From the NCBI GenBank assembly GCA_013368315.1, contig JAACJM010000097.1:245594-309593 (forward strand): a stretch of 64,000 nucleotides of DNA. The letters run 5' to 3'. Under the pieces are notes generated by a model. That model searched no databases and was not told where the DNA came from. It was given only the letters and a program-made list of their open reading frames with translations. The position numbers and the translations under genes were made by a program. Of this stretch, positions 1 through 64,000 are shown piece after piece (position 1 is the first letter of the stretch; every line of letters starts with the position of its first letter). Origin of the DNA: Tetrapyrgos nigripes. Lineage: Eukaryota > Basidiomycota > Agaricomycetes > Agaricales > Campanellaceae.

Positions 1-207
1 ATACATATCTATCATAGTACTTAGAATGAGTTGTTTCTCCATCCATAAGCACTTAATGTTATTGTACTGTTGTTTTCTAGTCCTGCTAGGTCTTAACTAG
101 CAGTTCAGGGCTCACCCTAGTCCTCTTATTCCCTTAAAAGAATGTCAAAAAACTGATATTATGGACCAAAATCTAAGTATGTATACGGTGATTCTGTACA
201 GCATATC
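1..207. repeat. Partial copy of a dispersed repeat end, shared with 59906-60110
   Basis: The first 207 bases closely match 59906-60110 in the same orientation, with scattered substitutions and small indels. The match starts at the window edge, so the element continues to the left, and it stops near 207. There is no coding signal. On the minus strand the copy contains TGTTAAGGGAATAAGAGG, which could be an LTR start, but no partner LTR or target duplication is visible. It is best read as the end of an old LTR-type or unclassified element. Confidence 0.75.
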
Positions 208-1665
208 ACTGAGCTAGTTGCATTTTTCATCTTCATTTAGCGCTCAGTTTATACCCCAGTTTCGTTTTGTACTTGTTAGTGTATCACCACAACCAGACAC
301 CCACATATCCCCTCCTCACATTTTCCCTACTTCCTACTACCTTCTGATCCTCTGTGTTACACCCCTTTTACATCCTTTTACCCTTATCCCCCATCTGAGC
401 TAGTCTCTGTCCAGTTGAAGTGGTACTCCACCTTGCCTTGACTTTGATTACACTTCCTTTACTTCTTCTTTGAAGATTTGGTTTGTCTAGATCTATTGTG
501 AGAGCTTTAGCGTCTTCCTACCCCTGAACTACACACCTCGTCTTGAGTGGAAGGTTGTTGTTGGTTGAGTCATTTGCCTTCGACCCCATGCTCAGTGTCT
601 CATCATCATCTGTCTTACTGTTGCTCTGTCTACGTCTACTGTTTGAGCCAAGTGTGTGCTCTACTTGTTTCAATCAAGTGATCTCAGGGTGCAAGACTCT
701 GAATTCACTTGCATATGGGCCCCACATGCTTCATACTATCTAGGAGGTTGTGCAAATGCAAATCTGACTACAGAAGATACTCAAATGAAAAGGAACAAGG
801 TGAAGGATTATGTATATTATATGGAGGCAGAATAACTTGGAATAATCAACAGAAGCAAGACAGGAGTAAAACTAAGTAAAAGCCTGAACATGTTATGGAG
901 ACAAACTGTATGATTGATCGACAATCAGGAATTTGGACATGTATCTACCATGTCATGATTAGACAAGGTTTTTCTGAGATCAGAGGTTACTAGAGTAGAG
1001 AAAGGAAAGTGATTGATTGACAGTAAACATGCCATTGCACTTATGATGGTCAGCATTGAAGCACGAAGAAAAGAAAGGAAAGTCATATGTATGTAAGTCA
1101 AAGTACATAAATAACAATACAGGATCAAAAACAAACATGAGAATGATCATGAGTGAGTATGAGTATGAGTACAAGTTGAAGTACAACAGGTAACAAGTAA
1201 CAAGTGGTGGAACTGTAGATGAAAAGAAATGAAGATACAGAAGAACTCAAGGGAGAAAAGAAATAAAGCCAAAAAGAGATGGAGAAATAAAAGAAATAGG
1301 AAAAATAAAGCTGTCAAATGGTCAAACAAGCTTGAATGTGTGAGCATCTATATGAGCTCATCACAAGTGTTGGGGGAGAAAAACAATGAAAGCAAAGGTA
1401 GTCATGTTATCACTCAAACAGCTCTATCAATCCACTCCTGTACCATAACCCTTTCTTCTGTCCTTGCATGTACACCTCCCCCATTTTCTCCCTAACTCCT
1501 ATTATTCCTCGACGTTCTCCCTGACCTTGAAGATCTTCCACTGGCACCACTTCTAGCACTTTGCACATCAGCATCAGTCCAACTATCCCCATCTTCATGG
1601 ATATAATGAACATTGTCACTGTCATTGTTGTCTACAGTATGCACAGTCACTGAATGGGAAGACCT
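208..1665. other. Intergenic region without a supported gene
   Basis: Open frames here are short, overlapping and of biased composition. Around 1140-1180 there is a short GAGTATGAGTAT-type simple repeat. About 1500-1660, read on the minus strand, gives a Ser/Arg/Asp-rich frame just downstream of the DUF6699 stop; it could be a 3' UTR or an unrecognised terminal exon. Nothing else is supportable. Confidence 0.5.
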
Positions 1666-4600
1666 TCATGCCATACGAGGTGGTGCCATACTCAATGCAA
1701 GAGTTGGTGTTATTGAAGTGGCTGTTGCTGTGGAGAGAGGTCTTGAGCTTGGAGCTTGGGATGGAGCTGCTCCACCAGAGGCAGTACCACCAACAGACAG
1801 CTGAACCTCGATACCCCCCTGTTCTCTATCTGCCCTTGACAACACATGTCTTCTCCCATCCCTACTACTACTATGTACCCTTCTCTCCTCCTCCTCCCTA
1901 TGCTGCCTCTCCACCATCTGCTGCCTCTCCTCAAGAATCCTTGCCTCCTGCGTCGTTGGCAAATTATACCATTCATAAGTACACCAAGGTAACTCATCCA
2001 CTTTCTTTGTTATCCCTTCTGGTTTCACCACTGCAGTTGAAGCAGCTACACCTCCTCCAGGATTCGTTGCATTACTCAGACCCATTAAAGCTTTTCTCTG
2101 ATTGGAGATGTACACTCCTACTTCTCTCATTCCTTCTATTTCTTTCATACCACCCCAACAGCCTTCACCACCTAATAAATCAATCTTGCGCATTCCCTCA
2201 CCTAAGACAACACCTGGTACACCTGGAGAACGAGATCGATTGAAGCGGTAGGCACGGGCAACAACTTGTTTCCTCCAAGAAGTCAAAATCCCAAACACAG
2301 ATTGGGAAGTACGAGAGTATAAAGCTTGAGAAAGAGATTCGACAATATCTCCACAAGTAACACCCACATCAGGGTTAGATGCATTGATAGTAACTGTAAA
2401 GGGAAGATGTGCAGCCGAACGAGTAGATGGGATAAGTGTAAGGGAAGTCACTCGAGGAAATGTAGCTGGATCTGCTCGACCTTGAGACCAAGAAACATTA
2501 GGTGGGTCATCGGAGTGTTGACACATTGCACTTGAGAAGAGTAAATTCCATTTAAGGTATGGGTTGGCCCTGTTGGTTTCAAGTTCAGAAGGGGGAGCAA
2601 GGAGAGGGTTGAGGATGGGTAAGACACCGAGGATGGATAGTTGGAGGGGAGTGAGGACTGGGCCATAGCCGGGTCCAGCAGTGAATGGGGGGAGACGGTC
2701 GCCTGTTGAGCCTGTGAGACGAGAGGAAGGGTGGAGGGAGTGGAGGGTTTCAGCCATTTGACCTCCAGCAGGCAACATAGCACTACCCACAAATGGCGTA
2801 GGTGCAAAATCAGGATATCTTCCCATAAACTCTACATTGACATTAGATTGTAAAGGTTTTGGTGCGATATTCAATACAAGAGTTGGTGTTATTGAAGTGG
2901 CTGTTGCTGTGGAGAGTGGTCTTGAGCTTGGAGCTTGGGATGGAGTTGCTCTACCAGAGGCAGTACCACCAGTGGACGGCTGAACCTCAATACCCCCCCA
3001 TTCCCTATCTGCCCTTGACAACACATGTATTCTTCCATCTCTACTATGCTCCCCCTCCTCCCTCACTCTCTGCTTACCCTCCTTCCTATGCTCCCTCTCC
3101 ACCATCTGCTGCCTCTCCTCAAGAACCCTTGCCTCCTCCTGTGTCATCGGATAACTTGTCAAATTATACCATTCATAAGTACACCAAGGTAACTCATCCG
3201 CTCTCTTTGTTATCCCTTCTGGTTTCACCACTGCTGCTGCAGCAGCTACACCTCCTCCAGGATTCATCACATTATTCAGATCCATTAAAGCTTTTCGCTG
3301 ATTGGAGATGTACAATCCTACTTCTCTCATGCCCTCTATTTCTTTCATACCACCCCAACAGCCTTCACTGCCTAATAAATCAATCCGACGCATTCCTTTG
3401 CCTAAGACACCACCTGGTACACCAGGAGAACGAGATCGGTTGAAGTGATAGGCACGGGTGACGACTTCTTTCCTCCGAGAAGTTAAAATCATAAACACAG
3501 ATTGGGAAGTATGAGAGTATAAAGCTTGAGAAAGAGATTCAACAATATCTCCACAAGTAACACCCACATCAGGGTTAGATGCATTGATAGTAACCATAAA
3601 TGGAAGATGTGCAGCTGAATGAGTAGATGGGATAAGTGTAAGGGAAGTCACTCGAGGAAATGTAGCTGGATCTGCTCGACCTTGAGACCAAGAAACATTA
3701 GGTGGGTCATCAGAGCGTTGACACATTGCACTTGAGAAGAGTAAATTCCATTTAAGGTATGGGTTGGTTTTGTTGGTTTCAAGTTCAGAAGGGGGAGCGA
3801 GGAGAGGGTTGAGGATGGGTAAGACACCAAGGATGGATAGTTGGAGGGGAGTGAGGACTGGGCCATAGCCGGGTCCAGCAGTGAATGGGGGGAGATGGTC
3901 ACCTGCTGAGCCTGTGAGACGAGAGGAAGGATAGAGGTAGTCGAGGGTTCCAGCCATTTGACCAAAGGAGAAGGGGCCGGGGGCAGGGGCAGATGGGGCC
4001 ATGCCACCTCCCATGCCACTGCCCATACTGCCCATACCACCCATGCCGCCTCCCATACCACCCATACCACCCATACCACCCATACCACCCCCCATACCTG
4101 GCATTCCACCACCCATACCCATACCCATACCCCCAGGCATGCCTCCCATACCCATACCCCCCATGCCGCCCATAGCCCCGCCCATGCCTGGCATTCCACC
4201 TCCCACACTTCCAGCCATCCTACCCATTCCCATACCAGCTCCCATATACGAAGTCCCCATACCCATACCATCCATTCCCATCCTAGGTGTAGACCAAGGG
4301 GACGACATAGGCGCTTCAAAAGGCGTCATCCCAGGGTATCCACCACTCATTCCACCATCTCCTCCAGCAGGCAACGAATCACTACCCGCAAACAACGTAG
4401 GCGCGAAATTGGGGTATCCTCCCATAAACTCTACATTGACATTAGACGGCAAAGGTGTCCCCCCACCTCCTGGAGGAACATGATTCCTCGGCTCGGGGGG
4501 TATAAAACCGGGTTGAGCTGGCATGGGACTGGATGGCGCCCACTGATTGGATGGATCATAGCCTTGAGGGGGTAGAGAGGATCCGGGACCGAGCCAGGGC

Positions 4601-4701
4601 GCTGGAGTCATTAGTGGGGGGATAAATGGCGGGGTGTCTGCCGTTTTTGGGGGGAACGACAGGGAAAGAGAGAGACTGACAAAACGAGAGGATGTCGCCA
4701 T
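1666..4701 (-). CDS. DUF6699-family protein with two tandem DUF6699 units (1011 aa)
   Basis: A single 1011-residue frame starts at ATG 4701 and ends at TGA 1666. It is Pro/Gly-rich at the N terminus. Two long copies of the same unit follow, at about residues 88-613 and 614-1011; each holds a DUF6699-like core running from an NPYLKWNLLFSS motif through TVTINASNPDVGVTCGDI to RIDLLG. Only the first copy carries a Gly/Met block of about 130 residues (about 115-247, DNA about 3960-4320). Each copy ends with a charged Glu/Arg stretch and a Ser/Thr tail. DUF6699 proteins are common in basidiomycetes and their function is unknown. There is no signal peptide or membrane segment. The start is chosen because it is the first ATG, and the upstream DNA is a compact divergent spacer. 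An extra 3' exon cannot be excluded. Confidence 0.75.
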   Translation of the reverse strand: MATSSRFVSLSLSLSFPPKTADTPPFIPPLMTPAPWLGPGSSLPPQGYDPSNQWAPSSPMPAQPGFIPPEPRNHVPPGGGGTPLPSNVNVEFMGGYPNFAPTLFAGSDSLPAGGDGGMSGGYPGMTPFEAPMSSPWSTPRMGMDGMGMGTSYMGAGMGMGRMAGSVGGGMPGMGGAMGGMGGMGMGGMPGGMGMGMGGGMPGMGGGMGGMGGMGGMGGGMGGMGSMGSGMGGGMAPSAPAPGPFSFGQMAGTLDYLYPSSRLTGSAGDHLPPFTAGPGYGPVLTPLQLSILGVLPILNPLLAPPSELETNKTNPYLKWNLLFSSAMCQRSDDPPNVSWSQGRADPATFPRVTSLTLIPSTHSAAHLPFMVTINASNPDVGVTCGDIVESLSQALYSHTSQSVFMILTSRRKEVVTRAYHFNRSRSPGVPGGVLGKGMRRIDLLGSEGCWGGMKEIEGMREVGLYISNQRKALMDLNNVMNPGGGVAAAAAVVKPEGITKRADELPWCTYEWYNLTSYPMTQEEARVLEERQQMVEREHRKEGKQRVREEGEHSRDGRIHVLSRADREWGGIEVQPSTGGTASGRATPSQAPSSRPLSTATATSITPTLVLNIAPKPLQSNVNVEFMGRYPDFAPTPFVGSAMLPAGGQMAETLHSLHPSSRLTGSTGDRLPPFTAGPGYGPVLTPLQLSILGVLPILNPLLAPPSELETNRANPYLKWNLLFSSAMCQHSDDPPNVSWSQGRADPATFPRVTSLTLIPSTRSAAHLPFTVTINASNPDVGVTCGDIVESLSQALYSRTSQSVFGILTSWRKQVVARAYRFNRSRSPGVPGVVLGEGMRKIDLLGGEGCWGGMKEIEGMREVGVYISNQRKALMGLSNATNPGGGVAASTAVVKPEGITKKVDELPWCTYEWYNLPTTQEARILEERQQMVERQHREEEERRVHSSSRDGRRHVLSRADREQGGIEVQLSVGGTASGGAAPSQAPSSRPLSTATATSITPTLALSMAPPRMA
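1690..2862 (-). repeat. Second copy of intragenic duplication in the DUF6699 gene
   Basis: This stretch aligns with 2866-3957 plus about 4355-4440 through the coding frame. Long runs are nearly identical, for example 2446-2700 against 3646-3900. Differences are mostly single substitutions, plus a few codons lost (SYPM in the first copy is missing here). The Gly/Met-rich DNA at 3960-4320 has no counterpart here, so the duplication was followed by gain or loss of that block. Confidence 0.85.
3960..4320 (-). repeat. Gly/Met-rich minisatellite inside the DUF6699 gene
   Basis: Degenerate CCCATACCACCCATACC-type units encode repeated GMGGMGGM motifs of about 120-130 residues on the minus strand. 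The period is about 6-9 bp with CAT/CCC alternation. It is translated in frame within the first DUF6699 unit. The many open frames on other strands here are by-products of this composition. Confidence 0.85.
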
Positions 4702-5002
4702 GAGGTTTAAACAGCATCAAAGTAAGGTCACGCGTGCCACGTCGCTGGCATAAGTACACCTGAGATATCCGTCGCACCATCCTACCATCCTAGCATCTCC
4801 TAGGCATATCCTGGAAGATGTCCACGACATATCTTCGGGATGACAACTGGCTCTCTCGAAAATGTGAGCTTTGGCCCCTCTCACGACATACCGGCTCTCT
4901 TCCAACTTCGCTGACGCGTGTCGGATGACGGCTTTGCACCTGCTGGAGCGTATGGGACTCAGTGCGAGTGTACCTTCACCGACACTCATGAGTGAGTGTG
5001 TG
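4702..5002. promoter_or_regulatory. Divergent spacer between the DUF6699 gene and the DHHC gene
   Basis: The two host genes point away from each other across this 300-bp spacer. I see no clear TATA box. Earlier exons of the DHHC gene should lie here if it were intact. A CELW-like fragment can be read near 4855-4885 on the plus strand, but no confident exon can be drawn. Confidence 0.35.
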
Positions 5003-5993
5003 AGAGAGCACATCATTGTAGGATATGTAAACGTGCGTGTTAAAGTATGATCGTCACTGTGAGTCTTCCTCCTTTCTTTGTTTCAACGCTGACACGCTTC
5101 TCGTTTCTTTTCTAGTGTAAGTTATCCTTCCCCTCTTCTGCCAACTCAACTTCGTCATCGTTGTAGGGATAAACCAATGCGTTGGGATATACAACGAGAG
5201 ACATTTTATTCTGTTTATGTATGTCCTCTTTCTTTCCCCTTTGTCTCTCTTCTAACGAAACTCTTTCCCCTTCTTTCTTTCCCTTTCTCCTGTAGGGCCT
5301 ACCTCTGGCTCTCAACAGCCCTGTTCGTCCTCCTAGGATACCCTCAGTTCTTCGAGGCGTTGGGATTGAGGAATGAGGTGTGTATCCTATCTGCCTTTTT
5401 GTTTTGCTTACTGATGCCGTTTCTTTCCGTTCTCCTACCTCTCCTTTCATCTGCCTCTCCCTGCGTCTCCCTACCCTACCCTACCCCTGCCCATCTAACT
5501 CTGCTATTCGTCCCATCGCCCACGTCACGTGACACATACCGGGTCTCCCTTCCCCCTTGACCCACCTACCCACCCAAACAATCCCTGACGAAAAGCCCTT
5601 CCCTTCCCACATCCCCCCAATCCTATTCATCCTCTCCTTTATCCTCTCCCCCGTCCTATCCTTCGCGGTCGGGGTTATGTTGATCGTTGCTTTGTGGGCG
5701 GTTATGCGAGGTGGGTTTCTTCTTTACACTATTCTGCATGGGAGAGTGATGGTTCAGAAAGCTGACGATGCTCCAGGCGAAACATCCGTCGAAGCCCAAG
5801 GTAACGAGGTGTATAGGAAGGTCGCGTCGGGGGGAGACGTTTGGGAATGGATATGGTTTAGGGTGAGTTTTTTCCGTGTCCTTCTCCCCATCTTTTCTCG
5901 GAGGTTTTCTTTTCCTTCTAGACGCTGACGTGTATGCACACACAGGAAAATAAAAAATCTGATATTATTTTTTAATATTGGGGAGCATGGATA
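5003..5993 (+). pseudogene. DHHC-type protein S-acyltransferase, degenerate and truncated
   Basis: Several exon-like pieces match the DHHC cysteine-rich core and the membrane half of fungal palmitoyltransferases, which transfer palmitate from acyl-CoA to protein cysteines in internal membranes. In order: HHCRICKRAC at about 5008-5037; a KYDRHC piece at about 5040-5055; NQCVGIYNERHFILF at 5167-5218; AYLWLSTALFVLLGYPQFFEALGL at 5296-5377; and, at 5596-5862, a hydrophobic helix followed by GETSVEAQGNEVYRK. A final KNLILFFNIG piece lies at 5946-5993. Splice sites such as gtatgt/tgtag and gtgtgt/aaaag fit short introns. Decay signs: the catalytic DHHC reads DRHC, a one-base frameshift precedes it, the CPW step is missing, the last exon phase does not fit, and the expected 5' and 3' parts are absent. 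Sequencing indels could explain some frameshifts but not the His-to-Arg change. Confidence 0.72.
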
Positions 5994-7500
5994 GTGAGTA
6001 CCTGTATCCTTTTTGTTGCTTTCTCGCTCTGTGTTCCCCATCCCTGTCCCTTTTCCATGTCCGTTGCTTTTCTTGCTCATCGCCTCGGCCTCAGCCTCCT
6101 TTCGTCTCTTTTTTCGTCGGTTTGTTTTATTGTTACGGTTGACGATGTGCTAACGCTAACTTTTTGTTCCCTGTCTTCCGTTTTTCCTATTTAAATTGAA
6201 CTCGGACCTCAACCTCATGTCGCCCAACTACGCTACGCACCCTTCTCCTCACTCCTCACTACGTCACGTCCCCCATCGACCGACCGACCGTCCAACACTC
6301 GGCACGAAACTCTGTTTTTTGTGATACATGTGATGATACACTGCCGGGGCCATATGACGCTTTGAGCTGTCTCCTTCCTTCCCTCCGAATATGTGGATAG
6401 AGGGATGATTCAGGTGAACTGAGAAGAGCGATGATACCCATAGAATGAAGGAAAAACAAAGGTAAGAAAGATGTACGTACTACATACGTAGAGTATACTC
6501 TGCCAATGCTATTCGTTCAAGAAACTTGAACTTCATGCCTCAAAGTACTGTGTCATCGTGAAACCGTCGGCAAGCCACTGGCAGCTGGCATAGGTTTAAA
6601 GTTCTCATAGTTATTCGCATTTCGACCACCTGGGGCCAGCTCCAAGTTCCAACCATCAAAGTGCCAGGTAATCATCTTGACAAATGTCAGTTGGTTGCGT
6701 AGGTCAAAAGAGCTGTTTTCAGCGAGTAGCTAATAACCAGTCTTCTCGAAGGTAAAAATTTGTTTAGTCTGAATAGTGCATACTGATGTCTGACATGAGT
6801 ATATGCTAAAGAACAATGATCAAAACGAGAAGACGTACTATATCCATCCACTAATGATAGTAGCATATAGTTTCCCTGAGAAATCCATGTCTGTCAACGG
6901 CATTAGTTATGATCCCATACTGACTGGGACTGACCACTGTGGTAGGGCTATTTGCCCTACCTATAGAAACCTCCGTTCAATTGTTATTCGTTCTTACTAT
7001 ATTTGATCTTTCCAAGATCTTTCTCCCTTTTTCTTTAACTCGTCTAATCTGCTGATTCATGCTCTTTATGCCAGAAGTCTTTCTATCGTCTTCCTTCTCC
7101 TTACGGCTAGACCGATTCCGTCTATCCCCAACTCCAAATCATCCGTCCCATCCTTCGCACCAACGCCTTGAACAAGCGTTGTAGGTTGAGGGAACCCACT
7201 GCGTCGTACTATCGTCAGATGGTGTACCGATGAGGCTGGATGTAACGCGTACTTCCTAATACGGACGACTATATAGTTTACATATCTATTCACACGCCTT
7301 CTAGTATATAAGCCACACTCGTAGGACTTAGAATTATCATCTTTTATTCTTAACCACCGCCTGTCGTGCTTGTACCTAGGAACATTTATAAAACCTGTTC
7401 TGGCTTAGGTCTTGAGCATTGGGCTCGGTGAGAATATCTACATATAAACCTTACACTTTTTTAAGCCTTCAGTTATTGTTCTGAAGCTACAAGCCTGGGC
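5994..7500. other. Intergenic region leading into Gypsy-1; probable LTR or leader in the second half
   Basis: About 5994-6540 is pyrimidine-rich with no gene I can support. About 6940-7500 may be the 5' LTR and leader of Gypsy-1: it contains a short inverted repeat (GGTAGGGC, then GCCCTACC at 6941-6962), TATA-like stretches (TATATAAG at about 7304) and it abuts the gag frame. No second LTR is present in the window for comparison, because the 3' end of that element is replaced by copia sequence. Confidence 0.35.
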
Positions 7501-7604
7501 TATTGTCCAGAGATACCTACAACATAGACATTCTGCGCCATATACTACCATTTGCACTATTACAGTGTTACATTCCTCAATTTTTGAGTGTATCTTTACC
7601 TACA

Positions 7605-8745
7605 ATGAGTACTACGAATACCATTTGTACTTCTACACAAGCTCATCTACCCATATATGCAGGGGAAGACGAAGAAAGCCTTATGAGACCGTTGTTGAGT
7701 CCAGCAGTTTGGACACCAAGACAGAATGAAGATAAAACCGCAACTGTGGCCGAAAATACGGATAATCAAAATAATTTGATTAGCCGCCCCAGATATTCGG
7801 GAAGAAGTTTTGATGAAGTAGTAAGCGCTAGGGACCGTTCCAATCGTAAGAACATAGGTACCTCAGCGGAGCATCTTCAAAATGCTGAAGCTGGATCCTC
7901 TTTGAGAGTTGAACCTAATTCAGGATCAAATAGAAAATTTGAAAAATCTAGAAAGGACTCTAGTAGATCTTCACAGCAAGAATCTACTAGAAGTAAAGGC
8001 CGCACAAGCACAAGGGTATCCGCACACGATGAGGACCCTTTGGATGACCAGTCAAGGACTGATGGAAAGGTGACTCACCGAGAATCTAATTCTTTATCAC
8101 CCACGCAGGTCATCAAATACCAGCATGAATTGCGACGACGTGCAATCTTGCAAACGTTACGCATGTCGGATTTACTACGTTATAGTACATCCGAAGTACC
8201 AAACCAAAATGTAATAATCGATTACATTAATGGAAGGGTGTGGCCAGTTGAGGAACCAGAATTGGTATTACCATATCAATTTGTTTCTGCAGCAGAGGCA
8301 GAACCTTACCGTTGACAATACTGCAAACCTGTTGTTGGGAGAAACCAAAACCGGTTTGAACCATTGCAGGAGGATGCACCTGGAGATCCAGACGAACCAG
8401 ATAATTCGGAAAATAGGAAAATTTTATCCCGCCGAGATGACGCTCGGAAAAAAACGGAAATCTTCGCCACAAAAGAAAGGCGAAAGATTGAGTCGTTGGT
8501 TTAAAAACCTAAAGAGGAAATACAATCCGATGCCACCATCAGATCCATCGGATCCGTCAGGTAGTAGTTATAAAAGTTCATCCGATAGCTCATCCGATGA
8601 TACACATCATTCAGGACCATAGCCTCGACATAAGTCTACAACGCCGTATTCGAGTCTTGAAGAATATTTCGAGTATAAACCCTCGCAGTTATCTGAACAA
8701 GAATGCCTAGATAACATTCTTCAAGTGTACGTGGAATTAATACAC
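7605..8745 (+). pseudogene. gag: Gypsy-1 gag, N-terminal part
   Basis: From ATG 7605 a hydrophilic, Ser/Arg-rich frame runs to a TGA at 8315. The same frame continues after the stop with acidic and basic clusters (PLQEDAPGDPDEPDNSENRK), so the stop is probably a point mutation. Further stops and a frameshift occur near 8500-8620. Near 8640-8745 the frame resumes as EEYFEYKPSQLSEQECLDNILQ, which leads into the segment interrupted by the solo LTR. It would form the disordered N-terminal region of the capsid precursor. Identity rests on position and continuity with the downstream gag core. Confidence 0.6.
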
Positions 8746-8751
8746 TACTAC

Positions 8752-9126
8752 TGTTGAAATATATACCTTCCATGTATAGTAACTATGATTCTATATGGAG
8801 TTATTATGAAACTTCTACGTAGCTATAAGTATGCTAGTCCTCCAGGATATTCTCCGGACATTACTCTTATCTTCTACTATGTAGTGATATCTCTGTAGAT
8901 AGCAATATGGCCAATGGCAATATCCTCTTAGTCTCTAGGTATGTCCATGGACAATGTAGATATTAGTAATTACATGCTCTTTATCTAGTATAAAAGCTCT
9001 CTGTAAAGTCGTAGATACTACAGAACAATATCTAGTTCTATCTGCTCTACAAGCTTTCTACTCAGCCCTCTATTTGGTGAGCTCTATTGACTGGTCACCC
9101 TACGCTGAATATTTGCTGCTTCATTA
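8752..9126. mobile_element. Solo LTR (375 bp) in Gypsy-1 gag, TSD ACTAC
   Basis: The insert begins TGTTGAAATATATACC and ends TTCATTA. It is flanked by the direct repeat ACTAC at 8747-8751 and 9127-9131. Deleting the insert plus one repeat joins an open gag frame (ELIHYY then LLDKVPAG). It contains a TATAAAAG box at about 8981, as expected for an LTR promoter, and no internal coding region, so it is a solo LTR left by LTR-LTR recombination. The TGTTGAA start resembles the copia LTR at 20138, but the body differs. Confidence 0.85.
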
Positions 9127-9260
9127 ACTACTTGCTAGATAAAGTACCAGCAGGTAATAGTGGTACTGCCAAAACGCTATTACAATCAATTCCGAAACCC
9201 GAGTACTACCACGGGCAGGATGATATCATCGCATTTGACGAGTGGATACGAAGCTTCATA

Positions 9261-10887
9261 CAGTGGGTCAAAAAATTGTCCACATGTTTCGCATTTTTGG
9301 AAAGATTGCCAATTTAAGCAATACTGAGTAGAGATATTAAAATGTGGTCAGTGATGGGCAGAAAGCCCTTGATAAACGCTACAATATTCTGTCTGTTTTG
9401 TCTTATTTGGCTTAAAACTCATGGAGATATGACTGATTTAAAATGGTATGTCATTTGGACAATTTTTTGACATGCAAGTGAAAATACAGAAAGTGCTAGC
9501 TCAGTACTTGGTATGCCCTCCTTTGGCCTTCAACACAGCCTCAATCCTTCTAGGCATGCTCCTGATCAATTTCTGACAATCTTCTTCTGTGATTTCATCC
9601 CACTTTTCAGCTGCTCTGTCCCATATTTCCCAAACTCCAGAGGGTGCTGTGTCATATCCATTGAGCTTGTGTTTGAGGGTTGTCCAGAGGTGTTCAATGG
9701 GGTTCAGGTCAGGAGATTGAGCAGGCCAGCTCATGCAATGGATGTTGTTGTCTTCAAACCACTTGGTGGCCAGTTTTGACTTGTGTTTAGGATCATTGTC
9801 TTGCTGAAAAATGGCCACCTCTGGATCAACACCCAAAATATCCATGCTCTCCAGAAGGTTGTTCTCCAAAATGTCCACATACTGCTCTGCATTCATCCTG
9901 CCCTCCACCTCTGCCATGTTTCCAACTCCTTCCCACCCCATACATCCCCACACCATGATATTTCCTCCTCCAAATTTGACTGTTTCCACCACATTTCTCA
10001 CTCCCAAGGATTCACCCTTCCTCCCCCACACATACTGCTGTCCATCTGACCCATATCGATTGATTTTAGTCTCATCTGACCAAATAACCCTTTTCCAGTC
10101 ATCCACAGTCCAGTTTCTGTACTTCTGTGCAAAGTTTAAACGAGCCTTCCTGTGAGCTGCAGTGAGTTTGGGCTTATTCTTCGTTTTAGATGTGTCCACA
10201 TCATGCCTGAGAAGGGAATTTCAAATGGTTTGGGTGGAGACAGGTTGGTCAAGGAGGGGATTGATGTTTCTGGCCACTTCTGTAGCATTTTCAGCTTTGC
10301 CAGTGTTGATTTGTTGGATAGCAGCACGTTCATCAGTGGTAGACAGCTTTCTAGGACGCCCTGCTTGATGGTTCTCCTTGTCAGGATACATCTCTTTGGC
10401 CAGAGAAGCAATCTTTGACTTGGATACCCCAGTTTTAGCAGAGATTTCCCTGGATGAAGCAGAAGTTTGGAGGAGAGAGAGGATATTGTCTTTCTGGGTG
10501 GATGTGATGGGTCTCATGATTTGATGAGGGCTATAGAACAACTGGATGCCCTTATATATGGTCCAGCTGGCAGCTATGATATCATTATGATGTAGCCATT
10601 GCATCATTGTACAACTCCACTTATGATGTCATCTATGAGACATCACATAGTTACAATACTGATTTTGAAGTGGCAACTCAAAAAATTGTCCAAATGACAT
10701 ACCATTTTAAATCAATCATATCTCCATGAGTTTTGAGCCAAATAGGACAAATAAAACAGATTATTGTAGCTCTTATCAAGGGCGTTCTGCCCATCACTGA
10801 CCACATTTCAATATCTCTACTCAGTATTGCTTAAATTGGCAATCTTTCCAAAAATGCGAAACATGTGGACAATTTTTTGACCCACTG
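9261..10887 (-). mobile_element. Tc1/mariner element copy A (1627 bp), TSD TA
   Basis: The termini are CAGTGGGTCAAAAAATTGTC and its reverse complement, flanked by TA at 9259-9260 and 10888-10889. The terminal inverted repeats are 210 bp each (9261-9470 and 10678-10887). It is almost identical to copies B, C and D. It is inserted in Gypsy-1 gag, so it is younger than that element. Confidence 0.97.
9501..10517 (-). pseudogene. Tc1-type transposase, copy A, one premature stop
   Basis: The frame is the same as the intact 338-aa transposase of copy B except for a CGA-to-TGA nonsense change near 10218-10221 (Arg between the DNA-binding and catalytic regions) and an E-to-V change near 10010. The DD34E residues are still encoded (SDET, QQDND, PIEHLW). 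The stop separates the HTH part from the catalytic part, so this copy should not make a functional protein. Confidence 0.92.
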
Positions 10888-12053
10888 TACGCTGGATGAG
10901 TGTAGCCGATCAATGCGGACCCGAATCCAGGTATAGTAGGAGCCAAGGAGGATGGGTAGTGACTGCAATGGACATTACGCGAGTCAATACACTATCCGTA
11001 TTCCTAAGAAGCGAAGCTCGTCAGTGGTTCAATGACGAGATTGAGCAAGCATCTACCTCAATTTATGAAGAAAGACCTACCTTTCTACAAGTGATCTGTG
11101 TGCTATTTAAGCAATTCGTTCACGAAAGATCACTTAGTACGGTAGCTGACCGATTCAAAGCTGTTACTTACAGTGAAAATCGAGGTATTAAAGGCATATT
11201 CAGAGATCTTATACGATTCTCTAAGTGTATGCCTAGCCCTCCTGACGTATATTCTCTTAAACATCAGATTTTCTTCTCTGTTCCTATATCAATGGCGAAG
11301 GAAATGACTCGTACAGTCACTGCTGAACGAAATACTGTCGATCAAATCGTAAAAGCAGGAATTGCCTACGAGAAAGGGCATAGCGTGTTCAAGTACTATG
11401 AACAAGCGCGTCCGTCTCGTGAGAAACGTGCGGAGGTGTCGACTCATAATGAAAGAAGACGTCAATCACCTCGTCGACTTCAGAAGGTTGAAAATCGACG
11501 ATACAGCGTACCTGTTCACAATCAGGATCGCCATAGTAATTCCAAAGGCAATACCTTTGCCAGGAATAGGCCAAATACGGAAAGGCCTCCCAGAGATGCA
11601 TCCAACCAGCAAAACCCTAAACCAAAAGGAGTTTGTTGGGATTGTGGCAAAGCTGGAGTCATGAGAGGACATCCAGATTGTAAGAAGACTGGACAACCAG
11701 GCGCAAACCGTATGTTTCGCATGGTGGATGAAAGCGGCAGTGCTACACAAGTACGATTATTCCGAATATCGGCGGATGAAGCCATAGCGGATAGTCCTGT
11801 TGCTGAAGCCGGTAATAATGCCGAGCAGTCAAGTTTGCCAAACGACGACGAGATATGGGACCGCTATGAAAGTGACGGTGACTCCAATAACTTTGACGGA
11901 TCGCAATACGAGTCTGACGCTACTGATGAGCGATATTTCTCATCTGAATCCCCGGAGCAGATGGGATTTATGAGGACAGTCGATGAAAATGTGTATACAT
12001 ACCCTGAGCGAATAGGTATGATGTACGACGATTTTGACCTAGAATCGGTATAA

Positions 12054-13480
12054 CCGACGAAGCGCTGGCCCCTGCGGGGCGGCAGAGCCCGCTACAACTC
12101 GCCGGTTCATCACTATGCTTTACGCCAACGCAAGAAGAGGAAACAGTTTGAAGTCTACAGGATGATATGTAACAAGGAATGCCTGGCCATAGTACACTCA
12201 GCCTTCGCCCCCAACTCTCCAAAATATACACAGTACGACAAAACTGTCACAATTTGCTAATTGATCCACCAATTAGAAATTTGTGACAGTGCTGCCGCAA
12301 TATTAGAGTTTTGGGATTGCCTTTGATCCATCAACTGTCATAGATTTGTCACAGTTACTATTAACAATTTGTGATAGCTGGACATAGCCACCGCATAGGG
12401 TGTAGCAGTAGCCTTGCACCCTTCCTTTCCTCCCATTCCTCTTCTGTTACCAAATGTCCAGTAGAAAGCAAATAAACAAAGAGTATATTGACTGCAACTA
12501 ATACATCTACGAGTGTATATGTATGTAGACAGATAACCCAGAACCATCTATAAACTATACTCGACTCAAGAACCTGTCATACCTGTAAGTTGGAGTCAAG
12601 GCACTTGCGCAACTCTTGAAGGATAGCTTGAGGGCCCGGCAAAACACGAAAGAGCGTGAAGATTACACTTGATGAGAACTTGCAAGTCAGACTGGGTCTT
12701 GAGGCCTTGGGGACTTGCTTGATCTGATAGGCACAGACAGAGACCTATGGTCATTAAACTCGACGGAAACTTGCGGGTCTTGAGGCCTTGAGAGCATGCT
12801 TGATCTAACACAGGCTTCGGCTCAGCTGCGCTGTCATTGCAGAAGCTGTTCTTGAGGAGGATGGGCTGGAGGTCCACGGTGATCCATTTGATGAGCAGAA
12901 AAGAGATAGCACGGAACCATGGAATCTTGTAAGCGCAAGAACGCCCTGCCAGCGTGAGGGTGGAAGGAAAGATGAAAAGAAAAAAAAAACGCCAAGTTCA
13001 ACTCTGACTCAACAACTCACGTGCAGCATTTGGCAGATTGGCGGCCTCGGACCAGAGGCCTAATTTGGACGACGGTAGCCGCAGTCCGCTCTCACAAACC
13101 AGCACGAACCCTGACAACGTCAACAGCCAAGGGCTTTCGAAAGTTTGTCGCAGCGCTTTCACAATTTGTTAAAAATATCACTGTCACAGATCTAAGCTCG
13201 CAGAACTGTTAACAAATTGTGATTTCAAGGTGCAGCCGTGTATGTTACCTAAACAGGGGCCGAAGAACGGAGCTGATCGCATACCTGTTACCATGAAACG
13301 CTAGAGGCGGCAAGGAGGAGGTCTGAACTGTCATTGAAAAACAAAGAGCGTCGGATCAGGTCAAACCCACTGTACTGGGTCGATTTCAGTGCTGGTGCCG
13401 CGGAGCGGAGTTTCGATTGAACCGGCCTGTTGTGCGCCGCGGCGTTGTGTGAATAGGATTGGTACCACAAGACCCACTAC
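12054..13480. repeat. Non-coding insert in Gypsy-1 with repeated hairpin motifs
   Basis: Between gag and protease about 1.4 kb carries no continuous frame. It contains several copies, in both orientations, of a motif built from ACTGTCACA and CACAAATTGTTAA: a hairpin at 12245-12290 and further copies near 12325-12380, 13155-13190 and 13204-13222. A GC-rich 9-bp stem closes at 13471-13493 (CCCACTACC...GGTAGTGGG). The first 100 bp may still be gag or protease linker in another frame. The exact ends and target duplication cannot be fixed by eye. Confidence 0.5.
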
Positions 13481-13515
13481 CTAAACGGTAGTGGGAATCA
13501 TCATACGATACTGCT

Positions 13516-14298
13516 TTGGAGGGCTTATCCGACTCAGAATTGGAGTCAGATGTGGAGTCAGTACACTCAATAGAGACATTGAGTGATATTGATGATGTAG
13601 ACGAAGCTGGAATAGCAAACTGGCTCAACGTCAATGAATATCTACGATCAATGAATGTTACTCGAGATGGTGGATATAAAGCTACTTTGGAAGCATCTAA
13701 GATCGAACTTCCTCGTAGTAAGACGAAGCGTAAGGCGTCCGAAAACCGTTGTCTTTCTGCATTTGTTGAAATGAATGGTGTACGGGCGTTCGCGCTATTC
13801 GATAGTGGCAGCACAGCTGATGCCATTAGTCCGGATTTTGCGAGAGCTGCTGATTTGAAAGTATTTCGACTTGATAATCCAGTGGTTTTGCAGTTAGGAA
13901 CCAAGGGCAGCCGTGGAAACATTTTCTACGGTTGCGTGTCACCATACCGCTTCGGTGATGGTGGAAACATTGTGGCGGATCGTGATTATTTCGATATTGC
14001 AAACATAGACCGGTACGATCTGGTGATAGGTACTGTGTTCATGCGTAGGCATGGAATTGCCTTAGACTTTGAATATGATAAAGTACGAATCCGTGGCAAA
14101 CCCTTTCCCACTCTTTCTGAGGGAGAGGAAGTAAGAGAACTAGCTCGTCGTCATTCGAAAAATGTTTCGTCTGATATACAGTATAAAAATAACGAGCAAT
14201 TAGAGGTAAAACGACGACCTCACAAGTATGGCGTTGATCAAAAACATCATAAATTAGCTACTGAGTCCAAAAAACTTAGTGAGAAAAATTCTACGTGA
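13516..14298 (+). pseudogene. Gypsy-1 retropepsin-like aspartic protease
   Basis: The segment is open for 260 residues and has the retropepsin signature FALFDSGSTADAI at about 13790-13830, with the catalytic Asp in DSG intact, and a hydrophobic C-terminal block (DLVIGTVFMRRHGIALDF). This enzyme would cleave the Gag-Pol polyprotein. There is no natural start codon because it should be part of Pol. After TGA 14298 the polyprotein continues in the linker at 14343-14800. It is an internal piece of an interrupted gene. Confidence 0.8.
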
Positions 14299-14342
14299 CT
14301 AGATGGTTACAAAACAAATCTTCGATCCGACGGTGCTCAGCC

Positions 14343-14800
14343 ACCGTGGAGTCGTAGATCAGTAACTATTGAGAATGTTACGGATGAAGAAAATGAAAAC
14401 TTACGCATAGGAATGAGCCGTCAACTGCCTGTACTATTGGTACCAGAGGACGAGATAAGTATCGATGATATTGAGAGTATTGTCGATGAAGTGACTTCGG
14501 GAGCTTTTTCTGATTCAAAACTGAATCAAAAGCTAAAAGAAGCGGCTGAACTAGTAAATGAATACTCAATGGCAAAATTTCCAGAGAAATTCGTGAATCA
14601 AGTCGAGATTGGTTATAGAACTAACCAATATCAACCAGTAGAAGCTTTCCGAGCTGTTACTGAGAAATTCAAAGATCGTGTAATACACGAAAATGTGATA
14701 TCTGAACAGACTTACACCACGGAGGACATACCTCGTCTTAGACAAAAGTGGTTGGATAGCTGCAAAGATATCATGAATGGAGTTACGAGGCCGAATGAAA
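14343..14800 (+). pseudogene. pol: Gypsy-1 pol linker and start of reverse transcriptase region
   Basis: The frame containing VPEDEISIDDIESIVDEVTS and KWLDSCKDIMNGV is the usual acidic linker upstream of reverse transcriptase in this family of fungal Ty3 elements. The expected continuation (ERLPPMREVNHTIPL) is found only at 16157, so about 1.35 kb of other DNA lies between. Confidence 0.7.
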
Positions 14801-16150
14801 TGAGGCTGAGTTCTTTACACTCCGTTTCCACGTGTGGCGGTGCATATTCATCCCGTCTCCTCCCATGCTGTTGTTTCCGGTTTCCTCCGAGTCCTTGCTC
14901 ATATCCGCAGCCCCTGTATTTCTTAACATGACCAAACAACGACATTGTCTCAATTACGACACTGAAGAATGAGGCTGAATGACGTAGGTGCTTGCACCTC
15001 CGGAGGCCTCCGCAAATAGCAAGTGGAGCCTCATCTGATACCCCTCTCTCACACATCCATTTATCGTTTCATTTGTTTTTTTTTATGTTTCCGATTTATT
15101 GTCTCAACAGCTTTCCAAGGATCGGATGCGGCGGGTGCTGTGGTTTGCAGCGGATGCCCATCGTAGACCAGTATGATCTGTCACGTATATATTTTCTCAT
15201 TCGAATTCACCTTTCCCTGACTAGCACGCACTTTTCTTCTGCCCACCCAACCCACCCTCTATTATTAAATTTAAACTACTACTGCTGCTACTTACACTTG
15301 TTCGTATTTACGAGCCCTATCGCTCACTCACAATCTCTATATTTCAATGGGGACAGTTGTCCCTGGTTTGGCCTATTACATACAAAATGAAGTGAAGCTT
15401 GCGAGTAAAGTGGAGGGTTCTTTACACTCGGTTTCTGCTTGCGGCTATGTCGTCTCGTTCCCCGATGCATTCCCAAGCATGCGTCATCCATCGTCCCTAT
15501 TCCATTGGATCTTGGCCGGCGTACTCAACATTATTTTCTCAGTGCGCCCAAAGTATCCAAAAAGTACAATTTACCGGCTTCGGATTTATCCGGTTAGACA
15601 CGTGACTTACACATGTCAGTGTTCTCGTCATTTCACTCCTTCACCACTGACTCTCCTCACTCTACTGTTCCAAGACTTCGATACCAGGTACACCAAATTA
15701 GATGTCAAGCTAGAAGTAGAGTAGAGGGAGTATATGTCTCTTTGAAGTTATTATTGTCTTCCAGTGTGTTATCATTTTCTTCTCTCTTTTTCCTTTGCTT
15801 CGTCGGCTGAAGACATCAAAACCTCCCTGTTTTGTATATGCCTGGTATGTTTGCTTTTCCCTTTTTCTATGTGTTTTACCTTCCCTTATTCCTTGTCTTT
15901 TCCTTTACTTTCTTTGCTGTTTTTCGCTATCCAATTATGCAACTTTCACTCTGCCTTCTTTGTCTCATTGTCACCAGATCTGGATCCTGTCTTCATGGTT
16001 ATTGTTACCTGTTTTTTTGCTCCAAGCATCTACATAGAATGACCAGCTGCTTGTACAAGAAATGAAAATACAATTTAATGACTATTTGGTCCAAGGTAAA
16101 ACCCTGCGGCCTCGTACTCGCCACGCCTCGGCGCTGGCCCACACCCTTTT
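14801..16150. mobile_element. Unclassified insertion(s) in Gypsy-1 pol
   Basis: This DNA separates two adjacent parts of the pol frame. It is pyrimidine-rich with no conserved domain. The motif TTCTTTACACTCSGTTTC occurs at 14811 and again at 15419, and the direct repeat AATGAGGCTGA at about 14799 and 14964, which suggests more than one event. I cannot define a clean target duplication; LTR fragments or SINE-like DNA are possible. Confidence 0.5.
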
Positions 16151-16244
16151 CATACCGGAAAGGTTGCCACCCATGAGAGAAGTGAATCACACTATACCTC
16201 TCGAGGATGACAACAAGAAATACCGTTACTATTTACCTCGATGC

Positions 16245-16456
16245 TGGTTTACAGCCACTCGATTCTCTTCTTATTTCACGTGTATCTCTAGCGTCACCTT
16301 TATGTCACTTAGTCACATAGCGATTCCTTAGTTCTATCTTACCACCACCACCTGTACCTTGTACCTTCTTCTTACATGCGTTGCAATCCATAGCATGGCT
16401 GTCATTGCCCCTGTGTGACTGTCAGTGATTTCCGACGAGCACAGCATCGGTTTACA
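16245..16456. mobile_element. 212-bp insert with 6-bp target duplication CGATGC
   Basis: The insert starts TGGTTTACAGCC and ends ATCGGTTTACA, giving TG...CA termini and an imperfect GGTTTACA direct repeat at both ends. It is flanked by CGATGC at 16239-16244 and 16457-16462. Deleting it with one CGATGC rejoins the RT frame at the conserved PRCPD step. It could be a small solo LTR, although 6-bp duplications are less usual, or a TRIM-like fragment. Confidence 0.75.
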
Positions 16457-16933
16457 CGATGCCCTGATTCTCTCCATAGTCAGTTGGCCAAGAAGATTGC
16501 AAAATATATGCGTTCCGGTTGGTGGAAACCAATGGCTGTTTGAAACGCCATACCTATGCTGTGTATACCAAAGAAAGATGGTACACTTCGAACTCCAATG
16601 GACTGTAGAGAGCGTAATGCGAATACAGTGAAGGATGTTACACCTTTTCCCAATCAAGATCGGGTATGCATGCAATGTGCTAGTCGAAAAATCCGATCTA
16701 AGATAGATTTATCAGATGCATACAAACAAATTCGTATAGTAGAAAAGGATGTCTGGAAAACAGCGTTATCGACAGTCAGCAGTACATTTGTAAGTACTGT
16801 AATGCAACAAGGTGATTGCAATGCACCTTCGACTTTTCAACGCCTGATGAACCATATATTCCAAGACTACATTGGTGTATTTATGCATGTTTATCTAGAC
16901 GATATATTCGTGTTCAGTGATTCAATTGAAGAG

Positions 16934-17355
16934 TGTCACGAATCGCTGCTCTATTTACCTCCCTATTCATTTCTTAACTCCATGGACTACTATTCATTTC
17001 TCTCATATTCCCATCATCATCTTCCTTGTCTACAGTTACCATCACTTGGTCTGACATGTACATCATTTATCTCCTCCGATTCCTATCTCCATGGACATTC
17101 TCACCTATTCACTTATTCTCAATTCACTTCCTTTACATATATACCAAGGGGCTTGTAGTTAGTTCTTTAGTCTGTTCACTTCGTCTCCACTCTGCTCTCA
17201 GTACAAGTGCAGTGTTGGGCATAGTCAGCTACTCATCCTTTTCTCGTCTCTACTATTTCTCTATATCTCTCTCTCTTGTCTCACTGTAACTTGCCAATCT
17301 ATCTTGTTCATTGTGTGACTTGGGTGATTATTGCTAAGTGACAACATTCTTGACA
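16934..17355. mobile_element. Solo LTR (422 bp) in Gypsy-1 RT, TSD AAGAG
   Basis: The insert begins TGTCACGAATCGC and ends CATTCTTGACA, so the termini form the short TGTCA/TGACA inverted repeat typical of Ty3 LTRs. It is flanked by AAGAG at 16929-16933 and 17356-17360. Removing it joins SDSIEE to HEKHLSLVF, the canonical RT sequence. It contains no coding region. Confidence 0.9.
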
Positions 17356-17530
17356 AAGAGCATGAGAAACACTTATCTTTAGTATTTGATAAGTTGCGTG
17401 AACAGCACCTGTTCATGAAAGCTAAGAAAGTACAACTGTACACAGAAGTACTGGAGTGTCTAGGACACGTAATTGATGATTCAGGTCTTCATGCGGATGC
17501 TGATAAATTAGCACAAATCCATAATTGGAG

Positions 17531-18250
17531 GATATTCAAAAATTCCTAGGTCTCGTCAATTATTTAGGACATTTTCTACCAGATATCAGTGCGTGGACTA
17601 TGCCCCTATCTGAGATGTCAAAGAATGGTCAACCGTTCTTCTGGAAAGACATACACGAAGTTTGTCTTCAGAATATCAAAAATTTGTGCTGTAAATCAAC
17701 CCTCGAAATCATGGGTGATCACTGATGCATTAATGATGGGGGTGGGCACGATGTATGGTCAGGGACCTACCTGGCAAACATGTAGACTGGCTGGGTTCAT
17801 GTCTAAAAAATTTACAGATGCCCAGCGAAATTATCGGGTCTTTGAAACAGAGATGCTCGCAATATTGGAAGCACTGCTGAAGTGGGAGGATAAATTGGTT
17901 GATTATCACATTCACGTAGTGACTGATCATGAAGCCTTACAATTCTTCCAAACTCAGAAACAACTATTGAGTTGTCAAATGAGATGGATGGAATATTTAG
18001 CTAGGTTTGACATTGACATAACCTATATCAAGGGTGTCAATAATAGGGTAGTGGATGCATTATCACGCTATTACGAGTCAGATACCTATGAAGAAGAACA
18101 TCCCATTCACGAGTATGTGAACACTGATATTCGACTCGATAAGGCAGGTGAAGACTTACTGATTGGTCGTAAAGATGAGCTCAACAAATTGGTTGAGCAT
18201 ATCCGTGCTATGAGACGAGCAACAGCCAAAGAAGCTGTAGAACAATGAGA
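17531..18250 (+). pseudogene. pol: Gypsy-1 RNase H domain
   Basis: After the RT connection (FLGLVNYLGHFLPDISAWT) comes an RNase H domain with its acidic residues in WVITDALMMG, FETEMLAILEAL, VVTDHEAL and NRVVDALSR. In the life cycle this domain removes RNA from the RNA-DNA hybrid. One frame change occurs near 17590. A stop at 18248 separates it from integrase. Confidence 0.85.
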
Positions 18251-18252
18251 TC

Positions 18253-18838
18253 TTGAAGCAGGAGAAATGGAAGCTTCACGAGAACCAGATGAGCCAAACA
18301 CCTATTATTGCTTCATCAGAGAATCCCACAGTCCTAGAATCTCGTAGTAGAGGAAAAGATTTACTCACAACTATGGAAAGTTACCCAAACTTTTCTACAG
18401 ATGTGAAGCATTATTATGAGACAGATCCTCTGTTTTCTAAGATTATTCAGAAACCAGAAGATCATCCACGGTTTACAATTGAAAATGGGCTTATCTGGAC
18501 TAACAATCGTGTTGGCGAGAAAGTTCTATGTATACCTAATGCTCCAAAGGGAGTAAAATCATTGTGGGGTCTGATACTAGAACAAGGACATCAGACTGTT
18601 GGACATTTCAGTCCACAGCGTACCTCCGATTACATTTGAAGATGGTACTGGTGGCCAAGAATCTTTGGCATGACTGACAAGTTTTGTAAGTCTTGTGAGA
18701 CTTGTCATATGGCTAAAGGGAATTATCAGTCACCAACTGGTAAATTACATACCTTGCCTATACAGACACGTCCATGGCAGTCAATTGGCATGGACTTTAT
18801 CGGGCCTTTTCCAGAAGTAAAAGGGTATAACTATTTTC
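18253..18838 (+). pseudogene. pol: Gypsy-1 integrase, N-terminal zinc finger and start of core
   Basis: The HHCC zinc-binding region is visible as GHQTVGHF followed by CKSCETCHMAKG. Then comes the core start WQSIGMDFIGPFPEVKGYNYF with the first catalytic Asp. A stop occurs after RTSDYI (18639). At about 18838 the sequence passes without a frame break into Ty1/copia RT, so the other catalytic residues (D and E) and the C terminus are missing. Confidence 0.85.
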
Positions 18839-19470
18839 GTAGTGCTTATTTATATGGCATACTCGAAGAAGAGATCTACATGGAACAACTGGAAGGTTTT
18901 ATAGAACCTGGAAAAGAGTGCAAAGTTATCCAGTTACTTCATGCTCTATATGGACTTAAGCAAGCAGGTCTCGACAAGTCCATGACAGAACTCAGTTTCA
19001 CATGAATTGATTCTGATGCTGGAATCTTCATCTATGATGTGAATGGCTCAATAGTCATTGCTGTTGTTTATGTAGATGATGCCCTATTCTGTGGATCAAA
19101 CAGAAAGCTAGTTCTAGAACTAAAGGCGAAATTCATGAAGAAATGGGAATGCAGGGATCTTGGCGATGGTAAGGAATTCCTTAGAATGAACATTGTCAGG
19201 AAAGGCAACAAGATCTACCTTGATCAATCTGCTTATCTTGAAAAAGTACTAGAACAATATGCTATGCAAAATGTGAAAGCTTCTGCTACTCCATTACCTG
19301 CAGGATATTATCCTTCATCAAACGACTCTGCAGTCAACCCAGTTCTTTGTCAGAGATACCAAACTATTATTGGCTCTCTTCTTTATATTATGTTAGGAAC
19401 CTGTCCTGACATCGCCTTCACAGTTTGTAACTTGCACAACATGCAGCAAACCCATCAAATGACCATTTAA
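18839..19470 (+). pseudogene. Ty1/copia reverse transcriptase, C-terminal two thirds
   Basis: Recognisable blocks are LYGLKQAG, the catalytic YVDDALFCGSN (about 19058-19090), FMKKWECRDLGDGKEFLRM and SLLYIMLGTCPDIAFTVCNL. A stop (TGA, in place of Trp) follows TELSFT at 19003, and further breaks occur after 19470. This would have been the polymerase of a copia element; it is not functional. Confidence 0.85.
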
Positions 19471-19646
19471 ACAAAGCACTTTACATTTGTTGTTACCTTC
19501 TTGGTACTCAACACTATGCTCTGGTTTACAATGGATCCAAGAATGCTAATGCATCAGGCTCAGGCCTTTCTACTTAAACAGATCCAACTACTTGATGATC
19601 ACATACAGGCTTTTTCTTAACATTAGCCCATGCCACTTTCAGCTGG

Positions 19647-20018
19647 ATGTCAAGAGCACAAAACACAATTACACTAAGCTCTACCAAAGCTGAATATATG
19701 GCACTCAGTGATTGTAGTTGCCAAGTTATTTGGGTTCAAGCTCTTTTAAAAGAGATTGATATGCCAATAGGAACAGTCAACATATACAGGGATAACCAAA
19801 GCTCTATCTTTATTGCATCAAACCCTGTTACAGAAAAATGGTCTAAACATATAGATGTTAAATTCCACTTCATATGAAAACAGGTTGTAAACAAGAAAGT
19901 CAAAGTACTCTTTATAGACGGAAATGACAATCCTGCTGATATGTTTACAAAAAATCTTGGTCATACAAAATTTGAGAAGTTTAGATCACAACTAGGACTT
20001 CAATTTTATACAAGTTGA
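19647..20018 (+). pseudogene. Ty1/copia RNase H
   Basis: The frame contains STKAEYMALSDCSCQVIWVQ, YRDNQSSIFIASNPV and HIDVKFHF, all standard copia RNase H motifs. After a TGA near 19876 the same region continues to the C-terminal block DMFTKNLGHTKFEKFRSQLGL, ending at about 20018 just upstream of the polypurine tract. Confidence 0.85.
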
Positions 20019-20137
20019 AGAATGACTTAATAGTCATTATACACTACAAGTGTAATTCCTTTGACAAAGATGAACCTTGGCTGCTTATAGCGCCATTATG
20101 CTTATGTGCACTAATTGTGCAGCTTAGCAAGGGGGAG

Positions 20138-20390
20138 TGTTGAATTGGCAGATTATGTAAGCAGCCATCAACACAACAATAAGGAATCACAACAATAATA
20201 TGATAAGAATCTTATTATCTATGCTTTATTGTCTGGGACTTATTGTCTATATCTTATTGTTTGTGCTTATTGTTCTTAGGTATCACATGTATTGTACTTC
20301 TCAGAACAGTATAAAATTGTAGATTGCCCTCTAATAACAGGAATTCTCCTACATCTCATCACTCTTAACCTCTAACCACTTGCTCTAACA
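20138..20390 (+). repeat. Copia 3' LTR (253 bp)
   Basis: The LTR runs from TGTTGAATTGGCAG to CTTGCTCTAACA, so TGTT...AACA closes it. It is preceded directly by the purine tract that primes plus-strand synthesis and contains a TATAAAA box at about 20311. No second copy is present in the window. Confidence 0.85.
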
Positions 20391-21242
20391 TGCATTATAA
20401 CATCCCCAGGTAAGTATGCAGTTGCTGCTACATATATAGAACATAGCCTGCTCAACAATGATGCCTGACCTGACCCTGAGGTTGAGGTTGAAGTTGAGGT
20501 AATAAGGCTAGTAACAAATGATACTGGCGCCAGCACTGGCACTGGTGTTGACAAAGTTGATGAAGATGTAGTCTTGGGCACAGAAGGTGGTGGTGGAAAC
20601 AATACTGTAGGCAGGTTAGTATCACTTCAAAAGTAAGAAGAATATGGAGACAAATGAAGCCAAATGAACAAAGAAGGACAACATACACGTTTGTAAGGTA
20701 ACAAGAGGAAGCAGCAGGATGATGTTAATTTGTATTTCCTCATTGTACCATTTTGTTACTTTGGAATGTGACCAAATAAGCAGGTACTTGTGCTGGGGAT
20801 GTTGTGTGTAATGTCAAGGTTGTCAATACACTCAAATAAACCACCCAAGTCACTTAAAAGACAAGAATAGATAGTAGATTGAGGAGATAGGGAGAAATGA
20901 GCTAGCTGACTAGGCTCGACACTGTGTAGACAAATATACAGAGTGAAGACGAAGTGAACAAACTGGGGAATCATCACAAAAGATCACTAAGGGACAAGAA
21001 AGAGTAAACAAAAATAGAGCAATGGCCATATGATGTATCAAAGGTGAGAACAATATATCAAATATGGATAGATATAGGTACCAAATCATAGAAGAATGAT
21101 TGACAGTTATTATAGGGTTTGACAAAAGTTATAGGGTTCATTGAGTATGAATTTGAGTATAAATTAATGATGATGAAGGAATTCCGAGTTTAATGATGAG
21201 GTAAAGGATGAAGGAGGACAGAGAACTGTAGCAGTTTGTGAC
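20391..21242 (-). repeat. Probable 3' LTR region of Gypsy-2
   Basis: On the minus strand a purine-rich tract (AAAGAGGGGGTAA, 21244-21256) is followed by TGTCACAAACTGCTACAG, the expected start of a Ty3 LTR, at 21242. The end of the LTR is uncertain: a TTGACA end would lie at about 20812, while the homology to copia stops at 20390. No gene is supported here; the small open frames have low-complexity products. Confidence 0.5.
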
Positions 21243-22560
21243 ATTACCCCCTCTTTAAGCTGTGCTTTTGCCTGGAGCACACAAGTACTTCTCCAGATGT
21301 CATCCATACTGATTCCGATTGAACTAGTTGTTGATCCTACATGTATTAAATTAGGTGGATGGTTTGCATTAGGATGCTCACAATGAAACATTTTGATCAT
21401 ATCCTTCAACTTCGTCAATCCAGAAGCTGGTTCCCATGAATTTTCAGAATCTGAGTAATCCAATCATTTAACCAAATACTGAACTCCTTGGTGATTTCTA
21501 GTCAGTTTTGAGTCTAGAATTGCCTTGACATTATACTCGTTATCTTCTGGTAGCAGTTCTGCAGGTTCACCCGGGTAGTTTACTCCATGTGCTTCAGTTT
21601 CTGTGTATGGTGATAACAGTGAAGCATGGAATATTGGATGAATTCACCAGGTATTCAGCAGTTTGAGACGATAGTTAACTTTGCCAATCATGTCAGTGAT
21701 TTTGAAAGGTCCATGATGACAATTTGCCAACTTAGCTTTTGGTCTTGTTGTTTTCAAATTTTGTCCATCTAATAACACCTTATCTCCGACTTTGAGTTTC
21801 AACCCTTTTTTCATATGATCTTTGTTTTATCTCTTCATCAACTCTGCAGCAGTCATCAAACTCACTTTCAACTTTTCATGCAATTCTTCCAAGTTCTGAA
21901 GGCGTTCTTCAACTTTTGGTACATGTGAAGAAGGATTAATTGATGGAAAGAGTTGAGGAAGGTATCCATGAAGCAATTCAAATGGTGATTTATTGGTGGC
22001 AGAACTCAGCGTATGGCAAGTATTTGACCCAATCATCCTGATGATAGTTACAGAAGGTTTGTAGGTATTGTTCGAGTTCTTCATTGAACCTTTCTGTTTT
22101 GCCATCTGTTTGCAGATGATAAGCTATACTGAGAGCCAAAGTGATACCTAACTTACCATATATTCCTTTCATAACCTGACTTGCAAATTGTGGTCCCCAA
22201 TCTGATATCATTTTGTCCCATAGGCAATACTGTTGCCAGGTGTTGTTGAACAATAAATCAATAGTGCCATCACTATCAATGTCTTTTCGGCAAGGGGAAA
22301 TGATGACTGTTTTGGTTGATCAATCTACTGTAACATGGATTGCATTAAAGCCATCACATTCTGGTAGATCCATAGTGAAATCGGTAGTGATGGTGCCAAA
22401 GGGTCATTCTGGTGTTTTGTTCAGAATTAGGGGAATGTGGGATGGATGATTGTGTGCCTTGGTTAATTGGCAAGTAGCACATCCTTCAACATAATCACAG
22501 ATGAATACTGACATACTGGGCCACCAAAATTCTCAACTAACCAATTCATGCGTCTTAAAT
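21164..22560 (-). pseudogene. pol: Gypsy-2 integrase and chromodomain
   Basis: Integrase pieces include a CATCQLTKAH zinc-binding half (about 22460-22490), TTDFTMDLPECDGFNAIHV, SDWGPQFAS (normally SDRGPQF) and the catalytic-Glu block LQTDGKTERFNEELEQYL (about 22050-22115). The C terminus has GVQYLVK, a stop, then LDYSDSENSWEPASGLT (about 21430-21500), which is a chromodomain core. Chromodomains direct integration to histone-marked chromatin. The stop in the chromodomain is a TGG-to-TGA change. The gene is not functional. Confidence 0.85.
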
Positions 22561-22849
22561 CGACCTGGATGTCCTGTGGTAAGACAATATCTCTTTGTAG
22601 TTGCTGATTGTAAGGTATGTAGATCTTCCCTCAGAATAACACCATTCCTGTAGGTTTTTGACTAGCAAACAAGGACCATTGTTTGAGAGCACTCACAACT
22701 TCAGTATCCTTTCATGGACATTCTCTATATCTCCAATCACAATCACTGCTCCCAGCCTTGTAGCACATATCCTGAAGAACTTTGGATCTAATAACACCCT
22801 ATCCTTGTTATCATCTTCTACCCCCTCTTTATGATCTGGTCGTCAGGAT

Positions 22850-24417
22850 AGTGGATCACTTCAATTAAGAACTCCTGGTTTGTGGATGAGAACGAAGTCA
22901 AACCATGTAAGAAATAATGCTATTCTCACTTGTTGTCAGCTTAATTTCTGCGCTGTTCTGAAATATTCTAAGTTCTTGTGATCAGTTAGAATTTCAGTAG
23001 TATGTGGTGCCCCTTCTAGATAATGTCACCATGCTTCTAATCCACATATGATCGCCAATAACTCTTCTGTTCTGTTTCCAATAGGGATTTCAATAGATAT
23101 GTGACTGGATGCCATTGATTGTCTGGCCCTTGTTGAGTTAAAATTCCTCCTGTAGTGTAGTTGGAGGAATCGACTTCAACTCTGTACAGTTTAGAATGAT
23201 CAGGCATTAAGAGTACCAGTGAAGAAGTGAATGCATCTTTGAGTGCCTGAAAGGCTTCTTCTGTTTCGATCGACCATTTCCACAGTTCATCTTTCTTGGT
23301 CAGATCGAAAAGTGGTCGAGCAATTTTAGAGAAGTCCTTTATGAACCAACAGTAGAAGTTTCCAAAACCAAGGAATAATTGAACATCTTTGACTGATCAA
23401 GGGCTGGCCATTTGGTTACACCTTTTACTTTAACTGGATCCATTGCCAAAGTGTTGCGTGAGACGATCAGCCCAAGGAATTCTATTGAATCAGTTTCAAA
23501 GGTACATTTCTCTGGTTTTGCATAGAGGTCATTATCTTGAAGTTGCACTAGCACTTGTTTAACCATCTGTTGGTGTTCCTCCAAGGTCTCTGTAAAGATC
23601 AAGATGTCGTCCATGTAGATTACCACTTTTCTGGAGTCAATGAGGTCCTTGAAAAGAGTATTCATCATTGCTTGGAATGTGGCAGGAGAATTCATAAGCC
23701 CAAAGAACATCACTGTTGGTTCAAAAAGTCCTCTGTTGGTCTTAAATGCTGCCTTCCATTCATCTCCTTTCTTAATCCATACATTGTTGTATCCCATTAA
23801 AGATCAATCTTGGAAAACACTTGTGCCCCTTTGAGTTTGTCTACCAACTCGGATATGAGTGGTAAAGGATATTTGTTCTTCACAGTTCCATGATTTAATG
23901 CTTGGTAATCCTGTATGGGGCGTAGCTTTCTGTTTTTCTTTTTAACAAAGAAAAAAGGACTTGCCATAGGGGATTTTGATAGTCTTATATATCCTTTGTT
24001 CAAATCTTCGTCAATAAAACCATCAAGTTCCTTTTGTTCAACAGGTGATAAGGGATAGGTTTTGCAAGGATGAGGTTCAAAATCTGGTTTTAGTTCGATA
24101 GCATGGTCCCATTCATTATGCATTGGTAATCGTTCTGAAGTCTGCTTGTCAAAGACCAGTAGAAACTGATGATATTGAAATGGAATTTTATCTTTAAGAG
24201 GTACATCTTTCTTAGTTTCTTGAGCTGCTTCTGCAAGTTCCTGAGCCTTGATGAATCCCACACAGATATTAATATTTGGTATCTCAGGTGATTCCAAGTC
24301 TGATGTTGAGTATTCCTCTTCTTTTCTCGACAGATCTTCCATCACCTCTTGTTCCCACTGGTCTGGGACATCTTTCCAACCATAATTGTCCTTGGTAAAG
24401 ATTGCTGTAGATCCCAA
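22850..24417 (-). pseudogene. pol: Gypsy-2 reverse transcriptase and RNase H
   Basis: RT motifs are present as [45 protein letters not shown], a frameshift at about 23798, WKAAFKTNRGLFEPTVMFFG, the catalytic YMDDILIFTET (about 23605-23640) and EFLGLIVS. RNase H follows down to about 22850 in fragments (SNKTEELLAI and neighbouring pieces). The frameshift and stops make it inactive, although YMDD is intact. Confidence 0.85.
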
Positions 24418-24599
24418 AGTATGGTAAAAGAATCAGATGGGGACACGACAATGTCAACCTGCAATCTTTGGTTGTGCAACTGGTTTGAATCGTCCAATTG
24501 GTTCTAACCATTTGACTTGGTAATCCTTGTGATGAGTTCGTGGGTCAACAACTGTTGGTTTGGGAGGCTTCAGGATAGGAGGATTCACCAGGGTACATG

Positions 24600-25010
24600 T
24601 TTCGGGACATCTGACCATATCCATTCAAGAAAACAACCAATCTATCTCTGGATTGTGTTCCTCTAACCAATCGGTGCCAAGAATTATGTCGTGATCTCCA
24701 ATGTCAGTAACATAAAATTCAGCCTGTTCCTTATGATATGATTTTTTGTTCTTGGAGTAGATTTAAAGTTTCTGAATAGTGTAGTGTCGTACCCATCCCA
24801 TGGTATTTTCGGAACCATCAATGTTGCATACAGGAAATGGATTTTTGATAGGAAGTAGGGTCAAATGGTTTTCTTGTGCAAAATGGCTATTAATAATAAT
24901 GCCTTCCGCACCGCTATCTATTAAAGCATCTGCGTTGATTTTTCTGCCAGTAAATTTGCTGATAAGTTCAGTTTTAAGTATTATCAAGGGCACCTGTCAG
25001 TTATGAGTGA
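24600..25010 (-). pseudogene. Gypsy-2 aspartic protease
   Basis: The frame contains ADALIDSGAEGIIINSHFA with the catalytic DSG triplet at about 24915-24925, followed by hydrophobic strands. It lies between gag and RT as expected. Coding continues downstream through a HDIILGTDWLEEHNPEID block near 24640-24695, broken by stops. Confidence 0.8.
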
Positions 25011-25136
25011 CTGCTGACATTCTCAACTCTGAAGGAAAGGTACATTCACGAGAAGAGCATAACACAGGATATTGATTGTTCATACATTGTCCAGCATACT
25101 GTACAACTCCTCCTGACAACATAGCAGGGGAGTGAT

Positions 25137-26290
25137 TTAAAAATCCAATTTCGGCATAACATCCTTCAAATATACAGAGGCTTGCTCTTTTTCTTCTCCT
25201 TCCAAACCCTTGACCCAGTTGACCATATCTGAAATATCCTTAATTACATTGTGAGATGAAGATGATGTTTGAGCTACAGTTACAGGTGGCAGACTAGATG
25301 ATGACGGTGATGAAATTGAAGCTGAAGTTTCAGCTGTTTGAACAGCATGAGGGAACAAAGTACACAGGGTATTCTGAGGTGTAGAAGGTCTCAGGATGTT
25401 TGGGAAAACCAGGCATTCGTTACTCATATGACCTGGTTGTCTACATGCAAAGCATGCTCCTACTTTGTGAAGTCAGTCCCTTTCTTCAGGTGTCAGCTTA
25501 GGCAAAGGAGTAAAGGACGATTGTGCACCTGGCCCCATATTCATAAGTGTGTTGACGCTAGCTACCGTTCTTCCCTGAGAAGGACCTGGACTTGCCCCTG
25601 ACATAGAGGAAGACTTCCAATGCCTGGACCTCTCTTGTTCCTTCAACCATTCCAAATGAAGTTTTACAGCTCTCTCCTTGTACTCGTCAAAATCCTTCCA
25701 TTTCAGATAGGTGTGCTCCACAGACTCGTGAAGTTTCAAAGGCAACCCATCTTTATAAACCTCCAACAATGCCATCTCATTAAAGTCAGACTCTTCCCTA
25801 TACATATCAAAGATGCTATTATAACTACTTATGTCTGTCCCTTTCATCCTAGCAGTCTTGATCTTGGTTCTCACTACATTGTCTGCTGCGAGAGCTTTGA
25901 AGTCCTTCTTAAACCTATCTCAAATCTGTTTCAGGGTAATCCATCACCTTCATGCTGGTGTAATCTCTTCATGTTCTGTAAGTTGTTGTGCTGCCCAGTC
26001 TCCTCCTTTTTCTCCTGTGAAGAACAATAGGAACAACAACACCTGACTCTCTTCAGTGGCATATCTAGCTTTGTTCATATGCAGGTAATTATTGAACAAA
26101 GCTAGCCATTGTTTAGCTTTGTTGTGTTCTCCAGTAAAGGCATCAGGTTTCCTTCCTCATTCAGAAGTACTGTTGGAGTCATTAGGTGCTACATCGGCCA
26201 TAACTGAATTGTCTGGTTCTGATGGATCAGGTGAAGGGTTTATGGGGAACAAGGGTTCAGGACTTGAACTAGGTGAATAAGCACAGTGGG
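25137..26290 (-). pseudogene. gag: Gypsy-2 gag with CCHC zinc knuckle
   Basis: The capsid region contains KQWLALFNNYLHMNKARY (about 26075-26130) and continues through KMKGTDISSYNSIFD-type helices to a canonical zinc knuckle CFACRQPGHMSNEC (about 25415-25460). Stops interrupt it near 25470, 25880-25940 and 26155. The Ser/Thr-rich tail ends at 25137. Confidence 0.8.
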
Positions 26291-27420
26291 GTCAGTGAGG
26301 TCAAAATTTGTTCTGATAGTCAGGTATGCACCTAATCAGTCTGGCAAAATTAATTCTGAGCATCAGTACAATATCAAGCCCATATATGGCAGCGAGTATG
26401 CACCTCCAAAGCATCTTGCATAATCATTCCTTAGTAGTAAGTCCTGAATCAGCATGGTAGCATCAGTGAGCTCAAACTCAGTTCTGGCAGTGAGGTACCT
26501 ACCTAAACAGTTCTGTGAAATTATTCCCAAGTCCTGAATCAGCATGGCAGCTCCAGTAAGGTGAAACTCAATTGTGGCATCCAGGTACGCACCTTAGCAG
26601 TCCTGCAAAGTTGTTCCTGAGTCAAAAAAATGAGCAATGGTCAAAAATGTTCAACTGAACAAAAAAAGTCTTCCACAGAAAAATATCAACCCTCCAATAA
26701 TCTTCAACAAAGCATATCATACCTTCAACAGAATTTTTTCAATACTCGCCTGAGAGAATCTTCGATGAAACATTTGATATCTTCATTAGAATGCTTTCAA
26801 GACTTACTTTTGACTTACCGCTTCAATGAAGAATTTTCTAAGCCCTGCAAAATGCTTCCTGAGTCCTGAATCAGTACAGCAACACCTGCAGGGTCAAGCT
26901 CAATTCTGGCATCAATGTACACACCCTAAGAGCCCTATCCCTAGTCAGAAAATTGCGTAAGTGTGAGCTACAATTCTAAAATGTTTAATTTGAACCAAAA
27001 AATATCTTCCATAGAAGATTATCAACCTTCAACTCAAAGAATCTTCAATGAAACATGGTCATACCTTCAGTAGAATGTACTCAAAGACTTATTGTAAAGA
27101 ATCTACAATGAAAGAGTATCATACCTTCAGTAGAATGTTTTCAAGCCTTACCTTGAAGGATCTTCTTCAGTAGAATATTTTCAAGACTCACCTCAAACAA
27201 TCTTCTATGAAACAGTCTTATGCCTTCAATAGAACATTTTCAAGACTCACCTAGAAGGAATTTCTATGAAAAAGTATCATACCTTCAGTAGAATGTTTTC
27301 AAGACTACCTCAAGGGATCTTTGATAAAACATTCTAATACCTTCAATAGAATGTTTTTCCAAGCAGCTCGTAATCTTCAATGAAACACTCAGTTTCATGA
27401 AGAGCCACTTGACTGTTGAG
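26291..27420. repeat. Degenerate tandem repeat arrays
   Basis: Two families of units are mixed. About 26340-26620 and 26855-26945 hold units of about 95-100 bp built on GAGTCCTGAATCAGCATGG. About 26680-27400 holds irregular units of about 60-85 bp containing ATACCTTCAGTAGAATGT and TTTTCAAGACT. Spacing and sequence vary too much for a CRISPR array. Open frames here are repeat products. Confidence 0.7.
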
Positions 27421-27534
27421 GTAGATTGGCAAAGGAGCACGTAGCTTCAACATACCCTGACTTTTCCATCTCATGACTGAAGGATCTAACCACCTAAATG
27501 GACCAGCAAATCATCGTATATTCAAAGTAATAGT

Positions 27535-27860
27535 AAAAAATAATGGGACCAAAGATCAAAACGTACAGACCGGGGGCTTCAATTTCATTCCCTGTAATCT
27601 TCAGCACAACTGCTACCAGGCCGCCTCTATCCATCACCTACCTTGGATTTACACTGTTCTTTGTCATTGCTGGCGGGTGACAGTCATTCGGAGCAGTAAT
27701 ACAATGTGAGAAAGGATCAAATGTACAGAGCAGGGGGGAGATCATTCCATATCTCCTCAGATCATCAGCACAATCACTGCTAGGCCACCTCTATCATCAG
27801 CACCTACCCCTACCTTGGATGCACACCATTCTTTGTCGTTGCTGGGGTGTAGACCCCATT
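27535..27860. repeat. Tandem pair of about 160-bp units
   Basis: Bases 27548-27692 and 27715-27855 align over most of their length (CTTCAGCACAA, CTACC, CTTGG, TTCTTTGTC blocks in the same order). Differences include several small indels. There is no coding signal. Confidence 0.65.
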
Positions 27861-28148
27861 CTCGTCTGGGCAGGGAAGTTCAGTTAAGAAGAAGAAAAAA
27901 GTTCAGGACTGAAAAAGCAACTCACACGCCCAACCAAGAGAGGTGGACGACGTCCAGCTGTCTTGAGTCCAGAGGGCATGGGTGGGTCAGAAACTCCAGG
28001 GCCAGGTGGTCAGGTGACAGAATGACGCCATCGGTCTCTTGCCGATTGATTGCTGGCTGCCACACCCAGGGGTGACCCAGGTCGCAGCAGGTCACCCCAG
28101 CCCCCTGCAAAGTGCTGTAAGAGTCCACAAAAATGGCAGGCAAATATG

Positions 28149-28156
28149 GTCTGCGC
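28149..28156. other. hAT target-site duplication, left copy (GTCTGCGC)
   Basis: The 8 bp directly before the left hAT terminus are GTCTGCGC. The reverse complement GCGCAGAC lies directly outside the other hAT terminus at 52098-52105. An 8-bp duplication is diagnostic of hAT insertion, and its exact match shows that these two distant ends belong to the same insertion. Confidence 0.93.
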
Positions 28157-31100
28157 TAGGGTTGCGGGAAAAAGTTGGAGTTTTTTCCCAAAACGTTTTT
28201 CACCAGTAAATAGCCGGTCACGTGATGGTTCCAAACAGAGGTCCCAACGAGGGTGTCGGGAAGGGTGTTCGGTCAGCTAGAGGGTGGGTAAAAGGAAGGT
28301 ACTTAGTACAGGCACTCAGACTTGTTTGAGTGGACTATCTAAATCCCAATACTGTAATGGAGCTGTACATTTGAAATTTTAAATTTTTCTTCAGCATACG
28401 GTGACTTCCCGTGTCAGAACCCCTGCCTTGCAGCCCACCCTCTACTGCCCAGTCTGCCCTATCAATCCCAGATGCTATTATCAGAAAGCTTCTTCCCATT
28501 TCAGACCACAGCCTCATTACCAATCATAATACATCATGCCTGACACTTGCCACTTTCAATGCAAAAAATCTTCCAGTTAAATGGCCAAAGGATAACACTA
28601 TCTTTACAAAACTACTGAGCCCCATTCAATCCCCTGACCAAACCATATTCCTTAGAAACAACTGTCCAATGCTGACGCTCAGCAAGGTCAACAAGCTCCA
28701 CCAGCAAAGCATCCATGCACTAGCTGAAGACTATCAGACCTTTCTGTACCACCTTCCCAGCTTTACTGGCTCCCCAGTCCCCATGAAGTTGGGTGCTCAC
28801 CTATTGGCTGTGGGTGTATGTGATCCAAAAACACCACACAGCATGGAAAGAGGCCCTAGAATGGTTCAAGAGCAATGGTTATGTTGGCTGTGAAGTTGAA
28901 ATGCTGGACCCCCTTCCATGGCAACTAGAGTTTCCCCAAGCTCTTGGTTGCCCTCTTGACCTCTCCCAATTCCTCCGAGACGAATGGCTCAATGCCAAAA
29001 ACATCAATCAGGTGCTCACAGTCCTAAACGATGAACTCCAGCTGGAATTCCCCATTGAAAATGTCTACTGGACCAACACGTTAGTGGCTGCTTATCGCTG
29101 CAAGAATGACAACTCTTACTGCCCCAATCATAATCTTGACATTGTCTGAAACCAGCTCAGAGATGGTGTCCAGAAGCATGTCATGTTTCCGGTCTTTGTT
29201 CATGGAGACTGTGCTACCTACAGCAGACATAAAGGGAAACCATTGGGGGGCAGTGGCTGTTAATGTCAAGGAGAAATTCTTCTCATATGGAGACTCGAGT
29301 TGTGGTCGGGTTGCACCAGAGCTATTAGAGGCTGTTCATTGGTTTCTGGCTCAGCCATTTCCAAACACTGATTTTGAATATAAAGAGAATGGCTTACCTG
29401 CTGGACTCCAGAACAACACTGACTCCTGTGGACTGTATTGTGTCAACACCATCAGTCATCATCTTGCTCCTGAAATATACCCGTTATACACCAACAAGAG
29501 CATAGCTGGCTTGAGATGTACCACCTACAAAAAGGTCTTGAAGCTGATCTTAAAAAAGGTTTGTCAGTTGACATTTATCTCATAGCCAGAAAACTAATAT
29601 TACCTTTTGTAGAGTGATCAGAAGTCGAGACCACCACCAACAGTACATCCCATACTTCCTAAAACTCCTCCTCCTCATACACAGACAACTTCAATAATGT
29701 GGCCATCAGCCTCCAAACAAACCCCACCCAAACCAGATGTTCCAGCACCTATAGCTCCCATCTTCCAAGTCACCAAGCCAAACAAGAAACGATCACAAAC
29801 TACTGAAGAGAGCAACCCCAGTACTGCTGTTGACAATTGGGCCTCTGATACCGATGACGAGGACAAGGAGTCAGTTGGAGGGGATCTCATTGTCCTTTCG
29901 CCTGGGGCTCCCAAAAACCAGGTACTGGACCAGCTACTTCAACACTGTCATCGCCTGCAGACACCCAACAAAATACATTGGAAATGTATGGCAGAGCAAT
30001 GCCAAACCAGCTGGTCCAAGCATTCGTTGACCTGGGCAATCAAACATGCTACCAAATGCATATTTATCTCGCAGGATTTGAAGGAGAAGGCAGACGAGAT
30101 CCTTTTTTTGAAGGCACCATCAACTGTGGTAGAGCAATTGTTAGATGGGAAGCAGGAAAAAGAGACGAGAGGACCCAAGCCAAAGAAAGTGAAGGTAGAC
30201 CCAAATCCAATAATGGATGACTGGATGGAGGGAGCTAGAAAGCTCGATTGAGAGCAGCAGCATGCAATGATAGGCAACAAGCTCATCATACACTTTGCAG
30301 CCCTTCCTTCTACCCAAACTGAGTCCCCATCTTTCTGTCAAGCCTTTATTCTTGCTGATCGCACATACAAGATCCCAATGCATACACGACTTGACGAAAT
30401 CTTGATTCCTGCTCAAGAAGTAGCAATCTTGAAAACTGTACTCGGACGACTTGGGGATGAACAAAATTTGACGACTTCGTTTGATGGTGGTACCAAGAAT
30501 GATGAGGCCTATTTCACCATTCACATTTCAAACATGAAAAGGCATGTCTACTTGTTGGAAGTGAGGTACATGATGGATGACACACACACAGCGCAGTGGA
30601 TTAGAGGCTTGGTCAAAGCTGTGAGCTGGCATTTCCAAATTTGGTATATTGCTTACTAATGCTGATTTTGCAGTGGATCGAGAAGATTAGTTCTGAGCGT
30701 TTTTGTGCTGCCTGTAGCGATAACACAGGAAACACACTACTTGCTCAACAGCTACTGCATCAAGACTTCCCTCACATCCTCTCTGTAGCCAACATATGCC
30801 ACCATCTGAACAATACTAGCAAAGATATTGTCAAACTCAAGTTCTTTGATGTGGTGAGTGAAGTCGGTCACTTTCATCACAAATACTCATTCTTTACAGC
30901 CCATCAAGATTATTCATAGTTCCCTCAAGACCTTTTCAAAGTCTCACCCTGCCAAGTCTGCTCTAAAGGTTGCAAGACACCAAAAGCAAACTGGACCTGG
31001 TCTGGAAGCTACTGGAAAGACTCGTTTTGTGACTCTTACCCTGTCTGCTATTTTGGTACACAGGACACTCCTAGCTCTCCAGCAAGTGTTTTCCACCCCT

Positions 31101-32672
31101 CAGAAATTCGACTTTGTGTGTATTATATTTGGTTATGCGATACTCCTTTCACTGATATTTTGTACAGGAGTACAAGGAATACTTCCAGCCAGCAAATCAT
31201 AAGCTGAAAGCACACAAGTTCAAAGACGATCTGGAATGACTTGTTGCAGTTGGCCTCCCAATTGCAAAAGCATTGGCATGCTTGGAGTCAAATCATGCAA
31301 ATGCAGCTGATGTCTTTGTCTTCTGGCATGCTGTATGTTTTGCAGTTGAACGGACTATCACGGACACTGATTATGGTTACCCACAGGAGGGATAAGATGA
31401 CATCCTCGATATCTTGAACCAACGTACTGCCCAGCTCTTCACTCCTGGTGGAAGGTTATACAATGGGGTGTATCTTGTCACTGTGTACCTAAACACAGGT
31501 GCACTTTTTATTCTTTCGTTGTACTTCTTTATGTTGATACATTTACTTAGGTTATCTTTCCTTGGACCTTCTCAAAGACAACGATGTTAACCCTCTGACT
31601 CCCACTGACTCTACTGCTATAACTCACTTGGAAGAGATAGGCATTCGCCATCCCTGGCTCTACTGTTTTGTATTCAAATATCTTGCTGAACTCGCCAGTA
31701 ATGAAGCCCAATATGGTCAGCAGAAGGAGTTTACAATGTGGGCCATGCACAAGACCTCTTTACTCAACTCTCAAACGAGCTCAAGGCTTACTCATGGGGC
31801 CAATACCCTTTCGACAACCTGTTCCCTCACAATGCATCAATGGAGGAAACCATTATTTGGTGGAGAAATTCTCTCACTAATGATGGCACGTCAGTCATTC
31901 TCCCTGTATGTGTTTTTTCTTTTTCATATATTGACTCAATACTAATGAATTACAATCTAGCATCTCACCATCAAACTCTACACTATACGCATCAATTCCA
32001 TGGCTGATGAGCAAACCGGGTCCACATTTACAGCTTTTACGCCAGCCAACTGCAACCGCATGTCTATTGAAACAATGGGGGGCAAGACGATGGTTTACCA
32101 ATTTAATCGTCAAGAGGAGCAAATTGTATGTCTTGTTATGTATTTTTGTCCATTCATTGATTCTAATAGGTTGCAGCATCGTGATGCTCTGTCCAATATG
32201 GTTGGCCCAGTGAAGGTGAAGAAATTTCGTGATGTCAAGCACAAGGTCTATGGTGGGAAGGCATCAGACAAGGGCACTGAAGATGTCAAGAAGGTAGATG
32301 GCAGTGAGAAGGCACCCATAGACAAAGATGATACCTGGCTATTGGATGATGAAGAACCAGAGGGAAACAACGAGGAAGAGATGAGCTCAGCCACCACTAA
32401 AAACACCTCATCACTTTTATCTGGAGCGAAATTTATCAATGTCGACTCGGATATCTTGTGGGTGGTATTTGCAGAGGATGAGTCTTCAACAGTGAAACCT
32501 GCCACCAGACCAACAGCTTCCCATTCCCAAATGGCGACTGTTCCCTCTGCTTCAGGCCAGGATAACGACTTTTCTATTGAGCGCATTTCTTTGTTTCTAA
32601 CAGCAGTGTAGTCAGATCTGACCCTAGTATGCCAGTAATATCATTTACCTAGATACCTCTGCTAAAATGCTA
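28157..32672 (+). mobile_element. hAT transposon, left part (remaining end at 52106-52291)
   Basis: The terminus TAGGGTTGCGGGAAAAA at 28157 matches the terminus at 52106 for 17 bp. Between them, once the inversion is undone, lies one element with a Ulp1-BED-hAT gene. This part ends at the TA of Tc1 copy B (32671-32672). Outside the left end, about 28115-28148 resembles 44340-44370, so the hAT appears to have landed in or next to the end of the MULE. Confidence 0.92.
28411..32611 (+). pseudogene. Ulp1 protease-BED-hAT transposase polyprotein, broken by stops
   Basis: The N-terminal part (28411-29580) ends in a C48/Ulp1 cysteine peptidase: NHWGAVAV (His), FSYGDSS (Asp), LQNNTDSCGLY (Gln and Cys), about 29240-29440. 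An intron (29558-29612, gtttgt...tag) then joins in frame to a Pro/Ser linker (29613), a BED zinc finger (WKCMAEQCQTSW...HATKC, about 29980-30060), a stop after ARKLD (30250), the hAT DUF659 region (LIIHFAALPSTQTESPSFCQAF; SERFCAACSDNTGNT; CHHLNNTSKDI) and the C-terminal dimerisation region (WWRNSLTNDGTSVILP; INSMADEQTGSTFTAF). Ulp1 enzymes cleave SUMO-like proteins; hAT transposases excise and insert the element. Stops, including CGA-to-TGA types, and frame changes near 28870, 29150, 31235 and 31395 make it inactive. A Tc1 element follows 60 bp after the last frame. Confidence 0.82.
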
Positions 32673-33001
32673 CAGTGGGTCAAAAAATTGTCCACATGTT
32701 TCGCATTTTTGGAAAGATTGCCAATTTAAGCAATACTGAGTAGAGATATTGAAATGTGGTCAGTGATGGGCAGAACGCCCTTGATAAGAGCTACAATAAT
32801 CTGTTTTATTTGTCCTATTTGGCTCAAAACTCATGGAGATATGATTGATTTAAAATGGTATGTCATTTGGACAATTTTTTGAGTTGCCACTTCAAAATCA
32901 GTATTGTAACTATGTGATGTCTCATAGATGACATCATAAGTGGAGTTGTACAATGATGCAATGGCTACATCATAATGATGTCATAGCTGCCAGCTGGACC
33001 A

Positions 33002-33010
33002 TATATAAGG
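33002..33010 (+). promoter_or_regulatory. TATA box of the Tc1 transposase
   Basis: ATATATAAGG lies 34 bp upstream of the ATG chosen at 33043 and inside the longest possible open frame. The same box exists in all four copies. Its position argues for the shorter protein. Confidence 0.65.
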
Positions 33011-33042
33011 GCATCCAGTTGTTCTATAGCCCTCATCAAATC

Positions 33043-34059
33043 ATGAGACCCATCACATCCACCCAGAAAGACAATATCCTCTCTCTCCTCCAAACTTCTG
33101 CTTCATCCAGGGAAATCTCTGCTAAAACTGGGGTATCCAAGTCAAAGATTGCTTCTCTGGCCAAAGAGATGTATCCTGACAAGGAGAACCATCAAGCAGG
33201 GCGTCCTAGAAAGCTGTCTACCACTGATGAACGTGCTGCTATCCAACAAATCAACACTGGCAAAGCTGAAAATGCTACAGAAGTGGCCAGAAACATCAAT
33301 CCCCTCCTTGACCAACCTGTCTCCACCCAAACCATTCGAAATTCCCTTCTCAGGCATGATGTGGACACATCTAAAACGAAGAATAAGCCCAAACTCACTG
33401 CAGCTCACAGGAAGGCTCGTTTAAACTTTGCACAGAAGTACAGAAACTGGACTGTGGATGACTGGAAAAGGGTTATTTGGTCAGATGAGACTAAAATCAA
33501 TCGATATGGGTCAGATGGACAGCAGTATGTGTGGGGGAGGAAGGGTGAATCCTTGGGAGAGAGAAATGTGGTGGAAACAGTCAAATTTGGAGGAGGAAAT
33601 ATCATGGTGTGGGGATGTATGGGGTGGGAAGGAGTTGGAAACATGGCAGAGGTGGAGGGCAGGATGAATGCAGAGCAGTATGTGGACATTTTGGAGAACA
33701 ACCTTCTGGAGAGCATGGATATTTTGGGTGTTGATCCAGAGGTGGCCATTTTTCAGCAAGACAATGATCCTAAACACAAGTCAAAACTGGCCACCAAGTG
33801 GTTTGAAGACAACAACATCCATTGCATGAGCTGGCCTGCTCAATCTCCTGACCTGAACCCCATTGAACACCTCTGGACAACCCTCAAACACAAGCTCAAT
33901 GGATATGACACAGCACCCTCTGGAGTTTGGGAAATATGGGACAGAGCAGCTGAAAAGTGGGATGAAATCACAGAAGAAGATTGTCAGAAATTGATCAGGA
34001 GCATGCCTAGAAGGATTGAGGCTGTGTTGAAGGCCAAAGGAGGGCATACCAAGTACTGA
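33043..34059 (+). CDS. Tc1-type DD34E transposase, intact (338 aa)
   Basis: It has an N-terminal HTH (TQKDNILSLLQTSASSREIS...VSKSKIASLAKE), a second HTH-like region (STTDERAAIQQ...STQTIRNSLL), a short basic stretch, and the catalytic core with D148 (WSDET), D240 (QQDND) and E275 (PIEHLW), which are 34 residues apart as in Tc1 enzymes. It would cut at TA sites and paste the element. The frame is open from 32953, but a TATATAAGG box lies at 33002-33010 inside that extension, so the next ATG at 33043 is the likelier start and gives the usual family length. No stops or frameshifts. Confidence 0.95.
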   Translation: MRPITSTQKDNILSLLQTSASSREISAKTGVSKSKIASLAKEMYPDKENHQAGRPRKLSTTDERAAIQQINTGKAENATEVARNINPLLDQPVSTQTIRNSLLRHDVDTSKTKNKPKLTAAHRKARLNFAQKYRNWTVDDWKRVIWSDETKINRYGSDGQQYVWGRKGESLGERNVVETVKFGGGNIMVWGCMGWEGVGNMAEVEGRMNAEQYVDILENNLLESMDILGVDPEVAIFQQDNDPKHKSKLATKWFEDNNIHCMSWPAQSPDLNPIEHLWTTLKHKLNGYDTAPSGVWEIWDRAAEKWDEITEEDCQKLIRSMPRRIEAVLKAKGGHTKY

Positions 34060-34301
34060 GCTAGCACTTTCTGTATTTTCACTTGCATGTCAAAAAATTG
34101 TCCAAATGACATACCATTTTAAATCAGTCATATCTCCATGAGTTTTAAGCCAAATAAGACAAAACAGACAGAATATTGTAGCGTTTATCAAGGGCTTTCT
34201 GCCCATCACTGACCACATTTTAATATCTCTACTCAGTATTGCTTAAATTGGCAATCTTTCCAAAAATGCGAAACATGTGGACAATTTTTTGACCCACTGT
34301 A

Positions 34302-35061
34302 TACATGCTTCTATGTGGAAGGAAAGGGTTACTTTTGGTACAAAAGGATGCCGTTTGGACTTACTGGTGCACCATCAACATTTGCGCAAATGACAGCAGA
34401 ACTATTGGGTGATCTTTTGGCTGATGGGGTGCTGGAGCTATTTTTGAACGATGGGGCATCAGTGGTGGACACATTTGAAGAAATGATGGGGAAGCTCACC
34501 AAGTTGTTGAAACAGGTGAAGGAAAAGAAACTGTCACTCTCAGCATCAAAGTCTAGTTTCTTCATAAAGGAGGGTGTGTTTGCAGGTGCAAATGTTGGAC
34601 CACAAGGTGTAATCCCCGACTTGACAAAGCTGACTGCCATAGTCAACTGGCAGCTGCCAGATGATGCACTCAACCTTGAGTCCTTCCTGGGCCTCACCAG
34701 TCACTTCTGGGACCTAATCAAAGACTATGCCAAGGTGGAAAGACCATTACGAGACCTCGTCAATATTCCATTACCCAGTCCATGCTTGAAAACCACGTAC
34801 CGAATGCTGAAAGGGAAACATAAACTGGCCAACCTGTGGACAAGTCAGCATATGAAAGCCTTCATTGAATTGAAGAGGCTGCTTACCTCAAAACCTGTTT
34901 TGAAGTGCCCTAGGTTTGATGGAACTCCCTTCATCGTCACCTCAGACGGTTGCAAAGAAGGTTTCACAACTGTACTCTCCCAACGTTTCGAAATGGTCCT
35001 TCCAAATGGTTGCACTGTGAGGAAGATACACATTCATGTCAAAGTGAACCTCAAAGACTGA
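34302..35061 (+). pseudogene. pol: Gypsy-3 reverse transcriptase core, catalytic Asp changed
   Basis: The segment contains YFWYKRMPFGLTGAPSTFAQMT and the catalytic block at about 34440-34460, which reads FLNDGAS where relatives have two Asp residues (G-to-A type change), then the connection (NLESFLGLTSHFWDL) and the start of RNase H (PFIVTSDGCKEG). A stop occurs at 35061. The enzyme would be inactive even without the split. Confidence 0.85.
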
Positions 35062-36925
35062 GGAAAAGTACAAACCCTTCCTCCTCAAGTTTGCAGCATT
35101 GAAGTGTGGCCTGGATAAATTTTCCAACACAATATGGGGGTCGCCAGTGGAGATTGAGACAGACTGCCAGGTGTTGCAAGACATCATCCTAAACCCTAAC
35201 CTAAACACCATGCATGCACAGTGGTGAGATGGCATTGTTGCTCATAACATCGTCGAGGTGTGACATACCGGGGAAGATGGCGAGGCTATATCCCTACAGA
35301 ACCGATTTGCAGACGAGCCTGTCTTGTTGGAGGTCATAGTTGCACTGAAAGGCCTCACAGCAGGAATGTCAGTGAAACAACAGCAGCGTGCCAAACACTG
35401 AGCGGAGGGGTACATGATCAAGGATGCAAAGTTATGGCAGCTGAAGGGTGGCAGTAGTACAAGGGTGAGGTCATGGGTAGAGTGTGTGACAAGAGAGGAG
35501 GCTGTCAAGCTAGCAGAGATGAAACATAAGGAAGGTCATTTTGGATGAGATGCGCTGAAGACAGAGCTGTTGGATAGAATATGGAGCCCCAACCTGGACC
35601 AATCAATCCTAAACACTATCAGCAGATGTGGAAAGTGCAAAAACTTCTGTCAGACTTACTTGCATTCCCTGTTAATCCCAGTCACCCACAGACACCCTTT
35701 CGAGCTACTTGTGGGCGACTACTTAGCCATGCCTAAAGGCAAAGGGGGTTATACAACATTGGATGTATATGTGGATTCATACTCACGACATATTTGGACT
35801 TTCAAATACAAGGTGAAAGGCAGTGGGAAGACAACACTGGAGGGCCTGGGGAAGATATTCCATGGGTACATTCCCCCAGAGGTATTCCATTTTGACTGTG
35901 AAGAAGTCTGGGATTATTGTGAGTGGTATGGAGTAAAAACCAATGTGGTAGTGGCATACTCATCGTGGATCAACAGGCTTATTGAGAGTGGTATGGAGTA
36001 AAAACCAATGTGGTAGTGGCATACTCACCGTGGATCAACAGGCTTGTTGAGGGCGCTAACAAGCTACTACTTAGTGTCTTGAAGAAGCTGTGTGCACCAG
36101 AGTTAGGGGAGGACGAGTACAACAATGTCCAGGTGGAGGACTTACCAAATACGTGGCCTGACCATCTTGAGGAAGCTCTCTGGATCCTCAATAATTGCAT
36201 TCTCAGGTCCCTTCACTTCTCCCCAACAGAACTCCTCCTCGGCCTAGTGGTTAACACAAACCCCACCCCTATTGAAGAAAGCTCCGCAGCACTGGACCCC
36301 CAAGATGTCGAGCAGCAGATGGCCTATGTTGCGCAGCAACATCTGGATGGGTATGACACCACGTTGAGGCATGTGGAGAAGCAGAAGAGTGCTTTCAAGA
36401 AGCAAGTGTTGAAGAGGTTTCCCAAAGAAGTGATGTTCTGGAAAGGCCAACTGGTACAGGTGTACCATAGCGACCTCGACTACACCTTTAGGACAGAGAA
36501 GAAGCTATTACTGAGATGGTCATAACCACGTTGCATTGCAGGAAAAATAGCAAACTCTTACAAGTTGGAAACATTGGATGGAGCCTCAGTAAACAGACTT
36601 TTCAGCTCATGAAGACTGCAGGCATTTATACCAAGGGAGGGGACAAAGTTACATGAGGAACAGGTGGTGTTGGAATTGAAGATGGAGGGGAAAGGGAAGG
36701 AAAGGATTCCCATTGATGTCAACGCTGACAATGACAATGAAGCTTTGATGGCCGACACCAGGTGCAATGACACCACATCTGGAGTTACGGATCTATCAGG
36801 TTTATCGGATGTCTTCAGTGATATCAACTTTCTGGAGTTTGTAGGAGGTTCTGAGGACAGCAATGAGGACATCGCTACATTTGAGGGGGGTACATGTAGT
36901 AGTGATAGGGGGTATGCCTAGGCCT
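35062..36925 (+). pseudogene. pol: Gypsy-3 RNase H end, integrase and C-terminal tail
   Basis: RNase H fragments run to about 35400. Integrase is seen as KMKHKEGHFG-like zinc region, CGKCKNF, the first core Asp in LLVGDYLAMPKGKGGYTTLDVYVDSYSRH (about 35710-35785) and the Glu-containing block RLVEGANKLLLSVL (36040-36085), with GYDTTLRHVEKQKSAFKKQVL and a C-terminal acidic tail to TAG 36921. A 65-bp tandem duplication at 35921-36050 shifts the frame. Stops occur near 36000, 36525 and 36612. Confidence 0.8.
35921..36050. repeat. 65-bp tandem duplication in Gypsy-3 integrase
   Basis: Bases 35921-35985 are repeated at 35986-36050 with two substitutions. Because 65 is not a multiple of three, the copy breaks the integrase frame. 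It could be replication slippage or an assembly artefact. Confidence 0.9.
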
Positions 36926-37048
36926 TATTAGTCATGTGATTGCATAGTAGACAAGCCGGTTGTATGTAGTAGAGAGACTCAGAACAAGACATCACTGGGT
37001 TAGACTGTGGTTCCTCAATAGCTTCTCTGGGCCATCTCCACCGTGAGC
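36898..37048 (+). repeat. Gypsy-3 3' LTR, partial
   Basis: After the purine tract TTTGAGGGGGG, the sequence from TGTAGTAGTGATAGGG matches, in opposite orientation, 57530-57665 (GCCTAGGCCTTATTAGTCA, GACTCAGAACAAGACAT, GGGTTAGACTG). Similarity stops near 37048, so the distal part of the LTR is lost. Confidence 0.85.
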
Positions 37049-37049
37049 A

Positions 37050-38160
37050 ATGGTGTTCATCATGATTGGTATGCATGAATACATGTCATTTTGTGTACTG
37101 TGTGCTAATGAGTTCCCAGTGTTCTTGAAGTGACTGCCATGCCAATGCTTAACCCAATACTGGATGAGGGCCACCATTTCATTTGGCAGTCACATTGTTT
37201 GCAGTGAGTCGCCTATGGATTATAATGTGAGTCAATTTTTGTTTCTATTCACAGATACTGTGAAGGAGTGGTCTACCATAACCAATCTCCCTTGCTCCAA
37301 AATCCACACAGAAGGCTACTGCATGCTTCTCAGACAGAACAGGGAACCATATCTTCAATTCCAGACACTCTTCCAATACCCCTTCAATGTGCTGGAGTGT
37401 CTTTGGTACATTTTTTGGATTACTTCAAAAGGCCTGCAGCACCTTCAGAAAAGTGGATGCCACAATATAGTGAGTTTTCTTTCACTCCATGTCCTCCTCT
37501 AGCTGAGTGTGCAACGTCTGGGTCATTTTCAGCAGGATATTGTCATTTATCATGTGGTGACGCAACAGACACAAAAACATTGGGCTTGTGAATTGCCATT
37601 CACTGTTGACCTCGGTATTCCATCCTCTCTGACCAAACATGCTTGTGGTTGTAGGAAAACCATGACTAGACACAACAGGGTCCCGCACCACCATGTCCAT
37701 GGTCTTGTACGCATCTTTCCACTTGTTCTGCAACCTGACCATCTTGCTAACCATCTGCCATAAACCCAGAACCCATGGAGGTAGTAGCACCTTCCCATTG
37801 TGATAATGCAGGTCGGTAATTGCCTTTGCCCCATCCATCCATTTCTGACTGTAGTCGTCAGCCAACTCTTGCAAGGTATCATCTGAAGGAATGGGATAGC
37901 AATAGATATGGTCAAGAGTTTCAGTTGTGGTTGCTGTAGGGGTGGAGTGACTGAACCATGCATCTGTAGCAAAGGTGCTCAGCGAGAAGGACTGTATCGG
38001 GAGTTTAATGTCAAGGAATTGTAGGATGGAGATCTCTTCAGAAGGAAACTTGTTTCTAAGTTCTGGCAGTGGTTTTGGTGTAGCTAGACATGCATTAACG
38101 ATGTTTAGTGGTGGTTGGATGTATCCCTTCCCAACTCCAATCCATTATTCTGCTTGAAAC
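37050..38160 (-). pseudogene. Second Ulp1-like (C48) protease gene, transposon-associated
   Basis: On the minus strand an N-terminal region (CLATPKPLPELRNKFPSEEI; LQELADDYSQKWMDGAKAI; LLPPWVLGLWQMVSKMVRL) leads to a Ulp1 core: KHAVAFCVDFGAREIGYG (His), then after an intron (about 37205-37255, gtagac...catag) DSLQ (Asp), a stop, LIQYWVKHWHGSHF, STQNDMYSC (Gln and Cys). Deubiquitinase-like SUMO proteases of this type are common passengers in fungal transposons. It ends against the Gypsy-3 LTR. It is not close in sequence to the hAT-linked Ulp1 at 28411. Two stops are visible. Confidence 0.7.
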
Positions 38161-39180
38161 AGCATCTGCCTCTCCTCTTCTATGTCAGGCTCTGGGTCAT
38201 TGTTTTTTGGACAGTGTTGCCCTGGGGAGGTCATTTTGTGGTACAGTTGCAGGTGACAAAGAGCAGATAAGGGACAAAAAGGAGTGGAAATATTTTCTTT
38301 AACTGCTCTCTCAGACCCCATCATCGCTAGCAGCATTTAGACTATGTACATGAGGCTATATGTTTAGGCTGCTGGAGGTATACTTTATCTGTGCTGCACC
38401 CTCCTCAGTCCTCCTTGTGGCAGCTGTGACCTGCTCCAAAGGCCTCCAAAAACCTTCCTGGCTAGGCAATTTTATGTGAACTGGTGTCTGGCTTTGCCTG
38501 TGGCAGGCAGTATTATGTGAACCTGGAACCAGAGGTTCCCTCAAAATTTGCTCCAGTTTTATGTGAACCGGGACCATACATATAAGGGTATTATCAGGGG
38601 GCCTGGCTTACCTCAACTCCACTCATGACAAGTATGTGTTGCATATTTGCAACTTCTTGTGGAATAAGTAGCCAAGACGAAGTGGAAAAGTCTTGACACT
38701 TTACAGCTGTAGGTAATTAGCCAAAAAGAAGCTCAAAACACCCTATTTTAGGTGCAGTCAGAAAAAATTTTCCTGAGGTTGTACCTCCCCTCCCCCTCTA
38801 CCCAATGTACTGAATATTCAGCCCACCTCCCCCTTGATCAGAAGAGTCATTGTTGAGGGAGGTTAAGGCTTGTAATGTGTTTGAAGCAACTCTCAGTCAG
38901 GAAGCTGGAGTCCACCAGTAGACTCATCCCTCAATAGCTGCCAGAACTCGACTTGAAACAGATCACAGATCATTTCCCTGTTGAGGCTTCGGGACTGAAA
39001 GACATAGACTTCACAAATTGTTGAACAACTGAGCTGTCTTAGGGGTGTATCTAGTTGTGGAGAGGAGAAAAGTAGCTCCTTAACAGGTGGAGGCTGAGCA
39101 AAGTTGCTAACAATGGATAAATGAAAACCTAGACAATGTGGTTGCAGGTCAAGAAGCAAAGTGAAGATGCATCAGACTGT
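38161..39180. other. Region without a recognisable gene
   Basis: There are short imperfect repeats of TTTTATGTGAACYGG at 38470, 38510 and 38558 (three copies). The open frames are short and show no conserved motif. It may belong to the mobile element that carried the Ulp1-like gene. Confidence 0.4.
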
Positions 39181-39188
39181 GATGCGTC

Positions 39189-39741
39189 TAGGGCTCAGTA
39201 CCGTACCCATATACGGGTACGACCGTATTTTTCATGGCTAAGCTGTACCCGTACCGTATTGTCTGCACAAGAACTCCCTGACAGTACGGGTATGGGCTGT
39301 ATACTGTAAATACGGTCAAAAAATGTTTGCTGCATTGGGGGTGTGGAGAAATGCGCTGAAACACCCAAAACACGTTAGTACCTACACTTTGCATCAACGA
39401 AACCGTGAATCTCTCCCCTTGGCTTCCATTCTGGCAGATAATCCGGTCCAAGGACGGCAAGGACAGCAGGAAATCTGTCAAAATAAACGGCATACCCTTC
39501 CCACAGTACCTCAGGAGCAATTAGATGATGTGCCAGGAAATTTTGGGAAAAGGCAGCCTTGGGTCAACCTCGGGTGCCACCAATTTTGGTAGCTGTCACA
39601 CACATGTGATCAATGACACCTGCCATAAAAGGCTATTATGTCACTTACCCGTACTACCCGTATACAATACGGCCTGATACGGGTCATACTGTACCGTCTT
39701 GGCTAGAGTAGCATATGGTACGGGTATGGTACCAAGCCCTA
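39189..39741. mobile_element. Non-autonomous hAT-like MITE (553 bp)
   Basis: The termini TAGGGCTCAGTACCGTACCC and GGGTATGGTACCAAGCCCTA are imperfect inverted repeats, and the flanking 8-mers GATGCGTC (39181-39188) and GATGTGTC (39742-39749) differ by one transition. Both fit hAT. Inside, the motif TACGGGTA and its complement recur many times near both ends, which could be subterminal transposase binding sites. There is no transposase gene. Confidence 0.8.
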
Positions 39742-39749
39742 GATGTGTC

Positions 39750-40230
39750 TCCAGGCATTGAGATTTTCAAACTCAAAATTCTATTGTTTTCTTCCTGGAA
39801 AAAGGCTACAGGACTGTATTAGATACAAAAATATACACTTTTGGAGGTTTCTAGGGGGATTGAGGAAGAACTGAACGAGCTGCTCGCCATCTACGACAAC
39901 GGGCAAAATCCCCACCATTTTGTGAATCACCAAACAAACCCAAACACAGATGCACAGGAACTCGAATAGCTCGCGCCGCAGGCTCCGCTCGCAAAGATAG
40001 CGACGTCCTCATCGCTCGACCCCCAGGCCTCTACCGCCACCAGACCCACCAGCTCCTCACTCTCTCTCAGACCCTCGGTGACCTCCCCAAGCGCCTCACA
40101 TGATACCAACCGTCTAACCGCTCTCCCTCCAACGACGGATTCCAGCTGGTACGAATTGGCATCCCTCACAACAACCCTTCTTGGTCCCGTCCACTGTGGC
40201 CACGTGACAATATGTATGACCCAAGGCTAG
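39750..40230. other. Spacer downstream of the Pro-rich gene, with an open plus-strand segment
   Basis: On the plus strand, after a possible acceptor (tttctag at about 39852), a frame reads GIEEELNELLAIYDNGQNPHHF and, past a stop at about 39967, a Ser/Thr/Pro-rich stretch to about 40200. It could be a remnant of a host gene. I do not recognise it. Confidence 0.35.
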
Positions 40231-43200
40231 CTAGCCCCTACTAAACTTCGACATGATGTTAGCAAGCTGCATCACCCGCAAAAGCACCGTCAGGACCAGG
40301 GCCGTGTTTTCCGTTAACGTATCCCCAGGGGAACAAGACTGGTAAACGATGTTGGTAGTATTATAAGTGTAACGCATATTGTAGGGTTGGAATTCGGGCG
40401 GAGGTTCTGACTCCTTTTGGCTGAGCAACGTAACGGTCCCGAAACTCCCTACTGCGACGCCTGCAAAGCTTGCTGCACCCACAACCGCGTAACCCTTCCA
40501 GTCACCTAAATAAAAGTAAGAATAAGCAAAACCCTTGAAAAGGACATGAAGATTACGAATACTGACCGTTATTATACTCATTATACTGGCTCCCTGCTAT
40601 TCCGTTAAAGGTAGAACCTTGTACTTCGAAGTTGTGCGCGCTATTCAACATCTCAATCTGGTGCTCTGGGCTTGCTTGGGCTACAGAGAGTATGTCGCCG
40701 GTATCGCCGGGCGCCTCCTCGTACGCGCCCCCTGGAAGAAGAGTAAACACCACCTCCGTGCATGCGTCGTCCAATGTAACACCTTCGGAAGAGATTCTCG
40801 GCTTATCATCACCACCGGGAGAGAACTTCCCGTTAGCTGATGCACCGTTATGTGCACTCCCTCCTTGGGTACGTGAAGCGTCGTTTGTATCTCCTTGAGC
40901 CGCCGAAGTTGTGTCCCCAAACAACATATCCAGGTCCTCAAGTAGTTCAGGATGAGTGTTCAACCATGGTGATGATTCCGGTAACTCTGAAGGTAGTGGA
41001 GGGATAAATATGGGTGCGTTGGGTGTCATGAGATGTACTCCAGATGGAATGAGCCACTGGCTCATATACCCTTCACCTGCGGAGTTCGGTGAAGGGAACT
41101 CCTCATCATACAGTAGAGGTGGTACGAAGAAGGGAGACAATGAACGCTTTTGATTGTACGGTGGAACGACACCATTTGGTACTGGATCACGAAGCTCTTG
41201 ATTCCATGATGGGAGTGGTGATGAGGCATGCGAATGTGGAAGAGGGGGAGGAGGGGCGGAAATGGGTGAGTTATAATACGGAACGACGCCATTTGTTAAT
41301 GCTTCAGAAGTTCCCTCTCCGCGAATAATAGGCGTGTTAGACGAATAGGATAGTTCGTTCGGTGAAGGGTACTCCTCATCATCCAGTAGAGGTGGTACGA
41401 AGAAGGGAGACAGTGAAAGCTTTTGATTGTACGGTGGAACGACACCATTTGGTATTGGATCACGAAGCTCTTGATTGCATGATGGGAGTAGTGATGAGGC
41501 ATGCGAATGTGGAAGAGGGGGAGGAGGGGTGGAAATGGGTGAGTTATAATATGGAACGACGCCATTTGTTAATGCTTCAGAAGTTCCCTCTCCGCGAATA
41601 ATAGGTGTGTTAGGCGAATAGGATAGTTCACCTGTAACGCCGCACTGTACTTTGGCCAACGAAGGCGGCTGTGCTGCTGGTGGAGTGTACTGGGTCTTAG
41701 CCCACGTCGGTGAGACGCTCGGAGGACTACTTGGTAGTCCACGAAGTGGTAATTCTTTATGTATGTAACTGTCGCTTTCGCAAGTATTAGGTGGAAGCAT
41801 GCTAGGGTCTGAAGTTGAGAAAATTGACTGTGATTGAGAGCTTCCAGGAACGTGAACTTGTTCTGCAACTGGCATCGACCACGGATTTAAGGTCGACGGC
41901 TGAGAGAAACTGGAAGCATGCATTGGGGGTAGTGACGGATTCGGATATGAGGGAATAAAGGATCCTTGGTTAATAAAGGGACCATAGGGCACACGAGCAC
42001 GCATGAACGAGGGTATACCACCGACTTCCCAAGTATAAGGCGTGGAAGTCGCAGGTGCCAATGGGTTCCATTGAGAGGGAAAGAAAGCATCTTGTATTGG
42101 ACCACCAAGCATATTCGCAAGTACACCACCCATTCCCCAAGTATAGGGTAAGAAAGTGGTCGGGGCATATGCCGGAAAAGAGGATGGCTGGGCACCCAAA
42201 AATGGGTAATGCTGCGGGTGGTGGGTACCTGATGTTGCATTCAGAGTAAACTGGGCGTATGCGTCCTGTTGTGGAAGAAAGGGATTTGGATACGGATGAA
42301 TAAAAGGATTATGCATGTTGTTAGGATCAACCTGGGGTGGGCAAGTCGACGGAGTAGACCTCGCAATGCGCTGTGGATGATATTGACTCTGGGGCCATTG
42401 TGACGAGTGGTTGATATATTCCGGAAAATGGGACGGCTGGGCAACGGAAACAGGGTAATGTTGCGTGTGGTAAACACCAGACGTTGTGTTGAAGAAGCCT
42501 GGGCCTGTGCCCTGTTGTGGAAAAAAGTGATTCGGATATGGATAGATGAAAGGATTATGTAGTACGTGGGTAGGACCACTCTTGGGTACGCAGGTCGGCG
42601 CAGACCTTACAATCCGCTGTGGATTAAATCGACTCTGGGGCCATAGTGCCGGGTTGGTGTGTGGAAGGCCAAGGGCGACGTTGCTAGCTCCTCCTTTCAT
42701 CTGTCCCAAAGGTTCTCTGAAAGACCTCGGTTCTTGGATTGGACTCGATAGGAAGTCGGGTAGCGACGTCAAATGTGGTGGAGTCACGAAATGGCCAGTT
42801 ACGAATTGCTGGTCATTTTGGCATGAAGGCCTACTCACAATTCCAGGATGACAGTCTGGGACACTTCTGTGTGTAACAGTCCCTCCGTCCGTACTCATAC
42901 TCTCGCAATTCGGTTCCTTTGTGGACGAAGCGAGACCCACTCTGTCAGCATCATACGGGGCGCCAGTGGCAGGAACGCGGAGTACGGTAGCAGCTATCCA
43001 GCGATCAGGATCCACTGTGTTTGGCCAAGATGGTCAAAGTTGAGGACTCACCATCTTCTTCGAAATCTCTGCCCAAGATACCGGGTCCGTACCCCCACCC
43101 CCAGTCAGTACACTGGTTCTCCCTTCCATCCTTTCCGAAGAGCGTTGACCCTGTAATATCAACAGAAGAGTCTGGCAGAGACACCAACACTTGCTCTGTG

Positions 43201-43253
43201 GAACGGTGAGCCCAGTATCCATAAGACCTAGCTCGAATTAACTTACCAGCCAT
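40231..43253 (-). CDS. Pro/Ser-rich protein with C-terminal membrane segment (about 957 aa, 4 exons)
   Basis: The exons are 43247-43253, 43052-43195, 40567-43014 and 40231-40505. The introns (51, 37 and 61 nt) all have GT-AG ends (gtaagt/cacag, gtgagt/cacag, gtcagt/tttag) and keep phase. The protein starts MAEQVLVSLPDSSVD and has a Gly/Trp-rich N terminus and a long Pro/Tyr/His/Ser-rich middle with two sets of internal repeats. After an acidic stretch comes a hydrophobic segment GYAVVGAASFAGVAVGSFGTV near the C terminus, then EPPPEFQPYNM. It has no known domain. The single membrane segment suggests a membrane-anchored low-complexity protein. It is the only intact protein-coding host-like gene inside the inverted segment. 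Confidence 0.7.
41089..41634 (-). repeat. Tandem 273-bp (91-aa) duplication in the Pro-rich gene
   Basis: Bases 41089-41361 and 41362-41634 are almost identical (both code for LSYS.NTPIIRGEGTSEALT and NGVVPPYNQK). The unit is 91 codons, so the frame is kept. A second, more diverged repeat of about 80 residues lies at about 42200-42640 (NPFIYPYPN and NPFIHPYPN units). Confidence 0.9.
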
Positions 43254-43668
43254 CTCAGAGAAGAGAGAAGACAAGAGGGAGACTCAAAAAGACACGAGGT
43301 CTTCCAAGATTAGCACAAAACGCTATCCCGCCACGGGCCGTCGACACACCCACGTGACCTTTTCCGTCACGTTAAGGTCCACTGCCACAGGATATAATAA
43401 TATAAGTCCGGACACATATGTCGTCATATACCGTGATATCCGCGTGACCGGTCTGGAGCCAAAAAGAACCGATCAGACTCGATCTTCTCCCAAAACGCAC
43501 AATATACCGTTATATGCCTGTCATTTACTACGCAAAGTAAGTGTTGATAGCCTACTGGTTAAGCGTGTCAAGCTGGAGCAAAGGATGTGGGATCCTGTGC
43601 TTGTGCTTTTTTATTACACCTCGAGGCGAGGCGCTAGCCATATGTCCATACTTATATATCCCGGCACA
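43254..43668. other. Upstream region of the Pro-rich gene
   Basis: This 415-bp stretch between the start of the Pro-rich gene and the palindrome has no supported gene. TATAATAATATAAG at 43394-43407 and TATATAC-like stretches are present but on unclear strands. Confidence 0.35.
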
Positions 43669-44385
43669 CACAGCGGGGCGCGGAGCATATTTGCCAGCCA
43701 TTTTTGTGCACTCTTAAATGACGGATAGTTCACACGATTTTGGGTGAGATAAATTTGATTGTATTAGCTGCCAAAAAAGGGGTCGCAAAAGCTCAAATTA
43801 TGCGCTCAAGTTTTTCCATGCTAAACTTTTTACTCATTCATGACCAAAAAAGGGAAACAAATAGTATTCGAATTTTGATTTGTGAGAAAATGCGAAAAAG
43901 GTATGATCACTATTTGTGTGCCGGACTCCGGCGAGTAAAAGGAAAAGCACTGCGGATGGGAAAATCTAAACTTAAATGACGGATTTTTACTCAGCACCGG
44001 ACCTACTCCATATGGCACCGATTTGAGGCCGATATTCCATATGGAGTATGCCCGGCTGTTGAGAAAAATCGGTAATTTAAGTTCGTGTTTTTCAATGCCC
44101 CAGTGAATTCATTTTACTCACCGGAATCCGGCACACAAATACTGATCATGCCTTTTGCGCATTTTCTTACAAATCAAAACTCGAATACTATTTACTTCCT
44201 CTTTTTGGTCACGAATGAATAAAAAGTTTAGCACGGAAAAGCTCAAGTGCATAATTTGAGCTTTTGCGACCCGGTTTTTTTAGCAGTAAATACGATGGAT
44301 TTTGTCTCACCCAAAATCATGTGAACTATCCGTCATTTAAGAATGCACAAAAATGGCTGGCAAATATGCTCCGCGCCCCGCTGTG
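43669..44385. repeat. 717-bp foldback palindrome
   Basis: Arms of about 347 bp (43669-44015 and 44037-44385) are inverted copies with few mismatches, separated by a 21-bp loop. The outer ends are CACAGCGGGGCGCGGAGC and its complement. The right arm is directly followed by another CAGCGGGGCGCGGA and then the MULE terminal repeat. It has no gene. It may be a foldback element derived from MULE ends. Confidence 0.88.
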
Positions 44386-44399
44386 ACAGCGGGGCGCGG

Positions 44400-44543
44400 A
44401 CTAAATGCAATTCGCTCACCACTTTTCGATCCGACGCAAGCTGTTGTCAACTAAGTACAAATAATGACATAAGCGATGTCGCGTCGGATTTTTGCAAGTC
44501 CTTTCGCGGCCTTCACTCTAGGTATCTACATATGTATGTAGCC
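44400..44543 (+). repeat. MULE terminal inverted repeat, left
   Basis: The sequence ACTAAATGCAATTCGCTCAC through to TATGTAGCC is inverted at 51962-52094. It contains an internal inverted pair (ATCCGACGC and GCGTCGGAT) that could form a stem. Confidence 0.88.
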
Positions 44544-44684
44544 AGTCGTTTGGCTAGGTCTTTGAACTGAGAGTATCTAGGTATAGGATTTCTCATATTA
44601 TATATTAAGTACTCTGAGATTGACAAAACTGCAAGAAAAAGCTTAAGGAACAACCATTTCCACGTCAACGTGAATTCTTTTTAG

Positions 44685-45455
44685 GCCCCCATAGTGTTCT
44701 TCGAGATTCGGGCTTGTGTCTTGTTAGTGGGCCAAGTAGGTAGACATTTTCTGCCGCTCTCCGTCTTCAAACGCATGTCCTGTACAAAATTAACAAGGTC
44801 ATGACCCAATCTGCGTCCGTTGTTTCTGCCGAGAAGATTGTTGAGCCAAACGAGGTCTGCCATATCTGCGTTCTCTTCTAAATACTGAGCTGCGTCCATT
44901 AATTTCTGACTTAGGTCGTGGACGCGCTGGCGCTTTTTCGCGATCTGGACAAATCACGGAGAACGCGTATGTCATAAGTATCATATGACATCTCGGCAAT
45001 GTTGATTGTTCTCACCTCTTCCACAGTTTTCTCATCCACCTCAACGTCTGGTATTCCGGTTGGTTGTGCATTGTTGTTCCCATTGTTGCTCCCATCCACG
45101 TCGCTGCTCGTTTCCTCTAGATTCCGCTTACGAGACGACCGCACAAGATGCATTGTGCTTGATTTACCAATAACTGACCGCCACTTGCCATCAACGAGCT
45201 TTTCGTCATCACTCAGGAAGAGATGGTCGTCTCCGTCTGTTATGCTTCCTGGATCGTCTTCTTCATTTGTCATTTGCATCACTGGAGCAGTTATAGAGGA
45301 CGGAATTCGGAGAATGGGGTGTCGGTAGATGGGAATACAACGACGACGAATGACCTCTAGGAAAAATGTTGTGGGTGGCCTAGCAACTGCTTGGACCAGG
45401 TGTTTGCATAAGCAGTGAGTATCGTATTTCTGCTGGCCGCAGTTGCATAGCCATT
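44685..45455 (-). pseudogene. MULE transposase, SWIM zinc finger (second half) and C-terminal tail
   Basis: The SWIM finger reads WLCNCGQQKYDTHCLCKHLVQAV (C-x-C...C-x-H) at about 45385-45452. It is followed by DPGSITDGDDHLFLSDDEK, a basic Ser/Arg stretch, an acidic Asn-rich linker and a helical C terminus (QKLMDAAQYLEENADMADLVWL) to about 44685. The preceding residues of the finger region (TDISK) are at 48340, across the inserted element. Confidence 0.8.
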
Positions 45456-48336
45456 AGGTAGGGTCAGAGTGCCCGTTTTTGACCCGTTTCAAAGAAGTGC
45501 ATCAGGGAAAGCCTCAAAGGCACTTTTATGCAAATGTAGCCTAATTATGCAATTTCGGAATGAAAATGCATAATTTTGTAAGATCCATCTCACATATTGT
45601 ATAATGTCTGTAATGCATTGCATAACTATGCACACAACGCACCTTCATGCACTCTGTTGAATGATATATGCTCACTGTTGTATGAAGGAGTCATGGATGA
45701 GTTCATAGGAGGAGGGTCAAAATCTACTTCATCTGTGCTTTTTGGATATATTCAGCAAGTGGACACTGGACAGAATGTAAGATATATAGTTACAACAGAA
45801 CTGCCTAAGAGGAGAGAACCTGTACACAAATTCAAGAGGTAGCAACATTGACTTGATGCATCGACTCACTGGAGAAGGAACTTAACCAAAATACCAAAGA
45901 AGATTGTCAGGCGGCAACTTCCCAAACAATTGAAACTCTGCTGAAGAACTATACAGCTGCTCCCATAAGCACGTCAACAAATGGTCACCTGACCATGTTG
46001 ACTTATTCTTTTCACTCCCAAGTCCAAAGCCAAGTGTTGCAATTCCCCTCAGCCTGTCCATTCTTCCTGGTAACGAGACTTACTCTGCTACTCTTACTCT
46101 TATAGTAGCTCAAGTGCTGCAACACTGGTCCATTCGGAACCTATTCCTTCCACCCCTCATGCAGGTGAGTCTCGACCTTCTGCCTCTTCTTTCTATACTG
46201 ATATTTTGTCAAAACAGGCTCTGATAGCTTCCTGTTTTTAGGACCACCTTGATGTACAGGGAAGAGCAAGGATGACTGGAGAGCTATGGGTTGGTCTTTG
46301 GTTGACTTTGGCTCAGGCCTGTTGTATGTACCAGGTATGTTTCTTCTACTCTTTTGTTGATCCCTGCCGAGCACTGAGCAGTACTTTCTCTTGCTCATCA
46401 GGTATTCAGGATGTGTGCAGGGGTCATATATGTATAGGTACGTCTGTTATCCTTTTGTTTTTGGCGTGGGTTGACCCTTATTATGCCTTAGGTTTCATTG
46501 TATCGGTATACACAGGAGGTATGTATGCGACATCTCCCATTGTTCCTTACGCTGATCGCTGTCGTTCTAGGTATCCAGGCCGTGTTGTGTCAATATAGTT
46601 GTAGTGTAATTTTCAGCTGCACAACGTCTTCTGTTGTTCCTTACGCTGATTGCTGTCATTTGCGATGGTATCCAGGCCATTTTGTGTCGACATAGTTGTA
46701 GTGTAGTTCTCGGGTGTCTCTTGTAGTGTAGCTATTCTGTATGCACACTTCATGATTGTAATATGTAGTCCTTGTCAATATACATCCTTTGATCCATTCG
46801 TATTGATTTTATTGTGTTGAATGTAACAAAGAAGTGGATATTTGACAGTGAAAACTGTGAGCTAAGAAGTATAACCTATGCATTCTGTCGCATAAAATAG
46901 TAAAATTTGTGCATAACTTATGGATCTCATCGGGGGACTTGCATGAGGTGCATAATTTGCATAATTACACCATTTTATGCATTACCACGCAATTTTCAGT
47001 ATCTCTTATGCATTTATTGCATGAAAGTGCCTTGGAGGCTTTTCCTGATGTGTTGCAACTGACTGCAACAACATCTTGAAACAGCTTCGACCCTCCACCT
47101 GCAATGAAAGCCTGTTGCAGCTTCCACTTTCTTACTAAATCAGACTTATGTACAACTTATGTATCCAAATAAAATTTTAAATTTTTTTGTCTTTATCGTG
47201 GATATACACGTGTGTCCACTACTGCAGGTGTACTCTCTCTTCATCGATGAATCCCTCACATCCCTCTGGCATGGCGAAGAGAAAGGCGGAGCACAGCAAC
47301 CAAAATACTCGGAGTTGTAGTCTTCGTTATCCATTTCAGAACATGTAGATAAAGTCTCAGACAAGGGGGTGGCAGAATAGAAATTCCATACATCCCCTCC
47401 AAAAAAAATTTAGCAAGACCCTCTGACCCCCCCCTCCCCTCTCTCCTTCCATATATGGTAAATCTGAAGTCACATGTTACCTGATAAGATATAGATAAAG
47501 TCACATGTATTGATAATTACTAATCAGATTGTCTGCAATGAGGAGGGAGGACCTCAGATATCCTCAAACCCAATTCAAATGAAATGATTGATACATTTGT
47601 TATTCTGAAATAGCTGGAAACACTTCAAAACTTCTGAAAAACTTGGTATCATGTCACCCTCAGCTTTGGGAACCTACTTAGACGCCCACCTGGAGAGGGT
47701 CCAAAAAAAATTTAGCTGGACCTTGGACCCCCCCCCTCCCCCCCAGGTGATGTGCCGGATATCCATTCCGCCACCCCCTTGGTCTTGGTCTCGGAGTCCA
47801 TAGAGGCATCCAAGGTAGAGTCAGAAAAACTTGATGAGTCTGAGCTGGAAGAGGATGAAGAGGGGTCTTCTCCTTTGTTTTTGAATGTGTATGAACTGTC
47901 AAGTTGCAGTTGGAAATCAAGAGGGAGGGCTGGAGATGGCATTTGGACAGTAGGTTGTGTTAAACCTTCTTGTTGGAGTCGTCGTTTCAAAACATTTTCA
48001 CAGCATCAGGATTGGCTTACTTGGGCCTTGTGGAATTGAAGGAATGTATTTATTAGTTTCTGAGCATGACTGTGACGGGTAGCAGGCGCAGGCATGACAG
48101 ACAGTAGTGTAGGGACCCGGTAGAGTTGTGACGAAAAGACATACAACATAATCCAGACTTTTTTAAGAATATTACTTTTCTAGGCGGTGAGCAACAAAGA
48201 GGAACAAAGGCCTGCAACGCCTTAGAAGAAAGGGCAGTCAGACTAACAGGCCGTTTCATGACCATTTTGTGAGGTTGCAACAGCACCTGAAACAGGTGTG
48301 TGAAATGTGTCAAAAACGGGCACTCTGACCCTACCT
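45456..48336. mobile_element. Unclassified 2881-bp element in the MULE SWIM domain, 3-bp TSD
   Basis: The termini AGGTAGGGTCAGAGTGCCCG are exact inverted copies for 28 bp. The flanking ATT at 45453-45455 and 48337-48339 is a 3-bp duplication. Removing the element with one ATT restores the MULE codons (ISK then WLCNC). The interior has no transposase I can recognise. It holds a nested inverted-repeat element (45500-47050), a tandem repeat near 46530-46710 and C-rich modules near 47400-47790. A 3-bp duplication is compatible with PIF/Harbinger or CACTA, but the termini fit neither clearly. Confidence 0.82.
45500..47050. mobile_element. Nested inverted-repeat element inside the 2.9-kb element
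   Basis: The 34-bp ends at 45500-45533 and 47017-47050 are inverted copies with about four mismatches (CATCAGG, AAGCCTC, AAGGCACTT blocks). Subterminal DNA on both sides is rich in ATGCATAA and TTATGCA. No transposase is recognised; one 85-aa minus-strand frame and membrane-like plus-strand frames at 46272-46700 are not conserved in any way I can see. Confidence 0.6.
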
Positions 48337-48339
48337 ATT

Positions 48340-51300
48340 TGCTGATGTCAGTGATGTAGGTTTGGTCGCTTAACGGGGTCAAGGCATGCTTTGACCAAGC
48401 AGTCTTGAAATATGACTGGTATGTTGTAAGCTTCTTTGACCGACCCATTCAATGGTCATCTTCAAGCTCGTTCGCTTTAGCCATCCAGGCAGGGACAACC
48501 TTGGTGCAGAGAATCTATACCAACTGATCAAGACGAGGGCGTATCAGGTAATGTAGCCAGTGGTGCTTCAACTGTTTCCAAAAATTCTCAACACACATAG
48601 TTGTCCACAGGCATGAGATGTATTTTGTGGAAGACCGTGCCCACAGCAGCCACTTTGATGGGCTGTACCACAACATCCACATATATCCCCACACCTCTGT
48701 CAAACCATGTGCCTTGCAGAACTGATACATTTCTGCCACAGCATGCTCCCAAATGCTCTTTGCTCCATAAGTGCCACTTTGCTCAGGGAATGATGGATGT
48801 TGACAGAAATGTTTGGTGAAGATATGGAGGAGCTGCCATCGATGTGGAGCTGGGCAAAATACATAGTTCGGGTCCTTTGACTTGACTTCGTTTTCTTCCA
48901 GCAGCCAGTCTGGACCATCCTCCTGGTCAACCTCAATCTCCTTATCTTGCGCAATACGTGACTGCAAGTCATCACCAGTCATGTCATCTCCCAGCTCAGG
49001 CTCATCTCCAAGTTGATGAGGGAGGGTGGAATCTGTCATGGAAGACTGTGTGGGGATATTGAGAGGAACCGGTTCAGGAGTTGAGTCAGGCTCTGAGGCA
49101 GGGTCAATGACTGGTGAGATTCTATTGCTCAGGGCTGGAATTTTGATGATGAGCTTCGGTATGACTGGAACGGGGACAGGCTGGACAACGCTGTTGAGCT
49201 GAACTGTAATGCGAGGGATGCATGTCTGTGCGACATAGTCTGGTTGAGAATTCTAGAATCATACAAGGTGAGAAACGCTATATCAATATTAAATGTTTTC
49301 ATACTCACCTGTACTCCAATGTGTTGACCTCTAGGAACAAAGTCCTTATCTATCCATGGGAACTCTGACTGTGCCTGGTCTACGTTATATGGTGTGGGGG
49401 CACAATGTAGGATGGAAAGGTGAGTCTTCACTGCATGCTCAGCATGCCAATAACAAAGCTGATGTTTGGCTTCAGGGAACTCCTGTTGTAATGCGTTTAT
49501 CTCTGATGTGTCCTTGTCAGACAAGGTGATGATTGGTGTAAGACCACCATTTCTCCTTGCATGCTTGAGGAATGCTCATAGAAACTTTGCTTTAGTTCCT
49601 TGTATTGCACCAGCCTCGACACAGAGTAGAAGAAATCCAAGAGGCTGTCCAGATCTGTAAGTCTTGCCAAGCAAGGCATACAGCTCAAAACGTCCAGTGT
49701 TCATTTCCCCTGCAACATTGGTGAGTTTACTTTAGTGATTTATGGTAATAATATGAGTGCGCACACACATGCTGAGTCCAGAGCAATCTCGCATATTCTT
49801 CCGGCCCATTGCTTAAGCATATCTGGAATGATGAAGGCAATGGCTGTCACACCTGGTTGCTCTGGCAGCAGCACTTGCTCAATGGTGTAATTACCCAGTT
49901 TACTGTCAGCGCATTCCTCCAAAACCTTCTTGGCTGAGCCCACCTCATCATCCATTCTTCTGTACTGACTGCTGTACTTCTCATGCCAGATACTGTAGAC
50001 TGCTTTCTGTGTGAACATAGGTTTGGGGTAGAGGCGCAAAACCTCAGCCCATAACTAAATTGTAGAGTAAGTCATTGTCCATATCTCTGTGGAAGGGTCT
50101 TACCTGACCAACTGTTTTCTCTGTGTTAGCAGCTTTGTCTATCATTTTTCTGATGTCCCCAGGAACTGAGACACAGCAATAGGGAACATGGTTGATACTG
50201 TGTGCAATTCTCACTAGAGCCTCCTCACAATGATCATCCAACGTAATGTGGACCCAGCCTTCACAATCAAAACTCTTCATCGAGAATTTGTCTCGTTGTT
50301 TTTCCGTGTCTTCTACTTTCTTGGGTTTTCACTGGCAGTCACATAACTGTGCACAGTAGTAATCATGACAGTCACTTTGTTTGTCCTTGTGTGTATGTAC
50401 CCTATGATGCCTGCCAAAAGGAGCTCTTAGCTTAAGTCAAACTGATTGTTATGGGGTATGCACACAAATTGGTATCCAGTAGCATTTGCAACACTCCCAG
50501 CAATAACATCTGCTCTTCTCCTTCTAAGCCAACTCTAAGACCCACGATATTCATGTGTACCTCCAATGAAATGGGGCCGCTTTGCCAAGTAGCCAGTAGC
50601 ATTGAAAAGTCATCCATGCTCACAAGCTCCAAAGGGCTATCAGTGCGAAGCTTGCGTGGTTTGGGGGCATCTACAAGGACCTTGTCTTTCTTCTTTCTGT
50701 TCTCTTTGTTGCCTTGTTTGTTTGCCTTTTTTTTCTCCATGCATTCCATGCATTGTGTGGTACGCTCCTTGTCATGTTTTTTGCCTTTTATCCAAGGGGT
50801 GTGCAGGACCTTATTGCCACATATCACCTTGATTTGCAGTCATAAGCCCTTGGATGGCCCCCCCTCCCCCCCTCCCTACTAAAAAGGGAAATTTCCCATG
50901 CTATTTTACTCACATGAAAGCACAGGACTGCGTGTTGATGACATGTCACTTCTCTTCCTACAACCGCCAACTTCTAGCTTTGCAATATGCTGGAGGGCAT
51001 GGGGAAGAATCAGAGCCATGGTCTGGGTCCAGGGAATCAACGTGTGGTATTGGAAGACGTGAAGGGCCGGGAACAGATGTGATGGTTTTTTTGGGTAAAG
51101 CCTTTGAGAAGAATGAAGTGATAGTCTTCCAAACAGGTACATCATTAGACTTGTGGCTTTTACTTTGAAGGTGGTAGCCCCAATTCATTTCACCTCTAAA
51201 TCCAATTCAAATCCTATCTTGATGTCCACTTTGCATATCTCGCAGTAGCGGGTGCTTTCTGCTGTAAAATTGGACTAAAGGGAGAAATTAAGTATGCAAT

Positions 51301-51960
51301 ATCCAGAAAGGAATTATAAGCATGCACAGAGGGAGCCCCTTTCTTTCCCTTTCCCATGTATACAATTTTGTGTGTCCAAAATGAATGGGGATGTGAAAAA
51401 AAAATTTTAGTTCACATGCAAGCCATGTGGAGCTGTGGTCAGCTGGCCTTTGACCTTCTTGATTTGGTGTATTGGCTGGCTCCCACATGCCCTAGGCGCA
51501 TCTATGTTGTAAGAAGGTTGAATTGAGCATTTCTGAGCTATGGCAAGTTCTACAGACCATTTCTGGGGTACTAGGACTAACTTTGGCATTCTCAGTCATA
51601 AGGACCTCTTGACCCCCCCCTCCCCCCCAAGGTGATATACGGCAATTACATTTTGAACACCCCTTGCTTTTATCTTGAGAGGAAAGTGAGTAGGAGGAAA
51701 CTTGTTCTTGCACCTTCCACATTTGGACTTGCCATCAGCATCAGTAAAGCATTCGGGACATTCACAGCTCAGGGCCATTTGGACAGGATAGCTGAACTTC
51801 AAATAGAAAATTCTTTTGATGCGTTGGCATCGGGACCACATGATGGCATTCTCTGTGTAAAATTAATTGCCTGTGTCAGGATGCGAAATGTCAGAAATGA
51901 CATATTGTATCAGAATTCGACAGCCTGAATTGGCTGACTTGTAGTTGTAGAAGTGTACAT
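48340..51960 (-). pseudogene. MULE transposase, N-terminal and catalytic part
   Basis: Read downward on the minus strand: a Cys-rich N terminus (CECPECFTDADGKSKCGRCKNKF, about 51715-51785), a Lys-rich block (50640-50790) and PLELVSMDDFSMLLATWQSG. A FAR1/MULE-like DNA-binding segment follows (SFDCEGWVHITLDDHCEEA, 50220-50275), then helices with PMFTQKAVYSIWHEKYSSQYRRMDDE. The MULE catalytic domain has ITLSDKDTSEINALQQEFPEAKHQLCYWHAEHAV (about 49425-49535), and a His/Trp-rich C-terminal part (VCVENFWKQLKHHWLHYLIRPRLDQLVY) runs to 48340. Short introns are likely (for example near 49690-49735 and 49255-49310). Several stops are present. MULE transposases cut and paste elements with long terminal repeats. 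Confidence 0.75.
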
Positions 51961-51961
51961 A

Positions 51962-52094
51962 AGGCTACATAGATGGAGTGAAGGCTGCGAAAGGACTTGC
52001 AAAAATCTGACATGACATTGCTTATGTCATTCTTTGTACTTAGTTGACAACAGCTTGCGTTGGATCGAAAAGTGGTGAGTGAATTGCATTTAGT
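51962..52094 (-). repeat. MULE terminal inverted repeat, right
   Basis: This is the inverted counterpart of 44400-44543. At several places where the left copy has CG this copy has CA or TG, which indicates methylated-cytosine decay here. Confidence 0.88.
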
Positions 52095-52097
52095 GGG

Positions 52098-52105
52098 GCG
52101 CAGAC
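52098..52105. other. hAT target-site duplication, right copy (inverted by rearrangement)
   Basis: GCGCAGAC here is the reverse complement of GTCTGCGC at 28149-28156. The two should be direct repeats for an undisturbed hAT; they are inverted because the segment between the Tc1 copies flipped. Confidence 0.93.
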
Positions 52106-52291
52106 TAGGGTTGCGGGAAAAACTCCCCTCAAGTTTTTGCCCAGTTCAGAATAGGGGAGGTGGCCAGGGGGGATTGTTCCAAACCGTTCAGAACTTCATG
52201 TATCAAAAAAACGTGATTTTTCAGAAAATTTTCGCTGGCAATTGCTTGCTCACCCAAAGACCTGCCAACTGCGCTAGACTACGTATTAGTA
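52106..52291 (-). mobile_element. hAT transposon, right end
   Basis: It begins with the terminus TAGGGTTGCGGGAAAAA (reading inward on the plus strand) and ends at the TA of Tc1 copy C. It has no coding region and represents the last 186 bp of the hAT whose main part is at 28157-32672. Confidence 0.9.
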
Positions 52292-52293
52292 TA

Positions 52294-53920
52294 CAGTGGG
52301 TCAAAAAATTGTCCACATGTTTCGCATTTTTGGAAAGATTGCCAATTTAAGCAATACTGAGTAGAGATATTAAAATGTGGTCAGTGATGGGCAGAAAGCC
52401 CTTGATAAACGCTACAATATTCTGTCTGTTTTGTCTTATTTGGCTTAAAACTCATGGAGATATGACTGATTTAAAATGGTATGTCATTTGGACAATTTTT
52501 TGACATGCAAGTGAAAATACAGAAAGTGCTAGCTCAGTACTTGGTATGCCCTCCTTTGGCCTTCAACACAGCCTCAATCCTTCTAGGCATGCTCCTGATC
52601 AATTTCTGACAATCTTCTTCTGTGATTTCATCCCACTTTTCAGCTGCTCTGTCCCATATTTCCCAAACTCCAGAGGGTGCTGTGTCATATCCATTGAGCT
52701 TGTGTTTGAGGGTTGTCCAGAGGTGTTCAATGGGGTTCAGGTCAGGAGATTGAGCAGGCCAGCTCATGCAATGGATGTTGTTGTCTTCAAACCACTTGGT
52801 GGCCAGTTTTGACTTGTGTTTAGGATCATTGTCTTGCTGAAAAATGGCCACCTCTGGATCAACACCCAAAATATCCATGCTCTCCAGAAGGTTGTTCTCC
52901 AAAATGTCCACATACTGCTCTGCATTCATCCTGCCCTCCACCTCTGCCATGTTTCCAACTCCTTCCCACCCCATACATCCCCACACCATGATATTTCCTC
53001 CTCCAAATTTGACTGTTTCCACCACATTTCTCTCTCCCAAGGATTCACCCTTCCTCCCCCACACATACTGCTGTCCATCTGACCCATATCGATTGATTTT
53101 AGTCTCATCTGACCAAATAACCCTTTTCCAGTCATCCACAGTCCAGTTTCTGTACTTCTGTGCAAAGTTTAAACGAGCCTTCCTGTGAGCTGCAGTGAGT
53201 TTGGGCTTCTTCTTCGTTTTAGATGTGTCCACATCATGCCTGAGAAGGGAATTTCGAATGGTTTGGGTGGAGACAGGTTGGTCAAGGAGGGGATTGATGT
53301 TTCTGGCCACTTCTGTAGCATTTTCAGCTTTGCCAGTGTTGATTTGTTGGATAGCAGCACGTTCATCAGTGGTAGACAGCTTTCTAGGACGCCCTGCTTG
53401 ATGGTTCTCCTTGTCAGGATACATCTCTTTGGCCAGAGAAGCAATCTTTGACTTGGATACCCCAGTTTTAGCAGAGATTTCCCTGGATGAAGCAGAAGTT
53501 TGGAGGAGAGAGAGGATATTGTCTTTCTGGGTGGATGTGATGGGTCTCATGATTTGATGAGGGCTATAGAACAACTGGATGCCCTTATATATGGTCCAGC
53601 TGGCAGCTATGACATCATTATGATGTAGCCATTGCATCATTGTACAACTCCACTTATGATGTCATCTATGAGACATCACATAGTTACAATACTGATTTTG
53701 AAGTGGCAACTCAAAAAATTGTCCAAATGACATACCATTTTAAATCAATCATATCTCCATGAGTTTTGAGCCAAATAGGACAAATAAAACAGATTATTGT
53801 AGCTCTTATCAAGGGCGTTCTGCCCATCACTGACCACATTTCAATATCTCTACTCAGTATTGCTTAAATTGGCAATCTTTCCAAAAATGCGAAACATGTG
53901 GACAATTTTTTGACCCACTG
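52294..53920 (-). mobile_element. Tc1/mariner element copy C (1627 bp), intact, at inversion breakpoint
   Basis: Same length and 210-bp inverted repeats as copy B, opposite orientation, TA at 52292-52293 and 53921-53922. The left flank is the hAT end and the right flank is Gypsy-3 RT, the mirror image of copy B. Confidence 0.97.
52534..53550 (-). CDS. Tc1-type DD34E transposase, intact (338 aa)
   Basis: The frame is complete, with the same two HTH regions and DD34E residues as copy B. The one amino-acid difference I see is in the linker before the catalytic core, KTKKKPK here and KTKNKPK in copy B. The start at 53550 is chosen as in copy B because a TATATAAGG box lies just upstream inside the longer frame. 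With copy B it makes two potential sources of active transposase. Confidence 0.95.
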   Translation of the reverse strand: MRPITSTQKDNILSLLQTSASSREISAKTGVSKSKIASLAKEMYPDKENHQAGRPRKLSTTDERAAIQQINTGKAENATEVARNINPLLDQPVSTQTIRNSLLRHDVDTSKTKKKPKLTAAHRKARLNFAQKYRNWTVDDWKRVIWSDETKINRYGSDGQQYVWGRKGESLGERNVVETVKFGGGNIMVWGCMGWEGVGNMAEVEGRMNAEQYVDILENNLLESMDILGVDPEVAIFQQDNDPKHKSKLATKWFEDNNIHCMSWPAQSPDLNPIEHLWTTLKHKLNGYDTAPSGVWEIWDRAAEKWDEITEEDCQKLIRSMPRRIEAVLKAKGGHTKY

Positions 53921-53922
53921 TA

Positions 53923-54460
53923 TGGTCAGGATTCTGGGTCTAGCTTGCAAGCATAAAAGCTGGATGGAAAGTCAAACAGGGACAAGTAGTGGTGGCCACT
54001 CACTTGTTGTTGTTTGGCTCAGATGTTGCCTTGTGGCATCGGTGCGACCTTTGTAACCTTGTTGACCATGTCAAAATTTTGACATATCCTCTGCCTTGGG
54101 TTCCTCTTTGGTAGGTTCTGGACAGTTTGGGAGTGGAAATGCTGGATCCAGCCCAGCAAGAACACATTGGTCATTAAGGCTCATTAGACCACCACCTTCA
54201 TGGGCCTTCTGTGCCAGCATGGTTGGTGAAACACATTTGACCTGGTCTGGCCAGCACTGCTCTATGATACCGGCATTCAGCATCTCGTCAATCTTCTGGT
54301 GGAAGAACTTCTTTTGTGGAGGCATTAAAGGCTGCTGATGAATGTTTTTCAGAAATTGGGCATTGTCAGGTATGTGTAGCTTGTGCACCACATTGTCTAC
54401 TGCATGGACCTCGCTGACTGAAAGTGCAAAAACAGTCTGCATAGGCACGAAGCAGTGCAA
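53923..54460 (-). pseudogene. pol: Gypsy-3 reverse transcriptase, N-terminal part
   Basis: The segment has KLHIPDNAQFLKN, FFHQKIDEMLNAGIIEQC and KCVSPTMLAQKAHEGGG, then, after a frameshift near 54080, RICQNFDMVNKVTKVAPMPQG and SLFDFPSSFYACKLDPES. A CGA-to-TGA type stop lies directly before the TA. These are the fingers of RT up to the first catalytic Asp region. Confidence 0.85.
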
Positions 54461-55553
54461 CCACTTGGCACCTTTGATCCTCTGTCAAGTCATCCCCAAC
54501 TGTAACCTCTTTCATGATTCGGTCAACCCTTGCTGGTAAGAACGGATTTGTCTTCCGTGTGAAGATATTTTCATCCTCCAACCCTTCTATAGGCACTTCA
54601 AGCCCAAGAGGCCCTTCAATGGTGGCATCATTGACAGATACATGGCAAACTGGGTGATTTGCAAGTGTGGTGGTGTCAATCATAGAGTTTACAGTGGAAG
54701 GAGTTTTGGTGAAGACTTCCCTCAAGGGGGGTGCATGACTACCCCCCACAAAGTTTTTCGCGTGCTTCCTCAAACTTGGTGTCCATCGCCACTTCCCCAC
54801 CACTCTCGCCTTCATTTTTACCTTCCTTGGAACCCTCTCCTCCACTGCTACCTTCTGCTGTCAGTGTCTCTTCTTTCATTTCCAAAGATTTCGCCTAACA
54901 TTCCTCTTAGCTCTTCTTCACATCCATATATCTATGTCCTGCTGATACTGGAATATCCAGGGCTCTTCCTCATCTTCTACCTCCTCCAGTGTCACCTTGC
55001 CCTTACTGGTATGTTGTGTTTCATCTGTTACTGTTGAAACCTGACTAGTAATGTTCTTTGGTTGTTCCAGGTTATCATTGGGGACTTGCCTTGAGGGGGG
55101 TTCGTTATGATTGCCCCCCACTTCTTCTCCTTGCCTTGTAAGCAGTTCATTCTGCAAAGTGATGAATCCAGGTCCACAAGGTATGCGTATTATGTCTCCA
55201 TCATAATTGTGGTCTGCCCTGAACTGGGTTAGCAAAGGTTTCCCGAACAGGAATTCCCAAGCTCCTGCACTATCAAACACTTCAAATTCCCCTTGTGCTT
55301 CCACTCCCCCCAATGACAGTTGGCCCTTCCAACATGCCAGGCTTGGTACAATGGCACTGTTTGCCATATGCAGCCACTTGCGCAATGGCATCCATCCTGT
55401 GAGTTTATCTCGGACTTGGTGATATGTTCCTTCTGACATGGCTGCAACCATAGCACCATCATCTAAAAAGCTTTTTACTGTCACCAACCTGTCTACACCA
55501 ACTATCCCCACTTCATGGACAAATGGTACTGGTTTTGTGTTCTCCTCGCACAC
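54461..55553 (-). pseudogene. Gypsy-3 retropepsin-like protease region
   Basis: From 55553 the frame has VGVDRLVTVKSFLDDGAMVAAMS, in which DDGA takes the place of the usual DSG/DTG catalytic triplet, and the conserved later strand GAWEFLFGKPLLTQF. An acidic linker leads towards RT. The variant catalytic triplet also occurs in some fungal Ty3 lineages, so it may not be a decay feature. Confidence 0.75.
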
Positions 55554-55726
55554 TGAATAAAGATCGACAATCTCGTATTCTGATGAAATGATTACATTGA
55601 GAACCTGGGTATGACTATTGGCAGTTCATGAGGGGCTTTCATTATCTCCCCTAGACAGTGCCTCTCCCTGCCTAGGGTCCTCTACCCCTTTTCACCTTGT
55701 GTCTTCCCAGGCCGTCTGATTAGCAT

Positions 55727-57050
55727 TTACACAGATGGCCCTTCGCCATTTCCCTGCTCCCTGTTTCCATACATTCCTCCATATCCATATCCTCCATAAC
55801 CATGTCCTCCATATTGTCCATACCCATAATCCACAAATGCCATTACAATGCTGTTAGGGTCATTCTGCAGGTATGGTCCAAGCTTGTTGCTACACAGCTG
55901 CCTCCATGCCTTCTCCTTCTTGTTCAGGGTTCGGTTTTGACACTGGTCACCTTGGTGGCCACCTTTGCCACACTGGAAACACTCTCCTGTACAGACATTG
56001 GAGGTGCCAGGTTCAAGGGGATAAGGACGCTCGAATGTGACTAAGGTAGCATTCTCTCCATGATGCTGAGCCCATTCCTCTTTCTGGGTATTGTACACCT
56101 GCCGACCAGTCTCTGTGTTGGGGTGACATATCAGTGTTGTGATGTTCCAATGTAGGACGGATCATTGTGCCTCAGTGAGATGTACATTGTGCCTCAGTGA
56201 GATGTACAATGTTCCATTGAGGTAGTCCAAATCCTCCACCTCTCTGTCCATATCCAAAACCCTCCCGACCCTGAAATCCTCCATATCCTCCACCATATCC
56301 TCCCCTCAGACCACCATAGGCTGGGACATTGGCTCCAAGGTTGGCAGCCACAAAATGTCCAGTGAGCCCTCTCATTGGTGTCTCTGGAGCCAGTCCCACC
56401 ATACCCAAAATCCAATCATACTTCTCCATCAACTCCTTCTCCTTCTTCTCCTTCTGTGCCTCTTTCTCCTTTTCCTCCTGTAACTTCTTCACCTCCTTCT
56501 TGATGAACTCCACATCCGCTGCCTTGATTGCCTCCCAGAACAATGTCCAATTCTTCTGTGCTGATGGCACGAGGCCCTGTAGAATGCTGGGAAGGTTGTT
56601 CCAGACTAGGACGATGAGAAAATCACTGTCATGGATGCCGGTGTTACAGGCTAGCTCATCAAGCTCGTCTGCCAATTTGATGTGACTCCACACTTCGACT
56701 CCTCCCTTTTCGACTTTCTTTCCTAGATTCTCCTCTGGCATCTTGTGCTTTGATAGCTCTGTTACATAATCCCCTGCACTCTTCTTGACCTGGACTGGTT
56801 TTGGCCAGTGTTTCTCAAACTCTGCCACTAATTCTTTCCATGTAGTAGGCAGTGTTTCTCCCTCCATAACCTCCTCGTACCACACTTCTGCTGGACTGGA
56901 TGGAAATAAAAGGTCCTCAAAGTCTTTGATGTGCTCCTTGTCATCACTGATATGCAATAATTTTTGCTTAGCCTTCTTGATGAAGACATGTGGATTCTTG
57001 GAGGCATGGCTGTTGCCATAGAAGAGACTGAGTTCCTCCGTGGGCATGGC
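55727..57050 (-). pseudogene. gag: Gypsy-3 gag with zinc knuckle
   Basis: The start is at ATG 57047. The capsid region contains FYGNSHASKNPHVFIKKAK, WYEEVMEGETLPTTWKELV and VLVWNNLPSILQGLVPSAQ; a Lys/Glu coiled-coil stretch and a Gly/Tyr-rich region follow. A stop at 56172 lies by a 22-bp tandem duplication (56163-56206). The next frame carries the zinc knuckle CFQCGKGGHQGDQC (about 55970-56010) and another Gly/Tyr tail. Confidence 0.82.
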
Positions 57051-57429
57051 ATGTCAGCCATGATTAAGATGTGGTCTGGGAGTTGGGTTTTCGGGAACGG
57101 GTGTGGGTGACATTGCCGGTGTATTATATGGGGGTAGGGGAAGCAGACTGTTGTCACTTTCTGACAACGATGATATAGATGATTCAGAAGATGATATGAC
57201 TGGTTGGGATTCTCTCCAGGTAACTGGAGTAAACCACAAGTCAAAGTCAGGAGTGGTTAGTGTAGTTGAGCTGTCTCTTGTAGTAGGGCTTGGGGAGCAA
57301 GAATTATTGAAGAATTGACCACAGTATAATGCCAGTGTGTGTGCAGGCCATGTGGGTGATTTGGGATCTGGAACTAGCTCTAGGAATGTATAAGGAAACT
57401 GGAACATGGACTGAAAACATGGATGACAT

Positions 57430-57672
57430 GTGGCTTTTGATGTACAGTTTCTGGTGGTTATGTTACGTAGAATTGTGTATGAAGCCTTGTGGGTAGCGAA
57501 TCATGCTCTCATCACCAAGATAGAGACAGCCCAGAGGAGCTATCAAGGAACCGCAGTCTAACCCAGTAATGTCTTGTTCTGAGTCTCTCTACTACGTACA
57601 ACCAGCTTGTCTACTACGTGATCATGTGACTAATAAGGCCTAGGCCTACCCCTATCCCTACTACAACAGCAT
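57430..57672 (-). repeat. Gypsy-3 5' LTR
   Basis: The segment starts TGTTGTAGTAGGGATAGG on the minus strand and matches the partial LTR at 36898-37048 over its first 150 bp. The 3' boundary is estimated from the distance to gag. No clear primer binding site was identified. Confidence 0.7.
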
Positions 57673-58590
57673 ATTTGGCGAACTGCTTTGGACACATGAA
57701 CATCAATTTTTGGACCAGATCCAGTGGTTCCAGAAACTGGTTGGAGATGGCAAAAGTCAAGTTGTAAGTAATTGTTAATGATAAGGTGAAGAAAGATTGC
57801 TCACCTCTTTGCAGGCCAATTCTCCACTTTCAGACAGACTTCTTCTGTTGACGTTAGTGTTGTAAGCAGTCTGGCTTGACTCTGGCTAGCCATGGAGCCA
57901 AGCCACATTTGGAGCGAGCCGAACTGGTCTAATGGCTCTGACTCCATGTGGCTTGACTCTGACTTATTGCGAGCTTGAGTCGTCTTTCCTGCCACTTTTT
58001 TTACTGGTACAGCCTGCCTTTCACTACCAGTTTTTTTTCGCTCTACATCATCACTACCCTTGTGCAAGATAAGAAAGCTAAAGAAACAAAGCAACAAGGA
58101 GTATTAGCAACATGTCAGAAAAGATTTCTGCAGGATTTTCATTTCAGTTCAATTCATCAGCTAGATTCTGACATGTTTGCTCATATGTACTCCCTAATAT
58201 ATACTTAGACTGACTGTGTTAGTAATTGTAAATGGGCTGAATAGAAAGAATCAGACTGCGTCACTGTCCTTTAGCTCATCAGCTGTTGCAATAGCAGCAC
58301 CAGACCCTTACTCAGCATCCCAATTGGAAATATTTTTGCAGAGAAGGGCCATTGAAGAAGAACAGTGAGCAGTCTGTGTTTGCTTTGGAGGAAAGACAAG
58401 ATGACAATGTAACCACATGGTTGCAATCTGAAAATGACGCTAATAGGTGGTTTTTGTAATTAAGTGCTAGGAACTACACCCAAACACAAAACCATATACA
58501 AATGTAAATGAGACGAGTGTTCCAAGTAGTCAGAGTACTCAAACTCCCAGTTTCCTTGTACTATAAGTACTTTTGATCAGGGTTTTTCAA
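57673..58590. other. Region without a supported gene
   Basis: Open frames are short. One plus-strand stretch reads NGLNRKNQTASLSFSSSAVA at about 58231-58290 and may be a remnant of a mobile element. Around 57890-57960 TGGCTTGACTCTG recurs as a short repeat, related in composition to 60120-60200. Confidence 0.35.
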
Positions 58591-60110
58591 TGAAGTTAGT
58601 GCTTAGCGCACAGCACAATAAACACAAGTTTAACACCAAGGGGATCAATGAGTCCCAAAATCAAACACTCATAGGCCACAGTTGCCTTACAATCAACACT
58701 TAATAGACCAAAAGGTCAACACAAAGATCACAGTTATAACCACAAAAATGTTCAATTTAAAAACTCTATTATCTCCAACACAATGTTTATACTCGTAGAG
58801 AGTGCAGTTAAGTTTGTTTAGAAGCTTTAGTCTGTGTTTCACATCCTCTACTATTGCTAGCGAGATCTGATACTCTACAGTACGTGGCTTGGGTAGCTAC
58901 TTGTAATATCTGGTCCTTTTATACTACTCGCAGCTACAACTATACAGTTACCTATTTCTTTTTGAGGTCCGCTAAAAGGTACATAGAGAAAATATAAAAC
59001 AAATCAAAAAGTCTGCTAGCGAGTTCTACCTATTTCCTCGTAAGTAAAGACTTGCTTATTAGGGTATACAGAAACTGTTCAATATTATCTAAATATTCGT
59101 AGGAACTTTCTTCAGTTCCCTTTGTAAGCCATCTGGTGTTTTCGTGTGTACCGTCCTGGTTAGCGAGCATCGCATCTATGACTCAGAACGCTCCACTTAT
59201 GACCACTAGGCCCTTCATACACATCCTTACACTAGGGGCATAGAGTTTTCTCATAGTTTCTTTATTCCGTTCGGTTTTCCTTTCCCTTTTCTCTGATCTT
59301 GCTTTATTTGCATTCTATGTATTGCCAGCAGTCTACTACTGAGTCCTACATACAAGTCCAGCTCTTCTGCAGTCCCGTTTGCATACTTATTCCTCCTTCA
59401 ATGCTTTCAGTGCCTAGCTAGACGATTACTGACGGATTTATCCTTATCTGGAAATAATGTTACCCATTTGGGTTGTATTCCGATCATTCGGATGTACTGT
59501 GACTTAGCACTTCTGTCCCTCATATCTTTGTGTAGAGACGTCCATTCACTATCCCCTCTGTACCAATGGATAGCTGAACTCTCTGGGATCCTGTACATAT
59601 ATACTTTGTCCTACTTTTGCCCACATGTACCTTTTACAGATACTTAAGATTCCCTCGAAGCTGTCTTAGTACTACGGGATTTACCGATACATAGATCTAG
59701 ACCTAGTGTGATTGTCTGCATGTCCAATCTTACCTTTCAGCTGAGGATTGTGCTGCTTACACGTGCCCACAAATAGGGGCTACCTCACACTTCACTGTCC
59801 CTTTGGATCACACTAGCGGTACTAGTCATTATAATAGGATTCGAAAGCCTTTATAGACTATCTTTATCATTTGGTGGGTCTGCTATTATAACTCCCAACT
59901 TGTACATATCTATCATAGTACTTAGAATGAGTTGTTTCTCCATTTGTAAGCACATAATATTATTGTACCGTTGTTTTCTTAGTTCTGCTAGGTATTAACT
60001 AGCAGTTCAGGGCTCACCCTAGTCCTCTTATTCCCTTAACAGAACATCAAGACTGATATTATGAACCAAAATACAAGTATGTATACTGCAATTTTGTACG
60101 GTGTATCAAT
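58591..60110 (-). repeat. Non-coding repeat with LTR-like features
   Basis: The last 205 bp match 1-207. On the minus strand there is a GTATAAAAGG box at about 58913-58923, and TGTTAAGGGAATAAG near 60030 could be an LTR start. No gag or pol is present, so this may be a large solo LTR of about 1.4-1.5 kb. The ends are not defined by a target duplication. Confidence 0.5.
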
Positions 60111-60216
60111 GCAACTCTTGCAGCTAAAGCCAGAGCCAGTCAAAGAAAAACAACTCCAGAGCTGAGCTGGAGCCATTGCAATAGAGCTGCTTCAAGCCAA
60201 GTCAGAGCAGACCATA

Positions 60217-61844
60217 CAGTGGGTCAAAAAATTGTCCACATGTTTCGCATTTTTGGAAAGATTGCCAATTTAAGCAATACTGAGTAGAGATATTAAAATG
60301 TGGTCAGTGATGGGCAGAAAGCCCTTGATAAACGCTACAATATTCTGTCTGTTTTGTCTTATTTGGCTTAAAACTCATGGAGATATGACTGATTTAAAAT
60401 GGTATGTCATTTGGACAATTTTTTGACATGCAAGTGAAAATACAGAAAGTGCTAGCTCAGTACTTGGTATGCCCTCCTTTGGCCTTCAACACAGCCTCAA
60501 TCCTTCTAGGCATGCTCCTGATCAATTTCTGACAATCTTCTTCTGTGATTTCATCCCACTTTTCAGCTGCTCTGTCCCATATTTCCCAAACTCCAGAGGG
60601 TGCTGTGTCATATCCATTGAGCTTGTGTTTGAGGGTTGTCCAGAGGTGTTCAATGGGGTTCAGGTCAGGAGATTGAGCAGGCCAGCTCATGCAATGGATG
60701 TTGTTGTCTTCAAACCACTTGGTGGCCAGTTTTGACTTGTGTTTTAGGATCATTGTCTTGCTGAAAAATGGCCACCTCTGGATCAACACCCAAAATATCC
60801 ATGCTCTCCAGAAGGTTGTTCTCCAAAATGTCCACATACTGCTCTGCATTCATCCTGCCCTCCACCTCTGCCATGTTTCCAACTCCTTCCCACCCCATAC
60901 ATCCCCACACCATGATATTTCCTCCTCCAAATTTGACTGTTTCCACCACATTTCTCTCTCCCAAGGATTCACCCTTCCTCCCCCACACATACTGCTGTCC
61001 ATCTGACCCATATCGATTGATTTTAGTCTCATCTGACCAAATAACCCTTTTTCCAGTCATCCACAGTCCAGTTTCTGTACTTCTGTGCAAAGTTTAAACG
61101 AGCCTTCCTGTGAGCTGCAGTGAGTTTGGGCTTCTTCTTCGTTTTAGATGTGTCCACATCATGCCTGAGAAGGGAATTTCGAATGGTTTGGGTGGAGACA
61201 GGTTGGTCAAGGAGGGGATTGATGTTTCTGGCCACTTCTGTAGCATTTTCAGCTTTGCCAGTGTTGATTTTGTTGGATAGCAGCACGTTCATCAGTGGTA
61301 GACAGCTTTCTAGGACGCCCTGCTTGATGGTTCTCCTTGTCAGGATACATCTCTTTGGCCAGAGAAGCAATCTTTGACTTGGATACCCCAGTTTTAGCAG
61401 AGATTTCCCTGGATGAAGCAGAAGTTTGGAGGAGAGAGAGGATATTGTCTTTCTGGGTGGATGTGATGGTCTCATGATTTGATGAGGGCTATAGAACAAC
61501 TGGATGCCCTTATATATGGTCCAGCTGGCAGCTATGATATCATTATGATGTAGCCATTGCATCATTGTACAACTCCACTTATGATGTCATCTATGAGACA
61601 TCACATAGTTACAATACTGATTTTGAAGTGGCAACTCAAAAAATTGTCCAAATGACATACCATTTTAAATCAATCATATCTCCATGAGTTTTGAGCCAAA
61701 TAGGACAAATAAAACAGATTATTGTAGCTCTTATCAAGGGCGTTCTGCCATCACTGACCACATTTCAATATCTCTACTCAGTATTGCTTAAATTGGCAAT
61801 CTTTCCAAAAATGCGAAACATGTGGACAATTTTTTGACCCACTG
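60217..61844 (-). mobile_element. Tc1/mariner element copy D (1628 bp), frameshifted
   Basis: It has the same terminal inverted repeats and TA duplications (60215-60216 and 61845-61846). Compared with copy C it has three 1-bp gains (T runs at about 60743, 61048 and 61269) and two 1-bp losses (G run at about 61468, C run at about 61748), which accounts for the net +1 length. Confidence 0.95.
60457..61475 (-). pseudogene. Tc1-type transposase, copy D, several frameshifts
   Basis: All domains of the 338-aa transposase are recognisable in pieces, but four of the single-base indels fall in the coding region, one right after the start codon. All are in homopolymer runs. Substitutions against copy C are few. 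The protein as written is not functional; base-calling errors are a serious alternative. Confidence 0.9.
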
Positions 61845-61846
61845 TA

Positions 61847-62760
61847 GTTGAACCATTACAACGCTAGTTGACATAGCTGTAACAAGGCCAACGTTAGCCA
61901 ATTTGCTGAACCCTGTGGAAGAAACAGCTTGGGAAGACATCATTGACAGGGTTCTGTCATGAAGACATACCTTCAGTCAAGCTGCCTACAGACAGTATTG
62001 TTGTAGAAATGGATGTTGCACTGCTGGATGAGCTCTTGGACCATTCTGTTGAAGATATTGTTGCTGGCTCATGCAACCAAGAAACAAAAACAAGTGTACT
62101 GGACTCACCTATGATTTCCAATGGCGGCATTGAGGATAACTCCAATCATACACAGCTACCAGTGGCCCTATTAGTGTCGGTACAGCACCAAGCCCTACTC
62201 CTATCAACGTCTCCCCAGCACCCAGTAATCCTAACACAACTGCCTGTGATGAGATGCAAACCAGAATGTCTCAGAATAGCCAACAGCAGAACCATTGTTG
62301 TAAACCATTGTCAACAGATGCACTGGGTGTCCCAGTGCAGGAGATCTAGACCTTTCTCCCACTGCATTTAATCAACTTGCAGATCCGAGTGTTGGAAGGA
62401 TTCATGGAGTTCAGTGGGATTTTATTTAAAGAGTCTCAAAGGAGTCTTTAATCAAAGTTGAGGATGAATCATAGATGCGAGGATCCAAGTAGATTGTTGA
62501 GTATGCAAGAGTTTGGATATTTTGTTTTGGTTTTTTTGGAGTGTTATCTGGGTTTGGGTTTAGAGGGAGTAATATGTCATTGTCTCTTTGGGCTCATGGT
62601 TGGTTTAGAGGGAAATCTGTAGCAAAATCTGCACATCCTGGAATTGATACAGCTTTCAAGTACAGTATGAGTACACATTTCTTGTCGACCTAGATCAAAT
62701 AGGTATCTACATATATACTGGAGTTTGTGTTTGTGATATAAAAAAAAGGTTGCAATTTGA
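61847..62760. other. Region with an unassigned open frame (61943-62371, plus)
   Basis: A 142-aa plus-strand frame has an acidic stretch (EMDVALLDELLDHSVEDIV) and no known domain. The preceding 90 bp are also open in another frame. It may be a piece of the element into which Tc1 copy D inserted. From 62400 to 62760 nothing is recognised. Confidence 0.35.
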
Positions 62761-62764
62761 TCAT

Positions 62765-62855
62765 TGGGGGTACCGCGGATTGAACGCGGGACCTTCAGAA
62801 AGCACTGGTTATGTACCACTTCAGTCTGCTGCTCTCCCAGCTGAGCTATACCCCC
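62765..62855 (-). tRNA. tRNA-Phe (GAA) with 18-nt intron
   Basis: Reading the minus strand from 62855, the acceptor stem GGGGGTA pairs with TACCCCC before the discriminator A. The D arm is GCTCAGCTGGGAGAGC and the T arm is CCGCG-TTCAATC-CGCGG. The anticodon loop starts CTGAAG, giving anticodon GAA. The gene is 91 nt; a standard 73-nt body leaves an 18-nt intron after position 37, as in yeast tRNA-Phe. The anticodon stem has one G-A mismatch at its base. Confidence 0.93.
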
Positions 62856-63107
62856 GACAAAAAGGACAGCAGAGTGGATGAGAGTTGGAATTGGAATTGG
62901 AATTGGAAATAGGGCAAGTAGGGTACAACTACTAATCTACAGTCGGCAGTTATCATTTAGTTTACTCGGATTGAGCGAAACATCCGACCCGGTTATTCGG
63001 AGCGCCCATTGCGCGCCCAAAATTCGCAAATGACTCGGTTTCCAACACACGTTTCCTTCTTGCTCTTCTACCACACCACCTCCTACCCGTTTCCAAAACT
63101 CCATTTC

Positions 63108-64000
63108 ATGACCTCAAATATCGAAAACCCAATCAACAACGACTCAGACATTCGAGGCCGCGCAGCTCTAGCCCTGTCCTCTCTCTCACCTTCCCAACTC
63201 ACCTTTCTGCAAAATCTACCCAAGCAGAGTTACACGCACATCTCAATGGATGTATACTCTCAAGACGATAAAAGAGTTGGTGGACGAGTATGTTATGGAG
63301 GTGGATAATGACGCGTCCGTGTTCACTACTACTCCCTGGGTCTGGTCGGCTTCGGAACCTCGACTACACCTCGTCCTCCCAAACACCCCCGTCACCAAAA
63401 CCGAAATCCTGTCCGGTTACTCCTTCTCGAGAAAATTTGACTCTGAATTAGACGATATCCACGCGTTCTTTGCACCGTTTGCTATCATCTACGCGTTAAC
63501 CAATACGAAGGGACGGTTGAGGAAGGCGACGAAGGCTGTTTTGGAGGGGTTTTTTAGGGAGTGACGATGGGAACGATGATAGGGATAGCAACAGCAACAT
63601 CAGTATGACGCCTCTCAAGCCGCATACCTAGAACTCCGCACCACACCCCGTACCACCTCTGACATGTCCCGCCTCGAATACCTCGAAACTGTGTTGGATG
63701 AGGTAGAGATATCCGAAGGACAGAATGGGTGGGTTGATTGTTAGTTTGGATAGAAAGATGACTCTGGATGTTGTTAGGGAGGTGGTAGATTTGGCTGTTG
63801 GTGTTGAAGACTGGGAAGAGGAGAGTGATTGGGTTGGATTTGTGTGGGGATCCGTTGGTGAGTTGTCCTGAGTTTTTTTCTTTATCCTTCTCTTCTTCTG
63901 TTTCTTCCTTCTCTGTTTCGTCCTACTACTCTACGTATCCTCCCTCGTTCCTCGTTCTCTCTTTCACTATTCCTTCTTCACTCTACTTTCGTCTTTCCTT
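63108..64000 (+). pseudogene. Adenosine deaminase-like (ADAL) gene, broken and cut by the window end
   Basis: Pieces follow the order of ADAL proteins, which deaminate N6-methyl-AMP or adenosine: LTFLQNLPKQSYTHI (63213-63245, where relatives have LPKxELHAHL), TIKELVDEYV (63255), FDSELDDIHAFFAPFAIIYALTN (63435-63505), AVLEGFFRE (63534), AAYLELRTTPRTTSDMSRLEYLE (about 63620-63690), LIVSLDRKMTLDVVRE (about 63735-63785) and VIGLDLCGDPL (about 63820-63855), then a gtgagt donor. Frame changes are needed at about 63255, 63565-63615, 63720 and 63815. The first metal-binding His of the HxH motif is Tyr. Base-calling errors could account for some frameshifts. The C-terminal half lies outside the window. 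Confidence 0.6.

Follow-up and report, generated by a model that had tools for sequence, protein, structure and literature searches.

The window analyzed here is a 64,000-nucleotide stretch of a Tetrapyrgos nigripes contig (JAACJM010000097.1), in which two Tc1-like transposon copies of opposite orientation, B and C, enclose a segment of 17,994 bp. Each copy has part of a DNA transposon on one side and part of a decayed Gypsy element on the other. The features of the locus, some of them compared with a second contig of the same assembly (C254), are as follows:

28149..28156, plus strand: left 8-bp target duplication of the DNA transposon, unchanged in C254
28157..32672, plus strand: left part of the DNA transposon (hAT-like), from its terminal bases and its contiguity in C254
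32673..34299, plus strand: Tc1-like copy B, with a 368-aa transposase ORF at 32953-34059 (DDE_3, HTH_Tnp_Tc3_2; Sleeping Beauty relative)
32980 (B, plus strand) and 53613 (C): element position 308, where B and C have G and the remaining 19 aligned copies have A
33384 (B, plus strand) and 53209 (C): element position 712, T in B and G in C
34300..52293, no strand: inverted segment, 17,994 bp, of which 35968-52293 is collinear with C254 in an orientation opposite to both flanks
34302..37038, plus strand: 3' part of the decayed Gypsy element, with the rest of the reverse transcriptase (RT), RNase H, a weak integrase and an LTR-like sequence at 36895-37038
40553..43015, minus strand: Pro/Ser-rich 820-aa ORF, carried along, also open in C254
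43668..44386 (approximate), no strand: 0.7-kb multicopy inverted-repeat element (MITE-like), carried along
49132..49575, minus strand: MULE transposase domain (profile match), carried along
52098..52105, minus strand: right 8-bp target duplication, one base different in C254
52106..52291, minus strand: right part of the DNA transposon, now inverted, from its ends, the duplication and C254
52294..53920, minus strand: Tc1-like copy C, with a 368-aa transposase ORF at 52534-53640
53921..57665, minus strand: 5' part of the decayed Gypsy element, with an LTR-like end at 57523-57665

Copies B and C have exactly the coordinates and strands given in a first-pass annotation of the window: each is 1627 bp long, and they differ by one mismatch, at element position 712. 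Both have an open 368-aa transposase ORF, TA borders them on all sides, and their inverted ends (~210 bp) are 95% alike. The transposase of B matches the DDE_3 and HTH_Tnp_Tc3_2 profiles and the Sleeping Beauty structure (E 2.1e-58). With a TA target, terminal inverted repeats and a DDE transposase, B and C are Tc1/mariner elements, the broad kind to which the fungal transposon impala (Tc1-mariner) also belongs. A protein search with the transposase returned many Tc1-like proteins, the best 81% identical, and the comparison with plasmids gave only distant matches, all three listed ones being IS630. The genome holds about 160 young Tc1-like copies; five of them lie within ~69 kb on the window's contig and none on C254. 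As the first-pass annotation had also claimed, the flanks of B and C are mismatched, and we found them exchanged exactly at the TA sites, on both sides of both copies.

First, we analyzed the DNA transposon. An 8-bp duplication, GTCTGCGC, is common to its two ends (28149-28156 and the reverse complement of 52098-52105), with the two copies in opposite orientation as assembled, and the ends at 28157 and 52106 have the same 17 terminal bases, TAGGGTTGCGGGAAAAA. Flipping 34300-52293 back produces a single DNA transposon with a matching 8-bp duplication at both ends. The earlier claim of one whole hAT thus stands as regards the rejoined element, its duplication and its terminal bases, but not as regards the name, which is unproven: the 8-bp target duplication and terminal inverted repeats fit hAT and can occur in other superfamilies as well, and no transposase profile was found in seven ORF pieces. 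These pieces gave an Ulp1-protease match below the cut-off (E 0.0012); a protein search with one piece found no homologue and with another a single homologue, a hypothetical protein of the agaric Tetrapyrgos nigripes.

Second, the same flip reunites the Gypsy element. In the region 34315-35058 (plus strand) we found a match to positions 111-199 of the RVT_1 profile as well as an RNase H domain (RT_RNaseH_2); an integrase match that falls under the profile cut-off follows at 35549-35998. The piece scanned of the sequence from 53921 upward on the reverse strand matched no Pfam profile; we take this sequence to be the earlier RT half from a motif identified by eye only. A 144-bp LTR-like pair, with one member at 36895-37038 and the other at 57523-57665 on the opposite strand (~88% identical), is inverted as assembled and becomes direct once the segment is flipped back. 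The element has an LTR-like pair, with undefined outer limits, and the order RT-RNase H-integrase, with the integrase below cut-off; no target duplication was found by eye. The family elsewhere in the genome shows how the halves meet: in 24 of 33 matched rows, the end of 53921-54320 (minus strand) and the start of 34300-34699 (plus strand) share the same TA, so that the halves overlap by exactly 2 bp (18 rows read directly, six by ungapped extension of matches ending up to 30 bases short). The earlier reading of one whole Gypsy-3 is borne out by the halves meeting on a single TA at these 24 other loci, but not for its gag and PR domains, which had no Pfam match in six pieces.

Contig C254 provides the second arrangement. 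It is ~98.4% identical to the window by substitutions across 51.7 of the 64 kb, and it has the unflipped order. At 63987/63988 of C254, window 24011-32672 joins the reverse of 44707-52293 on one TA; the DNA transposon is whole there, with no Tc1 at the exact insertion site. An exact-letter search did not find the transposon ends in C254, and alignment showed them to be present with single-base changes. The Gypsy flanks are likewise unflipped, window positions 54070 and 35968 coming together at 45363-45365 of C254. In this Gypsy element a deletion of ~1.8 kb, whose ends share CAACA, took out the Tc1 site, and C254 has no counterpart of window 34300-35967. An empty Gypsy site therefore cannot be demonstrated from this contig, and we rejected C254 as proof of one. 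The inversion and its boundaries, as first proposed, are independently confirmed by the unflipped order of C254. Because two older elements are made whole by flipping back and C254 has that very order, comparison at the sequence level shows the window's order to be the derived arrangement. A chance resemblance of the flanks is contradicted by C254 and by the 8-bp duplication.

C254 is likely the version of the locus in the other nucleus, as an overlapping haplotig, although it may be a duplicated segment; its last 4.5 kb are a multicopy repeat, which does not separate the two. In a control with RNA-polymerase genes, three loci were found, not doubled, suggesting that the assembly is probably mostly not doubled, a point in favour of a duplicated segment. 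C254 was the only other version found, and no chromosome with both Tc1 insertions in the unflipped order was seen. Should C254 be the other haplotype, the locus would illustrate how structural differences between nuclear haplotypes can arise from a local burst of a single transposon.

The breakpoints themselves are clean. Two homologous Tc1 copies in opposite orientation lie precisely at both, and each bears one flank from each original insertion site, as judged from C254 for the transposon site and from Gypsy family members only for the Gypsy site. No loss or gain of sequence was found at the junctions (transposon junction against C254, Gypsy junction against family members). We consider it probable that the 18-kb segment was inverted by a homologous crossover between the two near-identical, opposite Tc1-like copies. 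We rejected a scenario in which the inversion arose in another way and Tc1 inserted afterwards, as it needs two insertions exactly at the breakpoints.

Single-base variants within the element bear on this mechanism. The 25-mer with G308 has five exact matches in the genome, namely B, C and three relatives that are 72-83% alike in aligned pieces, and the 25-mer with A308 has 160. The T712 25-mer has three exact matches, all on this contig and B among them, and the G712 25-mer has 144. All four combinations at 308 and 712 (AG, AT, GT and GG) are present, which, under single-origin mutations, points to exchange between copies on this contig. In this scenario, the Tc1 inserted in the DNA transposon would have had the common alleles (A308, G712), and the Tc1 inserted in the Gypsy element would have belonged to the local lineage (G308, T712); their flanks would then have been swapped by a crossover somewhere within Tc1 positions 1-712, accompanied by a short conversion tract spanning 308. 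Ectopic recombination, the mechanism preferred in the first-pass annotation, is still favoured by this four-gamete pattern together with junctions at which neither loss nor gain was found. Against it, a plain reciprocal crossover of AG and GT does not yield GT and GG; the pattern comes from two informative sites only, and the conversion tract must be assumed. In addition, copying of B and C from one element would account equally well for their private G308, and short-read polishing inside repeats could fake the 308/712 pattern.

A common source for both copies is what one would expect if the transposase itself made the inversion in a single step, by hybrid-element (sister-chromatid) transposition. 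Here a single Tc1 would have been replicated, and one end from each sister copy joined and inserted at a TA 18 kb away on the attached arm, in the Gypsy element, generating the second copy and the inversion together. As worked out from the model, complete opposite copies, TA everywhere and nothing lost are predicted; both copies do have an open 368-aa transposase ORF, the shared private G308 is accounted for, and the outcome is called "strikingly similar" to that of ectopic recombination in the passages of Delprat et al. (2009; PMC2775673) used here. The model also predicts identical copies, yet position 712 distinguishes B, which has the allele of two neighbouring copies, from C, which has the genome-wide one; a later change could explain this, so that the model needs a further conversion or back change. 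We regard this explanation as unlikely; if true, a transposon burst confined to one haplotype rearranged the chromosome directly.

The first-pass annotation had allowed for transposition using ends of both copies. The same-site hybrid form just described survives from that suggestion. The two-site form (reversed ends, taken from two separate Tc1 copies) has precedents in Ac/Ds and P elements, and impala of Fusarium is another non-standard case (PMC8225341, in part). When the copies are at separate sites, a deletion or duplication is expected (PMC2775673, same passages). The transposon junction has lost no sequence, and in family members the two Gypsy pieces join on TA, so this form is disfavoured and we give it hardly any credence.

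It is also conceivable that both Tc1 copies are present but the segment is truly unflipped, the assembler having chosen wrong exits at the 1.6-kb repeats. The copies are nearly identical, their family has ~160 members and the window sits at a contig end. Judged at contig starts, three contigs (C19, C165 and C200) open within a Tc1 copy, which makes 3 of 100 places among the matches listed and indicates that the assembler did break there at times; the other 97 are not cut by a contig start. The window is free of N, as are 268,085 retrieved bases, some of them overlapping. Homopolymer length indels are a trait of long reads, and the five indels of copy D are all of this type, suggesting reads probably longer than 1.6 kb. 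Together with the missing N and the 97 uncut places, this is indirect evidence for reads exceeding the length of the element. We consider such an assembly error improbable.

Crossover between the copies, the reading we prefer, has a close parallel in inversion 2z3 of Drosophila buzzatii, generated by Galileo (Delprat et al., 2009; PMC2775673). In the passages used here, two DNA-transposon copies in opposite orientation lie at both breakpoints with exchanged flanks and the uninverted chromosome has a single target, as here; the Galileo copies also carry chimeric alleles, which the 308/712 pattern may parallel. Galileo is a P-superfamily element whose chimerism involves 53 sites (PMC2775673). 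The element here is Tc1-like, two sites are informative, with an assumed conversion tract, and the TA duplications cannot distinguish the two insertion sites. The maize p1/p2 inversions made by Ac/fAc alternative transposition also have transposons at their breakpoints, but they involve a new target site, freshly duplicated, at one breakpoint and loss of the inter-element fragment (PMC8225341), neither of which is seen here; impala, a fungal transposon of the same broad kind, is likewise tied to rearrangements, attributed to non-standard transposition (Hua-Van et al., 2002, as cited in PMC8225341, in part). By analogy with the Galileo inversions, we regard the event as of a known kind and this locus as a new, clean case. 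In the literature, covered mostly at abstract level, we recognized no description of a Tc1-bounded inversion with both arrangements in a basidiomycete, which is not proof of absence. Evidence for transposon-mediated inversions often comes from breakpoints that are old and altered; at this locus the breakpoints are clean and both arrangements occur in one assembly. Two independent older elements set the polarity and young Tc1 copies let single-base variants trace exchange, making the locus a testable fungal case for separating recombination from hybrid transposition.

The cargo of the flipped segment is as first described, with the Pro-rich ORF, the MULE domain and the MITE-like element all inside; an Rfam search gave no matches. 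Finally, region 39718-43465 differs from C254 by 0.7% substitutions, compared with ~1.6% overall, and is a suspected gene-conversion tract; the ORF within it is open in both contigs.

The window forms the terminal 64 kb (245594-309593) of contig C94 of the Tetrapyrgos nigripes assembly (98.46 Mb, 587 contigs), and harbors an inversion that is probably real and recent, and likely specific to one haplotype. The first-pass annotation had described it as an 18-kb inversion between two Tc1-like copies with mismatched flanks (B and C), and this is borne out by the repair of both flanking elements when the segment is flipped back and by the unflipped order of C254, a second contig of the same assembly. 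The relevant features are:

32673-34299, plus strand: Tc1-like copy B, 1627 bp, TA at both sides
52294-53920, minus strand: Tc1-like copy C, 1627 bp, TA at both sides
about 9261-10887, minus strand: copy A, a further Tc1-like copy in the window
about 60217-61844, minus strand: copy D, a further Tc1-like copy in the window
C94:238714-240340, minus strand: fifth Tc1-like copy of C94, just beyond the window
34315-35998: domains in the 3' part of a Gypsy element, with reverse transcriptase (RT) from profile position 111 on, RNase H, and an integrase match below the cut-off (profile search)
53921-57665, reverse: earlier part of the Gypsy element, first half of RT recognised by eye
within the inverted segment: 820-codon Pro/Ser-rich ORF, uninterrupted in C94 as well as C254
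within the inverted segment: MULE domain (profile search)
within the inverted segment: multicopy inverted-repeat element, 0.7 kb
within the inverted segment: weakly lectin-like ORF, match below the cut-off

The first repair concerns a DNA transposon. Its left end (28157) is preceded by GTCTGCGC, the same bases come after its right end (52106) in the reverse reading, and TAGGGTTGCGGGAAAAA starts both ends. The same 8-bp duplication at two wrongly oriented ends indicates one insertion split by the inversion, and the element is whole in C254. Its assignment to hAT is provisional: the ends and the 8-bp duplication fit, and a hAT transposase was not found in seven ORF pieces by profile search. One ORF piece (29085-29582) showed a weak Ulp1-protease resemblance below the cut-off, which may point to a different superfamily having 8-bp target duplications. 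A protein search with the product of an ORF piece returned a 54% match named Tetrapyrgos nigripes.

The second repair concerns the Gypsy element, for which the 400-base pieces flanking the Tc1 site were each used as a separate genome query. The two pieces overlapped by exactly 2 bases, TA, in 24 of the 33 first-search rows considered (C94 and C254 excluded; 18 directly, 6 via ungapped extension); three rows paired inexactly (two on C399, one on C61), and six had no partner among the 40 second-search rows (40 of 49 candidates scored). Its LTR-like termini (144 bp, ~88% alike) become direct repeats once the segment is flipped back; a target duplication was not found at the window element. The proposed restoration of a whole LTR-gag-PR-RT-IN-LTR element is supported by the RT/RNase H order, the LTR-like pair and the TA junction; six pieces of the earlier part (53921-57665) gave no Pfam match that would confirm gag and PR, and integrase stayed below the cut-off.

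No host gene was seen to be cut at the inversion breakpoints, which fall in these two pre-existing transposable elements. The proposed cargo (a Pro-rich gene, a MULE and a MITE) agrees with the Pro/Ser-rich ORF, MULE domain and 0.7-kb element inside the segment. Profile search also gave a DUF6699 domain match in the window, where the fungal-lectin match was below its cut-off. Together with the 54% protein match, these indicate a mushroom-type fungus.

C254 (114.5 kb) aligned with 51,721 of the 64,000 window bases in 13 blocks, with 1.0-2.5% substitutions per block (0.26% and 0.91% in the two smallest) and many indels. The alignment runs in one direction outside the inversion and in the opposite direction for window 35968-52293. 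At C254 63987/63988, window 32672 adjoins 52293 with one TA, no Tc1 and the DNA transposon whole (left 8-bp duplication unchanged, right with a one-base difference). At C254 45363-45365, window 54070 adjoins 35968, placing Gypsy in unflipped order, with a ~1.8 kb deletion covering the Tc1 site and short CAACA letters common to the deletion ends. Neither the site of A (judged from abutting alignments) nor that of D (judged from the printed sequence) is occupied, and no young Tc1 copy was found in C254, just relatives 69-80% alike near its end. The window order is therefore derived from this unflipped, Tc1-free ancestral one.

Most likely, C254 represents the other nuclear haplotype, joining C94 at overlapping contig ends. 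It could instead be a duplicated segment: in a control, three RNA-polymerase loci were each found singly; C254 30001-37000, past the C94 end, has no near copy (best 86% over ~1.9 kb); and, on the other side, the C94 alignment stops near C94:242,755 and C254 terminates in a multicopy repeat. Window 39718-43465, around the Pro/Ser-rich ORF, carries 27 substitutions in 3748 bases (0.7%) relative to C254 and includes a 273-bp tandem duplication; either constraint or gene conversion between C94 and C254 could explain this low divergence.

An assembly error is unlikely. Contig starts (starts alone judged) cut 3 of 100 among the Tc1 matches listed, and B and C lie at most 32 kb from the contig end; against this, the window is free of N, as are 268,085 further bases inspected (partly overlapping), and all five indels of D relative to the family are short homopolymer length changes, a trait of long reads, and reads above 1.6 kb would span each copy. 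The D indels are possibly read errors close to the contig end rather than decay.

The Tc1-like element of B and C encodes DDE_3 and HTH_Tnp_Tc3_2 domains (profile search), its transposase matches Sleeping Beauty (structure search), and its termini are ~210-bp inverted repeats. B and C differ by a single mismatch over 1627 bp. Among 21 aligned copies (17 fetched, 4 from the window), G at position 308 occurs in B and C alone, and T at 712 is confined to B, A and the C94:238714 copy. The G308 25-mer has five genome matches (two in B and C, the other three in relatives with 72-83% identity over their aligned pieces) versus 160 for A308; T712 has three, all on C94, versus 144 for G712. By our arithmetic, the post hoc chance that the two young G308 copies are the two breakpoint copies is ~1 in 13,000 (162 copies), and that all three T712 copies fall among the five on C94 ~2 in 100,000 (147 copies). 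All four 308/712 combinations are present (AG, AT, GT in B, GG in C), implying sequence exchange between copies, provided each change arose once.

A crossover between two inverted copies would exchange flanks with zero loss. Ectopic recombination between B and C, as first proposed, is the most likely origin of the inversion; it fits the no-loss junctions and is favoured moderately, not decisively, by the allele pattern. Two-site alternative transposition between ends of separate copies, also raised in the first-pass annotation, is disfavoured, since it predicts that sequence is lost or duplicated. Hybrid-element transposition, in which one insertion on sister chromatids yields an inversion, predicts almost the observed structure; PMC2775673 describes an outcome very similar to that of recombination, but with identical copies. 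We favour it less, as the 712 mismatch would demand a separate later event. For recombination, the fewest-event fit would start from an AG copy within the DNA transposon and a GT copy within Gypsy, followed by a crossover left of 712 and a conversion tract spanning 308. Such a Tc1-bounded inversion adds a very clean case to an already known kind.

Five young Tc1 copies (A-D plus the one at C94:238714) lie within ~69 kb of C94 (C94:238714-307437), compared with none in the 114.5 kb of C254 and ~162 across the 98 Mb genome. That three of them carry T712, private in its 25-mer context, suggests local hopping within one haplotype. Elsewhere, two young copies in opposite orientation appear to lie less than 200 bp apart (C150:75509-77132, from matched sites), and such a pair might form a hairpin or give rise to a further inversion.
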